Positions 1-64,000 of a DNA stretch of 64,000 nucleotides are shown here, in pieces. The notes beneath the pieces were generated by a model that was not told the origin of the DNA, made no database searches, and was given only the letters and a program-made list of their open reading frames with translations. The number at the start of each line of letters is the position of its first letter. Within the stretch, counting starts at the first letter, position 1. Origin of the DNA: Amycolatopsis sp. GM8 (GTDB lineage Bacteria > Actinomycetota > Actinomycetes > Mycobacteriales > Pseudonocardiaceae); the NCBI RefSeq assembly GCF_021653975.1, contig NZ_JAJKFK010000006.1:124001-188000 (forward strand), in the 5' to 3' direction. A program made the position numbers and the translations under genes.

Positions 1-327
1 CGCCGGCAGGGCGCCGCCGTGCTCGCGCTCGAACCGGGCGCGCGCGGGCGGACCTTCTGCATGCTGGAGCTCGTCCGGTTGCTGCCCATGATCGACGCGC
101 TGCGCCTGCCCCGCGATCCGCTGATCCGGGCGAGAGCGGCCGCCGAGTCCGGGCGGGAGCTGCGTGCCGCCGGCGCCCACCGCACCCCCGAGTCCGACGA
201 CATTCCCGACCCGGCACGGCTTTCCGACTACGGCTACTCGGTTTCGGTGGCTCTCGTCGAATCCGCCGTCTATCGCTTCGTCAAGTTCCTCAAACCCGCC
301 AGCAACCCGCCGGAGGTACCCGCGTGA
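1..327 (+). CDS. 3' end of a gene of unknown function
   Basis: Reading frame 1 is open from the first base to a TGA at 325-327, giving 108 visible residues, so the start lies outside the window. I recognise no family. The visible part has a hydrophobic helix-like stretch (LELVRLLPMIDAL), an Arg/Ala-rich middle, and ends FLKPASNPPEVPA. Codon use is GC-rich in the third position, which supports real coding. The aminotransferase starts 31 bases downstream with its own ribosome site, so the two may share a transcript, but that does not define a function. Confidence 0.6.
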   Translation, partial: RRQGAAVLALEPGARGRTFCMLELVRLLPMIDALRLPRDPLIRARAAAESGRELRAAGAHRTPESDDIPDPARLSDYGYSVSVALVESAVYRFVKFLKPASNPPEVPA

Positions 328-358
328 GCACCTTCCCCGGTAGAGAAAAGGAAAATCG

Positions 359-1561
359 ATGACCGTACTCGCCCTTGACGGTGGCCGGCCCGTGCGCACG
401 GCCGCGTTGCCCGGCTGGCCGGTGTTCGGGCCGGCGGAGATCGCCGCGGCTTCCGACGTGCTCCGCTCGGGGCAGATCAGCTATTGGACGGGCCCCCACG
501 GGCGGGCGTTCGAGCGCGAGTTCGCGGCCAGGGCCGGCACCCTCTACGCCGTCGCGGTCTCGAGCGGGACGGTGGCGCTCGAACTCGCGTTGCGCGGTCT
601 CGGCATCGGGGCCGGCGACGAAGTGGTCGTCCCGGCGGTCACGGTGATGGCGACCGCCTCGGCGGTGGTCCGCTGTGGAGCGAAACCGGTGCTGGCCGAT
701 GTGGACGTGCGCAGCCGGTGTCTCAGCCGCGAGACGGTGGAGCCGGTGCTTTCCCGGCGGACCCGGGCCGTCGTGGTGGTCCACCTCGCCGGGCATCCGG
801 CGGAACTCGCCCCGCTGATCCAGTTCGCGGGGGAGCACGACATCCGGCTGGTCGAGGACTGCGCCCAGGCCCACGGTGCCCGCTACTTCGGCCAGCCGGT
901 CGGTGGTTTCGGCGACGTCGCCGCCTGGTCGTTCGGCCACAACAAGATCCTCACCACCGGCGGCGAGGGCGGTGCCGTGACGACGTCGGACCTGGCGTTG
1001 TGGCGTTCCTGCTGGGAGTTCAAGGACCAGGGGAAGAACGTCGCCGCCGTGCAACGGTCACAGCTCGGGCGGACGCAGTGGCTGCACGACGGCTTCGGCA
1101 CCAACGCCAGGATGACGGAGCTGCAGGCGGCGATCGGCCGGATCCAGCTCGGCCGGCTCGACGAATGGGTCAAGCAGCGCCGCGTGAACGCCGCGCTGTT
1201 GCTCGACGTGCTGCGCACCCTGCCCGCGGTGCGGGCCGAGGATCCACCGGCCCATGTGGAGCATTCCTATCATCGTTTCTACGCGCACCTGCGGCCCGAA
1301 CGGCTCGGCAGCGGTTGGGACCGGGACCGCGTGATCGACGCGATCAACGCCGAAGGGATTCCGTGCGGTCCCGGTGGCAACACGGAGATCTACCGCGAAC
1401 GCGCGTTCGCCGATGTCGAGGGCACGCCGCCGTTCCTGCCCGCCGCGGCGGAACTCGGCCGGACCTCCTTCACGCTCCCGATCCATCCCGGACTGGGTGC
1501 CGACGAGATGCGGGACGTGACGACCGCGGTGGTCAAGGTGCTGAAGGCGGCGACGGCGTGA
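359..1561 (+). CDS. DegT/DnrJ/EryC1/StrS-family PLP aminotransferase
   Basis: Predicted PLP-dependent aminotransferase of the type that transaminates keto-sugars, cyclitols or 3-amino-5-hydroxybenzoate-like substrates (400 aa, normal for the family). The cofactor lysine is K196 in the motif SFGHNKILTTGGEGG, and D167 in VEDCAQAHGA would contact the pyridine nitrogen. The ATG at 359 follows a purine-rich site (GAGAAAAGGAAAA). The substrate cannot be read from the sequence. The downstream gene is a regulator, so this may be the last gene of a biosynthetic group lying left of the window. Confidence 0.88.
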   Translation: MTVLALDGGRPVRTAALPGWPVFGPAEIAAASDVLRSGQISYWTGPHGRAFEREFAARAGTLYAVAVSSGTVALELALRGLGIGAGDEVVVPAVTVMATASAVVRCGAKPVLADVDVRSRCLSRETVEPVLSRRTRAVVVVHLAGHPAELAPLIQFAGEHDIRLVEDCAQAHGARYFGQPVGGFGDVAAWSFGHNKILTTGGEGGAVTTSDLALWRSCWEFKDQGKNVAAVQRSQLGRTQWLHDGFGTNARMTELQAAIGRIQLGRLDEWVKQRRVNAALLLDVLRTLPAVRAEDPPAHVEHSYHRFYAHLRPERLGSGWDRDRVIDAINAEGIPCGPGGNTEIYRERAFADVEGTPPFLPAAAELGRTSFTLPIHPGLGADEMRDVTTAVVKVLKAATA

Positions 1562-1640
1562 GCGAGTCCAGTTCACCCGTTGCAGGTGAACGCCGCGCCA
1601 GCGGTTCTCGCGCGAGCGCCGGTGACGATAGGCATTGCGC

Positions 1641-2408
1641 ATGACCAATGACCATTGCCGGACCCCAAGACCCCGCGCGTCGGATCTCGCCGCCGCGCTG
1701 GTCGACCTGTGCGACATCCCCGGCGAGACACGCGACGAGGCGCGCTGTCTCGAACTCCTCGCCGGGCATTCGGCCGCACTGCTCGATGTCGACGCGGCGG
1801 GGGTGCTGCTGTCCGGCCCGGACGGTGAACTGTCCGAGGTGGCCGCGTCGTGCGAAACGGTGCGGCTGCTGCAGCTTCTCCAGCTGCGGTTCCACGACGG
1901 CCCGGCGGTGATCGGTTTCCGTACCCGCGGCCCGGTGCACGTGCCGGACCTGAACGAGGCGCGGCACTGGGAAACCTTCCGCACGACCGCTTTGCGGGCG
2001 GGGTTCTGCGCTGTGCACGTGATTCCGCTGTGCCGGCACACGGACGGGCTCGGCGCGCTGACCCTGTTCCGGAAACGGCCCGGCCCGCTCAGCCGTGAGG
2101 ACACCACGGTCGCCACCGCACTGTCCACGGTGGTCACCGCGGCCATCCTGGACCGGCGCGCCCTGGGTGCGGCCGAGGTGCGGACCAGCCAGCTGCAGAC
2201 CGCGCTGACCACGCGAATCGTCATAGAGCAGGCCAAAGGTGTGCTCGCCGAGCGGCACGAACTCAATCCCGAGCAGGCGTTCGAGCTGATGCGCGGGTTC
2301 GCCCGCCGGGGCCGCAGCCGGCTCACCGAGGTGGCGCGGGCGGTGATCGCCCATTCTCCCACGGTCGCGCCCCTGCTCGCCGTGGAACCGAAGTCCACCG
2401 CGAGGTGA
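1641..2408 (+). CDS. GAF-ANTAR domain regulator
   Basis: 255 aa. An N-terminal GAF-like sensor domain (about residues 20-165) is followed by a short coiled region and a C-terminal ANTAR domain (about 190-240; core IEQAKGVLAERHELNPEQAF). ANTAR domains bind paired RNA hairpins and act as antiterminators. GAF-ANTAR proteins are common orphan regulators in actinomycetes. I chose ATG 1641 over the in-frame TTG at 1635 because GATAGG at 1627-1632 is correctly spaced only from the ATG. The sigma factor gene starts 9 bases after the stop, so the two probably form one transcript. Confidence 0.82.
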   Translation: MTNDHCRTPRPRASDLAAALVDLCDIPGETRDEARCLELLAGHSAALLDVDAAGVLLSGPDGELSEVAASCETVRLLQLLQLRFHDGPAVIGFRTRGPVHVPDLNEARHWETFRTTALRAGFCAVHVIPLCRHTDGLGALTLFRKRPGPLSREDTTVATALSTVVTAAILDRRALGAAEVRTSQLQTALTTRIVIEQAKGVLAERHELNPEQAFELMRGFARRGRSRLTEVARAVIAHSPTVAPLLAVEPKSTAR

Positions 2409-2417
2409 CCCGCGAGA

Positions 2418-2987
2418 ATGGCCGAACGGCATGAGCTGATCCGCGCCCACCTGCCGCTGGTGCACGACTGGGTGCGCACGCTGGCCCCCGGGCTCCCCGC
2501 GTACGCGGACATCGAGGAGATCACGGCCGCGGGGGTGTACGCACTAGTGGTGTCGGCCGAGCTTTTCCGGGCGAGGCAAGGACGTTCGTTCTCCCGCTTC
2601 GCGCAGCCCCGGCTGGAGCGGGCCATCCGGACCGCCGCGGCGCAGGAGAGCAGGCGATTCATGACGGACGCCCGGCCGAAGGCCCCGGCACCGTACGAAG
2701 TGGACGTCGAACCGCTGACCTCACAGGACATCGCCGGCTGGCTGTCCGACACCGCGCCCGGCCCGGAGGAGATCGTGCTGAGCCGGGAACGGCTCCGGGT
2801 CGTCCGGATGGAGATCGACCGGCTGCCGGACCGGCTGCGGATGATTTTCACCAGCCGGTTCATGCAGCAGCGGCGGATCGCGGAGATCGCCGTGGAGCTG
2901 GGCCTCAGCGACTCCCGGGTGTTCCAGCTGTCGGTGCAGGCGGTGGAGCGGCTGCGGGATCGGTTGGAGGCAAGGGAAAGACTGTGA
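2418..2987 (+). CDS. Sigma-70 family RNA polymerase sigma factor (FliA/SigF-like, small)
   Basis: 189 aa. Region 2-like helices lie at about residues 8-85 (HLPLVHDWVRTLAPG, then FSRFAQPRLERAIRTAA). A region 4 helix-turn-helix lies at about 125-185 (EEIVLSRERL, LPDRLRMIFTSRFMQ, IAEIAVELGLSDSRVFQLS). It is shorter than SigF/FliA proteins and region 3 is minimal. It follows the GAF-ANTAR gene by 9 bases and may be coupled to it. No anti-sigma partner is visible. Region 2 is divergent, so a non-promoter-recognising sigma-like regulator is also possible. Confidence 0.72.
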   Translation: MAERHELIRAHLPLVHDWVRTLAPGLPAYADIEEITAAGVYALVVSAELFRARQGRSFSRFAQPRLERAIRTAAAQESRRFMTDARPKAPAPYEVDVEPLTSQDIAGWLSDTAPGPEEIVLSRERLRVVRMEIDRLPDRLRMIFTSRFMQQRRIAEIAVELGLSDSRVFQLSVQAVERLRDRLEARERL

Positions 2988-3214
2988 TCGCGCGTGCGGG
3001 GTTCACGCGAAAGTGCGGTGTTTTCACGGTTCTCCGGTTTTCCGCGCGGTCAGGTTGACAGGAGATCCACACACGGTGAAGGCTTCCGTTGCCCGACGCC
3101 GCGAACGTTCTTCCGGCGCTGGTTCCGCTACCTCCTGGTCCCCGTGGTGACTGCCGGTTCCACCTTTCCCGGCCGACGGCTGACCTGTTTCCTTGTGTTT
3201 CCAGGAGGTTCTTC

Positions 3215-3637
3215 GTGTTATCCCATCCCGTCCGTTCGGCCGTCGCAGGCACGCTGGTGATAGCCGGCGTACTCGGCGGCACCGCGGGCATCGCGCAGGC
3301 CGACACGCTGCCTGCCACGCCGGGCAAGCCGGTCCTGTGCGCCACAGTGGACGCTCTGCAGGGCGCGCTCTACGACCTTTCGCACGCGACGGACCCCGCG
3401 CTGATCGACGTCGAACTGGGTGCGGTGATCGTGCTGCTGCAGGAGTATCCGCCGGTCCTGCCCAGCGCGCTGGAGCCGACCTACGACTGGCTGGTGTCGA
3501 GGTTCCAGATCCTGCGGAACATGATCGCCACAATGCCGCGGCCGGAGCTGATCCAGCTGCTGAACGATCTCACGGCGAACCTGGCCAACGCCCTCGAGAA
3601 CGTGCCCTGCGCGCCGGAAAACGCGTCGCAGAGCTGA
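3215..3637 (+). CDS. Small secreted protein of unknown function
   Basis: 140 aa from a GTG at 3215 that follows a strong AGGAGG at 3203-3208. The frame is open further upstream but has no ribosome site there. A signal peptide spans about residues 1-28 (hydrophobic VAGTLVIAGVLGGTAGIAQA, cleavage after AQA). The mature part is about 110 aa, mainly helical, with two cysteines (CATVD near the start and PCAPENA near the end) that could form a disulphide. I recognise no family. A bidirectional terminator follows. Confidence 0.72.
   Translation: MLSHPVRSAVAGTLVIAGVLGGTAGIAQADTLPATPGKPVLCATVDALQGALYDLSHATDPALIDVELGAVIVLLQEYPPVLPSALEPTYDWLVSRFQILRNMIATMPRPELIQLLNDLTANLANALENVPCAPENASQS
3341..3352. 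repeat. Imperfect copy of the dispersed GTCCANNNTGGAC palindrome
   Basis: GCCACAGTGGAC within the secreted-protein gene, encoding Ala-Thr-Val-Asp with the non-preferred Thr codon ACA. The right half-site is intact and the left is degenerate. See the finding on this dispersed palindrome. Confidence 0.35.
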
Positions 3638-3644
3638 GTACCGG

Positions 3645-3676
3645 CGGGGCACTGGTGTGGCGGCACCAGTGCCCCG
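3645..3676. terminator. Bidirectional hairpin terminator
   Basis: A perfect 13-bp stem (CGGGGCACTGGTG with its complement) and a 6-base loop lie between the converging secreted-protein gene (stop 3635-3637) and the kinase-like gene (stop 3677-3679). There is no T-tract, as is usual in high-GC actinomycetes. Confidence 0.75.
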
Positions 3677-5383
3677 TCAGGCTTTCAGTCCAATCGCGAC
3701 GGTCGTGCCGACGCCGAACACGCTGGAGAGCCGCAGGGTTCCGCCGTGCGCCTTCACGAGTTCCTCCGCGATCGCGAGACCCAGCCCCGCGCCGGGGTAG
3801 CCGCCGTTCACCACGTTCGTGCCGCGTTCGAACGGGCGTGCCACCCGGTCGAGTTCGCCGGGCGGGATCCCGATTCCCGAGTCGGCGATCTCGACGGTCC
3901 ACCACCCGGCGGCGAAGCCGGTGGTCACCCGGATGCTCCTGCTTTCCCCGTACCGCACGGCGTTTTCGAGTACCTCACCGAGAATCTGGCGCAGCAGCGC
4001 GGAATCGACATGCGCCGTGGGCCCCGGCGTGGCGACCTGCCGGATGGCACCGCTCGCGGTCGCCGCGACCACTTCCGCCACCAGCGAGGGCACATCCACT
4101 TCGGTCCGCCGCACCCGCAGTTCGCCGCGGTCGAGGCGATTGAGCAGCAGCAGATGATCGGCCAGCCGGCGCAACCGCCCGGCGTTGCGGTTGATCACCT
4201 CCGCGGTCGAGCGCTGCTCCATGGCTCCCGCGCCCAGGCGGGTGTCGCCGAGCAGCCCGCCGAGGCTCAGCAGGGCGGTGACCGGAGCGCTGACCTCTTG
4301 TGCGACAGCGGCGAGCGCCTTGCCGTGGCGGGCATCCGGTTCCTCTGCGGCCGGTCGGTCATCGCGTACTTCGAACGTCCACAACGCACCGGTCTCGGTG
4401 CCGGATTCCACGAGGGGCCGGCGTTCGGCGACGAGCGTCCGGCCGGCACCCAGCGTGACGTCGGCCGTGCCCCGGCGCGCAGTCAGCACGGACTGGAACC
4501 GCCGGAAGGCGTCCTGCTGGTCCTGGCATCCGGCGGCGACCGTCCACAGTGCCCGATCCTCACCGGTGCCCGGCCAGCCGGGCGTACCCGTCAGCTGCGC
4601 GAACCGGCGGTTGGCCAGCACCACCGCGCCGTCGTGCCCGATGAGGAACGCGGCGTGGGGGAGACGCGGCAGCAGTTCCCGTACCGCGGCCCGGTCCGCC
4701 CCGGCCTGTGTCACGTCGTGACCGGCGACGATGATCCCGTCGATACCGGGAACCCCGGTCAGGTCGATGAAGAAGGCGTTGACGGTCAGCTCGTCCCCCG
4801 CCCGGCGGCTCAGCCGGAGGTGTGCCCGTGCACTGGTTTTGAGTCCACTGTGGACTTTCGCGAACGCCCGGAGCGCGGTGATCCGGTCGCGCGGGTCGAC
4901 CATCGTCAGCGGGCCGGCGGCCCGGTCCGGGTCCTGGGGCGTCCCGAGTTCCCGCGCCGTGCGGCCGGTGCAGGGAAACCAGCTGTCCCGGGTCAGGCCG
5001 AGCAGCAGCAGCGGTGCCGCGGACACGCTGTCGCGCAGCGCCGGCATGGCCAGCGCGTGCGACAGGAAGACCAGCACCGACTCCAGCCGGTCGCGTTGCG
5101 CGCGCCCGCTCCAGCGCCGGTCTCCCATCCGTGCCAGCTCGACGAGCAGGGCCTCGCGCGCGCCCGCCCGGCCACGGACAGGTGGCAGCGGTAGCAGGAA
5201 AAACCCTTGCCGCGCCTGACTTTCCGGCCGGGGTACCGCGCGTACCGAACGCACCCCGCGGACAGCCCTGAGCAGATCGGCGAACCGCCCGCGATACTGC
5301 TCGCCGTCCGCGCCCGACGAGACCAGGTCGGCCGCGGTCAGCAGAAGCGCTGTCACCTGCCCGGTGCCACCGGAACTCGTCAC
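3677..5383 (-). CDS. PAS-containing histidine-kinase-like protein lacking the phospho-acceptor histidine
   Basis: 568 aa, no membrane segment. The N-terminal half contains PAS-like sensor regions (about 145-225 and 235-340). The C-terminal half has a complete HATPase: N-box N474 (LENAVRYG), G1 box DSGIGIPP (501-508), F-box PFERG (517-521) and G2 box GAGLGLAI (531-538). The dimerisation helix reads AQEVSAPVTALL, where kinases usually have SHELRTPLT, so Q362 stands where the phosphorylated histidine should be. No response regulator is adjacent. It starts at a GTG after GGGAGGGG. It may be an ATP-binding pseudokinase or may phosphorylate elsewhere. Confidence 0.78.
   Translation of the reverse strand: MTSSGGTGQVTALLLTAADLVSSGADGEQYRGRFADLLRAVRGVRSVRAVPRPESQARQGFFLLPLPPVRGRAGAREALLVELARMGDRRWSGRAQRDRLESVLVFLSHALAMPALRDSVSAAPLLLLGLTRDSWFPCTGRTARELGTPQDPDRAAGPLTMVDPRDRITALRAFAKVHSGLKTSARAHLRLSRRAGDELTVNAFFIDLTGVPGIDGIIVAGHDVTQAGADRAAVRELLPRLPHAAFLIGHDGAVVLANRRFAQLTGTPGWPGTGEDRALWTVAAGCQDQQDAFRRFQSVLTARRGTADVTLGAGRTLVAERRPLVESGTETGALWTFEVRDDRPAAEEPDARHGKALAAVAQEVSAPVTALLSLGGLLGDTRLGAGAMEQRSTAEVINRNAGRLRRLADHLLLLNRLDRGELRVRRTEVDVPSLVAEVVAATASGAIRQVATPGPTAHVDSALLRQILGEVLENAVRYGESRSIRVTTGFAAGWWTVEIADSGIGIPPGELDRVARPFERGTNVVNGGYPGAGLGLAIAEELVKAHGGTLRLSSVFGVGTTVAIGLKA
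4843..4855. repeat. Dispersed palindrome GTCCACTGTGGAC (perfect copy)
   Basis: Perfect 5-bp arms with a 3-base centre, inside the kinase-like gene, where it encodes Val-His-Ser-Gly on the minus strand. One of four perfect copies in the window. Confidence 0.6.
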
Positions 5384-5467
5384 TGCCCCTCCCGGAAACG
5401 ATCATCGCTTCCGTGAGGTTAGGAAAACGCCGGCCCGGCGGGCAGTAGCGCCGGTGGCCCGCCTGGG

Positions 5468-5743
5468 CTAGTTCACCCGACCCGGCGATAGGGGGTGATC
5501 ACCCGTTGGTGGCTGCTCGCAGGTCTGCACCAGGCACCGTTCACAGGGCATCCCGGACGGTACGGACAGCAACTCGATGTCCGCGCACCGCAATACTTTC
5601 CCGCACAGGGTCGTGATCAAGGAGGTTCGCCGGGGCGGCAGCAGGAACAGGTGGGCCGCCCGGGATGTCTCTCCGGCCGCGCCTGGTCGCAGCCGGCCGA
5701 TCAGCAGGATTTCTTCGCCCGTTACCGGCATGGGTTTCACCAC
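5468..5743 (-). CDS. Small cysteine-containing protein of unknown function
   Basis: Up to 91 aa (GTG 5743; an ATG at 5731 is an alternative). It contains a TTLCGK segment, then DIELLSVPSGMPCERCL, and a final cysteine in VQTCEQPP. Short actinomycete proteins with a GMPCxxCL motif are common, and the cysteines could bind metal, but no function is known to me. The ribosome site is weak. A strong 13-bp hairpin lies 16 bases upstream of the start. Confidence 0.55.
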   Translation of the reverse strand: MVKPMPVTGEEILLIGRLRPGAAGETSRAAHLFLLPPRRTSLITTLCGKVLRCADIELLSVPSGMPCERCLVQTCEQPPTGDHPLSPGRVN

Positions 5744-5759
5744 CGCCTGTCGGGGGGAG

Positions 5760-5794
5760 ACCGGTGGCCGCGTTGGCCAGTCGCGGCCACCGGT
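5760..5794. other. Strong hairpin in the leader of the small cysteine-protein gene
   Basis: A perfect 13-bp inverted repeat (ACCGGTGGCCGCG, 9-base loop, complement). No plus-strand gene ends here, so it is not an obvious terminator. On the minus strand it sits in the likely 5' leader of the 5468-5743 gene. It could be an operator or an RNA structure. The rest of 5744-5975 shows nothing else clear. Confidence 0.5.
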
Positions 5795-5975
5795 GCGCCT
5801 GGGGCTGGCGCGTGCCCAGCATGTCGTGCTCTCCCAGAGGCGGCATCGCTCATCGCGGGTGACCGCACGTCCGCGCCGCGGCGACTACGGATTCACCCGT
5901 GCTGCTGTCGCCCAGTGGGCTGACAGGGCCTTTTTCCGGGTCCACCCGGCGTGAACCCGCGGTTAGGGTCCCTGC

Positions 5976-8900
5976 GTGGCAAGGAAAGTCGCGGCCGTGC
6001 TCGGCTGTCTCGCGCTCGTGGCGGTGTTCGGCGCCGGACCGGTGGCGGCTCAGCCCGCCGGCGGCGCGGTGATCGAGGTCGGGGTAGGCGGCGCCCGCGC
6101 CGAGGCGGGCAACGTCGGTGGGCTCGCCGGTGTCGTGCTCGGCGTGGTTCCCGACGATGGCGACGGCCGGCTCAGCGCCGCCGAGTTCGCGGCGACACCG
6201 GTGGCGAGCTGTGTCTCCGGTGGCGACGGCCAGTGCCTCATCACCGTGACCGAAGTCGGTGTGCGCTACTGGGTCAAGCAGGTCAGTGTCCCCGCCGGCT
6301 GGCAGATGAACACCCAGCTGCGCACCGGGCCGGCCAGTGGCGGCCCGGGATCGACCGCGCGCGACTACGCGTTCCTCACGCCCGAAGTCCAAGCAGGACA
6401 GACCTACACGAGCGGCAGCAACGACGACAACGGTTTCATGAACGGTGCCGACATCGTGAACGGACCGGAGAACGGGTCGACGGGTACCTGGCAACAATCC
6501 CGGGTCAACCCCGAGTTCCCGGCTCGCTGCGGCCTCCGGGTCGCGCTCATCATCGACTGGTCCACCTCGGTCCAGGGCCAGGAGGCCAACCTGCGGGGCG
6601 CGGCCGACGCGCTCGTCAACGGGCTCGCCGGCACCCCGTCCAGCGTCGCGGTGATCAACTTCAGCACCACCTCGCCGATCAGCGCGAAGCCGAATTCGCC
6701 CGATCTGACCCCGGTTTCCACGCCCGCCGGGGTGGACCAGGTGAAGGCGGCCTACCGGGGTTTCAACGCCAGCGGCAGCACCAACTGGGACCAGGCGCTG
6801 CGGGTCGCCTCGGGCTCGGCACCGGACTACGACCTCGCCGTCATGCTCACCGACGGCAACCCGACCTCCCGCGGCGTGCAGGGGCAGGCGAACGGCATCA
6901 CGAACCGGTTCGCCGAGATGGAGGACGCGATCTTCTCGGCGAACGAGCTGAAGGGCCTGGGCACCCGGCTCATCGCGATGGGGGTGGGCACCGGGGTGAG
7001 CGACCCCGCCGCGGCGTTGAACCTGGCCGCGATCTCCGGTGACGTCAAGTACGACGGCACCAACGCGCGGACCGCCGACTACTACCAGAACACCGACTAC
7101 ACCGCGGCGGGCACCGCGCTCCGGCAACTCGCCTTGACCGGCTGCCAGGGCACGCTGAACGTGGTGAAGGCGATCGTGCTGCCCGGCCAGACCATCGCGC
7201 AGGCGCTGCCGGCGGGCCCCGGCTGGGAGCTCACCGCCGCGGGCCCCGGTTTCCCCGGCGAGTCACGCACGACCAGCACCGACCGGACCGGCGCGGTGCA
7301 GTTCGACCTCACCGGCGCCACCGAGCCCCAGCTGGACCTGGACATCGTCGAGACACAGCATCCGGGCTACACCCAGATCCCGGCCAACGACGCCGGGGAT
7401 CCGGCCGCCTGCGTGACGAAATCGCCGACCGGGCAAGAGGTTCAGCTCACCGTGACCGCCTCGCCGGGTGACGCCGCCGGGTTCCATGTGCTGGGCGTGC
7501 CCGCCGCGGAAGCCACCACGTGCACGCTCTACAACCAGGCCCCGGCGGGCACGACCTCGATCACGGTCGGCAAGCAATGGAACATCGACGGGCGGATCGT
7601 CGAGGAGGGCGCGCAACCCGACGGCCTCGAAGCCCAGCTGGGGCTGACCGGGCCGTCCGGCGCCGCGATCACCGATCCGCACTGGGGCCAGGAATATCCC
7701 GAGTATCAGGTGGGCAGCCAGGCCACCATCTCCGAGAGCACCCAGATCGGCCTGCCGGGCTGCACCCAGAGCCAGGGGCCCACGGTGACCGGCGCCGACG
7801 GGGTCGCGGTCCCGCTCGAACGGGAGCACAACGTCACGCTCGACGCCGACCCGGCGCTCAACGTGTTCACCGTGACCAACTATCTCCACTGCCGATCGCA
7901 GCTGACCCTGGTGAAGGAGGTGTCGGGCGGACCGGCGAACCCGGACGACTGGACGCTCACCGCGACCAAACAGGACGGGTCCGCTGTGGACGGACCGTCC
8001 GGCCAGACCGGTGTCACGGCCGATGTCACCCCGGACCGGACCTATGTGCTGTCGGAGTCCGGTGGCGATCCGCGGTACGCCCCGGCCGACAGCCGCACCC
8101 GTGACGCCAGCGGGAACCTGCAGTACCCGGATTCGAGCGGATCCTGGACCTGCACCGAGTCGACCGGCGCGAACTACATCGACGGCATCGAAGGTGCCGT
8201 CCGGGTGCCGCTCGGTCAGCATGTGACCTGCGTGATGACCAACAGCGTCGCCACGCTGGACCTCGTGAAGGCGGTCGCCAACCACAACGGCGGCACCGCC
8301 ACCCCCGCCGACTGGCAGCTCACGCTCACCCCCACCGGCGACAACGTTCCCGCCGGGCTCGGCCCGGTCACCGTGCAGGGCCCCGGAGCGCCGGTGCTGC
8401 TGCGGCCCGGCGTCGTCTACCGGCTGACCGAGTCCGGACCGCCCGGCTATCAGCTCGCGGAGTTCGGGTGTGACCCGTCGTCGGTCACGAGCGGCGCGGA
8501 CGATGTGCTGCTCAGCGCCGACGACGGTCCGGACGCCGGCGTGACGTGCACGGCCACCAACGACGACACACCGGCCACGCTCACCCTGCGCAAGATCGTC
8601 GACCCCGGCGACTCGGGATCCACCGCGGGGCCGGACGACTTCGTGCTCACCGCCCAGGGGCGGGAAGGCGGCGTCTCCGGGCCCGGTGGGGTGCAGGACG
8701 TTCCCGTCGAGCCGGGTTCGTACGACCTGTCCGAAACGGGTCCCGCCGGCTTCGACGCGAGCGCCTGGCAGTGCGAAGGTGGTGCCCTGCAAGGCGATAT
8801 CGTCACCGTTCCACCGAGGTCCGCAGTGATCTGTACCATTACGAACACGGCCCGGACGCCGCACCTGACCCTGGTCAAGCAGCTCGACCCCGCGGGCCCC

Positions 8901-9302
8901 GGTGCGACGCCGGGGGAGTGGACCCTGCACGCCGACGGCCCGCTGCCGATCGCGGGCCCGACCGGGTCGGCGGACGTCACCGGCATGCCGGTGCGCGTGG
9001 GCACCTATCACTTGTCCGAGACCGGCGGTCCGGCCCCGTACGCGGCTTCGCCCTGGCAGTGCGCGGAATCCGGCGGCACCCCGGTCGGCGATGGCGATGC
9101 GGTGACCGTCCACGAAGGACAGGACATCACGTGCACGGTGACGAACGCCTTTGCGCCACCGCCCCCGCCCGCGGAGCCGGGTTCGCCCGCGGGCGGACTG
9201 GCTTCCACCGGGGAGGACCTGCTGCCCTCGATCTGGCTCGCCGCGACCCTGCTCGGCGTCGGCACCCTGCTGATCGCCCTGACCCGGCGACGCCGAGGCT
9301 GA
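5976..9302 (+). CDS. Sortase-anchored VWA surface protein with prealbumin-like repeats
   Basis: 1108 aa from a GTG. Order: signal peptide (about 1-26), an N-terminal SpaA-like region, a von Willebrand A domain (about 185-385), beta-sandwich domains, four tandem prealbumin-like repeats (nucleotides about 7902, 8256, 8580 and 8865 to 9147), then a cell-wall sorting signal. The VWA metal site is complete: D194-x-S196-x-S198, T269 and D293. Repeats begin LTLVK or LDLVK, contain LSESG/LSETG and end TCTxTN. The signal is LASTG (1075-1079), a hydrophobic helix and RRRRG. LAXTG is the motif used by class E sortases of actinomycetes. The protein probably acts as an adhesin or pilin-like stalk. No sortase gene lies in the window. 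Confidence 0.85.
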   Translation: MARKVAAVLGCLALVAVFGAGPVAAQPAGGAVIEVGVGGARAEAGNVGGLAGVVLGVVPDDGDGRLSAAEFAATPVASCVSGGDGQCLITVTEVGVRYWVKQVSVPAGWQMNTQLRTGPASGGPGSTARDYAFLTPEVQAGQTYTSGSNDDNGFMNGADIVNGPENGSTGTWQQSRVNPEFPARCGLRVALIIDWSTSVQGQEANLRGAADALVNGLAGTPSSVAVINFSTTSPISAKPNSPDLTPVSTPAGVDQVKAAYRGFNASGSTNWDQALRVASGSAPDYDLAVMLTDGNPTSRGVQGQANGITNRFAEMEDAIFSANELKGLGTRLIAMGVGTGVSDPAAALNLAAISGDVKYDGTNARTADYYQNTDYTAAGTALRQLALTGCQGTLNVVKAIVLPGQTIAQALPAGPGWELTAAGPGFPGESRTTSTDRTGAVQFDLTGATEPQLDLDIVETQHPGYTQIPANDAGDPAACVTKSPTGQEVQLTVTASPGDAAGFHVLGVPAAEATTCTLYNQAPAGTTSITVGKQWNIDGRIVEEGAQPDGLEAQLGLTGPSGAAITDPHWGQEYPEYQVGSQATISESTQIGLPGCTQSQGPTVTGADGVAVPLEREHNVTLDADPALNVFTVTNYLHCRSQLTLVKEVSGGPANPDDWTLTATKQDGSAVDGPSGQTGVTADVTPDRTYVLSESGGDPRYAPADSRTRDASGNLQYPDSSGSWTCTESTGANYIDGIEGAVRVPLGQHVTCVMTNSVATLDLVKAVANHNGGTATPADWQLTLTPTGDNVPAGLGPVTVQGPGAPVLLRPGVVYRLTESGPPGYQLAEFGCDPSSVTSGADDVLLSADDGPDAGVTCTATNDDTPATLTLRKIVDPGDSGSTAGPDDFVLTAQGREGGVSGPGGVQDVPVEPGSYDLSETGPAGFDASAWQCEGGALQGDIVTVPPRSAVICTITNTARTPHLTLVKQLDPAGPGATPGEWTLHADGPLPIAGPTGSADVTGMPVRVGTYHLSETGGPAPYAASPWQCAESGGTPVGDGDAVTVHEGQDITCTVTNAFAPPPPPAEPGSPAGGLASTGEDLLPSIWLAATLLGVGTLLIALTRRRRG
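7979..7991. repeat. Imperfect copy of the dispersed palindrome (one mismatch)
   Basis: GTCCGCTGTGGAC inside the surface-protein gene, encoding Ser-Ala-Val-Asp with the non-preferred Ala codon GCT. One mismatch to GTCCANNNTGGAC. Confidence 0.4.
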
Positions 9303-9306
9303 GACG

Positions 9307-9942
9307 TCAGCTGGTGACCGTGCCCGCCACGAGGTTGATCGTGGTGGCGAGGATCCCGGTGCCGAACACGTAGGACAGCAGCGTGTGCCGCAGCACCACG
9401 GAGCGGATCGCCGAGCTGGAGACGGCGGTGTCGGAGACCTGGTACGTCATGCCGAGGTTGTAGCTGAAATACAGGAAGTCCCGGTAGGACGGCGGTTCGT
9501 CGGAGTTGAAGTCGATCCCGCCCGCGGTCTCCAGGTAGTACAGGTACGCGTAGCGCGCGGCGTACATCAGATGCAGCGCCGCCCAGGCCATGAACACGCC
9601 GGCGAGCGCCACCGCGGACGCGACGGGGCCGCCGCCGGAGTTGCCGAGCAGCAGGAACAACACGATGCCGATCAGCCCGCACAGCGCCGCCCCGACGACG
9701 GCCAGTTCCTCGGCGAGCGGCCGGAAGTCCTCGCGCGCCGCGTTCCGGTGCGTCTCGTCGGCGCTCATCGGCCAGAGCACGGTCCAGCCCGAGGCCACGA
9801 AGATCGTCTCGGTCGCGGTGACGCCGGCGAGCACGCCGAAGGGCACGGTGGCGACAAACCCCACGACCGCGCCGATCACCGCGCCCACGACTACCGCGCC
9901 GGTGAGACGGGTGACCGCGGAGGGCCCCAGCCAGCTCCTCAT
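9307..9942 (-). CDS. DUF1345-family integral membrane protein
   Basis: 211 aa with about four or five transmembrane segments (starting at residues about 12, 38, 80, 105 and 185). The conserved C-terminal part reads [20 protein letters not shown], then [21 protein letters not shown], the signature of the DUF1345 family. The function is unknown. It ends 4 bases from the stop of the converging surface-protein gene. Confidence 0.82.
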
Positions 9943-9965
9943 CGGCGATCACCTTAGCGGCACGC

Positions 9966-10967
9966 TCAGGCCGGCGCGCCGGTGGTGAGCACGACCTTGC
10001 CGCGGGTGGCACGCGATTCCAGCCGCCGGTGCGCGCCCGCGGCGTCCTCCAGCGGGAAGACGGAGTCCACCGGGACGCGCAGTTCGCCGTGCGCCACCTT
10101 CGCGATCAGCTGTCCGAGATCACCGCGCGGGTCGTAGCCGTGCTCGATGAGGTTCGTGGACTGGTACCCGTGGATGCTCACGTTCTTCGGGTAGAAGTCG
10201 CGGGTGTCGATGGTGCTCGGCGCGAGGGCGACGTTGGCCAGCGCCATCACCCGCCCGCCGTGCGCTGCCGCTTTCAGGCTCAACGCGAAGACGTCGCCGC
10301 CGACGGTGTCCAGCACCACCTCGGCGCCGCGACCGTCCGTCAGGTCCGCGACCCGGGCGAGCAGCTCGTCACCGGTGAGGGCCCGTGAGTCGAGTACCTC
10401 GTGGGCGCCGAGTGCCGCGACCCATTCGGTCTTGACCGGCGTGCCGGCCGCGGCGATCACGCGCGCGCCCGCGGCGACGGCGATCTGCACGGCGGCGCTG
10501 CCGACCCCGCTGGCCGCCGCGTGGATCAGCACCGTCTCCCCGGGCTGGACGCGGCCCAGGTTGTGCAGGCAGTACCAGGCGCTGTGCCAGGCGACCGGGA
10601 GCGCGGCGGCCTGTGCCGGGTCGAGTCCATCGGGCAGTGCCACGACGCGCTCGGCCGAGACGGCGGCCTGCTCGGCGTAGAAGCCCGGGGCGCCGGCCGC
10701 GCCCATCGCCACGACCTTCTGCCCGACCCGGAACCCGCTCGCGCCCTCGCCCAGCGCGGTCACGGTGCCCGCGGCCTCCAGCCCGAGCACCACCGGCGGC
10801 CGGCCGGCGCGGTGGTACTCCCCGGCCCGGGTGAGCACGTCGGCCCGGTTCACCCCGGCCGCCTCGACCTCGATCAGCACCTGGCCCTGGCCCGGTGCCG
10901 GGTCGGGCACCTCGACGACGCCCAGAACCTCGGGGCCTCCGAACGATTCCACCACGACAGCACGCAC
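9966..10967 (-). CDS. Zinc-independent MDR quinone oxidoreductase (NADPH:quinone reductase-like)
   Basis: 333 aa medium-chain dehydrogenase/reductase. It has the GroES-like N-terminus (GVNRADVLTRAGEYH), no catalytic-zinc cysteines, and the Rossmann motif AAASGVGSAAVQ. It would use NADPH to reduce quinones or enones. The start is GTG 10967 because GAGGAGG lies 6 bases upstream; the frame also runs on to 11006. It is divergent from a CGNR regulator, and two near-identical palindromes fill the space between them, so that regulator very likely controls this gene. Confidence 0.87.
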   Translation of the reverse strand: MRAVVVESFGGPEVLGVVEVPDPAPGQGQVLIEVEAAGVNRADVLTRAGEYHRAGRPPVVLGLEAAGTVTALGEGASGFRVGQKVVAMGAAGAPGFYAEQAAVSAERVVALPDGLDPAQAAALPVAWHSAWYCLHNLGRVQPGETVLIHAAASGVGSAAVQIAVAAGARVIAAAGTPVKTEWVAALGAHEVLDSRALTGDELLARVADLTDGRGAEVVLDTVGGDVFALSLKAAAHGGRVMALANVALAPSTIDTRDFYPKNVSIHGYQSTNLIEHGYDPRGDLGQLIAKVAHGELRVPVDSVFPLEDAAGAHRRLESRATRGKVVLTTGAPA

Positions 10968-10981
10968 GACGATCCTCCTCG

Positions 10982-11028
10982 ACACCGGTTCAACTGGTGT
11001 CAGCATGAAACACCGGTTGAACCGGTGT
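10982..11028. promoter_or_regulatory. Two tandem 19-bp operators between the quinone oxidoreductase and CGNR genes
   Basis: Site 1 (10982-11000) is ACACCGGTTCAACTGGTGT and site 2 (11010-11028) is ACACCGGTTGAACCGGTGT. Both are palindromes, with centres 28 bp apart. On the minus strand a -35 TTGACA (11031-11026) and a -10 CATGCT (11007-11002) with an 18-bp spacer are overlapped by site 2, and site 1 lies at the likely transcription start. This fits repression of the oxidoreductase gene and autoregulation of the CGNR gene. Confidence 0.78.
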
Positions 11029-11047
11029 CAACGGTAGAGTGGGTCCC

Positions 11048-11644
11048 GTGCCAGCCCGTGGAACCTCGATCGACCCGCCACCGGCGTTCGTTTTCGTCGG
11101 CGGGCGGCCATGTCTGGACCTGGTGGACACGGTTGCCAAGCGCGGCAGCCACGACATCGAGCGACTGCCCGACGGCGAACGCCTCGGTCGGTGGCTGGTC
11201 GAAGCCGGTCTCGCCACCTCGCCGCCGCAGGCCACGGGGGCCGACGTGCGACGCGCCCGCGAGCTGCGCGAGGCCGTCTATGGCCTGGTGCGCTGCGTCC
11301 TGGACCGCCGGCGCCCGAGCGAGCACGACGCGGCCGTGGTCAACCGGCTGGCCCACGACGCGGATCTCGTCCCACGGCTCCAGATCGGCGCCGGCGGTTT
11401 GACGGCCGCGTGGCACGGCCCGGCGCCGGTCGCGGCAGCCCTGTCCACGATCGCGCGCGACGCGATCGACCTGCTCAGCGGTCCACTTGCCGGGCGGGTG
11501 AAGGAATGCGCGAACCCCGAGTGCACGCTGGTGTTCCTCGACGACTCTCAGGCGCGCCGGCGCCGCTGGTGCGCCATGGAGCGCTGCGGCAACCTCGCCA
11601 AGATCGGCCGGTACCGGGGTCGCGCGGCCGGCGAAACGTCGTGA
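11048..11644 (+). CDS. CGNR zinc-finger / ABATE-domain transcriptional regulator
   Basis: 198 aa. The ABATE domain occupies the N-terminal two thirds (FVGGRPCLDLVDTVAKRG). The C-terminal zinc finger has CANPEC and WCAMERCGNLAK, the CGNR signature. These proteins bind palindromic DNA, and the two operators lie just upstream. Starts are GTG 11048 or the in-frame GTG 11039. A TAGAGT hexamer at 11035-11040 would place transcription near 11047, which fits a leaderless message from 11048; no ribosome site is evident. The stop is two bases from that of the converging MmyB-type gene. Confidence 0.85.
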   Translation: MPARGTSIDPPPAFVFVGGRPCLDLVDTVAKRGSHDIERLPDGERLGRWLVEAGLATSPPQATGADVRRARELREAVYGLVRCVLDRRRPSEHDAAVVNRLAHDADLVPRLQIGAGGLTAAWHGPAPVAAALSTIARDAIDLLSGPLAGRVKECANPECTLVFLDDSQARRRRWCAMERCGNLAKIGRYRGRAAGETS

Positions 11645-11645
11645 G

Positions 11646-12491
11646 TCACTCGACGAGCGTCTGGGTGCCGAGCACGACCGCGAGGGCGAGGCGTTCCGCG
11701 TCCTGGGTGCCGGGTTCCGCGGTGTAGACCATGATCCGCAGGTCGTCGCCGGCGACGATAAGGGCGTCGCAGTCCAGGGTGATGTGGCCCGCCGCTGGGT
11801 GGTCGATCGTCTTGTGGCGGGACGGGTCCGGGAGCGGGGGAGGGGCGTCGGAGTCCCAGAGTTCGGCGAAGCGGGGGCTCGAGTCCGTGAGTTCGGCGAT
11901 GAGCTGCCGCAGTGCGCGGTCGGCGGGGTAGCGGGACGCGGTCAGGCGCAGATCGGCGACGAGCCGCGCCTCGTGGTCGGCCTGCTCCTGTCCGGTGTGG
12001 ACGGTGCGGGTGCCGGGGCCGGCGAGGTTGCGCCAGATGGCGTTGCGCTCGATCCCGCGCCACGACGTGGTCTCGCCCATCAGCGCGTCATAGGGCGCGT
12101 TCGCGTGTACGAGCGTCCAGGTGGCGTCGTAGACGACGACCGGGGTGTGTGCCAGCCGGTCGAGCAGCCGCTGGACGCTCGGGGGGAGGCGCGACGGGAC
12201 GACGTCGAGCCCGGGCGCGGCATGGCCGGCCAGCCGGTACAGCAGGTCACGCTCGGCGTCGGACAGCCGGAGCGCCCGCGCGAGCGCCTCCACCACCTGC
12301 GCCGACGGCGTGGTCGCCCGCCCCTGTTCGAGCCGGGTCAGGTAGTCGGCGGAAATACCGGCGAGCCCGGCCAGTTCCTCGCGGCGCAGCCCGCTGGCCC
12401 GGCGCCGGCGGCCGACCGGCACGCCCACGGTCTCGGGCGCGACCCGGTCCCGCCAGCGGTGCACCGTCCGGCCGAACTCCCACGACTCCAC
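11646..12491 (-). CDS. MmyB-type helix-turn-helix transcriptional regulator
   Basis: 281 aa. An XRE-type helix-turn-helix (about residues 28-85; LRREELAGLAGISADYLTRLEQG) is followed by the MmyB-like ligand-binding domain (about 105-275; VVYDATWTLVHANAPYDALMG and HPAAGHITLDCDAL). The family often controls a neighbouring dehydrogenase, and here an SDR gene is divergently transcribed. An inverted repeat lies in the shared promoter region. The inducing ligand is unknown, possibly a fatty acid or related lipid. Confidence 0.87.
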   Translation of the reverse strand: MESWEFGRTVHRWRDRVAPETVGVPVGRRRRASGLRREELAGLAGISADYLTRLEQGRATTPSAQVVEALARALRLSDAERDLLYRLAGHAAPGLDVVPSRLPPSVQRLLDRLAHTPVVVYDATWTLVHANAPYDALMGETTSWRGIERNAIWRNLAGPGTRTVHTGQEQADHEARLVADLRLTASRYPADRALRQLIAELTDSSPRFAELWDSDAPPPLPDPSRHKTIDHPAAGHITLDCDALIVAGDDLRIMVYTAEPGTQDAERLALAVVLGTQTLVE

Positions 12492-12516
12492 CCGGTCAGT
12501 GTGCGCGCCCGTGCCG

Positions 12517-12551
12517 CCGTTGTCCTGGCCCCGGCAGTCCTATGACAACGG
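12517..12551. promoter_or_regulatory. Inverted repeat operator between the MmyB-type regulator and the SDR
   Basis: Perfect 8-bp arms, CCGTTGTC (12517-12524) and GACAACGG (12544-12551), 19 bases apart. A plus-strand promoter candidate TTGTCC (12520-12525) and TATGAC (12541-12546), spacer 15, lies inside the repeat, so binding would block the SDR promoter. Confidence 0.6.
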
Positions 12552-12593
12552 GACGAATGGCCGGCGGTCCGTCATTGCCGGAGGCTGGCGACC

Positions 12594-13511
12594 ATGACAA
12601 CCACACTGATCACCGGTCCGACCGGGGGTCTCGGCCGCGCCGCCACCCTGGCCATGGCGGACCGCCCGGACGGCGAGCTACTGCTGGTGGGCCGTCCCGG
12701 AAAGGGACTGACCGACGTCGCCGCCGAGGCGCGCGCCCGCGGGGCGAAGGTGCACGAGATCGGGTGCGACCTGTCCCGGCTCGCCGACGTGCGTGCCGCG
12801 GCCACCGCCGTACGGGACCTGGTCGACGCCGGAACGGTCGGGCCGCTGCGAGCGCTGGTCGCCAATGCCGGTCGCATGTCGGCCGACACCCGCGAAGCGT
12901 CCGCCGACGGCTACGAGCTGACCTTCGCCGTCAGCTACCTCGCGCACGCCCAGCTCATCGGCGACCTGCTCGGCACGCTCATCGAGCCCGCCCGCATCGT
13001 GCTGGTCGGCTCGAACACCTACTACGCCAACTTCTGGCGGCGGCTGATGGGCGTGCCCGCCGCGGACTGGCGCGATCCCTTAGAGATCGCCCGGCCCGCG
13101 ACCGGTGACAAGCCGCCGGGCTTCACCGCCGCCGGTGTCGCCTACTCCAATGCCAAGCTGGCGATCCTGTACTACGCCCACGAGTTGCAGCGGCACGTCG
13201 GTTCCGGGGTTGGCGTCACGGTGTTCGAACCCGGCTGGATGCCCGGCACCGGACTGAGCCGGGGCACACCGCCGGCGATGCAGGCGATCGGGCGTGGCTT
13301 GGCGCGTCTGCCCGGGGTGTCCACTCCGGTGCGTTCCGGCCCGGCGCTGGCCTCGGTCGCGCTCGACGACAAGTGGGCGCACCTGCGCGACGGCGCGTTC
13401 GTGCTGATCGACAAGGTGATCGAGGTACAGCCCTTCGCCCACGACCGCGACCGGGAACGCCGGTTGTGGGAGGCCACCGCCCAGCTCCTCGAAACGACCG
13501 AACGGCGCTGA
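12594..13511 (+). CDS. SDR-family NAD(P)-dependent oxidoreductase
   Basis: 305 aa. Cofactor motif TGPTGGLG (residues 7-14), the NAG-like VANAG motif, and the catalytic pair Y184-x3-K188 (YSNAK). It resembles protochlorophyllide-reductase/retinol-dehydrogenase-like SDRs that are often paired with MmyB-type regulators. ATG 12594 has GGAGG about 10 bases upstream. The substrate is not identifiable. Confidence 0.86.
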   Translation: MTTTLITGPTGGLGRAATLAMADRPDGELLLVGRPGKGLTDVAAEARARGAKVHEIGCDLSRLADVRAAATAVRDLVDAGTVGPLRALVANAGRMSADTREASADGYELTFAVSYLAHAQLIGDLLGTLIEPARIVLVGSNTYYANFWRRLMGVPAADWRDPLEIARPATGDKPPGFTAAGVAYSNAKLAILYYAHELQRHVGSGVGVTVFEPGWMPGTGLSRGTPPAMQAIGRGLARLPGVSTPVRSGPALASVALDDKWAHLRDGAFVLIDKVIEVQPFAHDRDRERRLWEATAQLLETTERR

Positions 13512-13520
13512 CGGCCCTTG

Positions 13521-14582
13521 CTACACCCCGAGTCTGGTGGCGAGCCGGGCCAGGTGGTAGTCGGCGTCGCCGTAGGCGAGGGCGGCGGCGGTGGCGTGGC
13601 GGAGATAGCGGTGCAGATCGTGTTCGGCCGTGAAGCCGATCGCGCCGTGCACCTGCTGGCCGAGCGCGCAGACACGCTGGTACGCCTCGCTGACGACCGC
13701 TTTCGCGGTGCTCACCTCGGCGCCGGCGTCGGAACCGGTGCCCAGCCGCCACGCCGCCTCGTAGGCGGCGAACCTGGCGCCCAGCACGTCGATCGCCATG
13801 TTCGCGCAGTGATGCTGCACCGCCTGGAAAGCGCCGATCGGGCTGTCGAACTGGCGGCGCTGCCCGGCGTACTCGACGGTCACGTCGAGCACGGCCTGGG
13901 CGCCGCCAACCATCTCCGCGCACGTGAGTACCGTCGCGTACGCCGTCATGGAGTCCACAGTGGATTCCCCGACGGGGAGAAACCGTTCCAGTGCAAGGGG
14001 AACATTGTCCAACGTCACCGTGTACACGGGCTCGTTGCCGACCGTGTCGAGCCGCTTGCCGGTGACGCCCGGCGCGGCGGCGTCGACGAGGGCGGCGGCC
14101 AGTCCGTCCGGCGTCGCGGCGACCACCAGCAGGTCGGCTACCTCCAGGGCGAACGGCACGAACAGCGCCGAACCATCCACTGTGTACCCATCGCCGGACG
14201 GCGTCGCGGTGAGATCGGATCCGGCGGCGCCCCAATGCCCGCCCGGTTCGGCGCGCGCGTAGCCGATCGCCCGGCCGCCCACCGCCGGCAGCCACGCCTG
14301 CTTCTGCTGCGCGGTACCGGATCCGGAGATGGTCAGCGCGCCGGCCACGGTCGGCACGAACGGGGTCGGCACGCCAGCACGGCCCAGCTCCTCGGCGATC
14401 AGGCACGCGTCGAGGAAGTCCGCGCCGACACCGCCGTAGGACTCGGGCACGGCCAGCCCGACCCAGCCCAGCTCGACGATCTCCTTCCACAGCCCGGTTC
14501 CGTCCACACCGGAGCGCCCGGCCAGGAACTCCCGCGCGGTGGACTGGACCAACTGCTGGTCCTCGGTCAGAGTGAGGTCCAC
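13521..14582 (-). CDS. Acyl-CoA dehydrogenase, short subunit-like
   Basis: 353 aa. Acyl-CoA dehydrogenase fold (VGLAVPESYGGVGADF; QRRQFDSPIGAFQAVQH; QVHGAIGFTAEHDLHRYLR). It lacks the TEIQ-type catalytic glutamate that its larger paralogue in this operon carries, and is shorter. This matches the partner subunit of heterotetrameric dehydrogenases used for bulky substrates such as steroid side chains in actinomycetes. The start GTG (14582-14580) shares one base with the TAG stop of the VOC gene (TAGTG), so translation is probably coupled. Confidence 0.85.
   Translation of the reverse strand: MDLTLTEDQQLVQSTAREFLAGRSGVDGTGLWKEIVELGWVGLAVPESYGGVGADFLDACLIAEELGRAGVPTPFVPTVAGALTISGSGTAQQKQAWLPAVGGRAIGYARAEPGGHWGAAGSDLTATPSGDGYTVDGSALFVPFALEVADLLVVAATPDGLAAALVDAAAPGVTGKRLDTVGNEPVYTVTLDNVPLALERFLPVGESTVDSMTAYATVLTCAEMVGGAQAVLDVTVEYAGQRRQFDSPIGAFQAVQHHCANMAIDVLGARFAAYEAAWRLGTGSDAGAEVSTAKAVVSEAYQRVCALGQQVHGAIGFTAEHDLHRYLRHATAAALAYGDADYHLARLATRLGV
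13953..13965. repeat. Imperfect copy of the dispersed palindrome (one mismatch)
   Basis: GTCCACAGTGGAT in the acyl-CoA dehydrogenase gene. On the minus strand it encodes Ser-Thr-Val-Asp, using ACT for Thr. Confidence 0.45.
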
Positions 14583-15517
14583 TAGGCGCCCACCGGGATC
14601 TTGTCGGACCGGACCCACACGCCCGGTTTCTCCTCCCAGAACAGCTGCACCAGCACCCCGCCGGTCTGCTTCGGGTGCACGAAGGTGTGCTTCCAGGCCG
14701 CGCCGTCGGTGACACCCTCTTCGTCGTCGAACGGCTCGATATCGTGCGCGGCCAGCGCGGCGCGGGCCGCGTCCCAGTCGGCGACCTGGAACGTCACGTG
14801 GTGCACCGACGTCCCGTTCTTCGCCAGGAACCGGTCGATGAACGAGTCCTCACCACGCGGCATGATGATCTCCCAGCACACCGAGGATCCCGGGATGTTC
14901 AGCACCAGGTCGGCCATGTCGGGCAGCTCGTCGATGGGGGTCTTCCAGATCGGCAGGAACCCGGCCAGGTCGGCGTACCACTGGGCGAGGGCCTCGCGGT
15001 CGGGGTAGGCCTGGCAGATGTGGTCCATGGTCACGATCCCGACCGCCGGACCATCCACTTCGGACAGATCGTCGGTGGGTGAGGAGTTCTCGTCACCGGC
15101 GAGCGCCAGGCTGCCGGGTCCACGCAGCCGGAACCGCACACCGGGCCCGTGCTCGGGCGGGGTCAGCGACGCCTCGATCCAGCCATGCCCCGAGTCCACA
15201 TAGGACAGGCCGCGCTTGTCCAGCTCGGCGCGTGCCGCGTCCAGGTCGGGCACCTCGGCGCCGACGTGGTGGAACCCCGGCCTGCCCTTCTGCTCATCCA
15301 ATGTGGACTGCAGCGGCGAGTTGTGGCCGGACGGGGCGAGCACCACCCAGTCCTGGCCCCAGCTGCCGGGCACGGCGAGCCGGACGCCCTTGACACCCTG
15401 CTCCGGGTTGTCCCAGCGGCGGGTCGGGCGGAACCCGAAGACGGTGCGTAGCAACGAAACCTGGCCGTCCAGGTCGGGCGTCAGCTGTGCGACGTGGTCG
15501 ATCCGGTAGATCCGCAT
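14582..15517 (-). CDS. Two-domain VOC (glyoxalase/bleomycin-resistance fold) protein
   Basis: 311 aa with two vicinal-oxygen-chelate domains (about 1-130 and 160-295). The first begins YRIDHVAQLTPDL and has GFHHVGAEVPD; the second has VTMDHICQAYPD and VHHVTFQVADWDAA. The VOC fold includes dioxygenases, epimerases and lyases. HPPD-like or methylmalonyl-CoA-epimerase-like activity is possible. Its place among acyl-CoA enzymes suggests action on an intermediate of the same pathway. Confidence 0.83.
   Translation of the reverse strand: MRIYRIDHVAQLTPDLDGQVSLLRTVFGFRPTRRWDNPEQGVKGVRLAVPGSWGQDWVVLAPSGHNSPLQSTLDEQKGRPGFHHVGAEVPDLDAARAELDKRGLSYVDSGHGWIEASLTPPEHGPGVRFRLRGPGSLALAGDENSSPTDDLSEVDGPAVGIVTMDHICQAYPDREALAQWYADLAGFLPIWKTPIDELPDMADLVLNIPGSSVCWEIIMPRGEDSFIDRFLAKNGTSVHHVTFQVADWDAARAALAAHDIEPFDDEEGVTDGAAWKHTFVHPKQTGGVLVQLFWEEKPGVWVRSDKIPVGA
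15296..15308. repeat. Imperfect copy of the dispersed palindrome (one mismatch)
   Basis: ATCCAATGTGGAC in the VOC gene. The minus strand encodes Ser-Thr-Leu-Asp with the codons ACA and TTG, both non-preferred in this genome. Confidence 0.4.
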
Positions 15518-15532
15518 CGGGTGGCTCCTCTC

Positions 15533-16279
15533 TCAGGACGGGTGGGGTTCGATCCAGTCGTAGCCGTTCTGCACGAGTTCCTTGACCAGGCGCAGGTTGT
15601 ACCGGTTCATCGCGGCGATCCTCGTCGCCAGCTCCTCGACCTTGGCGTCGAACTCGTCCGCGGCGTAGACGTCGTTGACCAGGCCCATCCGCAGCGCGCG
15701 CTGGGCGTCCAGCCGGACCCCGGTGAACAGCATCTCCATCGCGAGCGCCTTGCCGATCCGCTGCGGCAGCCGCTTGACCCCGCCCCAGCCCGGCGCGGAT
15801 CCACCGACCTCCGGCTGGTCCGGGTCTTCCTTGCCGTCCATGAACTTCGGCTGGTACGGCGGGCGCGCCGACAGCGTGATCTCCACCAGCCCCAGCTTCG
15901 CGTTCTCGTGCGCCACGATGAAGTCCGCGCCCAGCGCCAGCTCCAGCCCGCCGCCGACGGCGTAACCGTGCACCGCCGCGAAGACCGGGATGGACAGCCG
16001 CGCCATCATCGCGAACGTCTTCTCGCCGAGGCGCCCCTGTTCCACCCGTTCCTGTTTGGTCAGTTTTTCGGACCAGTCCACGTCCATCCCGGCGCAGAAC
16101 GCCCGCTCTCCCGCACCTCTGAGCACAGCCACGCAGACGTTCTCGTCGTCGTCGATCTCGGCGAACACCCGGCGCAGCTCGTGCAGCGTGCCCGGGGTCA
16201 GCGCGTTCAGCTTCTCCGGGCGGTCGAGCGTCAGCCAGGCGACTCGATCTTTGATCCGTACGTCAAGCGTCTCGTCCAT
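15533..16279 (-). CDS. Enoyl-CoA hydratase/isomerase (crotonase) family protein with an insertion
   Basis: 248 aa. Crotonase signature AAVHGYAVGGGLELAL, and both usual glutamates are present (GGGLE, and VEI in LGLVEITL). Between the second glutamate and the PGWGGVKRL motif there are roughly 20 extra residues rich in Pro, Asp and Lys, near the active site. ATG 16279 follows AAGGAG; the frame stays open further upstream without a ribosome site. It would hydrate the product of the dehydrogenases encoded in the same operon. Confidence 0.88.
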   Translation of the reverse strand: MDETLDVRIKDRVAWLTLDRPEKLNALTPGTLHELRRVFAEIDDDENVCVAVLRGAGERAFCAGMDVDWSEKLTKQERVEQGRLGEKTFAMMARLSIPVFAAVHGYAVGGGLELALGADFIVAHENAKLGLVEITLSARPPYQPKFMDGKEDPDQPEVGGSAPGWGGVKRLPQRIGKALAMEMLFTGVRLDAQRALRMGLVNDVYAADEFDAKVEELATRIAAMNRYNLRLVKELVQNGYDWIEPHPS

Positions 16280-16296
16280 GCGCTCCTTCTCTTTCT

Positions 16297-17529
16297 CTAT
16301 TTCCGGGGGAGTCCGAGCCCGCGGGTGGCGATCACGTTGCGCTGGATCTCCGTCGTCCCACCCAGGAACGTAGCCGCAACGGCGTCCGCGCGCAGATGTG
16401 CATATGTGGCGCGCAATGGTGAATCGTGGCGCTGCCACAACTGGGAGAACGGGCCGAACGCGGACGCGCCGGTCCGCGCGAGCCGCTGCAGCAGCTCGGC
16501 GCCGAACAGCTGGTTCACCGAGGCCTCGTAGCCCACAACACCGCCGTTCGCCTGCACGGAAACCGTGTACCGGGCGAGGTTGTACGCGATCCTGATCTCG
16601 GTGTACCGGCGCGCGATCTCGTGCCGCAGCGCGTCGCGGTCGGCGCGGACGAACCGCCGGCCCTCCTCGGACCGCAGGAAGGTCACCAGGTCAGCGAGCG
16701 CCTGCTCCATCTTCACGCACGCCCCGATGCCCGCGCGCTCGAACGACAGCGCGTCCATCGCCACGTACCAGCCCTTGTTCTCCTCGCCGACGCGGTTGGC
16801 CACCGGCACCCGCACCTCGTCGAGGAAGATCTCGGCGAACGGGGCCGCGCCGCGGATGTCGGTGATCGGGCGGACGGTCACCCCGGGGGTTTTCGCGTCC
16901 AGCAACAGGAACGTGATGCCCTTGTGCCTGGGCGCGTCGGGATCGGTGCGCACGAGCAGGAACAGCCAGTCGGCGTACTGGCCCAGAGAGGTCCAGACCT
17001 TCTGGCCGGTCACCACGTAGTCGTCACCGTCGCGCACCGCGCGGGTGCGCAGGCCCGCGAGGTCCGATCCGGCGCCGGGCTCGGAGAACCCCTGCGCCCA
17101 CGTCGCCTCGCCGCGCGCGATCCTCGGCAGGTGCTCGGCCTTCTGTTCCGCGGTACCGTGCGCGAGCAATGTCGGGCCGAGCAGGAACGCGCCGATGCCG
17201 TTCACGGTGGGCACCCGCGCGCGCATCATCTCTTCCTGCAGGACGAACTCCAGCAGCGCGGGCAGCCTGGCGCCGCCGTACTCCACGGGCCAGTGCGGGG
17301 TGATCCATCCCTTGTCCGCCAACGCTTCCGCCCACTGACGCGCGCCGTCGCGGCGCGCCGGGTCCGCCGAAACCCGGTCCACCGGCCAGTTGTAGCCCCA
17401 GACGTCCTCCGGTTCCATCGAGTGCTCGTCGTCGTGGTCGGGGACGTAGCCGGCGGGGAAGCGGTCGCCGATGAACGCGCGCACCTCGGCCCGGAACGCC
17501 GCCTCCTCGGGCGAGTCCTCCCAGTTCAC
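16297..17529 (-). CDS. Acyl-CoA dehydrogenase, large subunit-like
   Basis: 410 aa, full-length dehydrogenase: N-terminal helical domain, beta domain (WAQGFSEPGAGSDLAGLRT; GQKVWTSLGQYADW), and C-terminal helices with LGGTTEIQRNVIATRGLGLP, whose glutamate would be the catalytic base. Its N-terminus resembles the FadE-type proteins used in steroid or branched-acid catabolism. The GTG start lies 4 bases after the stop of the ligase gene. It probably pairs with the shorter dehydrogenase at 13521-14582. Confidence 0.9.
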   Translation of the reverse strand: MNWEDSPEEAAFRAEVRAFIGDRFPAGYVPDHDDEHSMEPEDVWGYNWPVDRVSADPARRDGARQWAEALADKGWITPHWPVEYGGARLPALLEFVLQEEMMRARVPTVNGIGAFLLGPTLLAHGTAEQKAEHLPRIARGEATWAQGFSEPGAGSDLAGLRTRAVRDGDDYVVTGQKVWTSLGQYADWLFLLVRTDPDAPRHKGITFLLLDAKTPGVTVRPITDIRGAAPFAEIFLDEVRVPVANRVGEENKGWYVAMDALSFERAGIGACVKMEQALADLVTFLRSEEGRRFVRADRDALRHEIARRYTEIRIAYNLARYTVSVQANGGVVGYEASVNQLFGAELLQRLARTGASAFGPFSQLWQRHDSPLRATYAHLRADAVAATFLGGTTEIQRNVIATRGLGLPRK

Positions 17530-17533
17530 CGCC

Positions 17534-19126
17534 TCACGCCGTCCTTTCCGTGCGACTGTCCGCCTCGCGATCCCAGGTCGCCTCCGTCAGCCCGTGGTCG
17601 CCCTGCTCCTTCAACCGGTACTTGGCGACCTTGTCCGTCGGGGTCCTGGGCAGCGCGTCCACGTACTCGATGTATCTCGGCACCATGAACCGCGGCAACC
17701 GGTCCTCGCAGAACGCGACCAGTTCCTCGGGGTCCACTGTGGACCCCGGCCGCAGCACGACGGTCAGCTTGACGTCCTCTTCCTCCAATTCGGACGGTAC
17801 GCCGGTGGCCGCGCACTCGACCACGTCCGGGTGCAGGTTCACCTCGCACTCGAGATCGAACGCGGAGATGTTCTCGCCGCGGCGGCGGATCGCGTCCTTC
17901 ATCCGGTCGAGGAAGAAGTAGTAGCCGTCCTCGTCGCGGTAGCCTCGGTCCCCGGTGTGGTACCAGAGGTTCCGGAACGCCTCGGCGGTCGCGTCGGGCG
18001 CGCCGTAGTAGCCGGTGGTGATCACGAACGGCTGCTTGGGCCGGACGACCAGCTCACCGGGTTCGCCGGGGCCGAGCAGATGATCGTGGGCGTCCACCAC
18101 GCCGACGTCGAACCGTCGCTCGTTGGGCGTGCCGCACGAGCCGAGCCGCCACTCGCCGTACGGGCTGCCGGTGACGATCCCGGCCTCGGTGCTGGTGTAC
18201 GTCTCCGCCGAGCGCACCCCGAACCGCGCCAGCAATGGTTCGTCCAAAATGGACTTTCCCATGTAGAACGTCTCCAGTGGATGGTCCTTGTCCCGCGGCG
18301 TCTCCGGTTTGTTCAGCAGGATCGGGATCATCGAGAACACGCTCATGCACACCTTCGCGTCGAACGCGCGCACGTCGTCCCAGAACCGCGAGGCGTGGAA
18401 CCGGTCGGTCACCGCGATCGCGCCGCCGCCAACCATCGCCGAGAACACGCCGTCCCACAGGCCGGCCGCGTGGAACAGCGGCAGCGGGCAGTAGATCGTC
18501 TTGCCCCACCGGTCCAGGTAGTCGAGCGAGTCGATGGCGCAGGTCAGCGCGAGCGCGTGGGAGCACATCGCGCCCTTCGACGGGCCGGTGGTGCCCGAGG
18601 TGTACATGATCGCCAGCAGATCGGAAAACGCCACGGCGCGGCTGACCGGCTCAGCGCCGTGCGCCAGCAGTTCGGAGAACGGCAGTACCGCCTTCCCGAT
18701 CGGCCGCTCCAGTGCGCCCCGGACGATCACCCGGCCCAGCCCCGGGAGGCGGTGCGCCAGCGGCGTGAGCCGGTCGGCGTAAGCGGCGTCGATGATCATC
18801 GCCGAGGAGTCGGAGCTGGCCAGCACGTGTCCCAGCAGTTCGCCCTGGTGCGCGGTGTTCACCGGTACCGCCACGGCGCCGAGCCGGGCCAGCGCGAAGA
18901 TCGTGAACAGGAAGTCGGGGCAGTTCGGCAGCATGACCGCGACGTGCTGGCCGCTGCCGACACCCTGCGCGGCGAGGCCGCCTGCCACCCGGTCGGTCAT
19001 CGAGTCGACGTCGCCGTAGCTCAGCTCGCCCTCGTGGAACTTGAGGAACGTCTCGGTACGGTGCGTGATCGCCCGGTGCCGGAGCACGTCGCCGACGACC
19101 AGGTCATCCAGTTTCTCGCTGCGCAT
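17534..19126 (-). CDS. AMP-dependent acyl-CoA synthetase/ligase
   Basis: 530 aa. ATP/AMP signature YTSGTTGPSKGA, YTSTEAG, the hinge region RRGENISAFDLE, and the C-terminal catalytic lysine in TPTDKVAKYRL. It would activate a carboxylic acid as its CoA thioester, the first step of the pathway encoded by this operon. ATG 19126 is preferred over GTG 19132 because GGAGGG is 5 bases from the ATG. It is the promoter-proximal gene. Two palindromes lie upstream (19149-19160 and 19192-19209). Confidence 0.9.
   Translation of the reverse strand: MRSEKLDDLVVGDVLRHRAITHRTETFLKFHEGELSYGDVDSMTDRVAGGLAAQGVGSGQHVAVMLPNCPDFLFTIFALARLGAVAVPVNTAHQGELLGHVLASSDSSAMIIDAAYADRLTPLAHRLPGLGRVIVRGALERPIGKAVLPFSELLAHGAEPVSRAVAFSDLLAIMYTSGTTGPSKGAMCSHALALTCAIDSLDYLDRWGKTIYCPLPLFHAAGLWDGVFSAMVGGGAIAVTDRFHASRFWDDVRAFDAKVCMSVFSMIPILLNKPETPRDKDHPLETFYMGKSILDEPLLARFGVRSAETYTSTEAGIVTGSPYGEWRLGSCGTPNERRFDVGVVDAHDHLLGPGEPGELVVRPKQPFVITTGYYGAPDATAEAFRNLWYHTGDRGYRDEDGYYFFLDRMKDAIRRRGENISAFDLECEVNLHPDVVECAATGVPSELEEEDVKLTVVLRPGSTVDPEELVAFCEDRLPRFMVPRYIEYVDALPRTPTDKVAKYRLKEQGDHGLTEATWDREADSRTERTA
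17732..17744. repeat. Dispersed palindrome GTCCACTGTGGAC (perfect copy)
   Basis: Inside the acyl-CoA ligase gene. On the minus strand it encodes Ser-Thr-Val-Asp with ACA for Thr. Confidence 0.6.
18242..18254. repeat. Dispersed palindrome GTCCAAAATGGAC (perfect arms)
   Basis: Inside the acyl-CoA ligase gene. The minus strand encodes Ser-Ile-Leu-Asp with ATT and TTG, both non-preferred here, so four A/T bases sit in an otherwise GC-rich stretch. Confidence 0.55.
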
Positions 19127-19148
19127 GCACACCCTCCGTATGGCTTCC

Positions 19149-19209
19149 CGAAGGCCTTCGAAGCGGGTCCCGCGTCACCCATACGACCATGAGCCACCCC
19201 TTTGTGGCT
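19149..19209. promoter_or_regulatory. Two palindromes upstream of the acyl-CoA degradation operon
   Basis: CGAAGGCCTTCG (19149-19160) is a perfect 12-bp palindrome ending 23 bases before the ligase start. AGCCAC (19192-19197) and GTGGCT (19204-19209) form perfect 6-bp arms 6 bases apart. Either could be an operator. No regulator gene is adjacent on the same side. Confidence 0.45.
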
Positions 19210-19344
19210 ACCCCCCGGTCACCGGACGCACCCCGTCGCCGGGCAACATCGAGTGCCCGCCGCGCACGCCAGAACGCGCTTTCCGTTGATGTGATGCGAC
19301 CCACGGCGGGGTGGCCTACTCAGCGGTAGCCAACGAGAGTCGGT

Positions 19345-19782
19345 GTGCTCCGCCGTTTGGGGGAGCTGCCCGACGCAGCGCGACGTTCCTGGATCGAGGT
19401 GCACGATGCGGCTGAGACGACCGCTTCCCGGTGTGGCATCCGAGAGAGCGGCGTCGTGAACCCGGCCGCGTACGGGCGCATCGCCCAGCTGCGGGCGAAC
19501 GGTTTCGTGATCCGGCCGCTGCCCAATCCGTTCGGCGAGGTCGATGGCCTGCACGCCACCCGCACCGGGCTGGGGTGGGTCGACTCGGTCGTGATCCGTG
19601 GCCCCGAGTACGCGGTGGCGGTGCGGGTGGCGGACACGTTCAGCCTGGCGGATCCCTTCGCGGAGTCGGAAGTCGCGTGGTCCGAGAGCGGCGACGTGAT
19701 CGAGGTGGTCGACAAGCTGCTCGCGCTGTGCCTCGCCGGCCTGAACGACCAGGCCGAGCTCTACAGCGCGCACCCGGCGTAA
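19345..19782 (+). CDS. Conserved-looking hypothetical protein
   Basis: Up to 145 aa from GTG 19345. An in-frame GTG at 19456 (Val-Asn-Pro-Ala-Ala-Tyr) is an alternative start. The second part (AYGRIAQLRANGFVIRPLPNPFGEVDGL, then VRVADTFSLADPFAES) has strong GC bias in the third codon position and ends with a helix (VVDKLLALCLAGLND). I recognise no family and there are no membrane segments or signal peptide. The ribosome site is weak for both starts. Confidence 0.6.
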   Translation: MLRRLGELPDAARRSWIEVHDAAETTASRCGIRESGVVNPAAYGRIAQLRANGFVIRPLPNPFGEVDGLHATRTGLGWVDSVVIRGPEYAVAVRVADTFSLADPFAESEVAWSESGDVIEVVDKLLALCLAGLNDQAELYSAHPA

Positions 19783-20029
19783 TCCGGGAGCGGTCCCGGG
19801 GCGTGCCTGCGACCATCCGAGCCGGTGTGGGGTTCGGATGCGGAGGTGCCTCGACTTCCTCGGCGCCAGCGGGGCACTGATCAGCGGCCCGATCGTCGCC
19901 CTAGTCCGGGAGCTCGGCAACCGCCGTCGCCACCGCCGTCCGGTCCGGCGGTGAGAACGGAGATCGAACCGACGCGCAGCAGCCGAAGCCTGAAAGATCC
20001 TGTCCGGTCAATGGATTCGCTGACTTCGT

Positions 20030-20815
20030 TCAGCGCGCGCCTTTGCGTCCCACGAGGTGGAAGACGCGGCTGAGCCGGCGGTACGGGTCACGCCGGCCGG
20101 CTTCGAGTTCGACGGCGGCGATTCGCTCTGCATCGGTGGGGTCCAACTCGACTCCGCCGAACTCGAACCAGTCGGCGAACAGCCAAACTCCGTACCAGCG
20201 CGCGGGTTCCACCCCGTAGCCGCGCACGAGTTCGCTGAGTTCCTCCACGGTGTCGGCGCGGCCCCGCACGCCGAGCACCCCGATTTCGGTCCTGGCATCG
20301 AACGACGCCAGCGCGTCCTCCCACCGCCGTTCCATGGCGGGGCGCACCGCCGCCGCGTGGGCGTTGCCGGTCATGATCGACACCACCCCGCCGGGAGCGG
20401 CGCACCGGCACAGCTGCTCGACCAACGGCTCCGGCTGTTCGAGGTAGCCCAGCACGCCGTGGCACAACACGGCGTCGAAACGCCGGCCCTGCACCGCTTC
20501 CTCGGCGCGTTCGCCGTCGGCCGCCAAGAGCGTCACCCGTCGCCTGGCCTCGGCGGGCAGTTGTTCGAGTCGCTGCCGGGCCTTGTCCAGCATCGCCGGC
20601 GACGGGTCGAGAACCGTTACGTCGTAACCGATTTGGGCCAGTGGAAAGGATTGATGGCCCGCGCCGCCGCCGACGTCGAGCACCGATGCCGGCGCCGGCG
20701 GCAGCTGCTCCATCAGTTGGTGGTGCATCACATAAGTGCGCACGTACCCCTTCACCGACGCATAAGCCCCGTCGACGAACTGGTCTGCCAAACCTGCCCA
20801 GGTGTCCTCGCCCAC
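20030..20815 (-). CDS. Class I SAM-dependent methyltransferase
   Basis: 261 aa. The SAM motif I is SVLDVGGGAGHQSFPLAQ, followed by the acidic VTVLDPSPAML, AADGERAE and the post-I region FDAVLCHGVLGYLEQPEPLV. Overall it resembles CmoM-like small-molecule or tRNA methyltransferases. It is 23 bases downstream of the glycosyltransferase gene on the same strand and is likely co-transcribed, so it may modify the same substrate. Confidence 0.86.
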   Translation of the reverse strand: MGEDTWAGLADQFVDGAYASVKGYVRTYVMHHQLMEQLPPAPASVLDVGGGAGHQSFPLAQIGYDVTVLDPSPAMLDKARQRLEQLPAEARRRVTLLAADGERAEEAVQGRRFDAVLCHGVLGYLEQPEPLVEQLCRCAAPGGVVSIMTGNAHAAAVRPAMERRWEDALASFDARTEIGVLGVRGRADTVEELSELVRGYGVEPARWYGVWLFADWFEFGGVELDPTDAERIAAVELEAGRRDPYRRLSRVFHLVGRKGAR

Positions 20816-20838
20816 GGCGTCACGGTATACCGCCGCGG

Positions 20839-22128
20839 TTACTGACTCTTCTTGATCAGCTCGTCGATGATGTCGGCCAGTAGATTGACCCCGCGGGTGG
20901 CCGCCATGTGGCCGGACATGCGGCGCGCGGCGTCCCGGTACCGGTGGTCGCCGAGCACGGCGCGGACGGCCCGGCGGATCTCGTCCGCCGACGGACTCTC
21001 GGCCTTGATCCGGCGCCCGACACCGGTCCAGGCGACCCGGGCGATGACCTCGGGTTTGTCCTCGGTGGTGCCGGCGGCCACGATCGGTACGCCATACCGC
21101 AGCGCGTACTGTACGCCGCCGTAGCCACCGTTCGTGAGGAACACATCGGTCTTGGGCAGGAGATCGTCGTAGGGCAGGAACGTGGCGGCCCGGGCGTTCG
21201 CGGGCAGCGGCGGCAGGGTGTCCACCGGGCGCCCGCCGGTCGAGACGGCGACCAGCACGTCATCGTCGGCGAGTGCCTCGAGCGCGGGCTCGATGAGCTG
21301 GCCGTAGTCATGGTTGGCGGCGGTGCCCTGGGTGACGTGGACGACGGGCCGCGAGCCGTCGAGGTCCTCCCACCACGGGGGAAGCGGCGCCTGCGAGCCC
21401 GACGCCGAGATCGGCCCGGCGAAGTGCAGCGTGCTGGGCGCGTCGGACCGCGGATATTCGAACTCCGGCACGGTGAACTGCACGATCGCGTCGGCATGCC
21501 GGGGCCAGTCCAATACCGCGAAGGGAATCGGGCGCCCGTGCAGGTCACGGAACATCTGATCGGCGAGCCGCTGCACCTGACCGAGCACGACTTTGTTGCT
21601 GAGCACGGCGAGCACGCCGTTGCGGAGCCGGCCGACCGGGCCGGGGATCGGCGTGAGCCCCATGCCGTACGGCGCGGTGTCGTGGCTGGAAATGGTCAGC
21701 GGCAGAACGCCGCACATGACGATCGGTGGCCGCGCGCCCAGTGGATGACCGAGCAGGAACGCGCCGCCCGCGAAGGCCGGGTCGGTCAGGACCACGTCGG
21801 CCGGTTCGGCGGCGTGCAGTGCCATGACGGCGTCGTGCTGGGACCGCCCGGGGCGGACGAAGATGTGCTCGATGTCGTGGGCGAGCGCCTTCGTGCCCTT
21901 CAAGGCGGTGCGCCCCGGCAGGACTTCGTCCCAGTTCAGCCGGTCGTCGAAATCGGCTTCGGCGGGCAAGGGCACGTGCTCGGCTCCGGCCGCCCCGACT
22001 TTCCCGGCGAACCGGGATCCGGTGAGGAACCGGACGCGGTCACCGCGGTCGGCGAAATGCCGGGCGACCGCGAGTAGTGGCGTGACGTGCCCGTGGATGG
22101 GCACGGTCGCGATGATGATGGACGCCAT
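20839..22128 (-). CDS. MGT-family (GT1) glycosyltransferase
   Basis: 429 aa GT-B enzyme. The N-terminal motif IHGHVTPLLAV carries the likely catalytic base H14 (equivalent to H19 of OleD). The C-terminal nucleotide-sugar site reads VVHVTQGTAANHDYG, FLPYDDLLPKTDVFLTNGGYGG and AAGTTEDKPEVIARV. In many relatives the TNGG asparagine is histidine. Such enzymes glycosylate macrolides, flavonoids or other lipophilic molecules, often as self-protection or detoxification. ATG 22128 has GGGAGG 7 bases upstream. It is divergent from a TetR gene with a shared operator, so it is probably inducible. Confidence 0.88.
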   Translation of the reverse strand: MASIIIATVPIHGHVTPLLAVARHFADRGDRVRFLTGSRFAGKVGAAGAEHVPLPAEADFDDRLNWDEVLPGRTALKGTKALAHDIEHIFVRPGRSQHDAVMALHAAEPADVVLTDPAFAGGAFLLGHPLGARPPIVMCGVLPLTISSHDTAPYGMGLTPIPGPVGRLRNGVLAVLSNKVVLGQVQRLADQMFRDLHGRPIPFAVLDWPRHADAIVQFTVPEFEYPRSDAPSTLHFAGPISASGSQAPLPPWWEDLDGSRPVVHVTQGTAANHDYGQLIEPALEALADDDVLVAVSTGGRPVDTLPPLPANARAATFLPYDDLLPKTDVFLTNGGYGGVQYALRYGVPIVAAGTTEDKPEVIARVAWTGVGRRIKAESPSADEIRRAVRAVLGDHRYRDAARRMSGHMAATRGVNLLADIIDELIKKSQ

Positions 22129-22185
22129 GAGGACGCCTCCCCCTACAGGCTGCGATGGATCCAGCGGATTTGAGCCCCCTGCGGC

Positions 22186-22215
22186 AGTATTCATCTGTAT
22201 GTGATACAAGTCAAT
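22186..22215. promoter_or_regulatory. Glycosyltransferase promoter overlapped by a TetR-type operator
   Basis: On the minus strand -35 TTGACT (22214-22209), a 17-bp spacer and -10 AATACT (22191-22186) form a good promoter. The spacer contains a perfect inverted repeat TGTAT-GTG-ATACA (22196-22208), extending imperfectly to 22189-22215 (9 of 12 positions paired). The TetR gene starts at 22217 with no ribosome site, so the same site could control both directions. Confidence 0.72.
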
Positions 22216-22216
22216 A

Positions 22217-22861
22217 GTGGCAGGAGACCCGAGTCGCACGTACCGTTCCGAACACCGGCAGCGCCAGGCGGCGGAGACGAGAACGCGGGTCGTCGAGGCT
22301 GCCCGGGACATGTTCAGCGAGTACGGGTACCAGGCGACCACGCTGGCGCAGATCGCGAAACGGGCCGGTGTCTCGGTCGAGACGGTGCAGAAGCACGGTC
22401 CGAAGGCGGCGCTGGTGTGGGCCGCGGTCGAGGTCGCGTCGTTCGGTGTCGAGGGCGCCGAGGTCGACTTCATGGCCACACCACAAGGCGCCGAGTTGTC
22501 GCAGGTACGCGATCCTGAGCGGTTCGCGACGTTCGCGGGCGAGGTGCTGCTGGGGATCAACCAGCTGGCGGCGGGTGTCTGGACCGCGGTCACCGAAGCC
22601 GCCCGCGCGGACCGCGAGTTGCGCGGCCACCTCGTGCAACGGCTCGCCTGGATCAGGCAGCAGTTCGAGACGGTGCTCCGCCTGGCCGCCGAACGAGGCT
22701 GGCTGCGCACGGACCTCCCGTTCGAAGACCTCGTCGAGGCGTTCGGCGTCATCGGCAGCGTCGAAGGCTATGTTCGGTTCGTGCATTACGAGGGCAAGTC
22801 GGCCGAGGAATACCAGGCCTTCATCGCACGCCTGGTCCGCCACACGATTCTCGCTCGCTGA
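22217..22861 (+). CDS. TetR/AcrR-family transcriptional regulator
   Basis: 214 aa. N-terminal helix-turn-helix (about residues 18-65: RTRVVEAARDMFSEYGYQATTLAQIAKRAGVS split by the usual turn) followed by an all-helical ligand domain. In the recognition helix VSVETVQKHGPKAAL, the usual aromatic before the lysine is replaced by His-Gly. It starts at GTG 22217 with no ribosome site, so the message may be leaderless. It is divergent from the glycosyltransferase gene and probably represses it. Endonuclease V follows after one base (TGACATG). Confidence 0.87.
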   Translation: MAGDPSRTYRSEHRQRQAAETRTRVVEAARDMFSEYGYQATTLAQIAKRAGVSVETVQKHGPKAALVWAAVEVASFGVEGAEVDFMATPQGAELSQVRDPERFATFAGEVLLGINQLAAGVWTAVTEAARADRELRGHLVQRLAWIRQQFETVLRLAAERGWLRTDLPFEDLVEAFGVIGSVEGYVRFVHYEGKSAEEYQAFIARLVRHTILAR

Positions 22862-22862
22862 C

Positions 22863-23534
22863 ATGGATCTTCATGATCTCGGTCCGGCGCCGCGCGACGA
22901 GACCGACGCGATCCGGATTCAGAATGAGCTCCGTCCGTTGGTGCGCCTCGAAGACGACGTCAGTGATCGGCCCGGAGTCGTCATGGGGGTCGATGTCGCC
23001 TACCGATCGGTGCCCCCGCGGAGCGTCGCCGCGGCGGTGGTACTCACCGCGCCGGATCTTTCGCTCGTGCAGCGTGCGACCGCCGAGGAGGTCCCGAAGT
23101 TTCCTTACGTCCCAGGGCTTTTCGCGTTCCGTGAGTTGCCGGCCCTGGTGACCGCACTGCGGCGGATCTCGGTCATCCCGGATCTCGTGCTCTGCGATGG
23201 GCATGGCATCGCCCACCCACGGTTCTTCGGCCTTGCCTGTCACCTCGGGCTGTTGACCGGCCTGCCGACGATCGGCGTCGCGAAGAACCCGATGGTCGGC
23301 AACTACGCGGAACCCGACCAGGCCCGGGGATCCCGGACGCCCATCCGCTTGGAGGACAAGGTCGTCGGCTACGCCCTGCGCACCCAAGCCGGCGTCAAAC
23401 CCGTTTTCGTTTCACCGGGCCACAAAGTGACCCTGGAGACTGCCGTCGAACTCGTCCTGGAACTCGCGCCGCGCTACCGGCTGCCCGAACCCATCCGAGC
23501 GGCCGACCACGAGTCGCGCACCGCGTACCGGTGA
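22863..23534 (+). CDS. nfi: Endonuclease V (deoxyinosine 3' endonuclease)
   Basis: 223 aa. Cleaves DNA near deoxyinosine, and in some organisms inosine-containing RNA. The family motifs are all present: GVDVAYR (D44), PYVPGLFAFRELP (E91), DGHG (D112, H114) and GVAK (K141). D44, E91 and D112 are the expected metal ligands. ATG 22863 is one base after the TetR stop, so translation is likely coupled to that of the regulator. It ends one base before the stop of the converging TetR gene. Confidence 0.92.
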   Translation: MDLHDLGPAPRDETDAIRIQNELRPLVRLEDDVSDRPGVVMGVDVAYRSVPPRSVAAAVVLTAPDLSLVQRATAEEVPKFPYVPGLFAFRELPALVTALRRISVIPDLVLCDGHGIAHPRFFGLACHLGLLTGLPTIGVAKNPMVGNYAEPDQARGSRTPIRLEDKVVGYALRTQAGVKPVFVSPGHKVTLETAVELVLELAPRYRLPEPIRAADHESRTAYR

Positions 23535-23535
23535 C

Positions 23536-24099
23536 TCACGCGCTGAGCCGGAGCAACTCCTTCCCCGCGCGGATCACGGTTTCCCTGACCTGCCGCGGGT
23601 CGTCGAGTTCCGCCGCCGACAGCGCGCCGTCGTGCAGGAGGACCAGGACGCGGCCGGCATAGCCGGGATCCGGGTGTCCCGTCCGGGCGGCGAGGTGCGT
23701 CACCGTTTCCTGGAACCAGGCGCGATGCTCGGCCACGGCAACCCGGATCGGGTCCGTGGGATCGGGGTACTCGGCGGAGGCGTTGATGAAGTGGCAGCCA
23801 CGGAATCCCGCCGAGCAGGTGATCTGGCCGATCAACTCGAGCAGCGCGGCGGCGGCCTGCCGCGGGTTCGGCTGGTCCAGCCGGTCGGCGACGGCCGCGC
23901 GCAGGTCCGCGTCCGTGGCGCGCAGGTAGGCCTCGACCAGGTCTTCCTTGGCGGCGAAGTGCCGGTAGAAGGTCGCCCTGGTCGCGCCGGCCTCGGTGAT
24001 CAGGCGATCCACCGACACGGTGTGGATGCCCTCGGCGTAGAACAGCCGGCGCGCTGACGCCAGCAGCCGGTCCCGCGGACTCGAATCGGTGCTCACCAT
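23536..24099 (-). CDS. TetR/AcrR-family regulator adjacent to the rifampicin-monooxygenase-like gene
   Basis: 187 aa. Helix-turn-helix at about residues 9-55 (ARRLFYAEGIHTVSVDRL, TRATFYRHFAAKEDLV) and a helical C-terminal domain with SAGFRGCHFINASAEYPDP, typical of one actinomycete TetR subgroup. A -10 hexamer TATGCT (24111-24106) lies 6 bases before ATG 24099 and no ribosome site is seen, which fits a leaderless message. It is divergent from the FAD monooxygenase and probably controls it. Confidence 0.87.
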   Translation of the reverse strand: MVSTDSSPRDRLLASARRLFYAEGIHTVSVDRLITEAGATRATFYRHFAAKEDLVEAYLRATDADLRAAVADRLDQPNPRQAAAALLELIGQITCSAGFRGCHFINASAEYPDPTDPIRVAVAEHRAWFQETVTHLAARTGHPDPGYAGRVLVLLHDGALSAAELDDPRQVRETVIRAGKELLRLSA

Positions 24100-24162
24100 G
24101 AGCCCAGCATAGAGACCGAACGTTCTATCTGCACCGTTGGCCTCATCACGGGCAAAAAAAGG

Positions 24163-24184
24163 GGCAAGGAGAATTCTCCCTGCC
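24163..24184. promoter_or_regulatory. Near-perfect 22-bp palindrome upstream of the monooxygenase gene
   Basis: The core GGAGAATTCTCC (24168-24179) is perfect, and the arms extend to 24163-24184 with one mismatched pair. It sits just upstream of a -10 candidate TATAAC (24195-24200), where a TetR operator would be expected. Read on the minus strand the same palindrome is followed by seven Ts, so it could also act as a terminator of leftward transcripts. Confidence 0.6.
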
Positions 24185-24199
24185 ATGTTCAACGTATAA

Positions 24200-25708
<1,509 letters not shown>

Positions 25709-25722
25709 GTGCCCGGAAACCG

Positions 25723-25761
25723 GCGTTGACCTGCGGAAGTCCGGCTTCCGCAGGTCAACGC
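25723..25761. terminator. Bidirectional hairpin terminator
   Basis: Perfect 17-bp stem with a 5-base loop (TCCGG) between the converging monooxygenase and MFS genes. The stem begins GCGTTGACCTGCGGAAG. There is no T-tract. Confidence 0.85.
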
Positions 25762-25765
25762 GGGG

Positions 25766-27481
25766 TCATGCGGCCTGCGCGCGCAGTTCCTTCAGCGAGT
25801 CCGCGGTGAGCCGGTACGGTTCCTCGTCGGGCTCGATGAGGACGACCGGGCAGCCGGCGTGGTGGGTGAGCGCGGAAGCGAAGCTCTCGTCGGCGAACTG
25901 CGCGGCCGGGCCGCGTGGTGACCGGCCGACGGCGACCGCCCGTGCGGAGACCTCCGTCGCGTGCTCGGCGAGCACGCGGCCCGCGGCGGCGAGGTCGCCG
26001 ACACTGACGAGCACCTGCCCGGTGGCGTCGATACCGCGGCGGGCGAGCCGGTCGAGGTGGGCCAGCACGGCGGCCCGCGCCTGGTCGGCGTCTTCCACCT
26101 CGACGATCTGCTCCTCGACGACCACGGTTTCGCGCACGTGCACGATTTCCAGTGGCCGCCCGGCCTGCTGCGCCAGCGCCGCGGCGGTGTCCACAGTGGA
26201 CGCCGCGGCGGCGCTGCCGGACACGCCGACGATGACGGGCCGTTGCCCGGGAGCGGCCACCGGCCCGACGGGCTCGAGGCGGACCGGCTCGCCCTCGGCT
26301 TCGCCGTGTTCGGCCGCGCTGATCAGTTTGTGGCCGGTCGCCAGGACGCCGATCGCGAGCACGAACGCCCCGGCGGCGACGTAGAACGGGACGCTCAGGT
26401 TGGTGGCGTCGGCGATCTTGCCCGCGGCGAGCGGTGCGAGCCCGCCACCGATGAACCGCACGAAACCGTACGACGACGAGGCGACCGAGCGTTCGACCGG
26501 CGCGACGAGCATGACCGCCTGCGTGGTCAGCGTGTTGTTGATCCCGAGGAACGCGCCGCTGGCGATGACCGCGACGATCACGGTGGCCGGGCTGTTCACG
26601 CCGATGGCGATGACGGCCATCACGATCCCGAGCCCGAGCAGGTTGACATAGAGGACCGGCGCCGTGCCGAACCGGTTTTGCAGCCGTGGCGCGAAGAACA
26701 CGCTGAACGCGGCCACCAGCAGGCCCCAGCCGGTGAACACCAGGCCGAGCTGCTGGGCGCCGAGCTTCATCGGGTACGGGGCGTAGCCGAGCATGGTGAA
26801 GAAGCCCCAGTTGTACAGCAGCGCCATCACGCCCATCGTCGCCAAACCCCGGTGCCGCAAGGCTTTCAGCGGCGCGGCGAGCGAGGTCCGCTGCCGGGGT
26901 TTCGGCATCGACGGCACGAACACGACGGTGGCGACCAGTGCGATGGCCATCAGCACGGCGACCCCGAAGAACGGCCCGCGCCAGCTGATCGAGCCCAGTT
27001 CGCCGCCGACCAGCGGGCCGACCGCGATGCCGAGCCCGAGCGCGGTCTCGTACAGGATGATGGCGCCGCCGAAGCCGCCGCTGGCCGACCCGACGATGAC
27101 GGCGAGGCTGGTCGCGATGAACAGCGCGTTGCCCAGACCCCAGCCCGCGCGGAACCCGACGATCCCGCCGATCGAGTCGGACATGCCGGCCAGCGCGGCG
27201 AACACCACGATCAGCGCGAGGCCGATGACGAGCGTGCGTTTGGCGCCGAAGCGGCCGGAGAACCAGCCGACGACCAGCATCGCCACCGCGGTCACGACCA
27301 GGTAGCTGGTGAACAGGAGGGAGACCTGGCTCGGCGTCGCGTGCAGGCTCGAGGACAGCGCGGGCAGGATCGGGTCGACCAGGCCGATGCCCATGAACGA
27401 GATGACACAGGCGAAGGCGACCGCCCAGACGGCGCGGGGCTGCTTGAACGGGCTGGCAGGTTTTGCGTGGATTGTGGACAC
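25766..27481 (-). CDS. MFS transporter fused to a C-terminal universal stress (UspA) domain
   Basis: 571 aa. About residues 10-400 form a 12-helix major facilitator (VDPILPALSSSL, SGRFGAKRTLVIG, YETALGLGIAVGPLVGGELG). About 420-555 form a UspA-like domain (RPVIVGVSGSAAA, LEIVHVRETVVVE, AVAVGRSPRGPAAQFADESFASALTHHAGCPVVLIEPD). An exporter role for a drug is likely because it converges on the monooxygenase gene and follows a marR gene by 32 bases on the same strand. It starts at GTG 27481 with GGAGGG upstream. The fused Usp domain may sense ATP or stress. Confidence 0.87.
   Translation of the reverse strand: MSTIHAKPASPFKQPRAVWAVAFACVISFMGIGLVDPILPALSSSLHATPSQVSLLFTSYLVVTAVAMLVVGWFSGRFGAKRTLVIGLALIVVFAALAGMSDSIGGIVGFRAGWGLGNALFIATSLAVIVGSASGGFGGAIILYETALGLGIAVGPLVGGELGSISWRGPFFGVAVLMAIALVATVVFVPSMPKPRQRTSLAAPLKALRHRGLATMGVMALLYNWGFFTMLGYAPYPMKLGAQQLGLVFTGWGLLVAAFSVFFAPRLQNRFGTAPVLYVNLLGLGIVMAVIAIGVNSPATVIVAVIASGAFLGINNTLTTQAVMLVAPVERSVASSSYGFVRFIGGGLAPLAAGKIADATNLSVPFYVAAGAFVLAIGVLATGHKLISAAEHGEAEGEPVRLEPVGPVAAPGQRPVIVGVSGSAAAASTVDTAAALAQQAGRPLEIVHVRETVVVEEQIVEVEDADQARAAVLAHLDRLARRGIDATGQVLVSVGDLAAAGRVLAEHATEVSARAVAVGRSPRGPAAQFADESFASALTHHAGCPVVLIEPDEEPYRLTADSLKELRAQAA
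26189..26201. repeat. Dispersed palindrome GTCCACAGTGGAC (perfect copy)
   Basis: Inside the Usp part of the transporter gene. The minus strand encodes Ser-Thr-Val-Asp with the non-preferred Thr codon ACT. Confidence 0.6.
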
Positions 27482-27513
27482 TTCCGCGGACCCTCCGGGA
27501 CTTCTGGGGATGG

Positions 27514-27954
27514 TTATTCGCCGGCGTTGACGAGCCGGGTCAGTGCGGGGAGCGCGGCGGCGAGCGCGGCCTGGTCGGCCGGATCGAGCTGGTCGATCAT
27601 GTGCTGCAGCGCCTGCGCCCGTTCGAACCGGCGGCGCTCGAACAGTTCGAGTCCCTCGCCGGTCGCCTCGACCACGACGCCCCGCCGGTCGCCGGCGCTG
27701 GCGGTGCGGCGGACCAGGCTGTCCCGTTCCATCCGGGTGACCAGCTGCGTCATGCCCGGCTGCGAAACGCCTTCGGCCCGCGCGAGCTCCGTGAGCCGTT
27801 GCGGCCCTTCGCGGCTGAGCCGGCTGAGCATCGACGACGCCGCGGGGCTCAGGTCCCCGGACGCCGCCGACCGGCGCATGAACCGGACCAGCGGTTCGAG
27901 CACCAGCATGAGACTCCGGCCCGTGTCGGCCGGGTCCATAACCCGCTTATGCAT
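27514..27954 (-). CDS. MarR-family regulator of the MFS transporter
   Basis: 146 aa from ATG 27954. Winged helix at about residues 45-110 (LTELARAEGVSQPGMTQLVTRMERDSLVRRTASAGDRRGVVVEAT). A promoter (TTGCCA at 27990-27985, 18-bp spacer, GATAAT at 27966-27961) would start transcription at about 27954, so the message is probably leaderless. An in-frame ATG at 27939 is the alternative. A palindrome overlaps the start, consistent with autorepression. It is probably co-transcribed with the MFS gene. Confidence 0.85.
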   Translation of the reverse strand: MHKRVMDPADTGRSLMLVLEPLVRFMRRSAASGDLSPAASSMLSRLSREGPQRLTELARAEGVSQPGMTQLVTRMERDSLVRRTASAGDRRGVVVEATGEGLELFERRRFERAQALQHMIDQLDPADQAALAAALPALTRLVNAGE

Positions 27955-27990
27955 AAGGTCATTATCGAACCTGGTGGGGAGGCGTGGCAA
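27946..27990. promoter_or_regulatory. marR promoter and palindromic operator
   Basis: Minus-strand -35 TTGCCA (27990-27985), -10 GATAAT (27966-27961), spacer 18. The perfect palindrome CTTATGCATAAG (27946-27957) covers the expected transcription start and the first codons. Confidence 0.75.
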
Positions 27991-28093
27991 CGTGAGCCGC
28001 CGCACTGGGGGTTTCTTGTGTGGCCGCTTGGATCTGCGTGCTCTAGCTGCGCTTCCGGGTGGCAGGCAGGTGTGGGATGTCGAGCTGGGTGGA

Positions 28094-28390
28094 TCAGCTC
28101 TGGACTTGTGTGGCCGCTTGGGTCCGGCGGACGAAGCGTGCGCTCTGGCGGCGGCTGGTCAGGGTGACGAGGCGGGCGTGGCCGCCGTGCTCGGCGATGA
28201 GTCGTGTGACCTTCGGTCGCATGGTCCGCCGGTAGCCCCAGATGTAGCGGACGAACGACATGGTGATCCGGTCGAAGACGCCGTCGTTCGGGTGCTGTCC
28301 GCCGCGGGTCACCGGGAGGTCGAGCACCGCCGCGATCTGCTTTGCCAGGTGGGTCTTACCTGAGTCGCCGCAACCGATGACGGCGATTCG
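28094..28390 (-). pseudogene. Remnant of a P-loop 'topology modulation' kinase-like gene with an internal deletion
   Basis: The frame opens directly after a TAG with [19 protein letters not shown], a P-loop start typical of adenylate-kinase-like topology modulation (FlaR-type) proteins. It then passes from LDLPVT straight to [18 protein letters not shown] and [11 protein letters not shown], which in intact relatives is the C-terminal third. The central lid and substrate region (roughly 80-90 codons) is missing in frame, and no start codon exists upstream of the P-loop. Inferred non-functional. The rest of 27955-28410 shows nothing else. Confidence 0.72.
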
Positions 28391-28410
28391 CTAGCAGCGG
28401 CCGCCGGGGA

Positions 28411-28438
28411 TTGACGCATTCCGATATGGGCATATGAT
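28411..28438 (+). promoter_or_regulatory. arsR-operon promoter with overlapping operator
   Basis: -35 TTGACG (28411-28416), 16-bp spacer, -10 TATGAT (28433-28438). Transcription would begin at about 28446, the ATG of the ArsR gene, so the message is leaderless. ATATG-GG-CATAT (28424-28435) is a perfect inverted repeat overlapping the -10. Confidence 0.7.
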
Positions 28439-28445
28439 GGGCGCC

Positions 28446-28796
28446 ATGGCACGAGCGGCGACGACCTCGGATGCGTTCAACGCGATCGCCGAGCCGCGGC
28501 GGCGGGAGATCCTGGTGCTGCTGCGGGGCGGCGACCGGCCGGTGACCGATCTGGCGCGGGACCTGGGGATGACACAGCCACAGGCGTCCAAGCACCTGCG
28601 CGTGCTCCGCGAGGTCGGGCTGGTGCGCGTCCGCGAGGCGGGCAAGCAGCGGCTGTACGGCCTGGACGCCGGCGGGTTGCGGCCGGTCCACGAGTGGGTG
28701 GGCGGCTTCGAGCGGTTCTGGAGCGAGAGCTTCGAGCGGCTGGACGAGTACATGCGAAACCTGAAACAGGACGAAGCAGGAGGAACCATCGGATGA
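28446..28796 (+). CDS. ArsR-family winged-helix regulator
   Basis: 116 aa. Winged helix PRRREILVLLRGGDRPVTDL, LGMTQPQASKHLRVLREVGLV, then REAGKQRLYGLD. It has no metal-binding cysteines and belongs to the group paired with AHSA1/SRPBCC genes. ATG 28446 was chosen because the promoter places the 5' end there. The ATGs at 28434 and 28437 lie inside the -10. The stop overlaps the next start (ATGA). Confidence 0.88.
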   Translation: MARAATTSDAFNAIAEPRRREILVLLRGGDRPVTDLARDLGMTQPQASKHLRVLREVGLVRVREAGKQRLYGLDAGGLRPVHEWVGGFERFWSESFERLDEYMRNLKQDEAGGTIG

Positions 28797-29299
28797 TGAC
28801 GACGACCAGTGGCGGCCAGGCCGGCCACCCGATCGCGGACCGCGAGATCGTGATCTCCCGGGCCATCGGCGCCCCACGGGAGCTGGTGTTCGAGGCGTTC
28901 ACGCAGGTCCGGCACCTGTCGCGGTGGTGGGGGCCGGAAGGGTTCACGACCACGACGCGGTCCTTCGAGTTCCAGGCCGGCGGGATCTGGGACTTCGTGA
29001 TGCACGGGCCGGACGGGACGGACTACCAGGAGTGGATCACCTGGCGGGAGATCGTCCCGCCGGAGCGGATCGCGATGCTGCACGGCGAGTTCCGCGACGA
29101 CCCGAACGCCTTCGAGTCGGTCCTGACGTTCGAGCCGGCCGGCGAGCAGACCCGGATCACGATGCGCACGGTGTTCCCCACCAAGGAACTCCGCGCGGAG
29201 GCCGTGGAGAAATACCACGCGATCGAGGGCGGCGAGCAGACGCTGCGGAACCTGGCGGCCTACGTCGCCGAACTCACCCCGAAGGGAGCGGAGGACTGA
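28793..29299 (+). CDS. SRPBCC/AHSA1-domain protein
   Basis: 168 aa START-like fold (IVISRAIGAPRELVFEAFTQ, RWWGPEGFTTTT, GGIWDFVMHGPDG). These domains bind hydrophobic ligands. In bacteria they are very often encoded directly after an ArsR regulator, as here. AGGAGG lies about 9 bases before ATG 28793, which overlaps the ArsR stop. Confidence 0.88.
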   Translation: MMTTTSGGQAGHPIADREIVISRAIGAPRELVFEAFTQVRHLSRWWGPEGFTTTTRSFEFQAGGIWDFVMHGPDGTDYQEWITWREIVPPERIAMLHGEFRDDPNAFESVLTFEPAGEQTRITMRTVFPTKELRAEAVEKYHAIEGGEQTLRNLAAYVAELTPKGAED

Positions 29300-29964
29300 T
29301 GGCCGGGAAGGTGTTCTTCAGCGTGACGATGTCGCTCGACGGCTTCATGGCGCCCGACCCCGAGCCCGTCGAGCTTGTCTTCTCGCCCGAAGGCCAGAGC
29401 GACCCGAGGGTCCAGCGCTGGCAGTCGAAGTGGTCGGAACTGCAGGCATGGGCGTTCCCACTGAGGTTTTTCCGGCAGAACCTCAAGTTCGGCGACGACG
29501 GCGAGGAAGGGCTCGACAACGACATCGCGCGCGCGACGTACGAGCGCACCGGCGTGAGCGTCATGGGCAAGCGGATGTTCGACGCCGGCGAGCCGTCCTG
29601 GCCGGAGGAAGCACCGTTCCACACCCCGGTGTTCGTCCTCACCCACACCCGGCGCGAGCCGTGGGAGCGGCCGGGCGGCACCACGTTCCACTTCGTCAAC
29701 GACGGTATCGAGAGCGCCCTCGACCAGGCCCGCGAGGTCGCCGGCGACCGCGACGTGCGCATCGCCGGCGGGGCCGAGACGATCCAGGAGTACCTGGACA
29801 GCGGCCTGATCGACGAGTTCTCGGTCACGCTCGCGCCCGTGCTGTTCGGCACCGGCATCCGCCTGTTCGACCACGTGGACCCGGACCGTATCGCCCTCGA
29901 GCAGGTCCGTGCGGACGCCTCGTCCCGGGTGACCCACCTGACCTACACCGCCGGGAAGCGGTAG
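29299..29964 (+). CDS. Dihydrofolate reductase-family (RibD C-terminal-like) protein
   Basis: 221 aa. Fold signature KVFFSVTMSLDGFMAPDP, SVMGKRMFD, and DVRIAGGAETIQEYLDSGLIDEF near the C-terminus. It is likely an NADPH-dependent reductase of unknown substrate. The start shares one base with the previous stop (TGATG), so it is the third gene of the arsR operon. These families are commonly found together. Confidence 0.87.
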   Translation: MAGKVFFSVTMSLDGFMAPDPEPVELVFSPEGQSDPRVQRWQSKWSELQAWAFPLRFFRQNLKFGDDGEEGLDNDIARATYERTGVSVMGKRMFDAGEPSWPEEAPFHTPVFVLTHTRREPWERPGGTTFHFVNDGIESALDQAREVAGDRDVRIAGGAETIQEYLDSGLIDEFSVTLAPVLFGTGIRLFDHVDPDRIALEQVRADASSRVTHLTYTAGKR

Positions 29965-29968
29965 CCCG

Positions 29969-30742
29969 CTACATCGTCTGGGTCATGCCGCCGTCGATGA
30001 CGATATCGGTGCCGGTCAGGTTGCCGGCCCGGTCGCTGGCCAGGAAGACCACCAGGTCGGCCACCTCCTCGGGCCGGGTGAACCGGCCGGTCACCGATTC
30101 CGCGGCCGCGCCCGCCGCGACCTTGCCCGGCTCGTTTCCGGACGCGCCGGCGACGGTCTCCGCGACGCCGCCCTTGCCGAGCCAGAGATCCGTCGCGACC
30201 GGGCCCGGGCTGACCGTGTTCACCCGGACACCACGGCCGCCGACCTCCTTCGACAGCGACTTGAAGAAGCTCAGGCAGGCCGCCTTCGCCGCGCTGTAGT
30301 CGATCACCAGCGGATCGGGCAGGGTCGCGTTCACCGAGCACACGGTCACGATCGTGCCGGTCCGTTCCAGCAGCGACGGCAACGCCGCCCGGGTGGTGCG
30401 GACCGCCGACATCAGGTCCAGGTTGAGCGTCCGGAGCCAGTCGTCGTCCGTCACGGACACGAACCCGCCGGGCCGCGGCCGGACCCCGCCGACGTTGTTG
30501 ACCAGGATGTCGATCCCGCCGGCCCGGGACACCGCCTCGTCGACCAGCCGGGCGGGACCGTCCGCCGCGGCGAGGTCGACCGCGACGGCCTCGGCGGGCA
30601 GCGACTTCAGGTCCCCGTCGACATTGCGGGCCGCGGCGACCACCGTGACCCCTTCGTCGATCAGGGATCGCGTGATCGCCAGCCCGATCCCGCGACTGGC
30701 GCCGGTGACGAGCGCCGTTTTGCCCTGCAGCCGAAGGTCCAT
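29969..30742 (-). CDS. SDR-family oxidoreductase
   Basis: 257 aa classical SDR: TGASRGIG cofactor site, NNVGG, catalytic YSAAK, and GTDIVIDGGM at the C-terminus. ATG 30742 follows AGGAG by 6 bases. The substrate is unknown. It converges on the arsR operon with 4 bases between stops. Confidence 0.88.
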   Translation of the reverse strand: MDLRLQGKTALVTGASRGIGLAITRSLIDEGVTVVAAARNVDGDLKSLPAEAVAVDLAAADGPARLVDEAVSRAGGIDILVNNVGGVRPRPGGFVSVTDDDWLRTLNLDLMSAVRTTRAALPSLLERTGTIVTVCSVNATLPDPLVIDYSAAKAACLSFFKSLSKEVGGRGVRVNTVSPGPVATDLWLGKGGVAETVAGASGNEPGKVAAGAAAESVTGRFTRPEEVADLVVFLASDRAGNLTGTDIVIDGGMTQTM

Positions 30743-30766
30743 CACGAACTCCTGTCGTCGGAAAGC

Positions 30767-31839
30767 TCAGCGCCGGTGCAGGATCCCTGAAGCCAGTGCC
30801 GAGGCGGTCAGGTGTTTGTACCCGACACTGTCGAAGTGGACCAGCAGTTCGTGGTCATCGCGGCTCAGCAGTTGTCCCTCGCCCCACAACCGGTGGCGCA
30901 CGGGAACCCCGCCGGTGATCGACGGGCGGTCCGGGGACTCGGCCTTCGCCTGCTGGTCGTTGTCGCAGTTGCCGCACGGCGGCGGGTAGGTCTCGCCGAA
31001 ATAGGCGAGCAGTTCCGCCCGGCGGCATCGCGTGCTTTCCGCGTACTCACGGGCCGCGTCGATCCGGCTGGCGAGCACCGCCTGCCGCCGCTGGTCCAAG
31101 TCTTCCAGCTGCCCGGTCAGGTCGGCGGGCGGTGGCAGCCGGCGCCGCGGCTCGACGACGCGGTGGCGACCGGACCCGGTGAGATCGGCGAAACCCAGTT
31201 CGGCGAGCTCGTTGACCACGCGGTCGACCGACTGCGCGGGCACGGCGGCCGCCGACACCAGTTCGTCGACGGTGATCCGCCCGGACGCGTTCTGGATGGC
31301 GTCGACGATCATGTGCAGGGTCGCGTCGCCGAGGTGGGTGCGCACCGGTCGTCGACGGCCTGGTCCTCGCGTTTGCGGGGCTGCGTCTGCCGCATGGCGA
31401 GCGAGATGTTCGGCCGGTCGAAGTCGGAGACCACGACTTCGGGCGAGCGCATCCCCAGCCGGCGGGTGATGTCCGTCTGCACGGGCGGCGCGGCCGTGGC
31501 GGTCAGGGCGAGGACCGGCGGCCGGCCGAGTTCGGTGATCGCGTCGCCCAGCCGCAGGTACGCGGGCCGGAACTCCTGGCCCCACTCGCTGACGAGATGC
31601 GCCTCGTCGATGGCGAACAACCCGACGTCACCGGCGCCGGCGCGGATCGCGTCCCGCGTCTCGGAGTTCGTCAGCTGCTCGGGTCCGACGAACAGAAAGT
31701 CGAGTTCGCCACGGTCCAGCCGGGCGAGGGTGTCCCGGCCGGCGACGACCGCGCTGACGGCCTGGTTCTGCGACGGCCGCAGCGTGAAGTCGAACAACGT
31801 GCTCGCGACCGCGGCGGGCGTGAGCGGGGAGCCGGGCAC
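30767..31839 (-). pseudogene. Decayed RecQ-family helicase gene
   Basis: The 5' part begins TLFDFTLRPSQNQAVSAVVAGRDTLA and jumps to LDFLFVGPEQL, so the Walker A loop (TGSGKS) and its surroundings are gone. The DEAH box (FAIDEAHLVSEWGQEFRPAY) and LALTATA remain. After FDRPNISLA the frame is lost and the second helicase domain is absent. The C-terminal zinc and winged-helix part resumes in another frame (CRRAELLAYFGETY, PCGNCDND) and ends with a DUF3553-like VRHRLWGEGQL. The last zinc cysteine also appears lost. Several deletions and a frameshift make a working helicase impossible. Confidence 0.8.
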
Positions 31840-31894
31840 ACCGCCGACGCTACCCAGCCGGCGGCACCGTGGACAGCCCGAACATCCGGAGCGG

Positions 31895-33586
31895 TCAGAG
31901 ATCGAGCACGAGATCGCTCGCCGGTCGCGAGCAGCAGATGAGCGCCTCGCCCGGTTCCGGCGATTCCAGCGGGTCCGGCCGGTACCGGACCGTGCCGGAC
32001 AGGACCGGGGTCACGCAGGTGTGGCAGACGCCGGTGCGGCAGGACCAGCGCGTCGGGACGTCGCAAGCTTCGGCCAGTTCGAGCACGGCGGGGTAGTTGT
32101 CGTTCCATGCCACGGTGAGCCCGCTGCGGGTGAACGTCACCCGTGGACCGGTGCCGCCCGGGCCTGGCGGCTGGTGGGGCGGGGTGTGGATCGCGTCGGT
32201 GAGTCCCGGGTTGATCGCCGGGAGCGCGCCGAACAGTTCGGAGTGGATGTTCCCGGCGTCCAGGCCGAGCCCGACCAGCGCGTCGTGCATGTCCGCCATG
32301 AACGTGCTGGGGCCGCACAGGTACACGCATGCGTTGGCAGGCAAGGAAAGCGCGGCGAGGGTTTCGCGGTTGAGGCGGTGTCCGGTGCTCGTGTGGAAGA
32401 TGTGCTCGTGTCCGTGGTCCAGGCCGGCGACCAGCTGGTGGGCTTCGGCCGCGAAGGCCTGTTCGGCGGCCGAGCGCGCGGTGTGCAACCACCAGACATC
32501 GCGCCCGCTCCCGGCGAGCGCGTGCAACATCGCCAGCACCGGGGTCGCGCCGACCCCGGCCGACAGCAGCAGCACCGGCCGACTGTCCTCTTCGGACAGT
32601 ACAAAATCGCCTCGTGGCGCGGCGACATCGATGGTGTCGCCGACTTTCAGCCGGGTGTGCAGATAGGTGCTGACGACGCCGTCGCGTTTGACGCTGATCC
32701 GGTACTCGCGGTCCGACGGGGTGGCCGACAGCGAGTAGTTCCGTACCGGCGCCGGATCGCCGGCACCGGCGACGCGCAGGGTGAGGTACTGGCCGGGTCT
32801 GGGCCGGGGGAGCGGACCGTCCGGCGTGGTCAGGTGGATGGACGTGACGGAAGCGCTTTCCGGCATGATCCGGGACACCCGCAGCGGCCGGAATCCTGGC
32901 CAGCCAACGGGTTCCGTCCCCGCGACCGCCGGTGTCTCGTACTCCTCGGCGTCGAGCAGTTCGCGGAACGACGCCTGCCAGCCCGGGCTGAGCGCGGGGA
33001 GGTCGAGGGCCTTGCGCAGCAGCTCGGGATCGCGTTCGGGCAGGTACAGCAGCCCGTCGATGGCGGCGACGCTCATCCGGTGCCGGCCGACGCGGGTGCG
33101 CACGATCTCGTCCCCGGCCTCGACTTCGCCTTCGGTGACGACCCGCAGGTAGAAGCCCGGCCGGTGGTGCGCGACCAAAAGCGACGGCATCTCCGGCGTG
33201 CGGAGGCGCATCCCGACCCGGAAGCAGGTGACGCGCGGCTGGGTCACCTCGAACTCGGCCTCGCCGATGCGGTACCGGTCGCCGATGTGCACCTCGTCGT
33301 CGGGCAGGCTCTCGACGGTGAAGTTCTCGCCGAACTGGCCGTATTCGAGGTCGTCGCGGCCGAGTTCCCGTCGCCAGTGCTCGTAGGACTCACGCTGGTA
33401 GACGAGCACGGCGCGGATTTCCCCGCCGTGGCCGCCCAGATCGCCCTGCCCGTCGCCATCGATGTTCAGCCTGCGGGCCATTCTCGGCCCGTGCACGGGA
33501 TATTTGAAGATTCCGGTGTGGACGGTCCGGCCTTGCCACGGCACGTCCTTGGGCATTCCGACGTTCAGGGACAGCAGGTGTGCCAT
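31895..33586 (-). CDS. MOSC - flavodoxin-reductase - [2Fe-2S] ferredoxin fusion protein
   Basis: 563 aa. Order: YiiM-like MOSC domain (about 1-160, with the candidate cysteine in QPRVTCFRVGMRL), a helical 3-alpha linker, an FNR-type FAD/NAD(P)H domain (about 230-440; RNYSLSATPSD, LLLSAGVGATPVLAML), and a plant-type ferredoxin with CRTGVCHTC plus a final cysteine in ICCSRP. It resembles a self-contained electron chain feeding a molybdenum-cofactor domain, as in YiiM/YcbX-type reducers of N-hydroxylated compounds. The CGNR regulator precedes it by 4 bases. Confidence 0.88.
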   Translation of the reverse strand: MAHLLSLNVGMPKDVPWQGRTVHTGIFKYPVHGPRMARRLNIDGDGQGDLGGHGGEIRAVLVYQRESYEHWRRELGRDDLEYGQFGENFTVESLPDDEVHIGDRYRIGEAEFEVTQPRVTCFRVGMRLRTPEMPSLLVAHHRPGFYLRVVTEGEVEAGDEIVRTRVGRHRMSVAAIDGLLYLPERDPELLRKALDLPALSPGWQASFRELLDAEEYETPAVAGTEPVGWPGFRPLRVSRIMPESASVTSIHLTTPDGPLPRPRPGQYLTLRVAGAGDPAPVRNYSLSATPSDREYRISVKRDGVVSTYLHTRLKVGDTIDVAAPRGDFVLSEEDSRPVLLLSAGVGATPVLAMLHALAGSGRDVWWLHTARSAAEQAFAAEAHQLVAGLDHGHEHIFHTSTGHRLNRETLAALSLPANACVYLCGPSTFMADMHDALVGLGLDAGNIHSELFGALPAINPGLTDAIHTPPHQPPGPGGTGPRVTFTRSGLTVAWNDNYPAVLELAEACDVPTRWSCRTGVCHTCVTPVLSGTVRYRPDPLESPEPGEALICCSRPASDLVLDL

Positions 33587-33590
33587 CGGC

Positions 33591-34100
33591 TCAGTCCTCG
33601 CGTGCGGGCCGGGTGCGTTGATAGTGCCGGCGGGCCTTCAGCCGGTTGCCGCAGACCGCCATCGAGCACCAGCGGGCGCTGTTCGGTTTGCTGTGGTCGA
33701 TCAGGAAGAGCCGGCACTCCGGGTTGGCGCACGGCCGCAGCCGCCCGGGGTGGGACACCCGCAGCGCGTCCCACGCGAGCACCGCCCTCGCCGCCGCGGA
33801 CCGGCCCTTCGGCAGTTCGACGGTCCACGCTACGCCGTTTTCGCCGAAGGACGCACGGCTGAACACACCCTCGACGAACGGCGCGAGCGACGCCGGAGTC
33901 CCGTCGCCGCGGACGATGTCCTGCAGCGCGGCGCGCACGCCGAGGGCGGTGCGCCACTCCGCTTCGGACGACGGCTGGCCGTGCGCGGTGAGCCACCGCC
34001 GGCCCGCACCCGCGTCGGACAGGAGGTCCTGCCGCGTCCCGTCGACCACGGGGGTCGTGTTGAGCAGGTCGAGCAGCAGCGTCTCGTCGGCCTCGGTCAC
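33591..34100 (-). CDS. CGNR zinc-finger / ABATE-domain regulator
   Basis: 169 aa. ABATE region (LLLDLLNTTPVVDGTRQDLL) and zinc finger RPCANPECRLFL, WCSMAVCGNRLKARRHYQR. GTG 34100 has GGAGG upstream. It is co-transcribed with the MOSC fusion and divergent from an alpha/beta hydrolase. An inverted repeat lies in the 85-base gap. It probably controls one or both directions. Confidence 0.86.
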   Translation of the reverse strand: MTEADETLLLDLLNTTPVVDGTRQDLLSDAGAGRRWLTAHGQPSSEAEWRTALGVRAALQDIVRGDGTPASLAPFVEGVFSRASFGENGVAWTVELPKGRSAAARAVLAWDALRVSHPGRLRPCANPECRLFLIDHSKPNSARWCSMAVCGNRLKARRHYQRTRPARED

Positions 34101-34134
34101 CGTCTAACCTCCAAAGTTCTACTTGACAGGTTAT

Positions 34135-34147
34135 AGCATGCGATGCT
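34135..34147. promoter_or_regulatory. Inverted repeat between the CGNR regulator and the hydrolase
   Basis: AGCAT-GCG-ATGCT, perfect 5-bp arms. Next to it, TATAAC (34135-34130) is a -10 candidate for the leftward operon and TTGACA (34123-34128) a -35-like hexamer for the rightward one. It is a likely operator, much weaker than the one at 10982-11028. Confidence 0.45.
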
Positions 34148-34185
34148 CTGCTCTAACCACCAACTACTGATGTAAGGGGTTAGGT

Positions 34186-35046
34186 ATGGTTCACTACCGC
34201 TACGCGACGGTGCGCGGACAGCGGCTCTTCTACCGCGAGGCCGGCCCGGCCGGCGCCGCGACGATCGTGCTCCTGCACGGCTTTCCGACCAGCTCGTTCA
34301 TGTTCCGCGACCTGATTCCCGCGCTGGCCGATCGCTACCACGTGATCGCGCCGGACCACCTGGGCTTCGGGCTGTCGGACGCCCCGCCGGTGGACGAGTT
34401 CGCCTACACCTTCGACGCGCTCGCGGCGCTGACCGCGGGGCTGCTCGACCAGTTGGGCGTCTCGCGCTATGCGATCTACGTCCAGGACTACGGCGCCCCG
34501 ATCGGCTGGCGGCTGGCCGTGGCGAACCCGGACGCGATCACCGCGATCGTCACCCAGAACGGCAACGGTTACGACGCCGGTTTCATCGACGGATTCTGGA
34601 AAACCGTGTGGGACTACCAGCGGGCCCAGACTCCCGAGACCGAGGCGGGCATCCGGACCGCGCTGACGATCGACGCCATCAAATGGCAGTACCTGACCGG
34701 CGTCCCCGACGACAGCCTGGTCAGCCCGGACACCTGGGAGCACGATTTCGCGCTCGTATCGCGGCCGGGCAACGACGAGATCCAGCTCGCGCTGTTCCGC
34801 GACTACGCGACGAATCCGCCATTGTACCCGGCGTTGCACGAATACCTGCGCCGCCACCAGCCGCCGGTGCTGGCCGTGTGGGGCCGGGGCGACGAGATCT
34901 TCGGCCCGGACGGCGCCCGCGCGTTCGCCGGGGACGTGCCGGACGCCGAGATCCACCTGCTCGACGGCGGGCATTTCCTACTGGAGAGCGCCGGTGACGA
35001 GGTCGCCGCGCTGATCCGGGAGTTCCTCGGCCGCAAGATCGCCTGA
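34186..35046 (+). CDS. Alpha/beta hydrolase (epoxide hydrolase / haloalkane dehalogenase-like)
   Basis: 286 aa. Oxyanion motif LLHGFPTSSFMF, Asp nucleophile in YVQDYGAPIGW, acid in GRGDEIFGPDG, and catalytic His in LDGGHFLLES. The Asp nucleophile separates it from serine esterases and points to epoxide hydrolysis or dehalogenation. AAGGGG precedes ATG 34186. It is divergent from the CGNR-MOSC operon and may belong to the same detoxification regulon. Confidence 0.87.
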   Translation: MVHYRYATVRGQRLFYREAGPAGAATIVLLHGFPTSSFMFRDLIPALADRYHVIAPDHLGFGLSDAPPVDEFAYTFDALAALTAGLLDQLGVSRYAIYVQDYGAPIGWRLAVANPDAITAIVTQNGNGYDAGFIDGFWKTVWDYQRAQTPETEAGIRTALTIDAIKWQYLTGVPDDSLVSPDTWEHDFALVSRPGNDEIQLALFRDYATNPPLYPALHEYLRRHQPPVLAVWGRGDEIFGPDGARAFAGDVPDAEIHLLDGGHFLLESAGDEVAALIREFLGRKIA

Positions 35047-35095
35047 CCGCCGAAACTGTCCACTGGATAGGCTTTGTGCTCCGGAAAGGAGCGCG

Positions 35096-36151
35096 ATGAG
35101 CTACACGGCCCCCGGGCCCGAGGACCCGTTCTTCAGGATGCGGCGCAAGAAAGAGGACAACCTGGTCGCCCAGGCCAGGCAGGCCGCCGACGAGCTGGCC
35201 GCGAAGCAGGACGTCCCGGACACGGCGACCGTCAGCTCGTACCCGGCGCGATCCGAGGAGCACGTGGCCGCCGCCGGACCGCCGGTGCTGGACCGCCTGC
35301 GCGAGCACGAGGACGCGCGAACGGCGGCGCGCACGGCGGGGGACACCGAGCTGGCCGATCGGGCGCTCCGCCAGGTCGTCGGTGATCTCGACGAACTGCT
35401 GGACACCGCCGCGGACCACCTGCGCCAGAGCGGGAAAGGCCTGTCGCGGCAGCGGGTACGGACAGCCGCGCCCCAGCTCCTCGCGATGTCCGGGGTGGCC
35501 GCGCTGCCGCTCGGCGAGGTCGCCGGGTTCCTCGACCTGCCCCGGGAACAGGTCGAGGACGTGCTGGCAGCGCTCCGCCGGCACGGCGGGATCACCCCGG
35601 CCGACCGTCATCAGGCGCTCCAGCAGGTGGAGTGGCTGCGCGGGCAGTTGCGGCAGGTCGAGCTCACCCGCGACCAGTCTCTGCTGGACCGGCTCCTCGC
35701 GTTCGTCTCGAAGTTCACGGTGCTGGTGGTCGTGGCCGTCGCCTCGGCCGCGGCGGGCGCCGTCGCGGCGGGGGAGTCCGTGCTCAAGGAGATCATCAAG
35801 GCCGGCGTGGTCATGCTGGTCGCCGCCGCTCTGCAGGGGGCCGCCGATCGCGTGCGCGAGGGCCGTCCGGGCACCGATGCCCGCGAGGCGCATGCCGCGC
35901 TGCTCGCCGACCTGCCGCAGGCGCACGCGCTCTGGGAGCGGCCGAGCTACCAGGGTGAGCACACCGTGCTCCGGATCAGGCTGGGAATCCGCTGCTGCGC
36001 CGCGCGGATCGCCACGATCTCGTTGGAATGGCAGGACAAGCAGGCGTACTGGGCGCTGCTGGACGCGACGGTCGAGGCCCTCCGCGCCGATTCACCCGCG
36101 GAGCTGGCGCCGCTGCCCAGCCGGCTCAGCGCGCTGCGCCCACCCGCCTGA
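35096..36151 (+). CDS. Membrane protein of unknown function
   Basis: 351 aa. The N-terminal 200 residues are charged and helical (many Ala, Arg, Glu, with a coiled-coil-like look). Two hydrophobic segments lie at about 205-228 (FTVLVVVAVASAAAGAVAAG) and 235-250, and a soluble C-terminal domain carries two adjacent cysteines (RLGIRCCAARIA). I recognise no family. GGAAAGGAG precedes the ATG. It lies alone between a hydrolase gene and the rutA-like operon. Confidence 0.7.
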   Translation: MSYTAPGPEDPFFRMRRKKEDNLVAQARQAADELAAKQDVPDTATVSSYPARSEEHVAAAGPPVLDRLREHEDARTAARTAGDTELADRALRQVVGDLDELLDTAADHLRQSGKGLSRQRVRTAAPQLLAMSGVAALPLGEVAGFLDLPREQVEDVLAALRRHGGITPADRHQALQQVEWLRGQLRQVELTRDQSLLDRLLAFVSKFTVLVVVAVASAAAGAVAAGESVLKEIIKAGVVMLVAAALQGAADRVREGRPGTDAREAHAALLADLPQAHALWERPSYQGEHTVLRIRLGIRCCAARIATISLEWQDKQAYWALLDATVEALRADSPAELAPLPSRLSALRPPA

Positions 36152-36174
36152 CCACGGCGGGGGACAATGAGGAC

Positions 36175-37257
36175 ATGAGCGCCGACGAGGGTGTGCCAGT
36201 GTCCGCGAAGGAGTACGGGATCTTCCTCCCCATCGGCAGCGGCGGCTGGCTGCTGTCGACCACCGCGCCGCGTCCCGAAGCCAGTTACGCCGACAACAAG
36301 CGCGCCGCGCTGCACGCGGAGGCGATCGGGCTCGACTTCGTCATGTCGATGGCGAAATGGCGCGGTTTCGGCGGCACCACGGACCATTGGGGCGAGAGCC
36401 TCGAGTCGATGACCATGATGGCCGGGCTCGCCGAGGCCACCGAGCGGGTCAAGATCTGGGCCACCACGCACGCCAACATCCACCACCCCGGCGTCGTCGC
36501 GAAGATGTACACCACGCTGCAGCAGATCTCGGCCGGCCGCGCCGGGATCAACATCGTCAACGGCGCCTATGCCGACGAATTCCAGCAGTTCGGGCTGTGG
36601 GAGGAGATGTCCACCGAGGACCGTTACCGGATGACGGCCGACTGGACCGAAGCGCTCATCCGGTTGTGGACCGAGGACTCCGTCACGATGAAGAGCGACT
36701 TCTTCACGTTGCAGGACTGCGAATCCCGGCCACATCCGGAGACCAGGCCGACGATCATCAGCGCCGGCCGCTCGCCCGCGGGCCGCGAGTTCCAGGCCAC
36801 CTACGCCGACGGCGCCTTCCTTTCGGCGAACACCCTCGACGAGATGAAAGCGCTTTCCCGGGACGTGCACGAACGGGCCGCCGCGCGCGGGCGAAGGGTG
36901 AAGACGTACTCGATGCTGACGGTCGTGCAAGCCGAAACCGACGCCGCCGCAAGGGAAAAGGTCGAGCGCTGGGGTGCGGGCGTCGACCGCGAGGCGCTCG
37001 CCGCGATGCGGCGGTCGTGGGGTGTCCCGGACGAACGGGCGCGGGTCTGGGCCGAAGGCGCGACCGGCGAGGAAGCGTTCCAGACGCCGTATGTCAGCGG
37101 TTCGGCCGAGACTGTCGTCGAACACATCGCGAGGATCACCCGCGGCGGCGAGCTGGACGGGCTGATGCTGATCTTCCCCGAGTACGACCAGGACATGCTG
37201 CTGTTCGGCGAGACCGTGCTGCCCGCGCTGCGCGCGCTCGACGAGGAGCCCGCGTGA
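36175..37257 (+). CDS. RutA-like FMN-dependent luciferase-family monooxygenase
   Basis: 360 aa LLM-family protein. The start GIFLPIGSGGWLLSTTAP, KWRGFGGTTDHWGESLES, INIVNGAYADEFQQFG and IISAGRSPAGREF closely follow RutA, which opens the uracil ring using FMN and O2. The dimethylsulfone monooxygenase SfnG is the main alternative. The isochorismatase-like gene overlaps by 4 bases (GTGA), matching the rutA-rutB pair, and a riboflavin kinase follows. ATG 36175 is preceded by a short GAGG. Confidence 0.83.
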   Translation: MSADEGVPVSAKEYGIFLPIGSGGWLLSTTAPRPEASYADNKRAALHAEAIGLDFVMSMAKWRGFGGTTDHWGESLESMTMMAGLAEATERVKIWATTHANIHHPGVVAKMYTTLQQISAGRAGINIVNGAYADEFQQFGLWEEMSTEDRYRMTADWTEALIRLWTEDSVTMKSDFFTLQDCESRPHPETRPTIISAGRSPAGREFQATYADGAFLSANTLDEMKALSRDVHERAAARGRRVKTYSMLTVVQAETDAAAREKVERWGAGVDREALAAMRRSWGVPDERARVWAEGATGEEAFQTPYVSGSAETVVEHIARITRGGELDGLMLIFPEYDQDMLLFGETVLPALRALDEEPA

Positions 37258-37859
37258 CGGACCTGCGCGCCCGGCAACTGGACCACCTCCGCGGGCGTCG
37301 CCCGGCGCTGCTCGTGGTCGACGTGCAACGCTCGTTCGCCGGCCCAGGTTTCGAGGACGCCATCTCGGTCATGGCCCGGCTCGTGGACACCGCGCGTGAC
37401 CGGGACGTGCCCGTCGTCTGGATCGAGCTGGCGAGCGACCCGGCCAACCCGTGGCGGGCCAGCGCCTGGTTCCGCGGCGGCGATGCCGATGCCCCGTTCG
37501 GCCCGGACGAGCCGTGCGTGCTCGGCACCCCGGGCGCCGAGTGGTACCGGCTCGCGCCGGCGGCCGGGGAGCCGCGCGTGGCCAAGCGCGGCTACAGCGG
37601 GTTCCTCGGAACCGACCTGGAAAACCTTTTGCGGGCAAGGGAAATCGAGTGGGTCGCGGTCGCCGGGCTGACCACCGAATGCTGTGTGACCGCCACCGCG
37701 ACGGACGCCTTCCAACTCGGCTGGCCGGTGCTGGTCCCGGCGGACGCCGTCGCCGCGCACGACCCGGCCGTGCACGAAAACGCGCTCGGCCAGCTGGCGC
37801 TCAACGTGGCGGTGCTGAGCAGCGCCGAGGAGCTCGCCGGCATCTGGCCGGTCCCTTAG
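37254..37859 (+). CDS. RutB-like isochorismatase-family amidohydrolase
   Basis: 201 aa cysteine hydrolase. The catalytic triad D23 (LLVVDVQRSF), K111 (VAKRGYSGF) and C144 (TTECCV) is complete. RutB hydrolyses the ureidoacrylate or peroxyureidoacrylate made by RutA. The overlap with the rutA-like start supports a shared pathway. Other isochorismatase-family substrates cannot be excluded. Confidence 0.84.
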   Translation: MTDLRARQLDHLRGRRPALLVVDVQRSFAGPGFEDAISVMARLVDTARDRDVPVVWIELASDPANPWRASAWFRGGDADAPFGPDEPCVLGTPGAEWYRLAPAAGEPRVAKRGYSGFLGTDLENLLRAREIEWVAVAGLTTECCVTATATDAFQLGWPVLVPADAVAAHDPAVHENALGQLALNVAVLSSAEELAGIWPVP

Positions 37860-37889
37860 GCTGCTGGCTGTCGTAACGAGGAAAGGCGG

Positions 37890-38297
37890 ATGGTGGAGAT
37901 CCTGGGCAGCGCGACCGGTCCGGTGGTGCACGGTGAGGGGCGGGGCAAGGAGCTGGGCTTCCCGACCGCGAACATCGACTTCGATCCGGCGGCCACGATC
38001 CCGGCGGACGGCGTCTACGCCGGGCACGTCCGGATCCTGTCCTCGCCCGACGGGCGCGAGTTCCCCGAGCCGCTGCCCGTGCTGGTGTCCGTCGGCTCGA
38101 ACGTCACCTTCGGCGCCACGACCCGGACGATCGAGGCGTACGTCCTCGACTTCGAGGAGGACCTCTACGGCTGCGTCGCCGAGGTCACGGTCGAGTTGTT
38201 CATCCGCGCGCAGGTCAAGTTCTCGTCCGTCGGCGAGCTGATCGACCAGATGCGCCGCGACGAGAAGCGCGGCCGCGAGTTCTTCAAGTCGAGGTAG
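37890..38297 (+). CDS. Free-standing riboflavin kinase (flavokinase) domain protein
   Basis: 135 aa, equal to the C-terminal half of bifunctional RibF. The motif GEGRGKELGFPTANIDF, GVYAGHV, and the catalytic glutamate region RTIEAYVLDFEEDLYG are present. The FAD synthetase half is absent. It would turn riboflavin into FMN, the cofactor of the RutA-like enzyme two genes upstream. It starts 30 bases after the RutB-like stop and is probably in the same operon. Confidence 0.85.
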   Translation: MVEILGSATGPVVHGEGRGKELGFPTANIDFDPAATIPADGVYAGHVRILSSPDGREFPEPLPVLVSVGSNVTFGATTRTIEAYVLDFEEDLYGCVAEVTVELFIRAQVKFSSVGELIDQMRRDEKRGREFFKSR

Positions 38298-38380
38298 GCA
38301 GCACGCGCCGAGCGGTTCGCGGCAGTTGCCGGCGGCACGACCTTTGCGGGGTTTTCCGCGTCGCACCGCGGCGGTACCAT

Positions 38381-38409
38381 CTGAAACGCTCACTCTGCCT
38401 ACTGAAACG
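38381..38409. promoter_or_regulatory. Direct repeats upstream of the IclR gene
   Basis: CTGAAACG occurs at 38381-38388 and again at 38402-38409, 21 bp (two helical turns) apart, just before the TTG start at 38421. This layout fits an IclR-type binding site for autoregulation. Confidence 0.45.
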
Positions 38410-38420
38410 AGGTGTGAGTC

Positions 38421-39242
38421 TTGGCTGCCGACCGGATTCCCGATCCCGAGGAGGGCGACGGGCCTCTGACGGAGGACCGGGACTATTCCCTGCGCGCGGT
38501 GGACCGGGTCTGCGCGATCCTCGACCTGCTGCAGCAATCCGTGGACGGTATCAGTCTCAACACCGTCGTGGAGGCCACCGGCATGCCGAAATCCTCGGCG
38601 TACCGGTACCTGTGGACGCTCGAACAGCACCGTTACGTCGAGCGGGACGAGGAGACCGGTCTGTGCCGGCTGGGCCTGGGGTTCCTGGGGATGCAGTCCC
38701 GCCACCTCGAACTGCTGCGCGAGGTGGCGCGGCCGTGGCTGGAGAAGCTGCGCGACGAGTTCGGTGAGACCTCGAACCTCGGGGTGCTCGACAGCGACCG
38801 CATCATCTATGTCGACATCATCGAGAGCCGCCGCGGGGTCCGGCTGGCCGCGGCGCGCGGCGACCGGGATCCGCTGCACTCCACCGCGCTCGGCAAGGCC
38901 ATCGCCGCGCACCTGCCGGAGGAGCGGGTCCGCGACATGCTGACGCGTTCGGGCCTGCCGCGCCGCACCGCCACCACGATCACCACGATCGACGAGTACC
39001 TCGTCGCGCTGGACACCGTGCGCACTCTCGGCTACGCGGTGGACAACCTGGAGAACGAGGCCGACGGCCGGTGTGTCGCCGTGCCGTTGCTCGGCACCAG
39101 CGTGCCGGCCGCGATCAGCCTGAGCGCGCCCGCCGCGCGGTTCCCGGTGAAGGACGTCGGCCGCGCCGCGAAGGCGCTGCTCGACGTGGCCGCCCGGATC
39201 GTCTCGCGGCCGAGGGCCGGCAACAACGACGACGCCGCCTGA
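38421..39242 (+). CDS. IclR-family transcriptional regulator
   Basis: 273 aa. N-terminal winged helix (about 25-90; RAVDRVCAILDLLQQS, ATGMPKSSAYRYLWTLEQH) and an IclR effector domain (GDRDPLHSTALGKAIAAHLPEE; YAVDNLENEADGRCVAVPL). It starts with TTG 38421 after GAGGTG; upstream in-frame GTGs are cut off by a stop. It lies 123 bases after the flavokinase gene and may regulate the rut-like operon. Confidence 0.88.
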   Translation: MAADRIPDPEEGDGPLTEDRDYSLRAVDRVCAILDLLQQSVDGISLNTVVEATGMPKSSAYRYLWTLEQHRYVERDEETGLCRLGLGFLGMQSRHLELLREVARPWLEKLRDEFGETSNLGVLDSDRIIYVDIIESRRGVRLAAARGDRDPLHSTALGKAIAAHLPEERVRDMLTRSGLPRRTATTITTIDEYLVALDTVRTLGYAVDNLENEADGRCVAVPLLGTSVPAAISLSAPAARFPVKDVGRAAKALLDVAARIVSRPRAGNNDDAA

Positions 39243-39884
39243 ACCACGGGTTACCGATCCGATGGCCGCCGTCGGATCGGTAACGAACCGTACGGTGAGA
39301 AACGCCGCCGGCGCGGCCGATTCCCGGCCCGCCGGGTCCGGTGCTGTCGTGAGCCACTCGTTCGGAGCCGCGCAAGTCATTGCCTGACAACGGAAATGAG
39401 TGGAACCCCGGCACGTGGGGAGGGCGGATCTCGTGCCGGGGTTCCGACGGCCGGCCGCGGTCGTCAATGGCCTAAGGGGCTCACACGCGACCGGCTGTCC
39501 TGACGGCGTGATGGCGACCGCCGACATGTCTCATCGTGGTATCTGGCGGCCTGCCACACAATGCTCCATCCGAGCTAATTCGAAACTGACGTTTCATTCA
39601 CCGGCACGCCATGTGTGGTGGTGAATTTACCGGCTACATTCCGTGATTGTTGGCCGTCCGGTAACGGTAGCCGCGCCGTGATCTCCGCGTGCCCGAACCG
39701 TGCCCACCGCATGGCGGCGGGCCAGGCATCCGGCCTGTAACACCGGCACGAGACTCACCGATTCCCCGGCAGGTATGGCACGAATGAGGTAGGCACCGCT
39801 CAGTCGAACGGTCACTTACCGTAATCGTTTGTGGCGCGGAGAGGTCGCGCCGGTCCCCACTGCCAGCCGATGGACGGAGGTCGG
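39243..39884. other. Long intergenic region before the glycopolymer locus
   Basis: 642 bases with no convincing gene. It contains the IclR terminator (39250-39284), a relatively AT-rich zone around 39570-39660, and an inverted repeat ATTCACC (39596-39602) / GGTGAAT (39620-39626) that may be a regulatory site. The promoter of the glycopolymer operon should be here, but no convincing -35/-10 pair was found. Confidence 0.5.
39250..39284. terminator. Hairpin terminator after the IclR gene
   Basis: Perfect 13-bp stem (GTTACCGATCCGA and its complement) with a 9-base loop, 7 bases after the IclR stop codon. No T-tract. Confidence 0.8.
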
Positions 39885-41360
39885 ATGGACGAGACATTTC
39901 CCGCTACCGATGCGGTTACCGGGTTCGAGCGCCACCGGACGCGGCCGGGTGCGGTCCGGATTCCGGCGCGGGCTTCGTCGACCCGATGGGAGCGGCGTTA
40001 CCGCGCCTGGGTGATCGGCTGCGACACCTTCGCGACACTCTTGGTGATCGCGACGACCGCGTTCGTCATCCTCGACCTCACCGGCCGACCGTACTTCCTG
40101 CACGCCTCCGGTACCGCGGTGGCGATCCTCTGCTCGCTGCCGCTCAACCGCGCGTGGAGCCAGCACGTGTTCGGCGAGGGCGCGGAAGAGTACCGCCGGC
40201 TCGGCCGGGCGCTGATCATGGCGGCGGTCGTGGTGGCGCTCGCCGGGCTGCTGTTCGGCGCGCTCGACGTGCAGCCCTGGGTGTTCCTCGTGGTGCCGGC
40301 GGTCGGCCTGATCGCGCTGCCGCAGCGGTACGTGCTGCGCAAGGTCCTGCACCACGCGCGCAACAAGGCCGGCACCTGCATGCTGCCGGTGATGGCCGCC
40401 GGGGCGACGGACACGGTGCTCGCGCTGATCGAGCGCACCCGCGAGGACTCGCACGTCGGCTGGCGGGTCGAGGCGGTCTGCACCGACAGCGGGACCGGCG
40501 AGGTCGGCGGGATCGCGGTGGCCGGCCGGCTCGACGACGTCGCCGACCAGGTGCGCCGCGGCGGCTACCGGCTCGTCGCCGTCACCGCCGATCCACATTG
40601 GACACCCGCCCGGCTGCAGCAGCTCGCGTGGGACCTCGAAGGCACGGGCGCGGAGCTCGTCGTGGCGCCGGTGCTGATGGAGATCGCCGGGCCGCGGCTC
40701 AACGTGTCCGGTGTGCTGGGCATGCCGTTGCTGCGGGTGAGCGCGCCGGCGTTCTCCGGCGGGCGGCGGATCGTCAAGGAGGTCTTCGACCGCGCCATGG
40801 CGGGGCTCGGCGTGCTCGCGATCTCCCCGCTGCTGCTGCTGATCGCGGTGCTGATCAAGCTGAACGACCACGGTCCGGTGTTCTACCGCCAGCGCCGCGT
40901 CGGGCGGGACGGCGACACGTTCATGATGATCAAGTTCCGCACGATGGTCGTGAACGCCGACCAGATCCGCAACGAGCTGCTCGACTCGAACGACGGCGCC
41001 GGCCCGCTGTTCAAGATGCGCCGCGACCCGCGGGTCACGCGGGTCGGCGCGGTGCTGCGCCGGTACTCGCTCGACGAGCTGCCGCAGCTGTTCAACGTGC
41101 TCAGCGGCCGGATGTCGCTGGTCGGGCCGCGGCCGCCGCTGCCGAAGGAGACCGAGAGCTACCACCGCGCCGCCCGCCGACGGCTGCTGGTCAAGCCGGG
41201 GCTGACCGGGTTGTGGCAGGTCAGCGGGCGCAGTGATCTGAGCTGGGACCAGAGCGTCCGGCTGGACCTGCGTTACGTCGAGGACTGGTCGCTGGCGCTG
41301 GACATGGTGATCCTGTGGAAGACGGCCCGCGCCGTCCTGGGCGGGAAGGGCGCGTACTAA
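39885..41360 (+). CDS. Initiating polyprenyl-phosphate sugar-1-phosphate transferase (WbaP-like)
   Basis: 491 aa. The N-terminal half has four or five membrane segments and a CoA-binding-like domain. A further helix leads into the catalytic domain, with RDGDTFMMIKFRTM, YSLDELPQLFNVLSG, MSLVGPRPPLPKE and KPGLTGLWQVSGRSDLSW. It would transfer a sugar phosphate to undecaprenyl phosphate at the membrane, starting synthesis of the polymer made by this locus. ATG 39885 follows GGAGG. The frame is also open upstream, including an ATG at 39870. Confidence 0.92.
   Translation: MDETFPATDAVTGFERHRTRPGAVRIPARASSTRWERRYRAWVIGCDTFATLLVIATTAFVILDLTGRPYFLHASGTAVAILCSLPLNRAWSQHVFGEGAEEYRRLGRALIMAAVVVALAGLLFGALDVQPWVFLVVPAVGLIALPQRYVLRKVLHHARNKAGTCMLPVMAAGATDTVLALIERTREDSHVGWRVEAVCTDSGTGEVGGIAVAGRLDDVADQVRRGGYRLVAVTADPHWTPARLQQLAWDLEGTGAELVVAPVLMEIAGPRLNVSGVLGMPLLRVSAPAFSGGRRIVKEVFDRAMAGLGVLAISPLLLLIAVLIKLNDHGPVFYRQRRVGRDGDTFMMIKFRTMVVNADQIRNELLDSNDGAGPLFKMRRDPRVTRVGAVLRRYSLDELPQLFNVLSGRMSLVGPRPPLPKETESYHRAARRRLLVKPGLTGLWQVSGRSDLSWDQSVRLDLRYVEDWSLALDMVILWKTARAVLGGKGAY
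40591..40603. repeat. Imperfect copy of the dispersed palindrome (one mismatch)
   Basis: ATCCACATTGGAC inside the sugar-transferase gene, encoding Pro-His-Trp-Thr with CAT and ACA where GC-ending codons prevail. Confidence 0.4.
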
Positions 41361-41369
41361 GTTCGCGAC

Positions 41370-41906
41370 GTGGTTGATCTCCCTGACAGACCCGTGCGGC
41401 CCTCGCACCGCCCGCTGATCGTGTTCCTGGCCGTCGCCGTCGTGGTGATCGCCGGTGCCGTGGCGACCGTCGTGCTGTGGCCGCGCACCGAGCACGCGAC
41501 CGGTCCCGCGCCGGTGATCTCCCTGACGGGGCACCAGGTCTGCGCCGACGACATCGTGATCCGCGTGGAAACCGACGAGACGATGCGCCAGATCGCCGAA
41601 GTGGTCCGCAACGACCATCGGGCGCAGCGGCTCTACTCCGAGACCAAACAGGAAGCGCTGGTGCGTTTCCGGGAGATCTTCAAGGACTCTCCCGACCTGG
41701 TGCGTAGTGCTCGCGTGGAGGCGCTGCCCGCGTCGATCACCGTCCTGCCCGTCGAGGGGGCCGACCTGCACGCCTGGGTCACGCAGCTGTCCGCCGCGTT
41801 CCCGGCGGCGACTTCGATCGAGGCCCTCGTCCGCGACGAGATCGCGGCCAAGCTCGGGCACAAGTACGGCGCCCCGTCGCCGTGCCCGCCGAGTGGGGAG
41901 TTCTGA
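41370..41906 (+). CDS. Free-standing FtsX extracellular-domain-like membrane protein
   Basis: 178 aa from a GTG. One membrane anchor (about 15-42; LIVFLAVAVVVIAGAVATVVLW) is followed by an exported domain. ETKQEALVRFREIFKDSPDL and EALPASITVLP match the extracellular domain of the division protein FtsX, but the four-helix permease part is absent. In FtsX this domain binds and activates peptidoglycan hydrolases. Here, inside a glycopolymer locus, it may recruit such an enzyme or sense the wall. The next gene starts inside its stop (TGATG). Confidence 0.78.
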   Translation: MVDLPDRPVRPSHRPLIVFLAVAVVVIAGAVATVVLWPRTEHATGPAPVISLTGHQVCADDIVIRVETDETMRQIAEVVRNDHRAQRLYSETKQEALVRFREIFKDSPDLVRSARVEALPASITVLPVEGADLHAWVTQLSAAFPAATSIEALVRDEIAAKLGHKYGAPSPCPPSGEF

Positions 41907-42550
41907 TGCTTTCCTTGCGGCTGCCGGAAGTCCGGCGGGTGGCGCTGCTCGGCGCGCACTGTGACGACCTCGCGATCGGGGCGGGCGGCAGCCTGCTCAC
42001 GATGTGCGTGCAGCGGCCCGATCTCGAAGTGCACGCCCTCGTGCTCGGCGGCGGGGGCACCGCCCGCGAGGACGAAGAACGCGCCGCGCTCATCGAGTTC
42101 TGTGCCCCCGCCCGGCTCGAGTTGACCGTGCTCGACCTCCCGGACGGCCGGATGCCCGCGCACTGGCTCCGGGCGAAGGAAGCCGTCGCCGCGCTGCGCG
42201 GCCGGGTCGACCCGGACCTGGTGCTCGCCCCGCACCGCGACGACCGGCACCAGGACCACCGGCTGCTGGCGGAGATCGTGCCGCAGGTGTTCCGCGACCA
42301 CCTCGTGCTGGGCTACGAGATCCTCAAGTGGGACGGCGACCTGAGCCAGCCCGGCGGGTACCAGCCACTGACCGAGGACACCGCGCGGCGCAAGGCCGAG
42401 TTGCTCGCCAAGCACTACCCGTCCCAGCACGGCAAGGACTGGTACGACGAGGAAACGTTCCTCGCCCTCGCCCGCCTCCGCGGCGTCGAGCAGCACACCC
42501 GCTACGCCGAGGCCTTCCACGTCGAAAAGCTCAGGCTCGACCTAGGCTGA
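41906..42550 (+). CDS. PIG-L/LmbE-family deacetylase
   Basis: 214 aa. Zinc motif GAHCDDLAIGAGG near the N-terminus and HRDDRHQDH in the middle, as in N-acetyl-sugar deacetylases. It has no signal peptide, so it acts in the cytoplasm, probably on a sugar nucleotide or lipid-linked sugar. It overlaps the FtsX-domain gene by one base. The 3' end overlaps the end of the converging RmlC-like gene by 20 bases. Confidence 0.86.
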   Translation: MLSLRLPEVRRVALLGAHCDDLAIGAGGSLLTMCVQRPDLEVHALVLGGGGTAREDEERAALIEFCAPARLELTVLDLPDGRMPAHWLRAKEAVAALRGRVDPDLVLAPHRDDRHQDHRLLAEIVPQVFRDHLVLGYEILKWDGDLSQPGGYQPLTEDTARRKAELLAKHYPSQHGKDWYDEETFLALARLRGVEQHTRYAEAFHVEKLRLDLG

Positions 42551-43082
42551 CCAGCAACTCCCGCCACGAGGGGGCTCGGGCGTCGCGGGCGCTGACGACG
42601 GTCACCGGCAGTGGCCAGGTGATCGCGAGGTCCGGATCGTCGTACCGCACGGCGAGATCCTCCGCCGGGTCGTGCGGCCGGTCGATCCGGTAGCACACGT
42701 CCGCGACGTCGGTCAGCGCCTGGAACCCGTGCAGCATCCCCGGCGGCACGTACAGGTGCGCGAACTCCGTGTCGTCGAGCCGGAACTCCAGCCGCGTCCC
42801 GAACGTCGGCGAGGCCGGCCGGATGTCGATCACCGTGTCCAGCACCGCGCCGTGGGCACAGCGCACGAGTTTCGCCTCGCCGTCGCCGGAACGCCCGTGC
42901 ATCCCGCGCACCACACCCAGCCGCGAGCGGGACTGCGAATCCTGGGCGAGCGCGCCCAGTTCGATCCCGTGCTCGCGGGCGATCGCGGCATCGAACGTCC
43001 GCGTGAAGAACCCGCGGTCGTCGTGGTGCGGCTGCGGGGCGAACACGACGACGCCCTCGATCTCGGTCTCGGTCACCTGCAC
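42531..43082 (-). CDS. RmlC-like dTDP-4-dehydrorhamnose 3,5-epimerase family protein
   Basis: 183 aa cupin. Features are DDRGFFTRTFD, QDSQSRSRLGVVRGMHGR (the histidine aligns with the catalytic base of RmlC) and YVPPGMLHGFQAL. It would epimerise a 4-keto-6-deoxy sugar nucleotide. It is the only gene on the opposite strand inside the early glycopolymer block, with its 3' end overlapping the PIG-L gene. GTG 43082 was chosen with AGGAG upstream; a GTG at 43076 is possible. Confidence 0.83.
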   Translation of the reverse strand: MQVTETEIEGVVVFAPQPHHDDRGFFTRTFDAAIAREHGIELGALAQDSQSRSRLGVVRGMHGRSGDGEAKLVRCAHGAVLDTVIDIRPASPTFGTRLEFRLDDTEFAHLYVPPGMLHGFQALTDVADVCYRIDRPHDPAEDLAVRYDDPDLAITWPLPVTVVSARDARAPSWRELLVSLGRA

Positions 43083-43128
43083 GGCTAAGTTGCTCCTGTC
43101 TCCGGTCACCTGATCTTCGGGAGTTCCC

Positions 43129-44199
43129 GTGCCATCTTGCCGGTCCTGTGGCGCGGCCGCGGGCGCGCTGGTCCTCGATCTCGGCGAGCAGGCGCCGTGC
43201 GACCTGTTCCCGCTCGTCACCGACCCCGGTCCAGATCCGGTGTTCCCGCTTCGCATGTGGCTGTGCGGAAGTTGCGGGCTCGCGCAGCTCGTCGAAGATC
43301 CCGGCACCGCCGAGGAACCGGCAGGCATCGAGCCGCGCGCGCTGACCGAGCAGGCCGCCGACGCCGTCCGCGCGCTCACCGAGGCGGGCATCGTGCGGCC
43401 GGGCGCGACGGTCGCCGAGTACGGCAGCCCGCACGGAGGTTCGTGGCTTCCGTTGCTGCGCGCCGAAGGGATGCGCGAAACGGGGGAGCGGGCCGATCTC
43501 GTGCTCGACTGCTTCGGGTTGATGCACGAACCCGATCAGCGAGCGGCGATGGCGGCGCGTGCCGAGCGCGTGGCCCCTGGCGGCGCGCTGCTGATGCAGT
43601 TCCACTCGCTCGCCTCGATCCTCGCCCAGGAACAGTGGAATGCGTTGCGGCACGGGCATTTCGCCTACTACTCGGCGCCCGCCGCGGTCGCCCTCGCCGC
43701 GCCGGCCGGGCTGCGCCCCGGCCGTAGCTGGACGTTCCCGCTCTACGGCGGCACGGTGCTGCTCGAACTGCGCCGCGACGCCACCCCCGACGCCGCCACG
43801 GACGAACTCCTGCGCCGCGAACATGCGGCGGGCGTGACCGACCCCGTCCGGGTCGCCGGGCTCGGGCACGCGGCCGGCGCCGGGGCCCGCCGGTTACGTG
43901 ATCGATTGACCGATTGTGCCGGGTCGGGCCGGCGAGTGGTCGGGTACGGCGCCGCCTCACGGGCCGTCGCACTGCTGCGGCACGCCGGTATCGGTCCGGA
44001 ATTGCTGCCCGAGATAGTAGATATTTCTACCGCCAAGCACGGGCGCCGAATGCCCGCGAGTGCAATTCCGATAGTCGGTCCGGACACCCTGCGCGGCGAT
44101 CTTCCGGACGCCGTCCTGCTGTTCGTGCCCGACCTGCTCGCCGAGGTGCGTGCCGCGTTCCCGGAGCTCGCCGGGCACGCTGAGTGGATCTTGGCATAG
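43129..44199 (+). CDS. C-methyltransferase-like protein with a degenerate SAM site
   Basis: 356 aa. It has the layout of sugar C-methyltransferases (TylCIII/NovU type): an N-terminal zinc module (CRSCGAAAG, LCGSCGLAQL), a central Rossmann region and the C-terminal domain VVGYGAASRAVALLRH. The SAM motif is AEYGSPHGGSW where active enzymes have a pattern like EVASNDGYLL, and the central part is shortened. It may be a non-catalytic partner of the next gene product, or a methyltransferase with an unusual site. Confidence 0.75.
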   Translation: MPSCRSCGAAAGALVLDLGEQAPCDLFPLVTDPGPDPVFPLRMWLCGSCGLAQLVEDPGTAEEPAGIEPRALTEQAADAVRALTEAGIVRPGATVAEYGSPHGGSWLPLLRAEGMRETGERADLVLDCFGLMHEPDQRAAMAARAERVAPGGALLMQFHSLASILAQEQWNALRHGHFAYYSAPAAVALAAPAGLRPGRSWTFPLYGGTVLLELRRDATPDAATDELLRREHAAGVTDPVRVAGLGHAAGAGARRLRDRLTDCAGSGRRVVGYGAASRAVALLRHAGIGPELLPEIVDISTAKHGRRMPASAIPIVGPDTLRGDLPDAVLLFVPDLLAEVRAAFPELAGHAEWILA

Positions 44200-44382
44200 C
44201 GTTCACGCAGGTCAGCTCACACGTCGTGCTGAATCCGGCACGGAGCGCTCTGGCAATCACCCGATAGATGCGGATCGATCACCCAGTTGCGCGTAACACC
44301 AGAGCGTGACAGACCTATAGTCACCATGAACATCAATCAGGCGGGCGGGCCTGAGGAAACGAAACGGGGTGGCGGCGCGATC

Positions 44383-45648
44383 ATGCTTGGCGTCGAGCGG
44401 CTGTCGTGCCGGCTGTGCGGAGACGCCGACCTCGTCAGCGTGGCCGACCTCGGGGCGAGCCCGCCGTGCGAGTCCTTTCTCGCGGCCGCGGAATTGGACG
44501 CGCCCGAATTGACGTATCCGCTGCATTTGCGATTGTGCGCGAATTGTTTTCTCGTGCAACTGCCGCCGTTGCTCGATCCCGACGAGACATTCACCGAGTA
44601 CGCGTATTTCTCGTCATTCTCCAACTCCTGGCTGAAGCACGCCGGGGCATTCGTCACGACGTCCGTCGACCGGCTCGGGCTCGGCGACTCGTCGTTCGTC
44701 GTGGAGGTCGCCAGCAACGACGGGTACCTGCTTCGCAACGTCGTCGGGCGCGGGCTGCGCTGCCTGGGCATCGAGCCGTCGGTCAACGTCGGGCAGGCTG
44801 CGCGCGACGCCGGGGTGCCGACGCTGACGGCGTTCCTCGACGCGGAGACCGGCGCGGCGGTCCGGCGCGAGCACGGGCCCGCGGATCTGGTGGTGGCCAA
44901 CAACGTCTACGCGCACATCCCGGACATCCTGGGCTTCACGCGCGGCCTGAGGGAGCTCGTCGCGGACGACGGCTGGCTCTCCATCGAGGTGCAGCACCTG
45001 CTGACCATGATCGAGCTGACCCAGTACGACACGATCTACCACGAGCATTTCCAGTACTACACGGTGGAAACCGCGCAGCGGGCGCTGAAGACCGCCGGGC
45101 TCGCGGTGGTCGACGTCGAGAAGCTGCCGACGCACGGCGGGTCCATCCGGCTGTGGGCGCGCCCCGAGGCCGTCGCCGGTGAGCCGAGCGAGCGGATGCG
45201 CGCGGTGCTCGCCGAGGAGAAGGCCGCCGGGCTGCACGAGCTGAGCGGGTACGAGGACTTCGCCGCCCGCGTCGACCGGGTCCGGCTCGACCTGCTCGAC
45301 TTCCTGGTCCAGACCAAATGCCGCGGCGAGCGGGTTGTCGGCTATGGCGCGCCGGGCAAGGGAAACACGTTGCTCAACCACTGCGGTATCCGGCCGGACC
45401 TGCTGCCGTACACAGTGGACCGCAACCCCTACAAGCACGGCCGGTACACGCCGGGCACCCGGATCCCGATCGTGGCGCCCGAGCGGATCGCCGAGGACCG
45501 GCCCGACTACGTGCTCGTGCTGCCGTGGAACCTGCGGACCGAGCTGAGCGCGCAGCTCGCGTACATCGCGGACTGGGGCGGCCGGCTCGTGTTCCCCATC
45601 CCGCGGCTCGAGATCGTGTCCCCCGACAGAGAGGCGAGACAAGCATGA
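44383..45648 (+). CDS. Sugar C-methyltransferase-like SAM-dependent enzyme (TylCIII/NovU type)
   Basis: 421 aa from ATG 44383 (ATG 44326 is a possible earlier start, but the 19 extra codons look non-coding). Zinc module CRLCGDAD and LCANCFLVQL, SAM motif VVEVASNDGYLLRNV, active region QHLLTMIELTQYDTIYHEHFQYY, and C-terminal domain VVGYGAPGKGNTLLNHCGI. It should methylate a carbon of a keto-sugar nucleotide, giving a branched sugar. A TATAGT hexamer at 44316-44321 inside a short inverted repeat (44306-44324) may be a local promoter. The next gene overlaps by 4 bases. Confidence 0.85.
   Translation: MLGVERLSCRLCGDADLVSVADLGASPPCESFLAAAELDAPELTYPLHLRLCANCFLVQLPPLLDPDETFTEYAYFSSFSNSWLKHAGAFVTTSVDRLGLGDSSFVVEVASNDGYLLRNVVGRGLRCLGIEPSVNVGQAARDAGVPTLTAFLDAETGAAVRREHGPADLVVANNVYAHIPDILGFTRGLRELVADDGWLSIEVQHLLTMIELTQYDTIYHEHFQYYTVETAQRALKTAGLAVVDVEKLPTHGGSIRLWARPEAVAGEPSERMRAVLAEEKAAGLHELSGYEDFAARVDRVRLDLLDFLVQTKCRGERVVGYGAPGKGNTLLNHCGIRPDLLPYTVDRNPYKHGRYTPGTRIPIVAPERIAEDRPDYVLVLPWNLRTELSAQLAYIADWGGRLVFPIPRLEIVSPDREARQA
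45408..45420. repeat. Imperfect copy of the dispersed palindrome (one mismatch)
   Basis: GTACACAGTGGAC in the C-methyltransferase gene, encoding Tyr-Thr-Val-Asp with ACA for Thr. Confidence 0.4.
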
Positions 45649-46424
45649 AGGTGGTGCTCTTCTGCGGCGGTTACGGCATGCGCATGCGTAACGGCCCCGC
45701 GGACGACGTGCCGAAACCCATGCAGTTGGTCGGTCCGCGACCGCTGCTGTGGCACGTGATGCGCTACTACGCCCATTTCGGGCACAAGGACTTCGTGCTC
45801 TGCCTCGGCTACGGCGCGCGGCACATCAAGGACTTCTTCCTGACCTACACCGAGACCGCGTCGAACGATTTCGTGCTGCGCGGCGGTCAGGTCGAGCTGC
45901 TGTCCACGGACATCAGCGACTGGTCGATCACCTTCGTGCACACCGGGACCGAGTCGACCATCGGCGAGCGGCTGCGCCGGGTCCGCGAGTACGTCGCGGA
46001 CGAGGAGATCTTCCTCGCCAACTACGCCGACGTGCTCACCGACGCCCCGCTGGACGAGATGATCACGAACTTCGCCGCCGCCGACGCGGGCGCTTCGATG
46101 ATGGTGGTGCCGCCGCAGTCCACGTTCCACTGCGTCGAGCTGGACGGGCGGCAGGTGCGTTCGATCAGTTCCGCGAGCCAGCTGCCGGTGTGGGAGAACG
46201 CCGGGTTCTTCGTGCTGCGCCAGGAGGTCTTCGACCACCTGCCGGAGAACGGGGATCTCGTCGAGGACGCCTGCGGCACGCTCGCCGAGAAGGGCCGCCT
46301 GGTCGCGTACCCGTACCGCGGGTTCTGGCAGCCGGCCGACACGTTCAAGGAGCGCGCCGCGCTCGACGCCGCGTACGAAAGCGGCGCGCGGCCGTGGATG
46401 CTGTGGGAAAGGGCGGCGGCATGA
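45645..46424 (+). CDS. Sugar-1-phosphate nucleotidyltransferase (glucose-1-phosphate cytidylyltransferase-like)
   Basis: 259 aa. The signature [11 protein letters not shown] with [26 protein letters not shown] and [18 protein letters not shown] resembles RfbF, which makes CDP-glucose. It would supply the activated sugar used by the epimerase and methyltransferase genes around it. It overlaps the genes on both sides (ATGA). A CDP-glucose 4,6-dehydratase gene is not present in the window. Confidence 0.84.
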
Positions 46425-47446
46425 AGGTTCTGCTGACCGGGCACCAGGGTTATCTCGGCTCGGTGATGGCGCCGGTGCTGCGTGCCGCGGGGCACGAGGT
46501 CGCCGGGCTCGACTCGGGGCTGTTCGCGGAATGCGTGCTCGGGCCGAAGCCGGACGACCCGCCCGGCGAGCCCGTGGACCTCCGTGACGTCACCGCCGAC
46601 CGGGTCGCCGGCTTCGACGCGGTGATCCACCTCGCCGCGCTGTCCAACGACCCGCTCGGCTCGCTCCGCCCAGAGCTGACCTACGACATCAACCACGCCG
46701 CGTCGGTCCGCCTCGCCAGGCTCGCCAAGGACGCCGGGGTCCGCCGCTTCCTTTACGCCTCAACGTGTTCGGTGTACGGCGCGGCGGGGGAGGACCTCGT
46801 CGGCGAGGACGCGCCGCTGCGGCCGGTGACCCCGTACGCCGAGTCCAAGGTGCGGGTCGAGGACGACCTGCACGAGCTGGCCGGCGACTCGTTCAGCCCG
46901 GTCTACCTGCGCAACGCGACCGCGTTCGGCTTCTCGCCCCGGCCGCGCGCGGACATCGTGCTCAACAACCTGGTGGGCCACGCGGTGCTCACCGGCGAGG
47001 TGCGGGTACTGTCCGATGGCACGCCGTGGCGCCCGCTCGTGCACGTGCTCGACATCGCGGCGGCCTTCACCGAGGCACTCGCCGCACCCGTGGACGCGGT
47101 GCACGACACCGCGTTCAACGTCGGCACCGAGGTCAACAACCTGACGGTGCGCCAGATCGCCGAAGCCGTGGCGGACGCGGTGCCGGACTCGAAACTGCTG
47201 ATCACCGGCGAATCCGGGCCCGACCCCCGGTCCTACCGGGTGGACTTCTCGCGCATCCGGGCCGCGCTGCCCGGGTTCGAAGCCGCCTGGACGGTGCCGG
47301 CGGGCGCCCGCGAACTCGCCGACGCCTACACCCGGCACGGGCTGACCGCCGAGGCCTTCGAACAGCGGTACACCCGGCTCGCTCACCTGCGCGGACAGCA
47401 GGATCGTGGACTGCTGGCACAAGATCTGCGGCTCAGCGGAACCTGA
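46421..47446 (+). CDS. NAD-dependent sugar epimerase/dehydratase (extended SDR)
   Basis: 341 aa. Cofactor site [22 protein letters not shown], catalytic STCSVYG with YAESK, and substrate region [15 protein letters not shown]. Extended SDRs epimerise or dehydrate nucleotide sugars. It overlaps the nucleotidyltransferase gene by 4 bases, so the two probably act in sequence on one sugar. Confidence 0.87.
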
Positions 47447-47516
47447 TCGCCCGCGAAGCGTCTGACCAATATCCCCCTCCCCGAAATCTCCCCCGGCCCC
47501 CGTGAGGAACCAGCGC

Positions 47517-48425
47517 GTGACGATCACCGAGTCCCCGCGTAGCGTCACCGGCGCGCAGCAGCCCGAGTTCGAGAACCTCGGCGACGCGATCGCCCGCGCC
47601 GCCCGGCACATCCCGAAGCGCCGTCTCGAACCCGACGTCACCATCGTCGTCCCGGCCAAGAACGAGGCCGCGAACCTGCGTGTCGTGCTGCCCGAGCTGC
47701 CCCGGGTGCACGAGGTCATCGTGGTCGACGGGCATTCCGGGGACGACACGCTGCAGGCCGCGCACGAGGCGCTGCCCGGGGTCCGAGTCATCCAGCAGAC
47801 CCGCCGTGGCAAGGGGAACGCGCTCGCGTGCGGGTTCCAGGCCGCCTCCGGTGACCTGATCGTCATGTTCGACGCCGACGGCTCCGCGGACCCGGCCGAG
47901 ATCGCCCGGTTCGTCGACGCGCTCGTCGGCGGTGCGGATTTCGCAAAGGGCACCCGGTTCGCCCCCGGCGGCGGCAGCCACGACATCACGGCGCTGCGCG
48001 CGGCAGGCAACTCGGGGCTGAACCGGTTGTCCAACACGCTGTTCTCCGGCGGGTTCACGGATCTGTGCTACGGCTACAACGCGTTCTGGCGGGACCTCGT
48101 GCCACGCCTGGCGCTGCCGCCGGTGTTCGCGCCGCCGGAGCCGGACATGCTGTGGGGCGACGGGTTCGAGATCGAGACCGTGATCAACTGCCGGGCCGCC
48201 GCACTCGGCCTGTGGATCACCGAGGTGCCGAGCGTCGAGCGCAAGCGCATCTACGGCGAGACGAACCTGCGCACGTTCACCGACGGCGGGCGCGTGCTGC
48301 GCACCCTCGTCGCGGAGTGGCAGCGCGTCGGCCGCCAGCGCCGTACCCGCCGGTTCGGCGAGTTCACCCCGGCCACGTTGCCGCAGGCGGCCGAAAGAGT
48401 GATCGAAAGAGCAGAAAGAGCATGA
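47517..48425 (+). CDS. GT2 glycosyltransferase (dolichyl-phosphate mannose synthase-like)
   Basis: 302 aa. VTIVVPAKNEAANL, DxD-type motif MFDADGSADPAEI and the GDGFEIETVINC acceptor-side motif. There are no clear membrane segments. It resembles DPM-type enzymes that load a lipid carrier or transfer from a nucleotide sugar. GTG 47517 was chosen because GAGGA lies 8 bases upstream; GTG 47502 lacks a site. The 3' end overlaps the next gene by 4 bases. Confidence 0.87.
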   Translation: MTITESPRSVTGAQQPEFENLGDAIARAARHIPKRRLEPDVTIVVPAKNEAANLRVVLPELPRVHEVIVVDGHSGDDTLQAAHEALPGVRVIQQTRRGKGNALACGFQAASGDLIVMFDADGSADPAEIARFVDALVGGADFAKGTRFAPGGGSHDITALRAAGNSGLNRLSNTLFSGGFTDLCYGYNAFWRDLVPRLALPPVFAPPEPDMLWGDGFEIETVINCRAAALGLWITEVPSVERKRIYGETNLRTFTDGGRVLRTLVAEWQRVGRQRRTRRFGEFTPATLPQAAERVIERAERA

Positions 48426-50593
48426 CCGACACCGATCCCGCCACCACGGTGGTGATCTGCGCGTACACCGAGCGGCGCTGGGACGACCTGGTCGCCGCCG
48501 TGGCGGGAGTGCGGGCGCAGACCGCGCCGGTGGCCGAGATCATCCTTGTGATCGACCACAACCCGGAGCTCGAACAGCGCGCCGCGGCCGGGTTCTCCGG
48601 CGTGCTCGTGGTGCCGAACACGGGACGGCGCGGGCTTTCCGGAGCGCGCAACACCGCGATCGAACTCGCCAAGGGCGACGTGCTCGCGTTCCTCGACGAC
48701 GACGCCGTGCCCGAACCGGACTGGCTCGAGCAGTTGCTCGACGGCTACCGGGACCCGCGGGTGCTCGCCGTCGGCGGGGCCGCGCGCCCGGTGTGGCCGG
48801 ACGGCGAGCGCTCGCGGCTGCTGCCCGCGCGCGGGGCGGGCACCGGCGAGCTGGACTGGGTCGTCGGCTGCACCTACACCGGCCAGCCGGTGACCGACAC
48901 CCCGGTGCGGAACCTGATGGGCTGCAACATGTCCTTCCGGCGTGAGGCGTTCCAGCTGGCCGGGCTGTTCACCGAGGATCTCGGCCGGGTCGGGCGCACG
49001 CCGCTGGGCTGCGAGGAGACCGAGCTGTGCATCCGGCTGGAGCAGGCCTCGCCGGGCGCGCTGATCGTGTTCCGGCCCTCGTCGGTGGTGCGCCACCGGG
49101 TCACGCCCGACCGGCTGACCTGGCGCTACCTGCGTCGTCGCGGCTGGGGTGAGGGGATCTCGAAGGCGCTGGTCTCGCGGTCGGTCGGGGCGGACGCGGC
49201 GCTGTCCACCGAACGCGATTACCTCCGCCGGGTCATCCCGGCCGCCGTGCTGCGTGAGTTCGGGAACTCGTTGCGCGGCAAGGGTTTCTCGGGGTTGGTC
49301 GCGCTGTTCGTCGTGGTGGGCGCGACCGCGGCCGGGTACGCGCGCGGCAAGCTGACCCGGCAGCGGCTGCGGATCCGGGTCAGCACCCCGAAACTCGTGC
49401 ACGGCCCGATCCATGTGGCCACTGTGGACATTCGGGATATGCCCGCGCGGCTGCAGGTCCCGTCGCGCGCGGTCGGGCACTATCGCGCGGCGCAGGTACT
49501 GGTGCGCGACGGCGAGCGCACGCTGGACGTGGTGCTGCTGCCGGTGCACCGCGGCGCGGTCCGGCTCGACCTGATCGGCATCGGAACCCCCGCGGTGGCA
49601 CCGAAACCGGAGTTCGAACGGCCGCTGATCAGCGTCGTGATCCCGACCGCGCACCGCAAGGACCAGGCCGTCGAAAGCGTGCGCGCCGCGCTCGCCGCGG
49701 GCTATCCCCGGCTGGAAATCCTGGTGGTGGACAACTTCCCGGCCGAGCCGGACGGGGACGACCGGCTGCGCGGCGAGGTCGAGCGGCTCGGCGCGCGCTA
49801 CCTGGTCGAGCCGCGCAAGGGCGTGAGCACCGCGCGCAACACCGGTGCGGTGGCGAGCACCGGCGAGTTCATCGCGTTCCTCGACGAGAACATCAGCGTC
49901 GAACCCGGCTGGTTCGACGCGGTCGCCGAGGAGTTCGTCGCAGACCCGGACGTCGGCTGCGTGACCGCGATGGTGCTGCCGGCGAGCCTGGAGACCGACG
50001 CCGAGGTGCTCTTCGAGCGGCTCAAGGGCTACAGCCACACCGTCCGCCGCCAGCGGCTGGACCGCGAGACCGTGCGCGAGGACCCGCTGTACCCGCTGTC
50101 GATGGCGCGCTACGGCCCCGGCAGCTGCACGACGTGGCGCCGCTCGACGTTCGAGGGACTGCGCGGGTTCGACCCGTTGCTGGGCGCGGGCACGCCGGCG
50201 ATGTCGGGGGAGGACCTGGACCTGTTCGTCCGCCTCGCCCGCGCCCGCGGCACGGTCGTCTACACCCCGCACGCGGTCGCCCGGCACACGCACCGCGCGG
50301 ACTGGCTGGAGCTGCGCGAGCAGATGCGCGGCTACGGCGTCGGGCTCTCCGCGATGCTGCTGCTGTCGGTGGTGCGACGGCCGATCGGGGTGTTCTCGAT
50401 CATCCGCCGCGTCCCGCGCGGGATGGCGCGGCTCGCGTCGCGGACACCCGAGCTGCCGCTGTCGGATCGTGCGGCCCGTTCGCGGCTGCGCCAGCTGCGC
50501 CGCGACGAGCGGTACGGCATGCTCGACGGCCCGCTCGCACTGGCGAGGGCATGGAAACGGCACCGGCTGGATGCACGGTCACGCCCCCGGTAG
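48422..50593 (+). CDS. Large protein with two GT2 glycosyltransferase domains
   Basis: 723 aa. Domain 1 (about 8-290) has TTVVICAYTERRWDDL and FLDDDAVPEPDW; domain 2 (about 400-690) has LISVVIPTAHRKDQAV and FLDENISVEPGWF. They are joined by a helical segment and a short beta-rich stretch. The metal-binding DxD of domain 1 is DDD, while domain 2 has DEN, so its metal site is altered. It could add two sugars in turn, or one domain may be non-catalytic. ATG 48422 overlaps the previous stop. Confidence 0.85.
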   Translation: MTDTDPATTVVICAYTERRWDDLVAAVAGVRAQTAPVAEIILVIDHNPELEQRAAAGFSGVLVVPNTGRRGLSGARNTAIELAKGDVLAFLDDDAVPEPDWLEQLLDGYRDPRVLAVGGAARPVWPDGERSRLLPARGAGTGELDWVVGCTYTGQPVTDTPVRNLMGCNMSFRREAFQLAGLFTEDLGRVGRTPLGCEETELCIRLEQASPGALIVFRPSSVVRHRVTPDRLTWRYLRRRGWGEGISKALVSRSVGADAALSTERDYLRRVIPAAVLREFGNSLRGKGFSGLVALFVVVGATAAGYARGKLTRQRLRIRVSTPKLVHGPIHVATVDIRDMPARLQVPSRAVGHYRAAQVLVRDGERTLDVVLLPVHRGAVRLDLIGIGTPAVAPKPEFERPLISVVIPTAHRKDQAVESVRAALAAGYPRLEILVVDNFPAEPDGDDRLRGEVERLGARYLVEPRKGVSTARNTGAVASTGEFIAFLDENISVEPGWFDAVAEEFVADPDVGCVTAMVLPASLETDAEVLFERLKGYSHTVRRQRLDRETVREDPLYPLSMARYGPGSCTTWRRSTFEGLRGFDPLLGAGTPAMSGEDLDLFVRLARARGTVVYTPHAVARHTHRADWLELREQMRGYGVGLSAMLLLSVVRRPIGVFSIIRRVPRGMARLASRTPELPLSDRAARSRLRQLRRDERYGMLDGPLALARAWKRHRLDARSRPR
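49417..49429. repeat. Imperfect copy of the dispersed palindrome (one mismatch)
   Basis: GGCCACTGTGGAC inside the double-GT2 gene, encoding Ala-Thr-Val-Asp with ACT for Thr. Confidence 0.4.
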
Positions 50594-50627
50594 AGAATTG
50601 CCGTCGCGTTCGAACGGAAGGGTGGCA

Positions 50628-50984
50628 GTGACCGAGCAGCTCAGGATCCGCCGATTCACGGCGTACGGCCTGCTCGGTGTCTGTTTCGTGACCGTGCTCC
50701 TGATCGTGCTGGATCTGGACAGCCCGATCCGGACGATCGCGGTGCTGCTGTTCGTCGGCACCGCGCCGGGCTGGGCGCTGATCTCCTACGTCAACGTGCG
50801 GCACCTGTCGGTCACCTGGATCAGCGCGGTCGGGCTGTCGCTGTCGGTCGGGCTGATCGTGGCGCAGATGCTCGTGCTGACCCATCAGTGGCATCCGGAG
50901 GCGGCGGTGGTCGGGATGGCGATCGCGACGGCGGCGCTGCTGGTGCACCACGTGCTGCGCAGCCGCCCGCGGAGCGTGTCGTGA
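50628..50984 (+). CDS. Small membrane protein
   Basis: 118 aa from GTG 50628 (GGAAGGG upstream; GTG 50622 possible). Three or four hydrophobic segments (RFTAYGLLGVCFVTVLLIVL, TIAVLLFVGTAPGWALISY, VGLSLSVGLIVAQMLVL, and one near the C-terminus). No family is recognised. It overlaps the flippase gene by 4 bases, so it is likely an accessory membrane component of polymer assembly. Confidence 0.75.
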   Translation: MTEQLRIRRFTAYGLLGVCFVTVLLIVLDLDSPIRTIAVLLFVGTAPGWALISYVNVRHLSVTWISAVGLSLSVGLIVAQMLVLTHQWHPEAAVVGMAIATAALLVHHVLRSRPRSVS

Positions 50985-52213
50985 CCCAGACGAAGCCCGG
51001 GCGCGCGGGCAAGGGAATGGTGGCCGACGGGCTCGCGCTGTCGGCCAGTGCCGGGATCACCGCGGTCGCCGGGATGGTCGGCTGGGTGCTCGCCGCGCGC
51101 CTGCTGCCCGCGGCCGAGGTCGGCGACACGTCCGCGTTCGTGTCCGGGTTCCTGCTCATCGCCGGGGTGGCCGAACTCGGCCTCGGCCCGGCGATCCTGC
51201 GCTGGCTTCCCCGGTCCGGCGCGAAGAACCGGCGGCTGCTCGCCCGCGGTTATCTCGCGGTGCTCCTCGGCGGGCTGGCCGGGTCGGCGGTGTTCGTGCT
51301 GGTGCCCGCGGGCGCCGACGTGGTGCATCGGCTGCCGGCCGGGGTGCTGCTGTTCGTGCCCGCCGCGGTCGGCTGGACGCTGTTCCAGTTCCAGGACGCG
51401 GTGCTCACCGGGCTCGGCCAGGCGCGCTGGGTCCCGGTGGAGAACGGGTCGTTCAGCGTGCTGCGGCTGGCTCTGCTGGGCGCGCTCGCGCCGGTCGTCG
51501 GCTCGCTCGGGCTGGTGCTGTCCTGGATGGTGCCGACCGTGCTCGGTGTCGTCGTCGTGACAGTGCTGGTGTTCCGCCGGGTGCGCCCCGGTGCCGGGCC
51601 GGGCGAGCTGCCGGACCGGCGGGAGGTCGTGCGGCTGCTCGCCCCGACCTACCCCGCGACCGTGTGCGTCGTCGTGCTGTACAACCTGGTGCCGCTGATC
51701 ATCCTGCACCGCTTCGGCGCCGAGGCGAACGCGGTCTTCTTCGTGGTCTGGACCGCGATCAACGCGCTCGACGTGGCCGCCACCGCGTTCGTGAACCCGC
51801 TCGTCGTGCGCCTGTCCGCCGAGCCGGAGCACGCGCGGAGCCTGGTGCGGGGCGCCGGCGGGCGGCTGTTCCTCGTGTTCGCGCCGGTCCTGCTGATCGG
51901 TGGTGTGCTCGCCGGGCTGCTGCTGGCGATCTTCGGCCGGGACTACACCCAGGGCACCGACCTGCTCCGGATCCTGCTCGCCGCCCAGCTGCCGCGGCTG
52001 GCCGTCGTGCTCGCGGTCGGGGTGCACCTGGCGGCGGGCCGGGGCCTGGGCGTCGCCGCCCTGCACGCGGTCACCGCGCTGGCCGCCGTGGTGCTGGCGC
52101 TGGTGATGCCGAGCCAGCTCACGTTCGGCATCGGAATGCTTGTCGCGCAAGGTGTTCTCGCCGTCGTGGTGCTCGCCGACCTGCGTACCCGGCTGCCGGG
52201 GGCCCGCTCGTGA
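50981..52213 (+). CDS. Polysaccharide flippase (MOP/Wzx-like)
   Basis: 410 aa with about 12 membrane segments. It has the start typical of Wzx-like exporters (GLALSASAGITAVAGMVGWVLAA), VAELGLGPAILRWLP, and PTYPATVCVVVLYNLVPLIIL. It would move undecaprenyl-linked repeat units across the membrane. GTG 50981 and the next GTG 52210 both overlap neighbouring stops (GTGA). Confidence 0.85.
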   Translation: MTQTKPGRAGKGMVADGLALSASAGITAVAGMVGWVLAARLLPAAEVGDTSAFVSGFLLIAGVAELGLGPAILRWLPRSGAKNRRLLARGYLAVLLGGLAGSAVFVLVPAGADVVHRLPAGVLLFVPAAVGWTLFQFQDAVLTGLGQARWVPVENGSFSVLRLALLGALAPVVGSLGLVLSWMVPTVLGVVVVTVLVFRRVRPGAGPGELPDRREVVRLLAPTYPATVCVVVLYNLVPLIILHRFGAEANAVFFVVWTAINALDVAATAFVNPLVVRLSAEPEHARSLVRGAGGRLFLVFAPVLLIGGVLAGLLLAIFGRDYTQGTDLLRILLAAQLPRLAVVLAVGVHLAAGRGLGVAALHAVTALAAVVLALVMPSQLTFGIGMLVAQGVLAVVVLADLRTRLPGARS

Positions 52214-54216
52214 CGAACCTGCCCACCCGGTTCCTGCGGCCGTTCCGCCCGAACCGGCCGGTCCGCCGCTACCCGGGCCGCAACCAGCCGGTGCACTACC
52301 CGCCGCCCAGCAGCCCGACCCGCTACATCCCGGCCGCGGGCAAGCTCGGCCCACCGGCACCACCGGACGCCAAGGCACCGCCGAAGCGGGCCGTCGAGTC
52401 ACGGCCCCGGCTCGGCCAGGGCGCCGGCCGCCCCGCGATCCTCGCCGACCCGTTCGCCGGGCCCGCGCTCGCCGCGGTCGCGCTGATCCTGTGGGTCGTC
52501 GGGCTGCACCCCATCCCGCCGTCGGAGATGGGCGGTATGGGCATCGTCGCCGAGCTGTCCATCCCGACCCTGCTGTCCTATCCGATACTGGTCGCGGCGC
52601 TCGTGCTGGAACTGCTGCGCTACACCCCGCGCACCCCGTTCCTGTCCGGGTACACGCTGCTCGGCGTCGTGTTCGTGTACGGGCTGCAGCCCGCGGTCGA
52701 ACAGGTCGCGCGGCTTCCGGTCGGCTGGCTGCACGTCGGGTTCGCCGACTACATCGCCACCCACGGCGACATCCTGCACAACTACGACGCGCGGTTCTCC
52801 TGGGCCGGTTTCTTCTCCCTCGTCGCGATGATCACCAAGGCGGCCGGGATCCCGGACGCGGTCCCGCTGCTGAACTGGGCGCCGCTCGTGCTGTCCGGGC
52901 TGATGGTGCTGGGCGTGCGGGCGCTCGCGGTGTCCGCGCTCGGCAACCGGCGCGCGTCCTGGATCGCGCCGTGGATCTTCCTCGCCGCCGACTGGACCGA
53001 ACAGGACTACTTCTCGCCGCAGGGCGTCGCGATGGTGCTGCTGCTCGCCGCGCTGACGCTCACCTTCCGGCACCTGGTGCGGCCCCGGCTCACCGAACCG
53101 GTCAAGGCGAGACTGCGGGCCCGCCTCGCACCCCGCTCCAGCCCGAAGGCCCGGCTGGTCGCGCAGGGCGCGGTGGTGCTGATCGGCCTCGCGCTCGCGT
53201 TCACCCACCAGCTCACGCCGTTCCTGCTCGGCGCGCTCCTGTTGTTGCTGCTGCTGTTCGGCAGGCTGTGGCCGGCGTGGCTGCCGTTCCTCGTGCTCGG
53301 CGCCGCGGTCGTCTGGTTCTCCCTGGGCGCGTCGGAGTTCTGGAGCGGGCAGCTGATCCAGATGATCCTCAGCCCGCTCGGCGACGTCAGCTCGTCGGTG
53401 GACGAGGGCATCGTGAACCGGTTCGCCGGCGGCACCGGGCATCTGATCGTGCTCGCGGTCCGCGTCGTGACCACCGTGTTCGTGATGGGGCTGGGCGCGG
53501 TCGGCGTCGTGCTGATGCGCCGGGAGGCGCTGCGCTCGTGGCTGCTGCCGGTGCTGTGCCTGGCGCCGTTCGGGATCGCGGTCGCGCAGCCCTACGGCGG
53601 CGAAGTGTTCGTGCGGTGCTTCCTGTACTCGTTGCCGGTGCTGGCGCTGCCCGCGGCGATCGTGCTGGAACGGGCGGCGACCAGCGCGCGGCGGATGCGC
53701 TGGCGCAACCGGCCGACGCGCACCGTCCTGCTCGCCGGCATCCCGTGGCTCGTGCTGACCGGGCTGATCGCCACGACGGTCACCGCGCGCGGTGGCAACG
53801 ACGCGTACACCAGCTTCACCCGCAGCGACATCTCCGCCGCGGCGTGGGCCGTCCAGCAGGCCAAGCCCGGGCAGCGGGTGGACTCGCTGGTGAACTCGGT
53901 GCCGTTGTCGTTCAGCAGGGTCGGCGAGGTCACCCAGTACGAAGTGGACGGTTACTGCCCGCGGCTGGACCAGCTCGACCCGCTCGTCGCGTGCGTCCGC
54001 GAGTCGGGGCCGGACTATCTTGTCCTCACCCCGCCCCAGATCGCGTACCTGAAGATCTTCGACGGCGTGCCCGCCGACTACGGCGACCGGCTCGTCAAGG
54101 GGCTGGCGGACACCGGGCTGTACCGGCTCGCCTTCAACGACGACGGCTCGCTGGTGCTGGCCAGGACCGCGCCGGCGGACAACAACATCCAGGGCAGTGG
54201 TGGAGGAACAGGGTGA
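52210..54216 (+). CDS. Large polytopic membrane protein, possible polymerase or GT-C glycosyltransferase
   Basis: 668 aa. A Pro-rich cytoplasmic N-terminus (about 1-85) is followed by roughly 12 membrane helices and a C-terminal exported domain of about 140 residues. A first extracytoplasmic loop has NYDARFSWAGFFSLV, and DWTEQDYFSPQGVAMVL follows later. This layout is like GT-C transferases and Wzy-type polymerases. No exact family is recognised. Position directly after the flippase supports a role in polymerisation or transfer outside the cell. Confidence 0.78.
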   Translation: MTNLPTRFLRPFRPNRPVRRYPGRNQPVHYPPPSSPTRYIPAAGKLGPPAPPDAKAPPKRAVESRPRLGQGAGRPAILADPFAGPALAAVALILWVVGLHPIPPSEMGGMGIVAELSIPTLLSYPILVAALVLELLRYTPRTPFLSGYTLLGVVFVYGLQPAVEQVARLPVGWLHVGFADYIATHGDILHNYDARFSWAGFFSLVAMITKAAGIPDAVPLLNWAPLVLSGLMVLGVRALAVSALGNRRASWIAPWIFLAADWTEQDYFSPQGVAMVLLLAALTLTFRHLVRPRLTEPVKARLRARLAPRSSPKARLVAQGAVVLIGLALAFTHQLTPFLLGALLLLLLLFGRLWPAWLPFLVLGAAVVWFSLGASEFWSGQLIQMILSPLGDVSSSVDEGIVNRFAGGTGHLIVLAVRVVTTVFVMGLGAVGVVLMRREALRSWLLPVLCLAPFGIAVAQPYGGEVFVRCFLYSLPVLALPAAIVLERAATSARRMRWRNRPTRTVLLAGIPWLVLTGLIATTVTARGGNDAYTSFTRSDISAAAWAVQQAKPGQRVDSLVNSVPLSFSRVGEVTQYEVDGYCPRLDQLDPLVACVRESGPDYLVLTPPQIAYLKIFDGVPADYGDRLVKGLADTGLYRLAFNDDGSLVLARTAPADNNIQGSGGGTG

Positions 54217-54304
54217 GCGACTTGGAACAATGTCTCGGATCGGCTTGCGTGGCGGTGCGGGTGGCGGAACCTGAGGCGGCCCCTGGCTCCGGGATCGCCT
54301 CCTC

Positions 54305-54955
54305 ATGAATGCCAATTCACCACGTCGGCGCTGTCCTCGCCAGGAACCACCTCAGAACCCGCGGCGGCGCCGGTTGACAGCCCACAGCGAGCGGCTCCGC
54401 CGCTCCGAACCGCCGCTTGGCCGCAGACTGATGGGCCAGGTGCGGATAGAGCTCTGGGCGATGACGGTCGGCGCGGTGGTCAACGGGCTGCTCGGCAGCG
54501 CGGTCATGCCGCGCCCGCTGCGGCTGGCCGGCTACAAGCTGCTCGGCGCGCAGGTGCGTTCCGGCAACATCTTTCCCGGCCTGCGCGTCTACGGCTCGAT
54601 GCGGAACCTGGAGATCGGCCGGCGCACGTTCCTCAACGCCGAGTGCTACCTGGAGCCGGTGGCGCCGATCCGGATCGGTGAGGCCTGCCAGTTCGGCCCG
54701 CAGGCCATGATCGTCACCTCGCACCACCCGACGCTGCCCGACGGCACGGTGTCCCGGATCGCCGAGGGCCGCGCGGTCGAGATCGGCGACCGGGTGTGGG
54801 TCGGCGCGCGCGCCCAGATCCTGCCCGGTGTCCGGATCGCCGACGACGTCGTGATCGCGGCCGGCGCGGTCGTGACGCGCGACTGCCCGGTCGCGGGCGT
54901 GTACGCCGGGGTGCCGGCGCGGCTCGTCCGGAAGACGACGGTGGACACACCATGA
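54305..54955 (+). CDS. Left-handed beta-helix acyltransferase (maltose O-acetyltransferase/WbbJ-like)
   Basis: Up to 216 aa. Hexapeptide repeats run from about residue 85 to 205 (EIGRRTFLNAECYLE, PIRIGEACQFGPQAMIVTSHHP, VEIGDRVWVGARAQILPGVRI, VVTRDCPVAGVYAGVPARLV). It would acetylate a sugar hydroxyl. The first 42 codons are Arg-rich with poorer third-position bias, and ATG 54305 has no ribosome site, so the real start may be ATG 54431. The 88 bases before 54305 hold no other gene. Confidence 0.83.
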   Translation: MNANSPRRRCPRQEPPQNPRRRRLTAHSERLRRSEPPLGRRLMGQVRIELWAMTVGAVVNGLLGSAVMPRPLRLAGYKLLGAQVRSGNIFPGLRVYGSMRNLEIGRRTFLNAECYLEPVAPIRIGEACQFGPQAMIVTSHHPTLPDGTVSRIAEGRAVEIGDRVWVGARAQILPGVRIADDVVIAAGAVVTRDCPVAGVYAGVPARLVRKTTVDTP

Positions 54956-55182
54956 GCCCGGCCGATGTGCTGACGCTGGTCACCGCGGTCCTCGGGGTGG
55001 CGCTGCTGGTCGTGCTCGTGGTCCGCACCGTGCTCAAGGAACTCGCCGTCGGCCGCCGCTCCACCGACTCGGCGAGCGCGCGCACGGTGCGGATCCGCAC
55101 CCTGGACATCGTGGCGCTGGCGCTGACCGTGCTGACGGTGATCGGCGCGGTCTGGCGGATCGTGGTGGGGCTGACCGTATGA
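54952..55182 (+). CDS. Small two-helix membrane protein
   Basis: 76 aa, ATG overlapping the acyltransferase stop (ATGA). Two hydrophobic segments (ADVLTLVTAVLGVALLVVLV and TLDIVALALTVLTVIGAVW) flank a short basic loop. No family is recognised. It is likely the last gene of the long rightward operon, ending 2 bases from the stop of the converging glycosidase gene. Confidence 0.65.
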   Translation: MSPADVLTLVTAVLGVALLVVLVVRTVLKELAVGRRSTDSASARTVRIRTLDIVALALTVLTVIGAVWRIVVGLTV

Positions 55183-55184
55183 CC

Positions 55185-56414
55185 TCAGTCCAGCGTGATC
55201 GAGTACGGCGCCAGCCGCTGTTGCGCCGAGCCGGAAAGGTTGAGCGTCAACGTTTCCGGGCCGTCCGTGAAGCGCACGAGGCTGTCCGGGACGTCGCGGG
55301 TGATCCGCACCGAGCCCTCGCGCAACCGTGGCGCGAGCCAGGTCCACGCCCGCGTGAGACTCGTCGGCCCGACGTCCGGCGGCGCCGACCACAACGCGGC
55401 GTACGGCAGGTCCGCGCTCGCCTGCGGCTGCCACAGCAACATGGCCGCCGCACCCGCTTCGGCGGCTCTCGCGACGGCGTCCAGGGTGACCACGGCCCGC
55501 GCCTGGTCGGTGTTCTCGGGCGCCTGCGGGTAGAACTCCGACCACCACACGGGCAGCCCGGTCAGGTTCCGCGCCCAGCGGGTCGCGTCGGCGTAGATGG
55601 CGCTCGCGGCGCCCGGCGAGGTGATCAGGCCCTGGTCGCGGGTCAGCGTCGACGCGTCGAGTGCGACGAAGTCCGCACCGTGCTTGTGCGTGTTCCAGTA
55701 CGTGATGGCGTCGAGCGAACGCTGGTCGACGACCCCGTAGGCGCCCCGCATCGCCGACGGATGGGTGGTCGCGGCGAACAGGTCGAGCACCACGTACGGC
55801 CCGCCGATCAGCGCGTCCGGGCGCACTTTCTTCACCGCGTCGTAGACCTGGTTGTAGAAGTCGGTGAAGCCCGCGATGTCCCAGCCGCCGGCGCTGTCGT
55901 CCCAGAACCCCTTGAGTTCGTTCCACACCTGGAAGTAGCGCACCTGCGGATAGCGCTCGGCGACCTTCGCGGCCAGCGTGGCGAAGTCGCCGAAATGCGC
56001 GGGCTGCGGCGCGGCGGCGAGATCGTCCCAGTTCGTCGTACCGGCCTGGCCGCCCTTCATCCAGTCCGGTGCGCAGCACAGGGTGATCACCGGAACGCCG
56101 CCGGTCCGCCCGATCAGGTCCATCCGCTCGTCGAGCCGGGACCAGTCGTAGTCGCCCGGCGCCGGTTCGGGGTTGCCCACGCCGAAGCCCATGATGTGCT
56201 GGTTCTGCAGCAGGGGAGTGGCGCCGAGGATCCGCTCGCCGCTCGCGCGCTGGTCCGGCGGCAGCCACGAGTCCAGGCTGTACTGCCCGTGTGTCACGCC
56301 GAGCATCATCCCCGCCGTTCCGTCGGGCTCGTGCTGACCGGGCGCGGGCAGCCACAGCATCAGCGCCGTCACGAGCGCGGCCACCATCGCCAGGATGCCC
56401 ATGATCCTGATCAT
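55185..56414 (-). CDS. Membrane-anchored GH39-like glycoside hydrolase
   Basis: 409 aa. An N-terminal signal anchor (about 3-23) is followed by a TIM-barrel. The acid/base glutamate is in YFQVWNELKGFW and the nucleophile candidate in PVWWSEFYPQ. Additional motifs are VITLCCAPDWMKGG and ADFVALDAST. GH39 enzymes such as PslG are encoded within exopolysaccharide loci and trim the polymer made there, so the same role is inferred. Divergent from the GT2 gene at 56471. Confidence 0.83.
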   Translation of the reverse strand: MIRIMGILAMVAALVTALMLWLPAPGQHEPDGTAGMMLGVTHGQYSLDSWLPPDQRASGERILGATPLLQNQHIMGFGVGNPEPAPGDYDWSRLDERMDLIGRTGGVPVITLCCAPDWMKGGQAGTTNWDDLAAAPQPAHFGDFATLAAKVAERYPQVRYFQVWNELKGFWDDSAGGWDIAGFTDFYNQVYDAVKKVRPDALIGGPYVVLDLFAATTHPSAMRGAYGVVDQRSLDAITYWNTHKHGADFVALDASTLTRDQGLITSPGAASAIYADATRWARNLTGLPVWWSEFYPQAPENTDQARAVVTLDAVARAAEAGAAAMLLWQPQASADLPYAALWSAPPDVGPTSLTRAWTWLAPRLREGSVRITRDVPDSLVRFTDGPETLTLNLSGSAQQRLAPYSITLD

Positions 56415-56470
56415 GCGGGACCGATCACCGCCGCGCCCGCCGGCGGATCACACCGGAAGGAGGAATCGTC

Positions 56471-57307
56471 GTGAGACCCGCGGTCTCCGTCTGCGTTCCG
56501 GCATACCAGGCCGAGCGGTACCTCGCCGACACCGTCTCGAGCGTCCTTTCCCAGACCTTCGCCGACTTCGAGCTGGTGGTGCTCGACAACGCCTCGACCG
56601 ACCGCACCGCCGAGATCCTCGCCGGCTTCGACGATCCGCGGCTCCGCGTGGTGCGCAACGAGCACGTGCTCCCGCTGGCCGACAACTGGAACCGGGCCGT
56701 CGCCGAAACTACCGCCCCGCTGGTGAAACTGCTGTGCGCCGACGATCTGCTGCACCCGCGCTGCCTCGAACAGCAGCACGCGGCGTTCGCCGCCGAGCCC
56801 GGCCTCGCGCTCGTGTGCAGCCGCCGCGACCTGATCAACGAGCAGGCCCGGATGATCACTCGCAACCGCGGACTGCGCGGTCTGCTCGGGAGGCGGCCCA
56901 GCGCCGACGTCGTCCGCAAGATCGTCCGGCACGGCGGGAACCCGCTCGGCGAGCCGGGCGGCGCGCTGTTCCGCCGCGAGCATTTCGACAAGGTCGGCGG
57001 TTTCGACGCGCGGTGGCGGTTCCCGATGGACCTCGCGCTGTGGATCCGGCTGCTGGAGCTCGGTGACTTCTACGGGATCGAGGAGTCGCTCGCCGCCTTC
57101 CGGATCAACCGCGGCTCGGTGTCGGCACGGGCGCAGCGCGCGGAGTACGCCGAGCAGCGCGACCTGAGCGAGAGCCTGGCGGCATCACCCGATTGGGAGA
57201 TCCGGAAACGGGACCGGCTCGTCGGGGTAGCGCTGGCACCGGGCGCCCGGCTTCGCCGCCAGGCATTGTTCCTGCTGGCCAAGCATCAGGCCGAACGCGC
57301 GGAGTGA
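56471..57307 (+). CDS. GT2 glycosyltransferase
   Basis: 278 aa. AVSVCVPAYQAERYLADTVSSVL, VVLDNASTDRTAEIL, and CADDLLHPRCLEQQH carrying the DD metal motif. The late motif FRREHFDKVGGFDARWRFPMDLALWIRL is typical of cytoplasmic GT2 enzymes. GTG 56471 has AAGGAGG upstream. It starts a short group with the GH16 gene. Confidence 0.88.
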   Translation: MRPAVSVCVPAYQAERYLADTVSSVLSQTFADFELVVLDNASTDRTAEILAGFDDPRLRVVRNEHVLPLADNWNRAVAETTAPLVKLLCADDLLHPRCLEQQHAAFAAEPGLALVCSRRDLINEQARMITRNRGLRGLLGRRPSADVVRKIVRHGGNPLGEPGGALFRREHFDKVGGFDARWRFPMDLALWIRLLELGDFYGIEESLAAFRINRGSVSARAQRAEYAEQRDLSESLAASPDWEIRKRDRLVGVALAPGARLRRQALFLLAKHQAERAE

Positions 57308-57334
57308 CCGGCTCGCGCGGAAGTACGTGGAGGG

Positions 57335-57365
57335 CTGACATACACCCGAATGAGGGATGTATTTT
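57335..57365 (+). promoter_or_regulatory. Putative leaderless promoter of the GH16 gene
   Basis: CTGACA (57335-57340), 19-bp spacer, TATTTT (57360-57365), followed 6 bases later by GTG 57372. An inverted repeat ATACACCC / GGGATGTAT (57340-57347 and 57354-57362) overlaps the -10. Confidence 0.45.
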
Positions 57366-57371
57366 GTCGCG

Positions 57372-58190
57372 GTGAAACGTCGAGTGATCGTCCTCGTGGT
57401 CTGCGTGGTGCTGGCCGTCGGCGCGGTGTTCGCCGTGCGCGCCACGGCGGCACGATTCGACTCCTCCGACGCGCAAGAGGTGGTGCCGACGCTGGGTTCG
57501 AGCCTCCCGAGCGTGATCCCCACCAGATCCTCCAGCGGTGAGGCCGGGGTCGACCTGAACTGGCCGCGCGCCGACGCCGACGAGTTCACCGGCACGAAGG
57601 TCAGCTCGGCCCGCTGGCGGGTCTACGACGGGTACAACACGGCGTCCAAGGAAACCCTGGACGCCAACCTGTGCAGCCTCTCCGGCGGGATCCTGACGAT
57701 CACCGGCCTGGCCAACGACGCCGGCACCACGTGCGGCATGGCGTGGAAGCAGAACCGGACGTTCGGCCGGTGGGAGATCCGCGCGCGGTTCCCCGCGCCC
57801 GCCGACGCGGGTTTCAACCCGGTGTTCCTGCTCTGGCCCGCCGACGACGCGAACTGGATGCAGACCGGCGAGATCGACTTCGCCGAGGAGTACGACCCGG
57901 CCCGGCAGTACGTGCAGAGCTGGCTGCACGGCCCCGGCAACACCGACGGCGGCTACTACCGCAGCCAGCCGTTCGACATGACGCAGTGGCACAACTACGC
58001 CGTGGACTGGCAGCCCGACCGGATCACGCTCTACATCGACGGCCAGCCCTGGGGCGCCTACCTCGACAAGCAGTTCATCCCGCAGAAACCGATGCACCTG
58101 GTGATCCAGCAGAACTACAACCGCAAGCACCCGGGTGTCCCCGTGCGATCCTCGGTGCAGATCGACTGGGTGCGCATTTACGACAACTGA
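57372..58190 (+). CDS. Secreted GH16-family glycoside hydrolase
   Basis: 272 aa from GTG 57372 (an ATG at 57357 is in frame but has no spaced ribosome site). An N-terminal signal or anchor (about 5-27) and a Ser-rich linker precede the jelly-roll domain. The catalytic motif E-x-D-x-x-E is present in GEIDFAEE, with FGRWEIRARFP before it and HNYAVDWQPDRITLYIDG after it. GH16 enzymes cleave beta-1,3/1,4-glucans or galactans, or transfer glycans. It may process the polymer made by this locus. Confidence 0.88.
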   Translation: MKRRVIVLVVCVVLAVGAVFAVRATAARFDSSDAQEVVPTLGSSLPSVIPTRSSSGEAGVDLNWPRADADEFTGTKVSSARWRVYDGYNTASKETLDANLCSLSGGILTITGLANDAGTTCGMAWKQNRTFGRWEIRARFPAPADAGFNPVFLLWPADDANWMQTGEIDFAEEYDPARQYVQSWLHGPGNTDGGYYRSQPFDMTQWHNYAVDWQPDRITLYIDGQPWGAYLDKQFIPQKPMHLVIQQNYNRKHPGVPVRSSVQIDWVRIYDN

Positions 58191-58233
58191 GCGTGATGCT
58201 GCCCACAGGAGCGGCGGGAAATAGTCAAACGCT

Positions 58234-58244
58234 CAACCAGGTTG
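58234..58244. promoter_or_regulatory. Palindrome upstream of the nitroreductase gene
   Basis: CAACC-A-GGTTG, perfect 5-bp arms, 40 bases before ATG 58284. It could be an operator. No regulator is adjacent. Confidence 0.35.
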
Positions 58245-58283
58245 CCCTAGGGTGTTGATGTACCAGCACTCCAGGGAGATTTC

Positions 58284-58901
58284 ATGACTTCGAGCGTCAG
58301 CCTGACCGATGCGTTGCTAGTGCCGCAGGACGTGCAGGACCTGCTCTTCCGCGAGGCCCGCACGGCCAACAGCTTCAGTGCGGAGCCGGTTTCCGACGAG
58401 CAGCTCCAGGCGATCTACGATCTCGTCAAGTGGGCGCCGACGTCGATGAACACCCAGCCGCTGCGCGCGCTGGTGGTCCGCACCCCGGAAGGCAAGGAGC
58501 GGCTGCTGCCGCACATGTCCGAGGGCAACCGCGCCAAGACCGCGAGCGCCCCGGTGACCGTCGTGCTGGCCGCCGACACGGACTTCCACGAGAACCTGCC
58601 GAAGACCTTCCCGCACAAGCCGGACGCCAAGGACCTGTTCGTCGGCAGCGAGGAGGGCCGCGAGGGCTTCGCCCGGCTGAACTCGTTGCTGCAGGTCGGC
58701 TACTTCATCATCGGCGTCCGCGCCGCGGGCCTGGCCGCCGGCCCGATGACCGGCTTCGACAGCGCCGGCATCGACGGTGAGTTCTTCGCGGGCAACAAGT
58801 GGAAGTCGCTGGTCGTCGTCAACGTCGGCAAGCCGGGCGACAACCCGTGGTTCGGCCGGCTGCCGCGCCTCGACTACGACGAGGTCGTGGAGACCGTCTG
58901 A
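58284..58901 (+). CDS. RutE-like nitroreductase-family malonic semialdehyde reductase
   Basis: 205 aa flavoprotein. FREARTANSFSAEPVSDEQL, WAPTSMNTQPLRALVV, and the late GFARLNSLLQVGYFIIGVRAAGLAAGPMTGFD are typical of the RutE/HadB subgroup. RutE is linked to reduction of toxic 3-carbon aldehydes from pyrimidine breakdown. A RutA/RutB-like pair lies about 20 kb away in this window. AGGGAG precedes ATG 58284. Confidence 0.87.
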   Translation: MTSSVSLTDALLVPQDVQDLLFREARTANSFSAEPVSDEQLQAIYDLVKWAPTSMNTQPLRALVVRTPEGKERLLPHMSEGNRAKTASAPVTVVLAADTDFHENLPKTFPHKPDAKDLFVGSEEGREGFARLNSLLQVGYFIIGVRAAGLAAGPMTGFDSAGIDGEFFAGNKWKSLVVVNVGKPGDNPWFGRLPRLDYDEVVETV

Positions 58902-58975
58902 TCCCTGGCGGAAAGCTTGCGGTGGACGGCGGATAGCATCGGTGGGTCACCGTTTTCGCGCACGAGGAGCCCATC

Positions 58976-61021
58976 GTGAACCTACCGTCGTCCGTCGCAG
59001 CCGCCCCCGCTTCAAGCGTGGTGGTACCGGCCGGGACCACGGCGGGGACGGCGGTCCGCGAGGCGGGCCTGCCGACGAAGGGCGCGGACGCGATCGTGGT
59101 CGTCCGCGACGCCGGCGGCCGGCTGCGCGACCTGGCCTGGGCGCCTGAAGCGGAAACCGCGGTCGAGGCCGTCGCGGCGAACACCGACGACGGCCGCAGC
59201 GTCATCCGGCACTCCGCCGCGCACGTGCTAGCCCAGGCTGTCCAGCAGCAGTTCCCGAAGGCCAGGCTCGGTATCGGCCCGCCGGTCAAGGACGGCTTCT
59301 ACTACGACTTCCAGGTCGACACCCCGTTCACCCCCGAGGACCTGCAGGCGCTGGAGAAGCGCATGAAGCAGATCATCAAGGGCTCGCAGCAGTTCTCCCG
59401 CCGCGTCGTCGAGTCGGTCGAGGCCGCGCGCGAGGAGCTGGCGGACGAGCCGTTCAAGCTGGAGCTGGTGGACCTCAAGTCCGAAGTGGACACTGTGGAC
59501 ACATCAGAGGTGATGGAGGTCGACAGTAATCCCGCTGGCGAGCTGACCATCTACGACAACCTCGACCCGCGCACCAAGGAACGGGTCTGGAGCGACCTGT
59601 GCCGCGGCCCGCACGTGCCGACCACCAAGTACATCCCGGCGTTCAAGCTCACCCGGGTCGCCGCCGCGTACTGGCGCGGGGACGAGAAGAACCCGCAGCT
59701 GCAACGGATCTACGGCACCGCATGGGAGTCCCAGGAGGCCCTGGACGGGTACCTGGAGATGCTCGCCGAGGCCGAGCGGCGTGACCACCGCAAGCTCGGC
59801 GCGGAGCTGGACCTGTTCTCCTTCCCCGAGGAGCTGGGCTCCGGCCTGCCGGTGTTCCACCCCCGTGGCGGCATCATCCGCCGTGAGCTGGAGGCGTACT
59901 CGCGGCAGAAGCACGAGGAGCACGGCTACGAGTTCGTGAACACCCCGCACGTCACCAAGGGCGGGCTGTTCGAGACGTCGGGCCACCTGCCCTACTACGC
60001 CGAGAGCATGTTCCCCCCGATGCATCTCGAGGGCTCGGACTACTACGTCAAGTCGATGAACTGCCCGATGCACAACCTGATCTTCCGCTCGCGCGGGCGG
60101 TCCTACCGCGAGCTGCCGCTGCGGCTGTTCGAGTTCGGATCGGTGTACCGGTACGAGAAGTCGGGCGTGGTGCACGGGCTCACCCGGGTGCGCGGGATGA
60201 CCCAGGACGACTCGCACATCTACTGCACCAAGGAGCAGATGCCCGGCGAGCTGACCTCGCTGCTGACCTTCGTGCTGGACCTGTTGCGCGACTACGGTCT
60301 CGACGACTTCTACCTCGAACTGTCCACTCGGGACGATTCGCCGAAGTTCATCGGCGAGGACGCCGAGTGGGAAGAGGCCACCGAGGCGCTGCGGACGGCC
60401 GCCGAGTCCTCCGGGCTGCACCTGGTGCCGGACCCGGGTGGTGCCGCGTTCTACGGGCCGAAGATCTCCGTGCAGGCCAAGGACGCGATCGGCCGCACCT
60501 GGCAGATGTCGACCATCCAGGTCGACTTCAACCAGCCCAAGCGGTTCGAGCTGAGCTACCAGGCGGCCGACGGCACCCGGCAGCAGCCGGTGATGATCCA
60601 CCGCGCGCTGTTCGGGTCGATCGAGCGGTTCTTCGGCGTGCTCACCGAGCACTACGCGGGCGCCTTCCCGGCCTGGCTCGCGCCGGTGCAGGTGGTCGGC
60701 ATCCCGATCGCCGACGAGCACGTCGATCACCTGCGGGCGATCGAGAAAGCCTTGCGGGCCAAGGGGATCCGCGTCGAGGTGGACACCAGCGACGACCGGA
60801 TGCAGAAGAAGATCCGCACCCACACCACGCAGAAGGTGCCGTTCCTGCTGCTGGCCGGCGCCAAGGACGCCGAGGCGGGCGCGGTGTCGTTCCGGTTCCG
60901 CGACGGCGGCCAGATCAACGCGGTACCGGTGGCCGACGCGGTCGAGGCGATCGCCGGCTGGATCGCGCGCCGGGAGAACAGCTCGCCGACCGCCGAGGCG
61001 CTCGGGGCGGTTCTGGGGTGA
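58976..61021 (+). CDS. thrS: Threonyl-tRNA synthetase
   Basis: 681 aa. A short TGS-like N-terminal region, the editing domain with [12 protein letters not shown], and class II motifs: [10 protein letters not shown] (zinc cysteine), [13 protein letters not shown] and [16 protein letters not shown], then an anticodon-binding domain. GTG 58976 follows GAGGAG. The HIT gene overlaps by 4 bases. No T-box structure was seen in the short 74-base upstream gap. Confidence 0.97.
59488..59500. repeat. Imperfect copy of the dispersed palindrome (two mismatches)
   Basis: GGACACTGTGGAC inside thrS, encoding Asp-Thr-Val-Asp with ACT for Thr. Confidence 0.3.
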
Positions 61022-61560
61022 CCGAGCCCGAGATCGTTCCGCAGGACGGCATCGGCGTCCCCGACGCGCTGCAGCGCCTGTGGACGCCCCACCGGCTCGC
61101 GTATGTGCAGGGCCAGGACAAGCCCGAGGGCGACGAACCGGAGGGCTGCCCGTTCTGCCGCCTGCTCGACCTGCCCGACGAGGACGCGCTGATCATCGCG
61201 CGCGGCGAGCAGGTCTGGGCGGTGCTGAACCTGTACCCGTACAACCCGGGGCATCTGATGGTGCTGCCGTACCGGCACATCGCGGACTACCCGGACCTGA
61301 CCACCGAGGAGACCGCGGAGCTGGCGGAGTTCACCCAGCACGCGATGCAGGTGATCCGCTCGGTCTCGGGTGCGCACGGGTTCAACATCGGGATGAACCA
61401 GGGCCCGGTCGCGGGTGCTGGGATCGCCGCGCACCTGCACCAGCACGTGGTGCCCCGCTGGGGCGGCGACGCGAACTTCATGCCGGTCCTCGGGCACACC
61501 AAGGTGCTGCCGCAGCTATTGGGGGAGACCCGGGCGCTGCTGGCCGCCGCCTGGAAGTGA
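61018..61560 (+). CDS. HIT-family nucleotide hydrolase/phosphorylase
   Basis: 180 aa. The histidine triad is [20 protein letters not shown] carries possible zinc ligands, with [17 protein letters not shown] following. Actinobacterial members next to thrS resemble the Mycobacterium tuberculosis Ap4A phosphorylase Rv2613c. GTG 61018 overlaps the thrS stop (GTGA). Confidence 0.92.
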
Positions 61561-61572
61561 CCGGCAGACGCC

Positions 61573-61606
61573 GAACGCCCCTCCGCCGTTTGACGAAGGG
61601 GCGTTC
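61573..61606. terminator. Bidirectional hairpin terminator
   Basis: 10-bp perfect outer stem (GAACGCCCCT and its complement) with a partly paired centre, between the converging HIT and YceI genes. Confidence 0.75.
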
Positions 61607-61622
61607 TCGCTCGTAGGCGGGT

Positions 61623-62165
61623 TCAGTCCTGCAGCCCGGCCTCGATGTCCAGCTCGATCTTGATCTTGTCGCTGACCACGGCACCCGGGACGCCGGCACC
61701 GACGCCGAACTCGGTGCGGCTGACCTCGGTCGACGCCGAGATGCCCAGCACCTTCCCGTTGGGGCCGTCGCCGAAGCCGCCCAGCTCGGCGGCGAGGGTG
61801 ACCGGCTTGGTGACGCCGTGGATGGTCAGGTCGCCGTCGATGAGGTAGTCGCCGTCTTCCACCCGGATCGCGGTCGAGGTGAAGGTCAGCGTCGGGAACT
61901 GCTCGACGTCCAGGAAGTCGCCGCTGCGGACGTGCCCGTCGCGCTGCTCGTTGTTGGTGTCGATGCTGGTCGCCTGGATCGTCGTGGTCACCGTCGAGTC
62001 GAGCACGTTCTCGGCGGTCACGATCGTGGTGTCGACCTGGTCGAAGCGGCCGCGGACCTTCGACACCCCCAGGTGCCGCACGACGAATGTCACGTCGGAG
62101 TGGGCGCCGTCGATCTTCCAGGTACCGGCGGTGTAGCCGGGGATCTCCGTCGTGGGTGCGCTCAT
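61623..62165 (-). CDS. YceI-family protein
   Basis: 180 aa, no signal peptide. Family signature AGTWKIDGAHSDVTFVVRHLGVSKVRGRF (from residue 12, split here by the usual turn) and FPTLTFTSTAIR, GDLTIHGVTKPVTL. YceI proteins are lipocalin-like and bind polyisoprenoids or other lipids. ATG 62165 follows AAAGGAG. It is divergent from a marR gene, and two operators lie between them. Confidence 0.9.
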   Translation of the reverse strand: MSAPTTEIPGYTAGTWKIDGAHSDVTFVVRHLGVSKVRGRFDQVDTTIVTAENVLDSTVTTTIQATSIDTNNEQRDGHVRSGDFLDVEQFPTLTFTSTAIRVEDGDYLIDGDLTIHGVTKPVTLAAELGGFGDGPNGKVLGISASTEVSRTEFGVGAGVPGAVVSDKIKIELDIEAGLQD

Positions 62166-62197
62166 GCCGGGACTCCTTTGCTTAGCCATGCTATCTA

Positions 62198-62241
62198 TTG
62201 AGCTCTCAACCGGACTCTACCAAATCTAATTGAGGGCTCAA
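62198..62241. promoter_or_regulatory. Two MarR-type operators between yceI and marR
   Basis: TTGAGCTCTCAA (62198-62209) and TTGAGGGCTCAA (62230-62241), both TTGAG-N2-CTCAA, with centres 32 bp apart. Each is followed by CC. They cover the shared promoter region. Confidence 0.75.
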
Positions 62242-62261
62242 CCAGAGGTAGAATTGTCCGC

Positions 62262-62771
62262 ATGGCGGGAACTCGGTGGCTCAGCGACGAGGAGCAACGC
62301 GTCTGGCGTGATTTCTCCGCGGCAGTGGACATGGTACGCGGGCACGTGGAAGGCCGCCTGCAGCGTGATTCCGGGATGCCACACACCTACTACGAGGTGC
62401 TCGTCGTGCTGTCCGAGGCGCCCGGCCGCACCCTGCGGATGAGCGAGCTGGCCGAGCGGTGCCGGTCGTCGCGCAGCCGCCTTTCCCACGCCGTGGCGCG
62501 GCTGGAGGAGAACGGCTGGGTCCGCCGCGACAGCTGCGCGGCCGACAAGCGCGGCGCCAACGCGACACTCACCGCCGACGGGCTCGCCACGATCGAGGCC
62601 GCCGCGCCCGGTCATGTCGAAGCCGTCCGTGAAGCCCTGTTCGACGCGCTGACCCCGGACCAGATGCGTGCGCTCGGTGAGATCGCCGGCGCGATCCGTA
62701 ACCGGCTGACCGCGCCGTGCACCGCCGCGATGGCCGAGGCGGACGCGGCCGAGGCCGGTTCCGCGGGATGA
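62262..62771 (+). CDS. MarR-family transcriptional regulator
   Basis: 169 aa. Winged helix at about residues 45-105 (LRMSELAERCRSSRSRLSHAVARLEENGWVRR, then CAADKRGANATLT). A cysteine lies at the start of the wing region (RDSCAADKR), a possible redox or ligand contact. It is divergent from yceI with two operators between, so it likely represses both. Confidence 0.9.
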   Translation: MAGTRWLSDEEQRVWRDFSAAVDMVRGHVEGRLQRDSGMPHTYYEVLVVLSEAPGRTLRMSELAERCRSSRSRLSHAVARLEENGWVRRDSCAADKRGANATLTADGLATIEAAAPGHVEAVREALFDALTPDQMRALGEIAGAIRNRLTAPCTAAMAEADAAEAGSAG

Positions 62772-62860
62772 ACGGCGCGCCGGGCCACCGGTCGCTGGTC
62801 AGGGGTGGTTACGCTGCGCTGGAACGATCCCCATCCCGCACCCAGGTGATATTGACAGCG

Positions 62861-62893
62861 ATGAGCAAGCCCGCACCGTCTGTACAGATCTGA
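62861..62893 (+). CDS. Possible 10-codon leader ORF before pgsA
   Basis: ATG AGC AAG through a TGA at 62891-62893 encodes MSKPAPSVQI. The stop overlaps the pgsA start (TGATG). A -10-like GATATT (62848-62853) with an upstream TG would start transcription at about 62861, so the mini-ORF could be leaderless and pass ribosomes to pgsA, which lacks its own ribosome site. This may be chance. Confidence 0.35.
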   Translation: MSKPAPSVQI

Positions 62894-63504
62894 TGCTGAA
62901 CATCTTCGCGCGCGCCTCGGTGTCCCGCGCCCTCGACCCGCTCGCCAAGGTGCTGCTGCGCGCCGGCGTCACCCCGAACGTCATGACGGTGCTGGGCACG
63001 GTCGGCGCCATCGCGTCCGCCATCGGGTTCTTCCCGGCCGGGCTGCTGCTGTGGGGCACGTTCACGGTGTGGGGTTTCGCGATGCTGGACCTGGTCGACG
63101 GCGCGATCGCGCGCGCCCGCGGGCACGGCACCCCGTTCGGCGCCGCCCTCGACGCGACCTGCGACCGGCTGGTCGACGGCGTGCTGTTCGCGTGCATCGC
63201 CTGGTGGTGCTTCGTCGACTGGGGCAACCTGCGTGCCGCCGGCGCGACGCTCGGCTGTCTCGTGCTCGGCCAGGTCATCTCGTACGTCAAGGCACGCGCC
63301 GAGGCGGTCGGGCTGGCGGCAGACGGCGGGCTGATCGAGCGCGCCGAGCGACTCATCATCGCGCTCGTCGGGACCGGGCTGCAGGGCTTCGGCGTGCCGT
63401 ACCTGGTCGAGGGCACCCAGTGGCTGCTCCTGGTGCTGTCCGCGGTGACCCTGGTGCAGCGCCTGCTCTCGCTCGCCGCGTCCGCCCGGGGGGCGAATCC
63501 GTGA
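62893..63504 (+). CDS. pgsA1: CDP-alcohol phosphatidyltransferase, phosphatidylinositol-phosphate synthase-like
   Basis: 203 aa integral membrane enzyme. The motif DLVDGAIARARGHG with FGAALDATCDR gives the complete D-x2-D-G-x2-A-R-x8-G-x3-D-x3-D pattern. In actinobacteria the gene after thrS-HIT makes phosphatidylinositol phosphate, the base of phosphatidylinositol mannosides. No ribosome site precedes ATG 62893; see the leader ORF. The acyltransferase gene overlaps by 4 bases. Confidence 0.92.
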   Translation: MLNIFARASVSRALDPLAKVLLRAGVTPNVMTVLGTVGAIASAIGFFPAGLLLWGTFTVWGFAMLDLVDGAIARARGHGTPFGAALDATCDRLVDGVLFACIAWWCFVDWGNLRAAGATLGCLVLGQVISYVKARAEAVGLAADGGLIERAERLIIALVGTGLQGFGVPYLVEGTQWLLLVLSAVTLVQRLLSLAASARGANP

Positions 63505-64000
63505 GTAGCCTGTCCCAGCACGCGAGCGATCTCGCTTACGCCGCGGGCTGGCGGCTGGTCCGGCGGCTGCCCGCCGGGCTGGCCACCGCCGCGTTCGGGC
63601 TGGCGGCGGACTTCGCCACCCGCCGCCGCGGTCCCGGCGTGCTGCAGCTGCGCCGCAATCTCGCGCGGGTGGTGCCGCAGGCGGGCGCGCAGGAACTGGA
63701 CGAGCTGACCCGGCAGGCCATGCGCTCCTACGCCCGCTACTGGCAGGAAGCGTTCCGGCTGCCCACAATGGACGTGAATTCCGTGCGCGGCCGGTTCCAG
63801 AGCGCGCTCACCGGTATGGAGAACCTCGACGCCGCGCTGGGGGAGGGCAACGGTGCCGTGGTCGTGTTGCCGCACATGGGAAACTGGGATGTCGCGGGCC
63901 TGTGGCTGGTCGGCTACGCCGGCTCGTTCACGACCGTGGTGGAGCGCCTGCGACCGGACTCGGTGTACCGCCGGTTCGTGGCGTTCCGCGAATCGCTCGG
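63501..64000 (+). CDS. Phosphatidylinositol mannoside acyltransferase, 5' part
   Basis: 166 residues are visible, cut by the window edge. Lipid A biosynthesis acyltransferase-like family (PatA/Rv2611c type). The N-terminal region (LAYAAGWRLVRRLPAGLATAAF) is followed by the catalytic H-x4-D motif HMGNWD. It would acylate the mannose of PIM. GTG 63501 overlaps the pgsA stop. A pimA mannosyltransferase gene is expected next. Confidence 0.9.
   Translation, partial: MSSLSQHASDLAYAAGWRLVRRLPAGLATAAFGLAADFATRRRGPGVLQLRRNLARVVPQAGAQELDELTRQAMRSYARYWQEAFRLPTMDVNSVRGRFQSALTGMENLDAALGEGNGAVVVLPHMGNWDVAGLWLVGYAGSFTTVVERLRPDSVYRRFVAFRESL
63761..63773. repeat. Imperfect copy of the dispersed palindrome (one mismatch)
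   Basis: GCCCACAATGGAC inside the PIM acyltransferase gene, encoding Pro-Thr-Met-Asp with ACA for Thr. Confidence 0.35.

Follow-up and report, generated by a model that had tools for sequence, protein, structure and literature searches.

The palindrome and its copies in the window

A 13-bp palindrome recurs in unrelated genes of the window, the 64-kb stretch of DNA analyzed here as a whole. Searching with a loose pattern, GTCCANNNTGGAC, that allows any center base, we found 4 perfect and 17 one-mismatch copies, and this total of 21 compares with a mean of 2.63 in 100 dinucleotide shuffles, the largest of which held 7. Predicted genes contain all 21. The center base is G/C in 6 copies, which are probably chance occurrences, and A/T in the following 15, for which gene resemblances were judged by eye and the state of the site in the nearest relative, G588, is added where compared.

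4843..4855: perfect copy, GTCCACTGTGGAC, A/T center, in a minus-strand gene (frame GTC CAC AGT GGA C) with the look of a sensor histidine kinase
17732..17744: perfect copy, GTCCACTGTGGAC, encoding S-T-V-D in a gene with the look of an acyl-CoA ligase; G588 has GTCCAGCGCCGCC
18242..18254: perfect copy, GTCCAAAATGGAC, in the same acyl-CoA-ligase-like gene as 17732; one mismatch in G588
26189..26201: perfect copy, GTCCACAGTGGAC, encoding S-T-V-D in a gene with the look of an MFS transporter
7979..7991: one-mismatch copy, A/T center
11990..12002: one-mismatch copy, A/T center
13953..13965: one-mismatch copy, A/T center, encoding S-T-V-D; G588 has GTCCACGGTGGAC, with perfect arms and a G center
15194..15206: one-mismatch copy, A/T center; two mismatches in G588
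15296..15308: one-mismatch copy, A/T center; still one-mismatch in G588
40591..40603: one-mismatch copy, A/T center
45408..45420: one-mismatch copy, A/T center
49417..49429: one-mismatch copy, A/T center
59479..59491: one-mismatch copy, A/T center, in thrS
60322..60334: one-mismatch copy, A/T center, in thrS
63761..63773: one-mismatch copy, A/T center

The nearest relatives of the window thrS are those of Amycolatopsis alkalitolerans (88%) and of Prauserella flavalba and A. deserti (86%), and on this placement we take the family of the window genome (G000; 8.16 Mb in 22 contigs) to be the Pseudonocardiaceae. A sequence-only reading of the same DNA had located the four perfect copies (4843, 17732, 18242, and 26189) and seven one-mismatch copies (7979, 13953, 15296, 40591, 45408, 49417, and 63761) correctly; 10 more one-mismatch copies exist. 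Its chance figure of 0.05 perfect copies per 64 kb underestimates the expectation for the written pattern, as synonymous codon shuffling gave ~10.3 copies per 880 kb with any center and 1.0 with an A/T center (~0.75 and ~0.07 per 64 kb, respectively). It had also described the palindrome as over-represented inside genes, which holds for the window in that every copy is coding but does not amount to a coding preference: coding DNA makes up a fraction of 0.90 and contains 13 of 15 perfect copies (264 kb of G000) and 60 of 70 one-mismatch copies. On the same comparison of the perfect copies, we looked for a promoter or intergenic preference and found none.

Excess over codon-aware chance and effect on proteins

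Across the whole of G000, the loose pattern gave 410 perfect copies and the reversed-pattern control gave 3. This control flatters the loose-pattern result; the codon-shuffle rate scaled to G000 predicts ~86 copies, over which 410 is still a clear excess. A refined pattern, GTCCAYWRTGGAC, gave 246 copies, with 0 for its control. In 343 genes of G000 (323 kb), we counted 25 perfect copies, compared with 3.3 after gene-wise synonymous codon shuffling, a procedure that preserves both the protein and codon usage; for A/T-centered copies the corresponding figures were 24 and 0.44 (largest of 100 shuffles, 3). An A/T center was present in 29 of the 30 perfect copies in 359 kb of G000.

We applied the same null, with 20 shuffles, to coding sequence of G000, G034, G068, and G055 totaling 880 kb (G108 and a 240-kb stretch of G000 were left out, and because G034 and G068 are related, some sites were counted twice). 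There were 60 perfect and 147 one-mismatch A/T-centered copies against 1.0 and 10.7 expected, whereas G/C-centered copies numbered 7 and 59 against 9.35 and 76. Since the G/C-centered copies lie near codon expectation, they behave as chance and serve as a built-in negative control, indicating that the center base is read; part of the loose-pattern counts is therefore a codon artifact. The prediction that genome counts would exceed a codon-aware expectation was thus borne out by both sets of shuffles, which support selection at the DNA level.

With each perfect copy oriented so that its center is A, C precedes the center in 131 of 145 and G follows it in 107 of 145 (relatives included), giving GTCCACARTGGAC. 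The mismatch in 298 A/T-centered one-mismatch copies (relatives included) falls at position 5 or 9 in 178 and at position 3, 4, 10, or 11 in 30; the CC/GG core and the A/T center are strict, and positions 5 and 9 are loose. A scan of gapped 5-mer palindromes (N0 to N8) placed GTCCAN3TGGAC at the top in G000, G055, and G034 plus G068 (narrowly, 23.6 versus 22.8 for the next) and outside the top seven in samples of Nocardia, Rhodococcus/Gordonia, the Micromonospora group, and Pseudonocardia. Selection acts on the word GTCCANWNTGGAC, which most often takes the form GTCCACARTGGAC.

One reading frame, xxG TCC ANN NTG GAC, is used by 22 of the 25 coding copies in G000. The tetrapeptide STVD occurs 16 times in the 343 genes, against 1.8 expected from residue frequencies, and is spelled TCC ACT/ACA GTG GAC in 13 of these 16. 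ACA and ACT together account for 393 of 6,419 Thr codons (6%), yet one of them is found in 15 of the 16 STVD tetrapeptides, as anticipated by the suggestion that the copies force non-preferred codons. The DNA word overrides proteins, imposing rare codons and amino acids on them, and selection acts on the word itself, in unrelated genes, on either strand, and in DNA that is coding or not. In the usual frame, xxG TCC ACW GTG GAC, the center is the only non-preferred base, the remainder being GC-rich.

Conservation, turnover, and distribution

Evolution tends to keep the copies between close species. We compared two pairs of genomes in both directions, G055 with G108 (96% identical over 150 kb) and G034 with G068 (92% identical over 130 kb). 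All eight aligned perfect A/T-centered copies of G055 were perfect in both genomes, one with its center switched (T/A), and when perfect and one-mismatch copies were taken together, 2 of 287 motif positions had changed versus 59 of 930 flanking positions; from G108 to G055, the changes were 0 of 278 versus 58 of 900. From G034 to G068, all six perfect copies were kept (4 of 231 motif versus 118 of 750 flanking positions changed), and in the reverse direction 6 of 10 were still perfect, one of the ten being without an A/T center (9 of 262 versus 131 of 840). Center changes from G055 to G108 and from G034 to G068 were exclusively between A and T. Thr codons ACA and ACT stayed rare codons at 9/9 and 8/8 motif sites in these two comparisons, versus 32/56 and 43/96 elsewhere, and were kept at 10/10 and 7/7 motif sites versus 34/56 and 48/100 elsewhere in the reverse directions. 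The conservation at orthologous synonymous sites that the sequence-only reading had called for is therefore seen in both pairs: DNA-level selection here writes STVD into many unrelated proteins and keeps rare codons between close species.

Turnover of copies is also real. The two perfect window copies that aligned to G588 (89% identity) are both imperfect there, with one mismatch at 18242 and five changes at 17732; at 17732, 5 of 13 motif bases differ versus 4 of 24 flanking bases, and by our own reading S-T-V has become A-A-L. In G594 (74% identity), we saw no intact copy at any of the five window sites compared.

Within the same family, the loose pattern was present in 150 of 150 genomes, with 2 to 1,018 copies (reversed control, 0 to 18). 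Because the loose pattern includes codon-chance copies, only high counts signal the trait; 28 of the 46 genera sampled include a genome with at least 100 loose copies, and genus g42 has only 2 to 11. We therefore list refined-pattern counts, for which controls were 0 or 1, for the 41 genomes to which named loci gave access (L042 was left out).

Herbihabitans: 790 refined copies, the highest in the 41-genome set
Streptoalloteichus: 264 refined copies
Amycolatopsis (11 genomes): 14 to 252 refined copies
Actinokineospora: 77 and 170 refined copies
Umezawaea: 160 refined copies
Lentzea: 136 refined copies
Actinosynnema: 84 refined copies
Kibdelosporangium: 62 and 81 refined copies
Saccharothrix: 74 refined copies
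Prauserella: 18 and 66 refined copies
Saccharomonospora: 7 and 24 refined copies
Saccharopolyspora: 0 to 22 refined copies
Pseudonocardia: 0 to 3 refined copies
Actinopolyspora: 1 refined copy
Actinoalloteichus caeruleus: 1 refined copy
Nocardia, Rhodococcus, Segniliparus, Geodermatophilus, and Micromonospora (one genome each): 0 refined copies
Phytohabitans flavus: 27 refined copies

The refined density in positive genomes is ~2 to 120 copies per Mb. Among 396 genomes across the phylum, the maximum was 3 refined copies once two family members with 246 and 31 are set apart. Of 121 genomes sampled from the Phytohabitans family, the Micromonosporaceae, 32 had at least 10 refined copies (up to 521), four had 3 to 8, and the others had 0 to 2. 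The word was thus rightly called lineage specific, though two families are spanned, and the genes of many soil actinobacteria carry it well beyond chance. It is common in Amycolatopsis, Saccharothrix, Lentzea, and Herbihabitans and nearly absent from Pseudonocardia and Micromonospora, which belong to the family of those genera or to a sister one, and this on/off pattern between genera suggests the gain or loss of one putative reader gene. Such a contrast could make the putative reader protein findable by gene co-occurrence and pull-down, and once the reader is identified, the purpose of dispersed iterated palindromes would become directly testable in an antibiotic-relevant group.

An ori- or ter-related spacing had also been suggested as a check, and two chromosomes on which dnaA was placed gave no ori- or ter-limited pattern. 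All 27 listed copies of Phytohabitans G189 (dnaA at 7.50 Mb) are distributed all round the chromosome, as are the copies of Kibdelosporangium banguiense G172 (dnaA at 2.31 Mb) among the 50 of 62 listed. Assuming equal replichores, 8 copies in G189 and 8 in G172 (among the 50 of 62 listed) lie no farther than 1.5 Mb from the position opposite dnaA, and 4 and 17, respectively (the latter again among those 50), no farther than 1.5 Mb from dnaA itself. An organizer of the Noc, SlmA, or MatP type, limited to ori or ter, was not seen on either map.

Sampling of G055 in 20-kb pieces, 40 spaced and 10 adjoining, gave, by megabase, 2.2 to 5.5 copies per piece (A/T center, at most one mismatch), with no simple trend along the coordinate from 0.05 to 6.6 of 9.17 Mb (origin not placed). 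The copies are clustered (variance/mean of 2.2 per 20 kb), with few around thrS. Three dense samples contain, by eye, accessory-looking genes (catabolic, NRPS, and secreted). The 240-kb stretch of G000, at 66.8% GC, is probably foreign and has 0 perfect copies, with near-copies at 34 versus 9 for the control; its predicted coding fraction is 56%, from a model trained elsewhere. Given the uneven spread (spacing CV up to 2.1) and this stretch without perfect copies, a fixed density is not enforced, and the unevenness may reflect where proteins tolerate S-T-V-D.

Some phages carry the word as well. The tailed-phage contigs G597, G626, and G604 have 14 copies in 68.6 kb, 8 in 44 kb, and 7 in 49 kb, respectively, with controls of 0. 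The 36 virus records listed were picked for having a copy, and 14 of them have a single one. Because viral scans by DNA pattern select for the motif, sets picked by homology are the fairer test, and their outcome was mixed. Ten loci with portal relatives of G597, its own contig excluded, held 1 perfect and 22 near-copies versus 1 and 7 for the control; L572 contributed 7 of the near-copies and L563 contributed 8, the latter locus also holding 1 perfect copy (versus 0 perfect and 1 near-copy for its control). There was barely any enrichment in the 47 loci with relatives of the G604 terminase once the contig of G604 itself was removed (3 perfect and 71 near-copies versus 0 and 50), and phiAsp2 (50 kb; named after Actinoplanes) showed no enrichment, with 0 perfect and 2 A/T-centered near-copies.

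Possible roles of the word

We give about an even chance to the proposal that GTCCANWNTGGAC, mostly in the form GTCCACARTGGAC, is a dispersed site recognized by a single putative symmetric (dimeric) DNA-binding or DNA-modifying protein. It may also correspond to one of the roles put forward in the sequence-only reading, a chromosome-organizing site, a methylation site, or a lineage-specific regulatory mark. Tolerance that varies base by base, an obligatory A/T center, and symmetry together point to a DNA-reading protein dimer. Because the copies lie in unrelated genes, turn over, show no promoter preference, and are carried by some phages, any benefit would be collective, drawn from many sites (nucleoid-wide binding, self-marking, or modification), and not a matter of local gene control. 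More tentatively, we consider it possible that the word is a genus-by-genus on/off “self” code, in which one putative protein reads GTCCACARTGGAC chromosome-wide in filamentous actinobacteria, hundreds of sites and the proteins containing them are rewritten when it is gained or lost, and phages of these hosts imitate the code, whether to be taken for self or to be packaged as host DNA is.

Six spellings of the word turned up no report of it as a bacterial element, the three papers matching one spelling being unrelated by title, and topic literature, judged by title, gave none either. HIP1, the best-known comparable element, has mostly coding copies, at a density above that of the present word. 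The nearest known kind is the cyanobacterial highly iterated palindrome, and the word here is an actinobacterial 13-bp variant of that kind: iterated genome-wide, gained and lost, mostly in coding DNA and in unrelated genes, and over-represented relative to a codon-aware null (on sampled stretches; the whole genome was set against the reversed pattern). HIP1 and other cyanobacterial palindromes are described as short, genome-wide, gained or lost between strains, and unexplained in function (Elhai 2015, PMC4390886). The actinobacterial word differs from HIP1 (GCGATCGC) in sequence, in its 5-3-5 layout, and in its required A/T center, and it is sparser and also present in some phages; it is not HIP1 proper.

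Other dispersed elements resemble it in part. DNA uptake sequences can shape proteins, and matS, the MatP site, is a 13-bp 5-3-5 palindrome (GTGACRNYGTCAC) like the present word, which has another sequence and hundreds of copies and is not ter limited (in G189 and among the 50 of 62 copies listed in G172). Noc and SlmA sites are likewise dispersed palindromic protein sites, often within genes, but no empty terminus is seen here (same two maps). The actinobacterial DnaA box (TTGTCCACA) has GTCCACA in common with one strand; we rejected it, as TT is present in only 6 of 145 copies and 11 dnaA loci of ~3 kb contain 1 copy, with no clustering. An RNA hairpin was also rejected: paired, stem-preserving, A/T-centered variants number 5 in all (A5G pair, 2 versus 1.4; A5T pair, 2 versus 0.1), and positions 3 and 4 seldom show the C-to-T changes that wobble pairing would permit. 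Haemophilus and Neisseria uptake sequences share with our word many short dispersed copies (PMC7811141), but our word is palindromic.

The best-surviving alternative, which we nonetheless think rather unlikely, is a HIP1-like element paired with an orphan DNA methyltransferase, the sites being kept by methylation or spread by modification-linked repair or recombination. Ten specified bases plus an A/T center would make a long methyltransferase site, and the graded tolerance of mismatches fits binding better. The style of the word is HIP1-like, being palindromic, iterated, and gained or lost between strains, and in three strains HIP words are reported to switch together with methyltransferases (Elhai 2015, PMC4390886).

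A self-recognition or drive element, that is, a DNA uptake, recombination (Chi-like), or anti-degradation signal whose carrier DNA is taken up, recombined, or spared, would account for the equal use of coding and noncoding DNA, the species turnover at site 17732, the carriage by phages, the lack of perfect copies in the 240-kb low-GC stretch, and the overriding of protein sequence. Near-copies persist in that stretch, however, purifying selection at single copies exceeds what drive alone needs, and a symmetric word needs a dimer, so that this explanation seems to us quite improbable. The uptake and Chi words known to us are asymmetric.

That the copies are ordinary operators of one transcription regulator is very improbable. 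The case for it comes from G433, a genome without the trait, whose only two refined copies, separated by 33 bp, both lie within the divergent promoter of a PadR-type gene; against it stand up to 790 copies per genome and, in G000, the absence of any intergenic preference, which makes an ordinary promoter operator unlikely. We also rejected the PadR regulator as the reader, because a close homologue (E ≤ 1e-28) occurs in trait-positive and trait-negative genomes alike (33 of the 36 searched), and of the three genomes that lack it, two, G154 and G637, are trait positive. The closest nonself homologues belong to trait-negative Rhodococcus, Nocardia, and Pseudonocardia genomes; in this search G001 and G165 gave identical match coordinates and look like one genome. 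No regulatory site common to low-copy genomes emerged from a comparison of the G000 site loci with 17 loci of low-copy or trait-free genomes and 7 named ones. Two Amycolatopsis (L020 and L025) had the sole place shared in the site-locus comparison, upstream of one gene.

Finally, an artifact of composition or codon usage, for which it might be said that the frame xxG TCC ANN NTG GAC consists of preferred codons and that G/C-centered copies are about as frequent as codon usage predicts, is refuted for A/T-centered copies by their 60-fold excess over the codon null and, with the conservation of orthologous copies, retains virtually no probability.

Intergenic and phage copies of the palindrome

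In G433, a genome without the genome-wide enrichment, the refined, A/T-centred pattern was absent apart from one intergenic pair of copies, a putative operator that looks like a genuine local one. Pairs were also present in three phage contigs.

L097:9025-9070 (G433 contig C3), two perfect copies at a 33-bp spacing, flanked by divergent PadR and DUF1707 genes
L225:3036-3061, phage contig, two copies in direct tandem
L302:3662-3687, phage contig, two copies in direct tandem
L339:3405-3430, phage contig, two copies in direct tandem

Each tandem pair lies immediately upstream of a small gene that is followed by a terminase-like gene, and the phage contig of G598 (59% GC) carries five copies inside 2.1 kb (L267:12143-14264). 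The word GTCCACTGTGGACT recurs two to four times in each member of a 45% GC phage group (L245, L259, L283, L288, and L294), with spacings that recur near 520 and 600 bases; these repeats are probably an unrelated feature.

Core regions and a low-GC stretch

Copies may be scarce in core regions. The thrS gene (window 58976-61021) contains only two one-mismatch copies, and among 80 thrS loci from relatives (L016-L095, ~20 kb each), 10 carried a perfect loose-pattern copy, many of the loci without one coming from trait-free genera. No perfect copies were found in 240 kb of contig C1 (176001-416000; L498-L509) of G000, the genome of the window. This stretch, which has a GC content of 66.8% and a predicted coding fraction of just 56% (with a gene model trained elsewhere), is probably a genomic island. 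A transposase-like gene was noted by eye within it.

A depleted G/C-centred variant

In coding DNA of four trait genomes, G/C-centred C4-to-G variants were depleted (1 observed versus 13.65 expected), possibly as a result of codon-pair bias.
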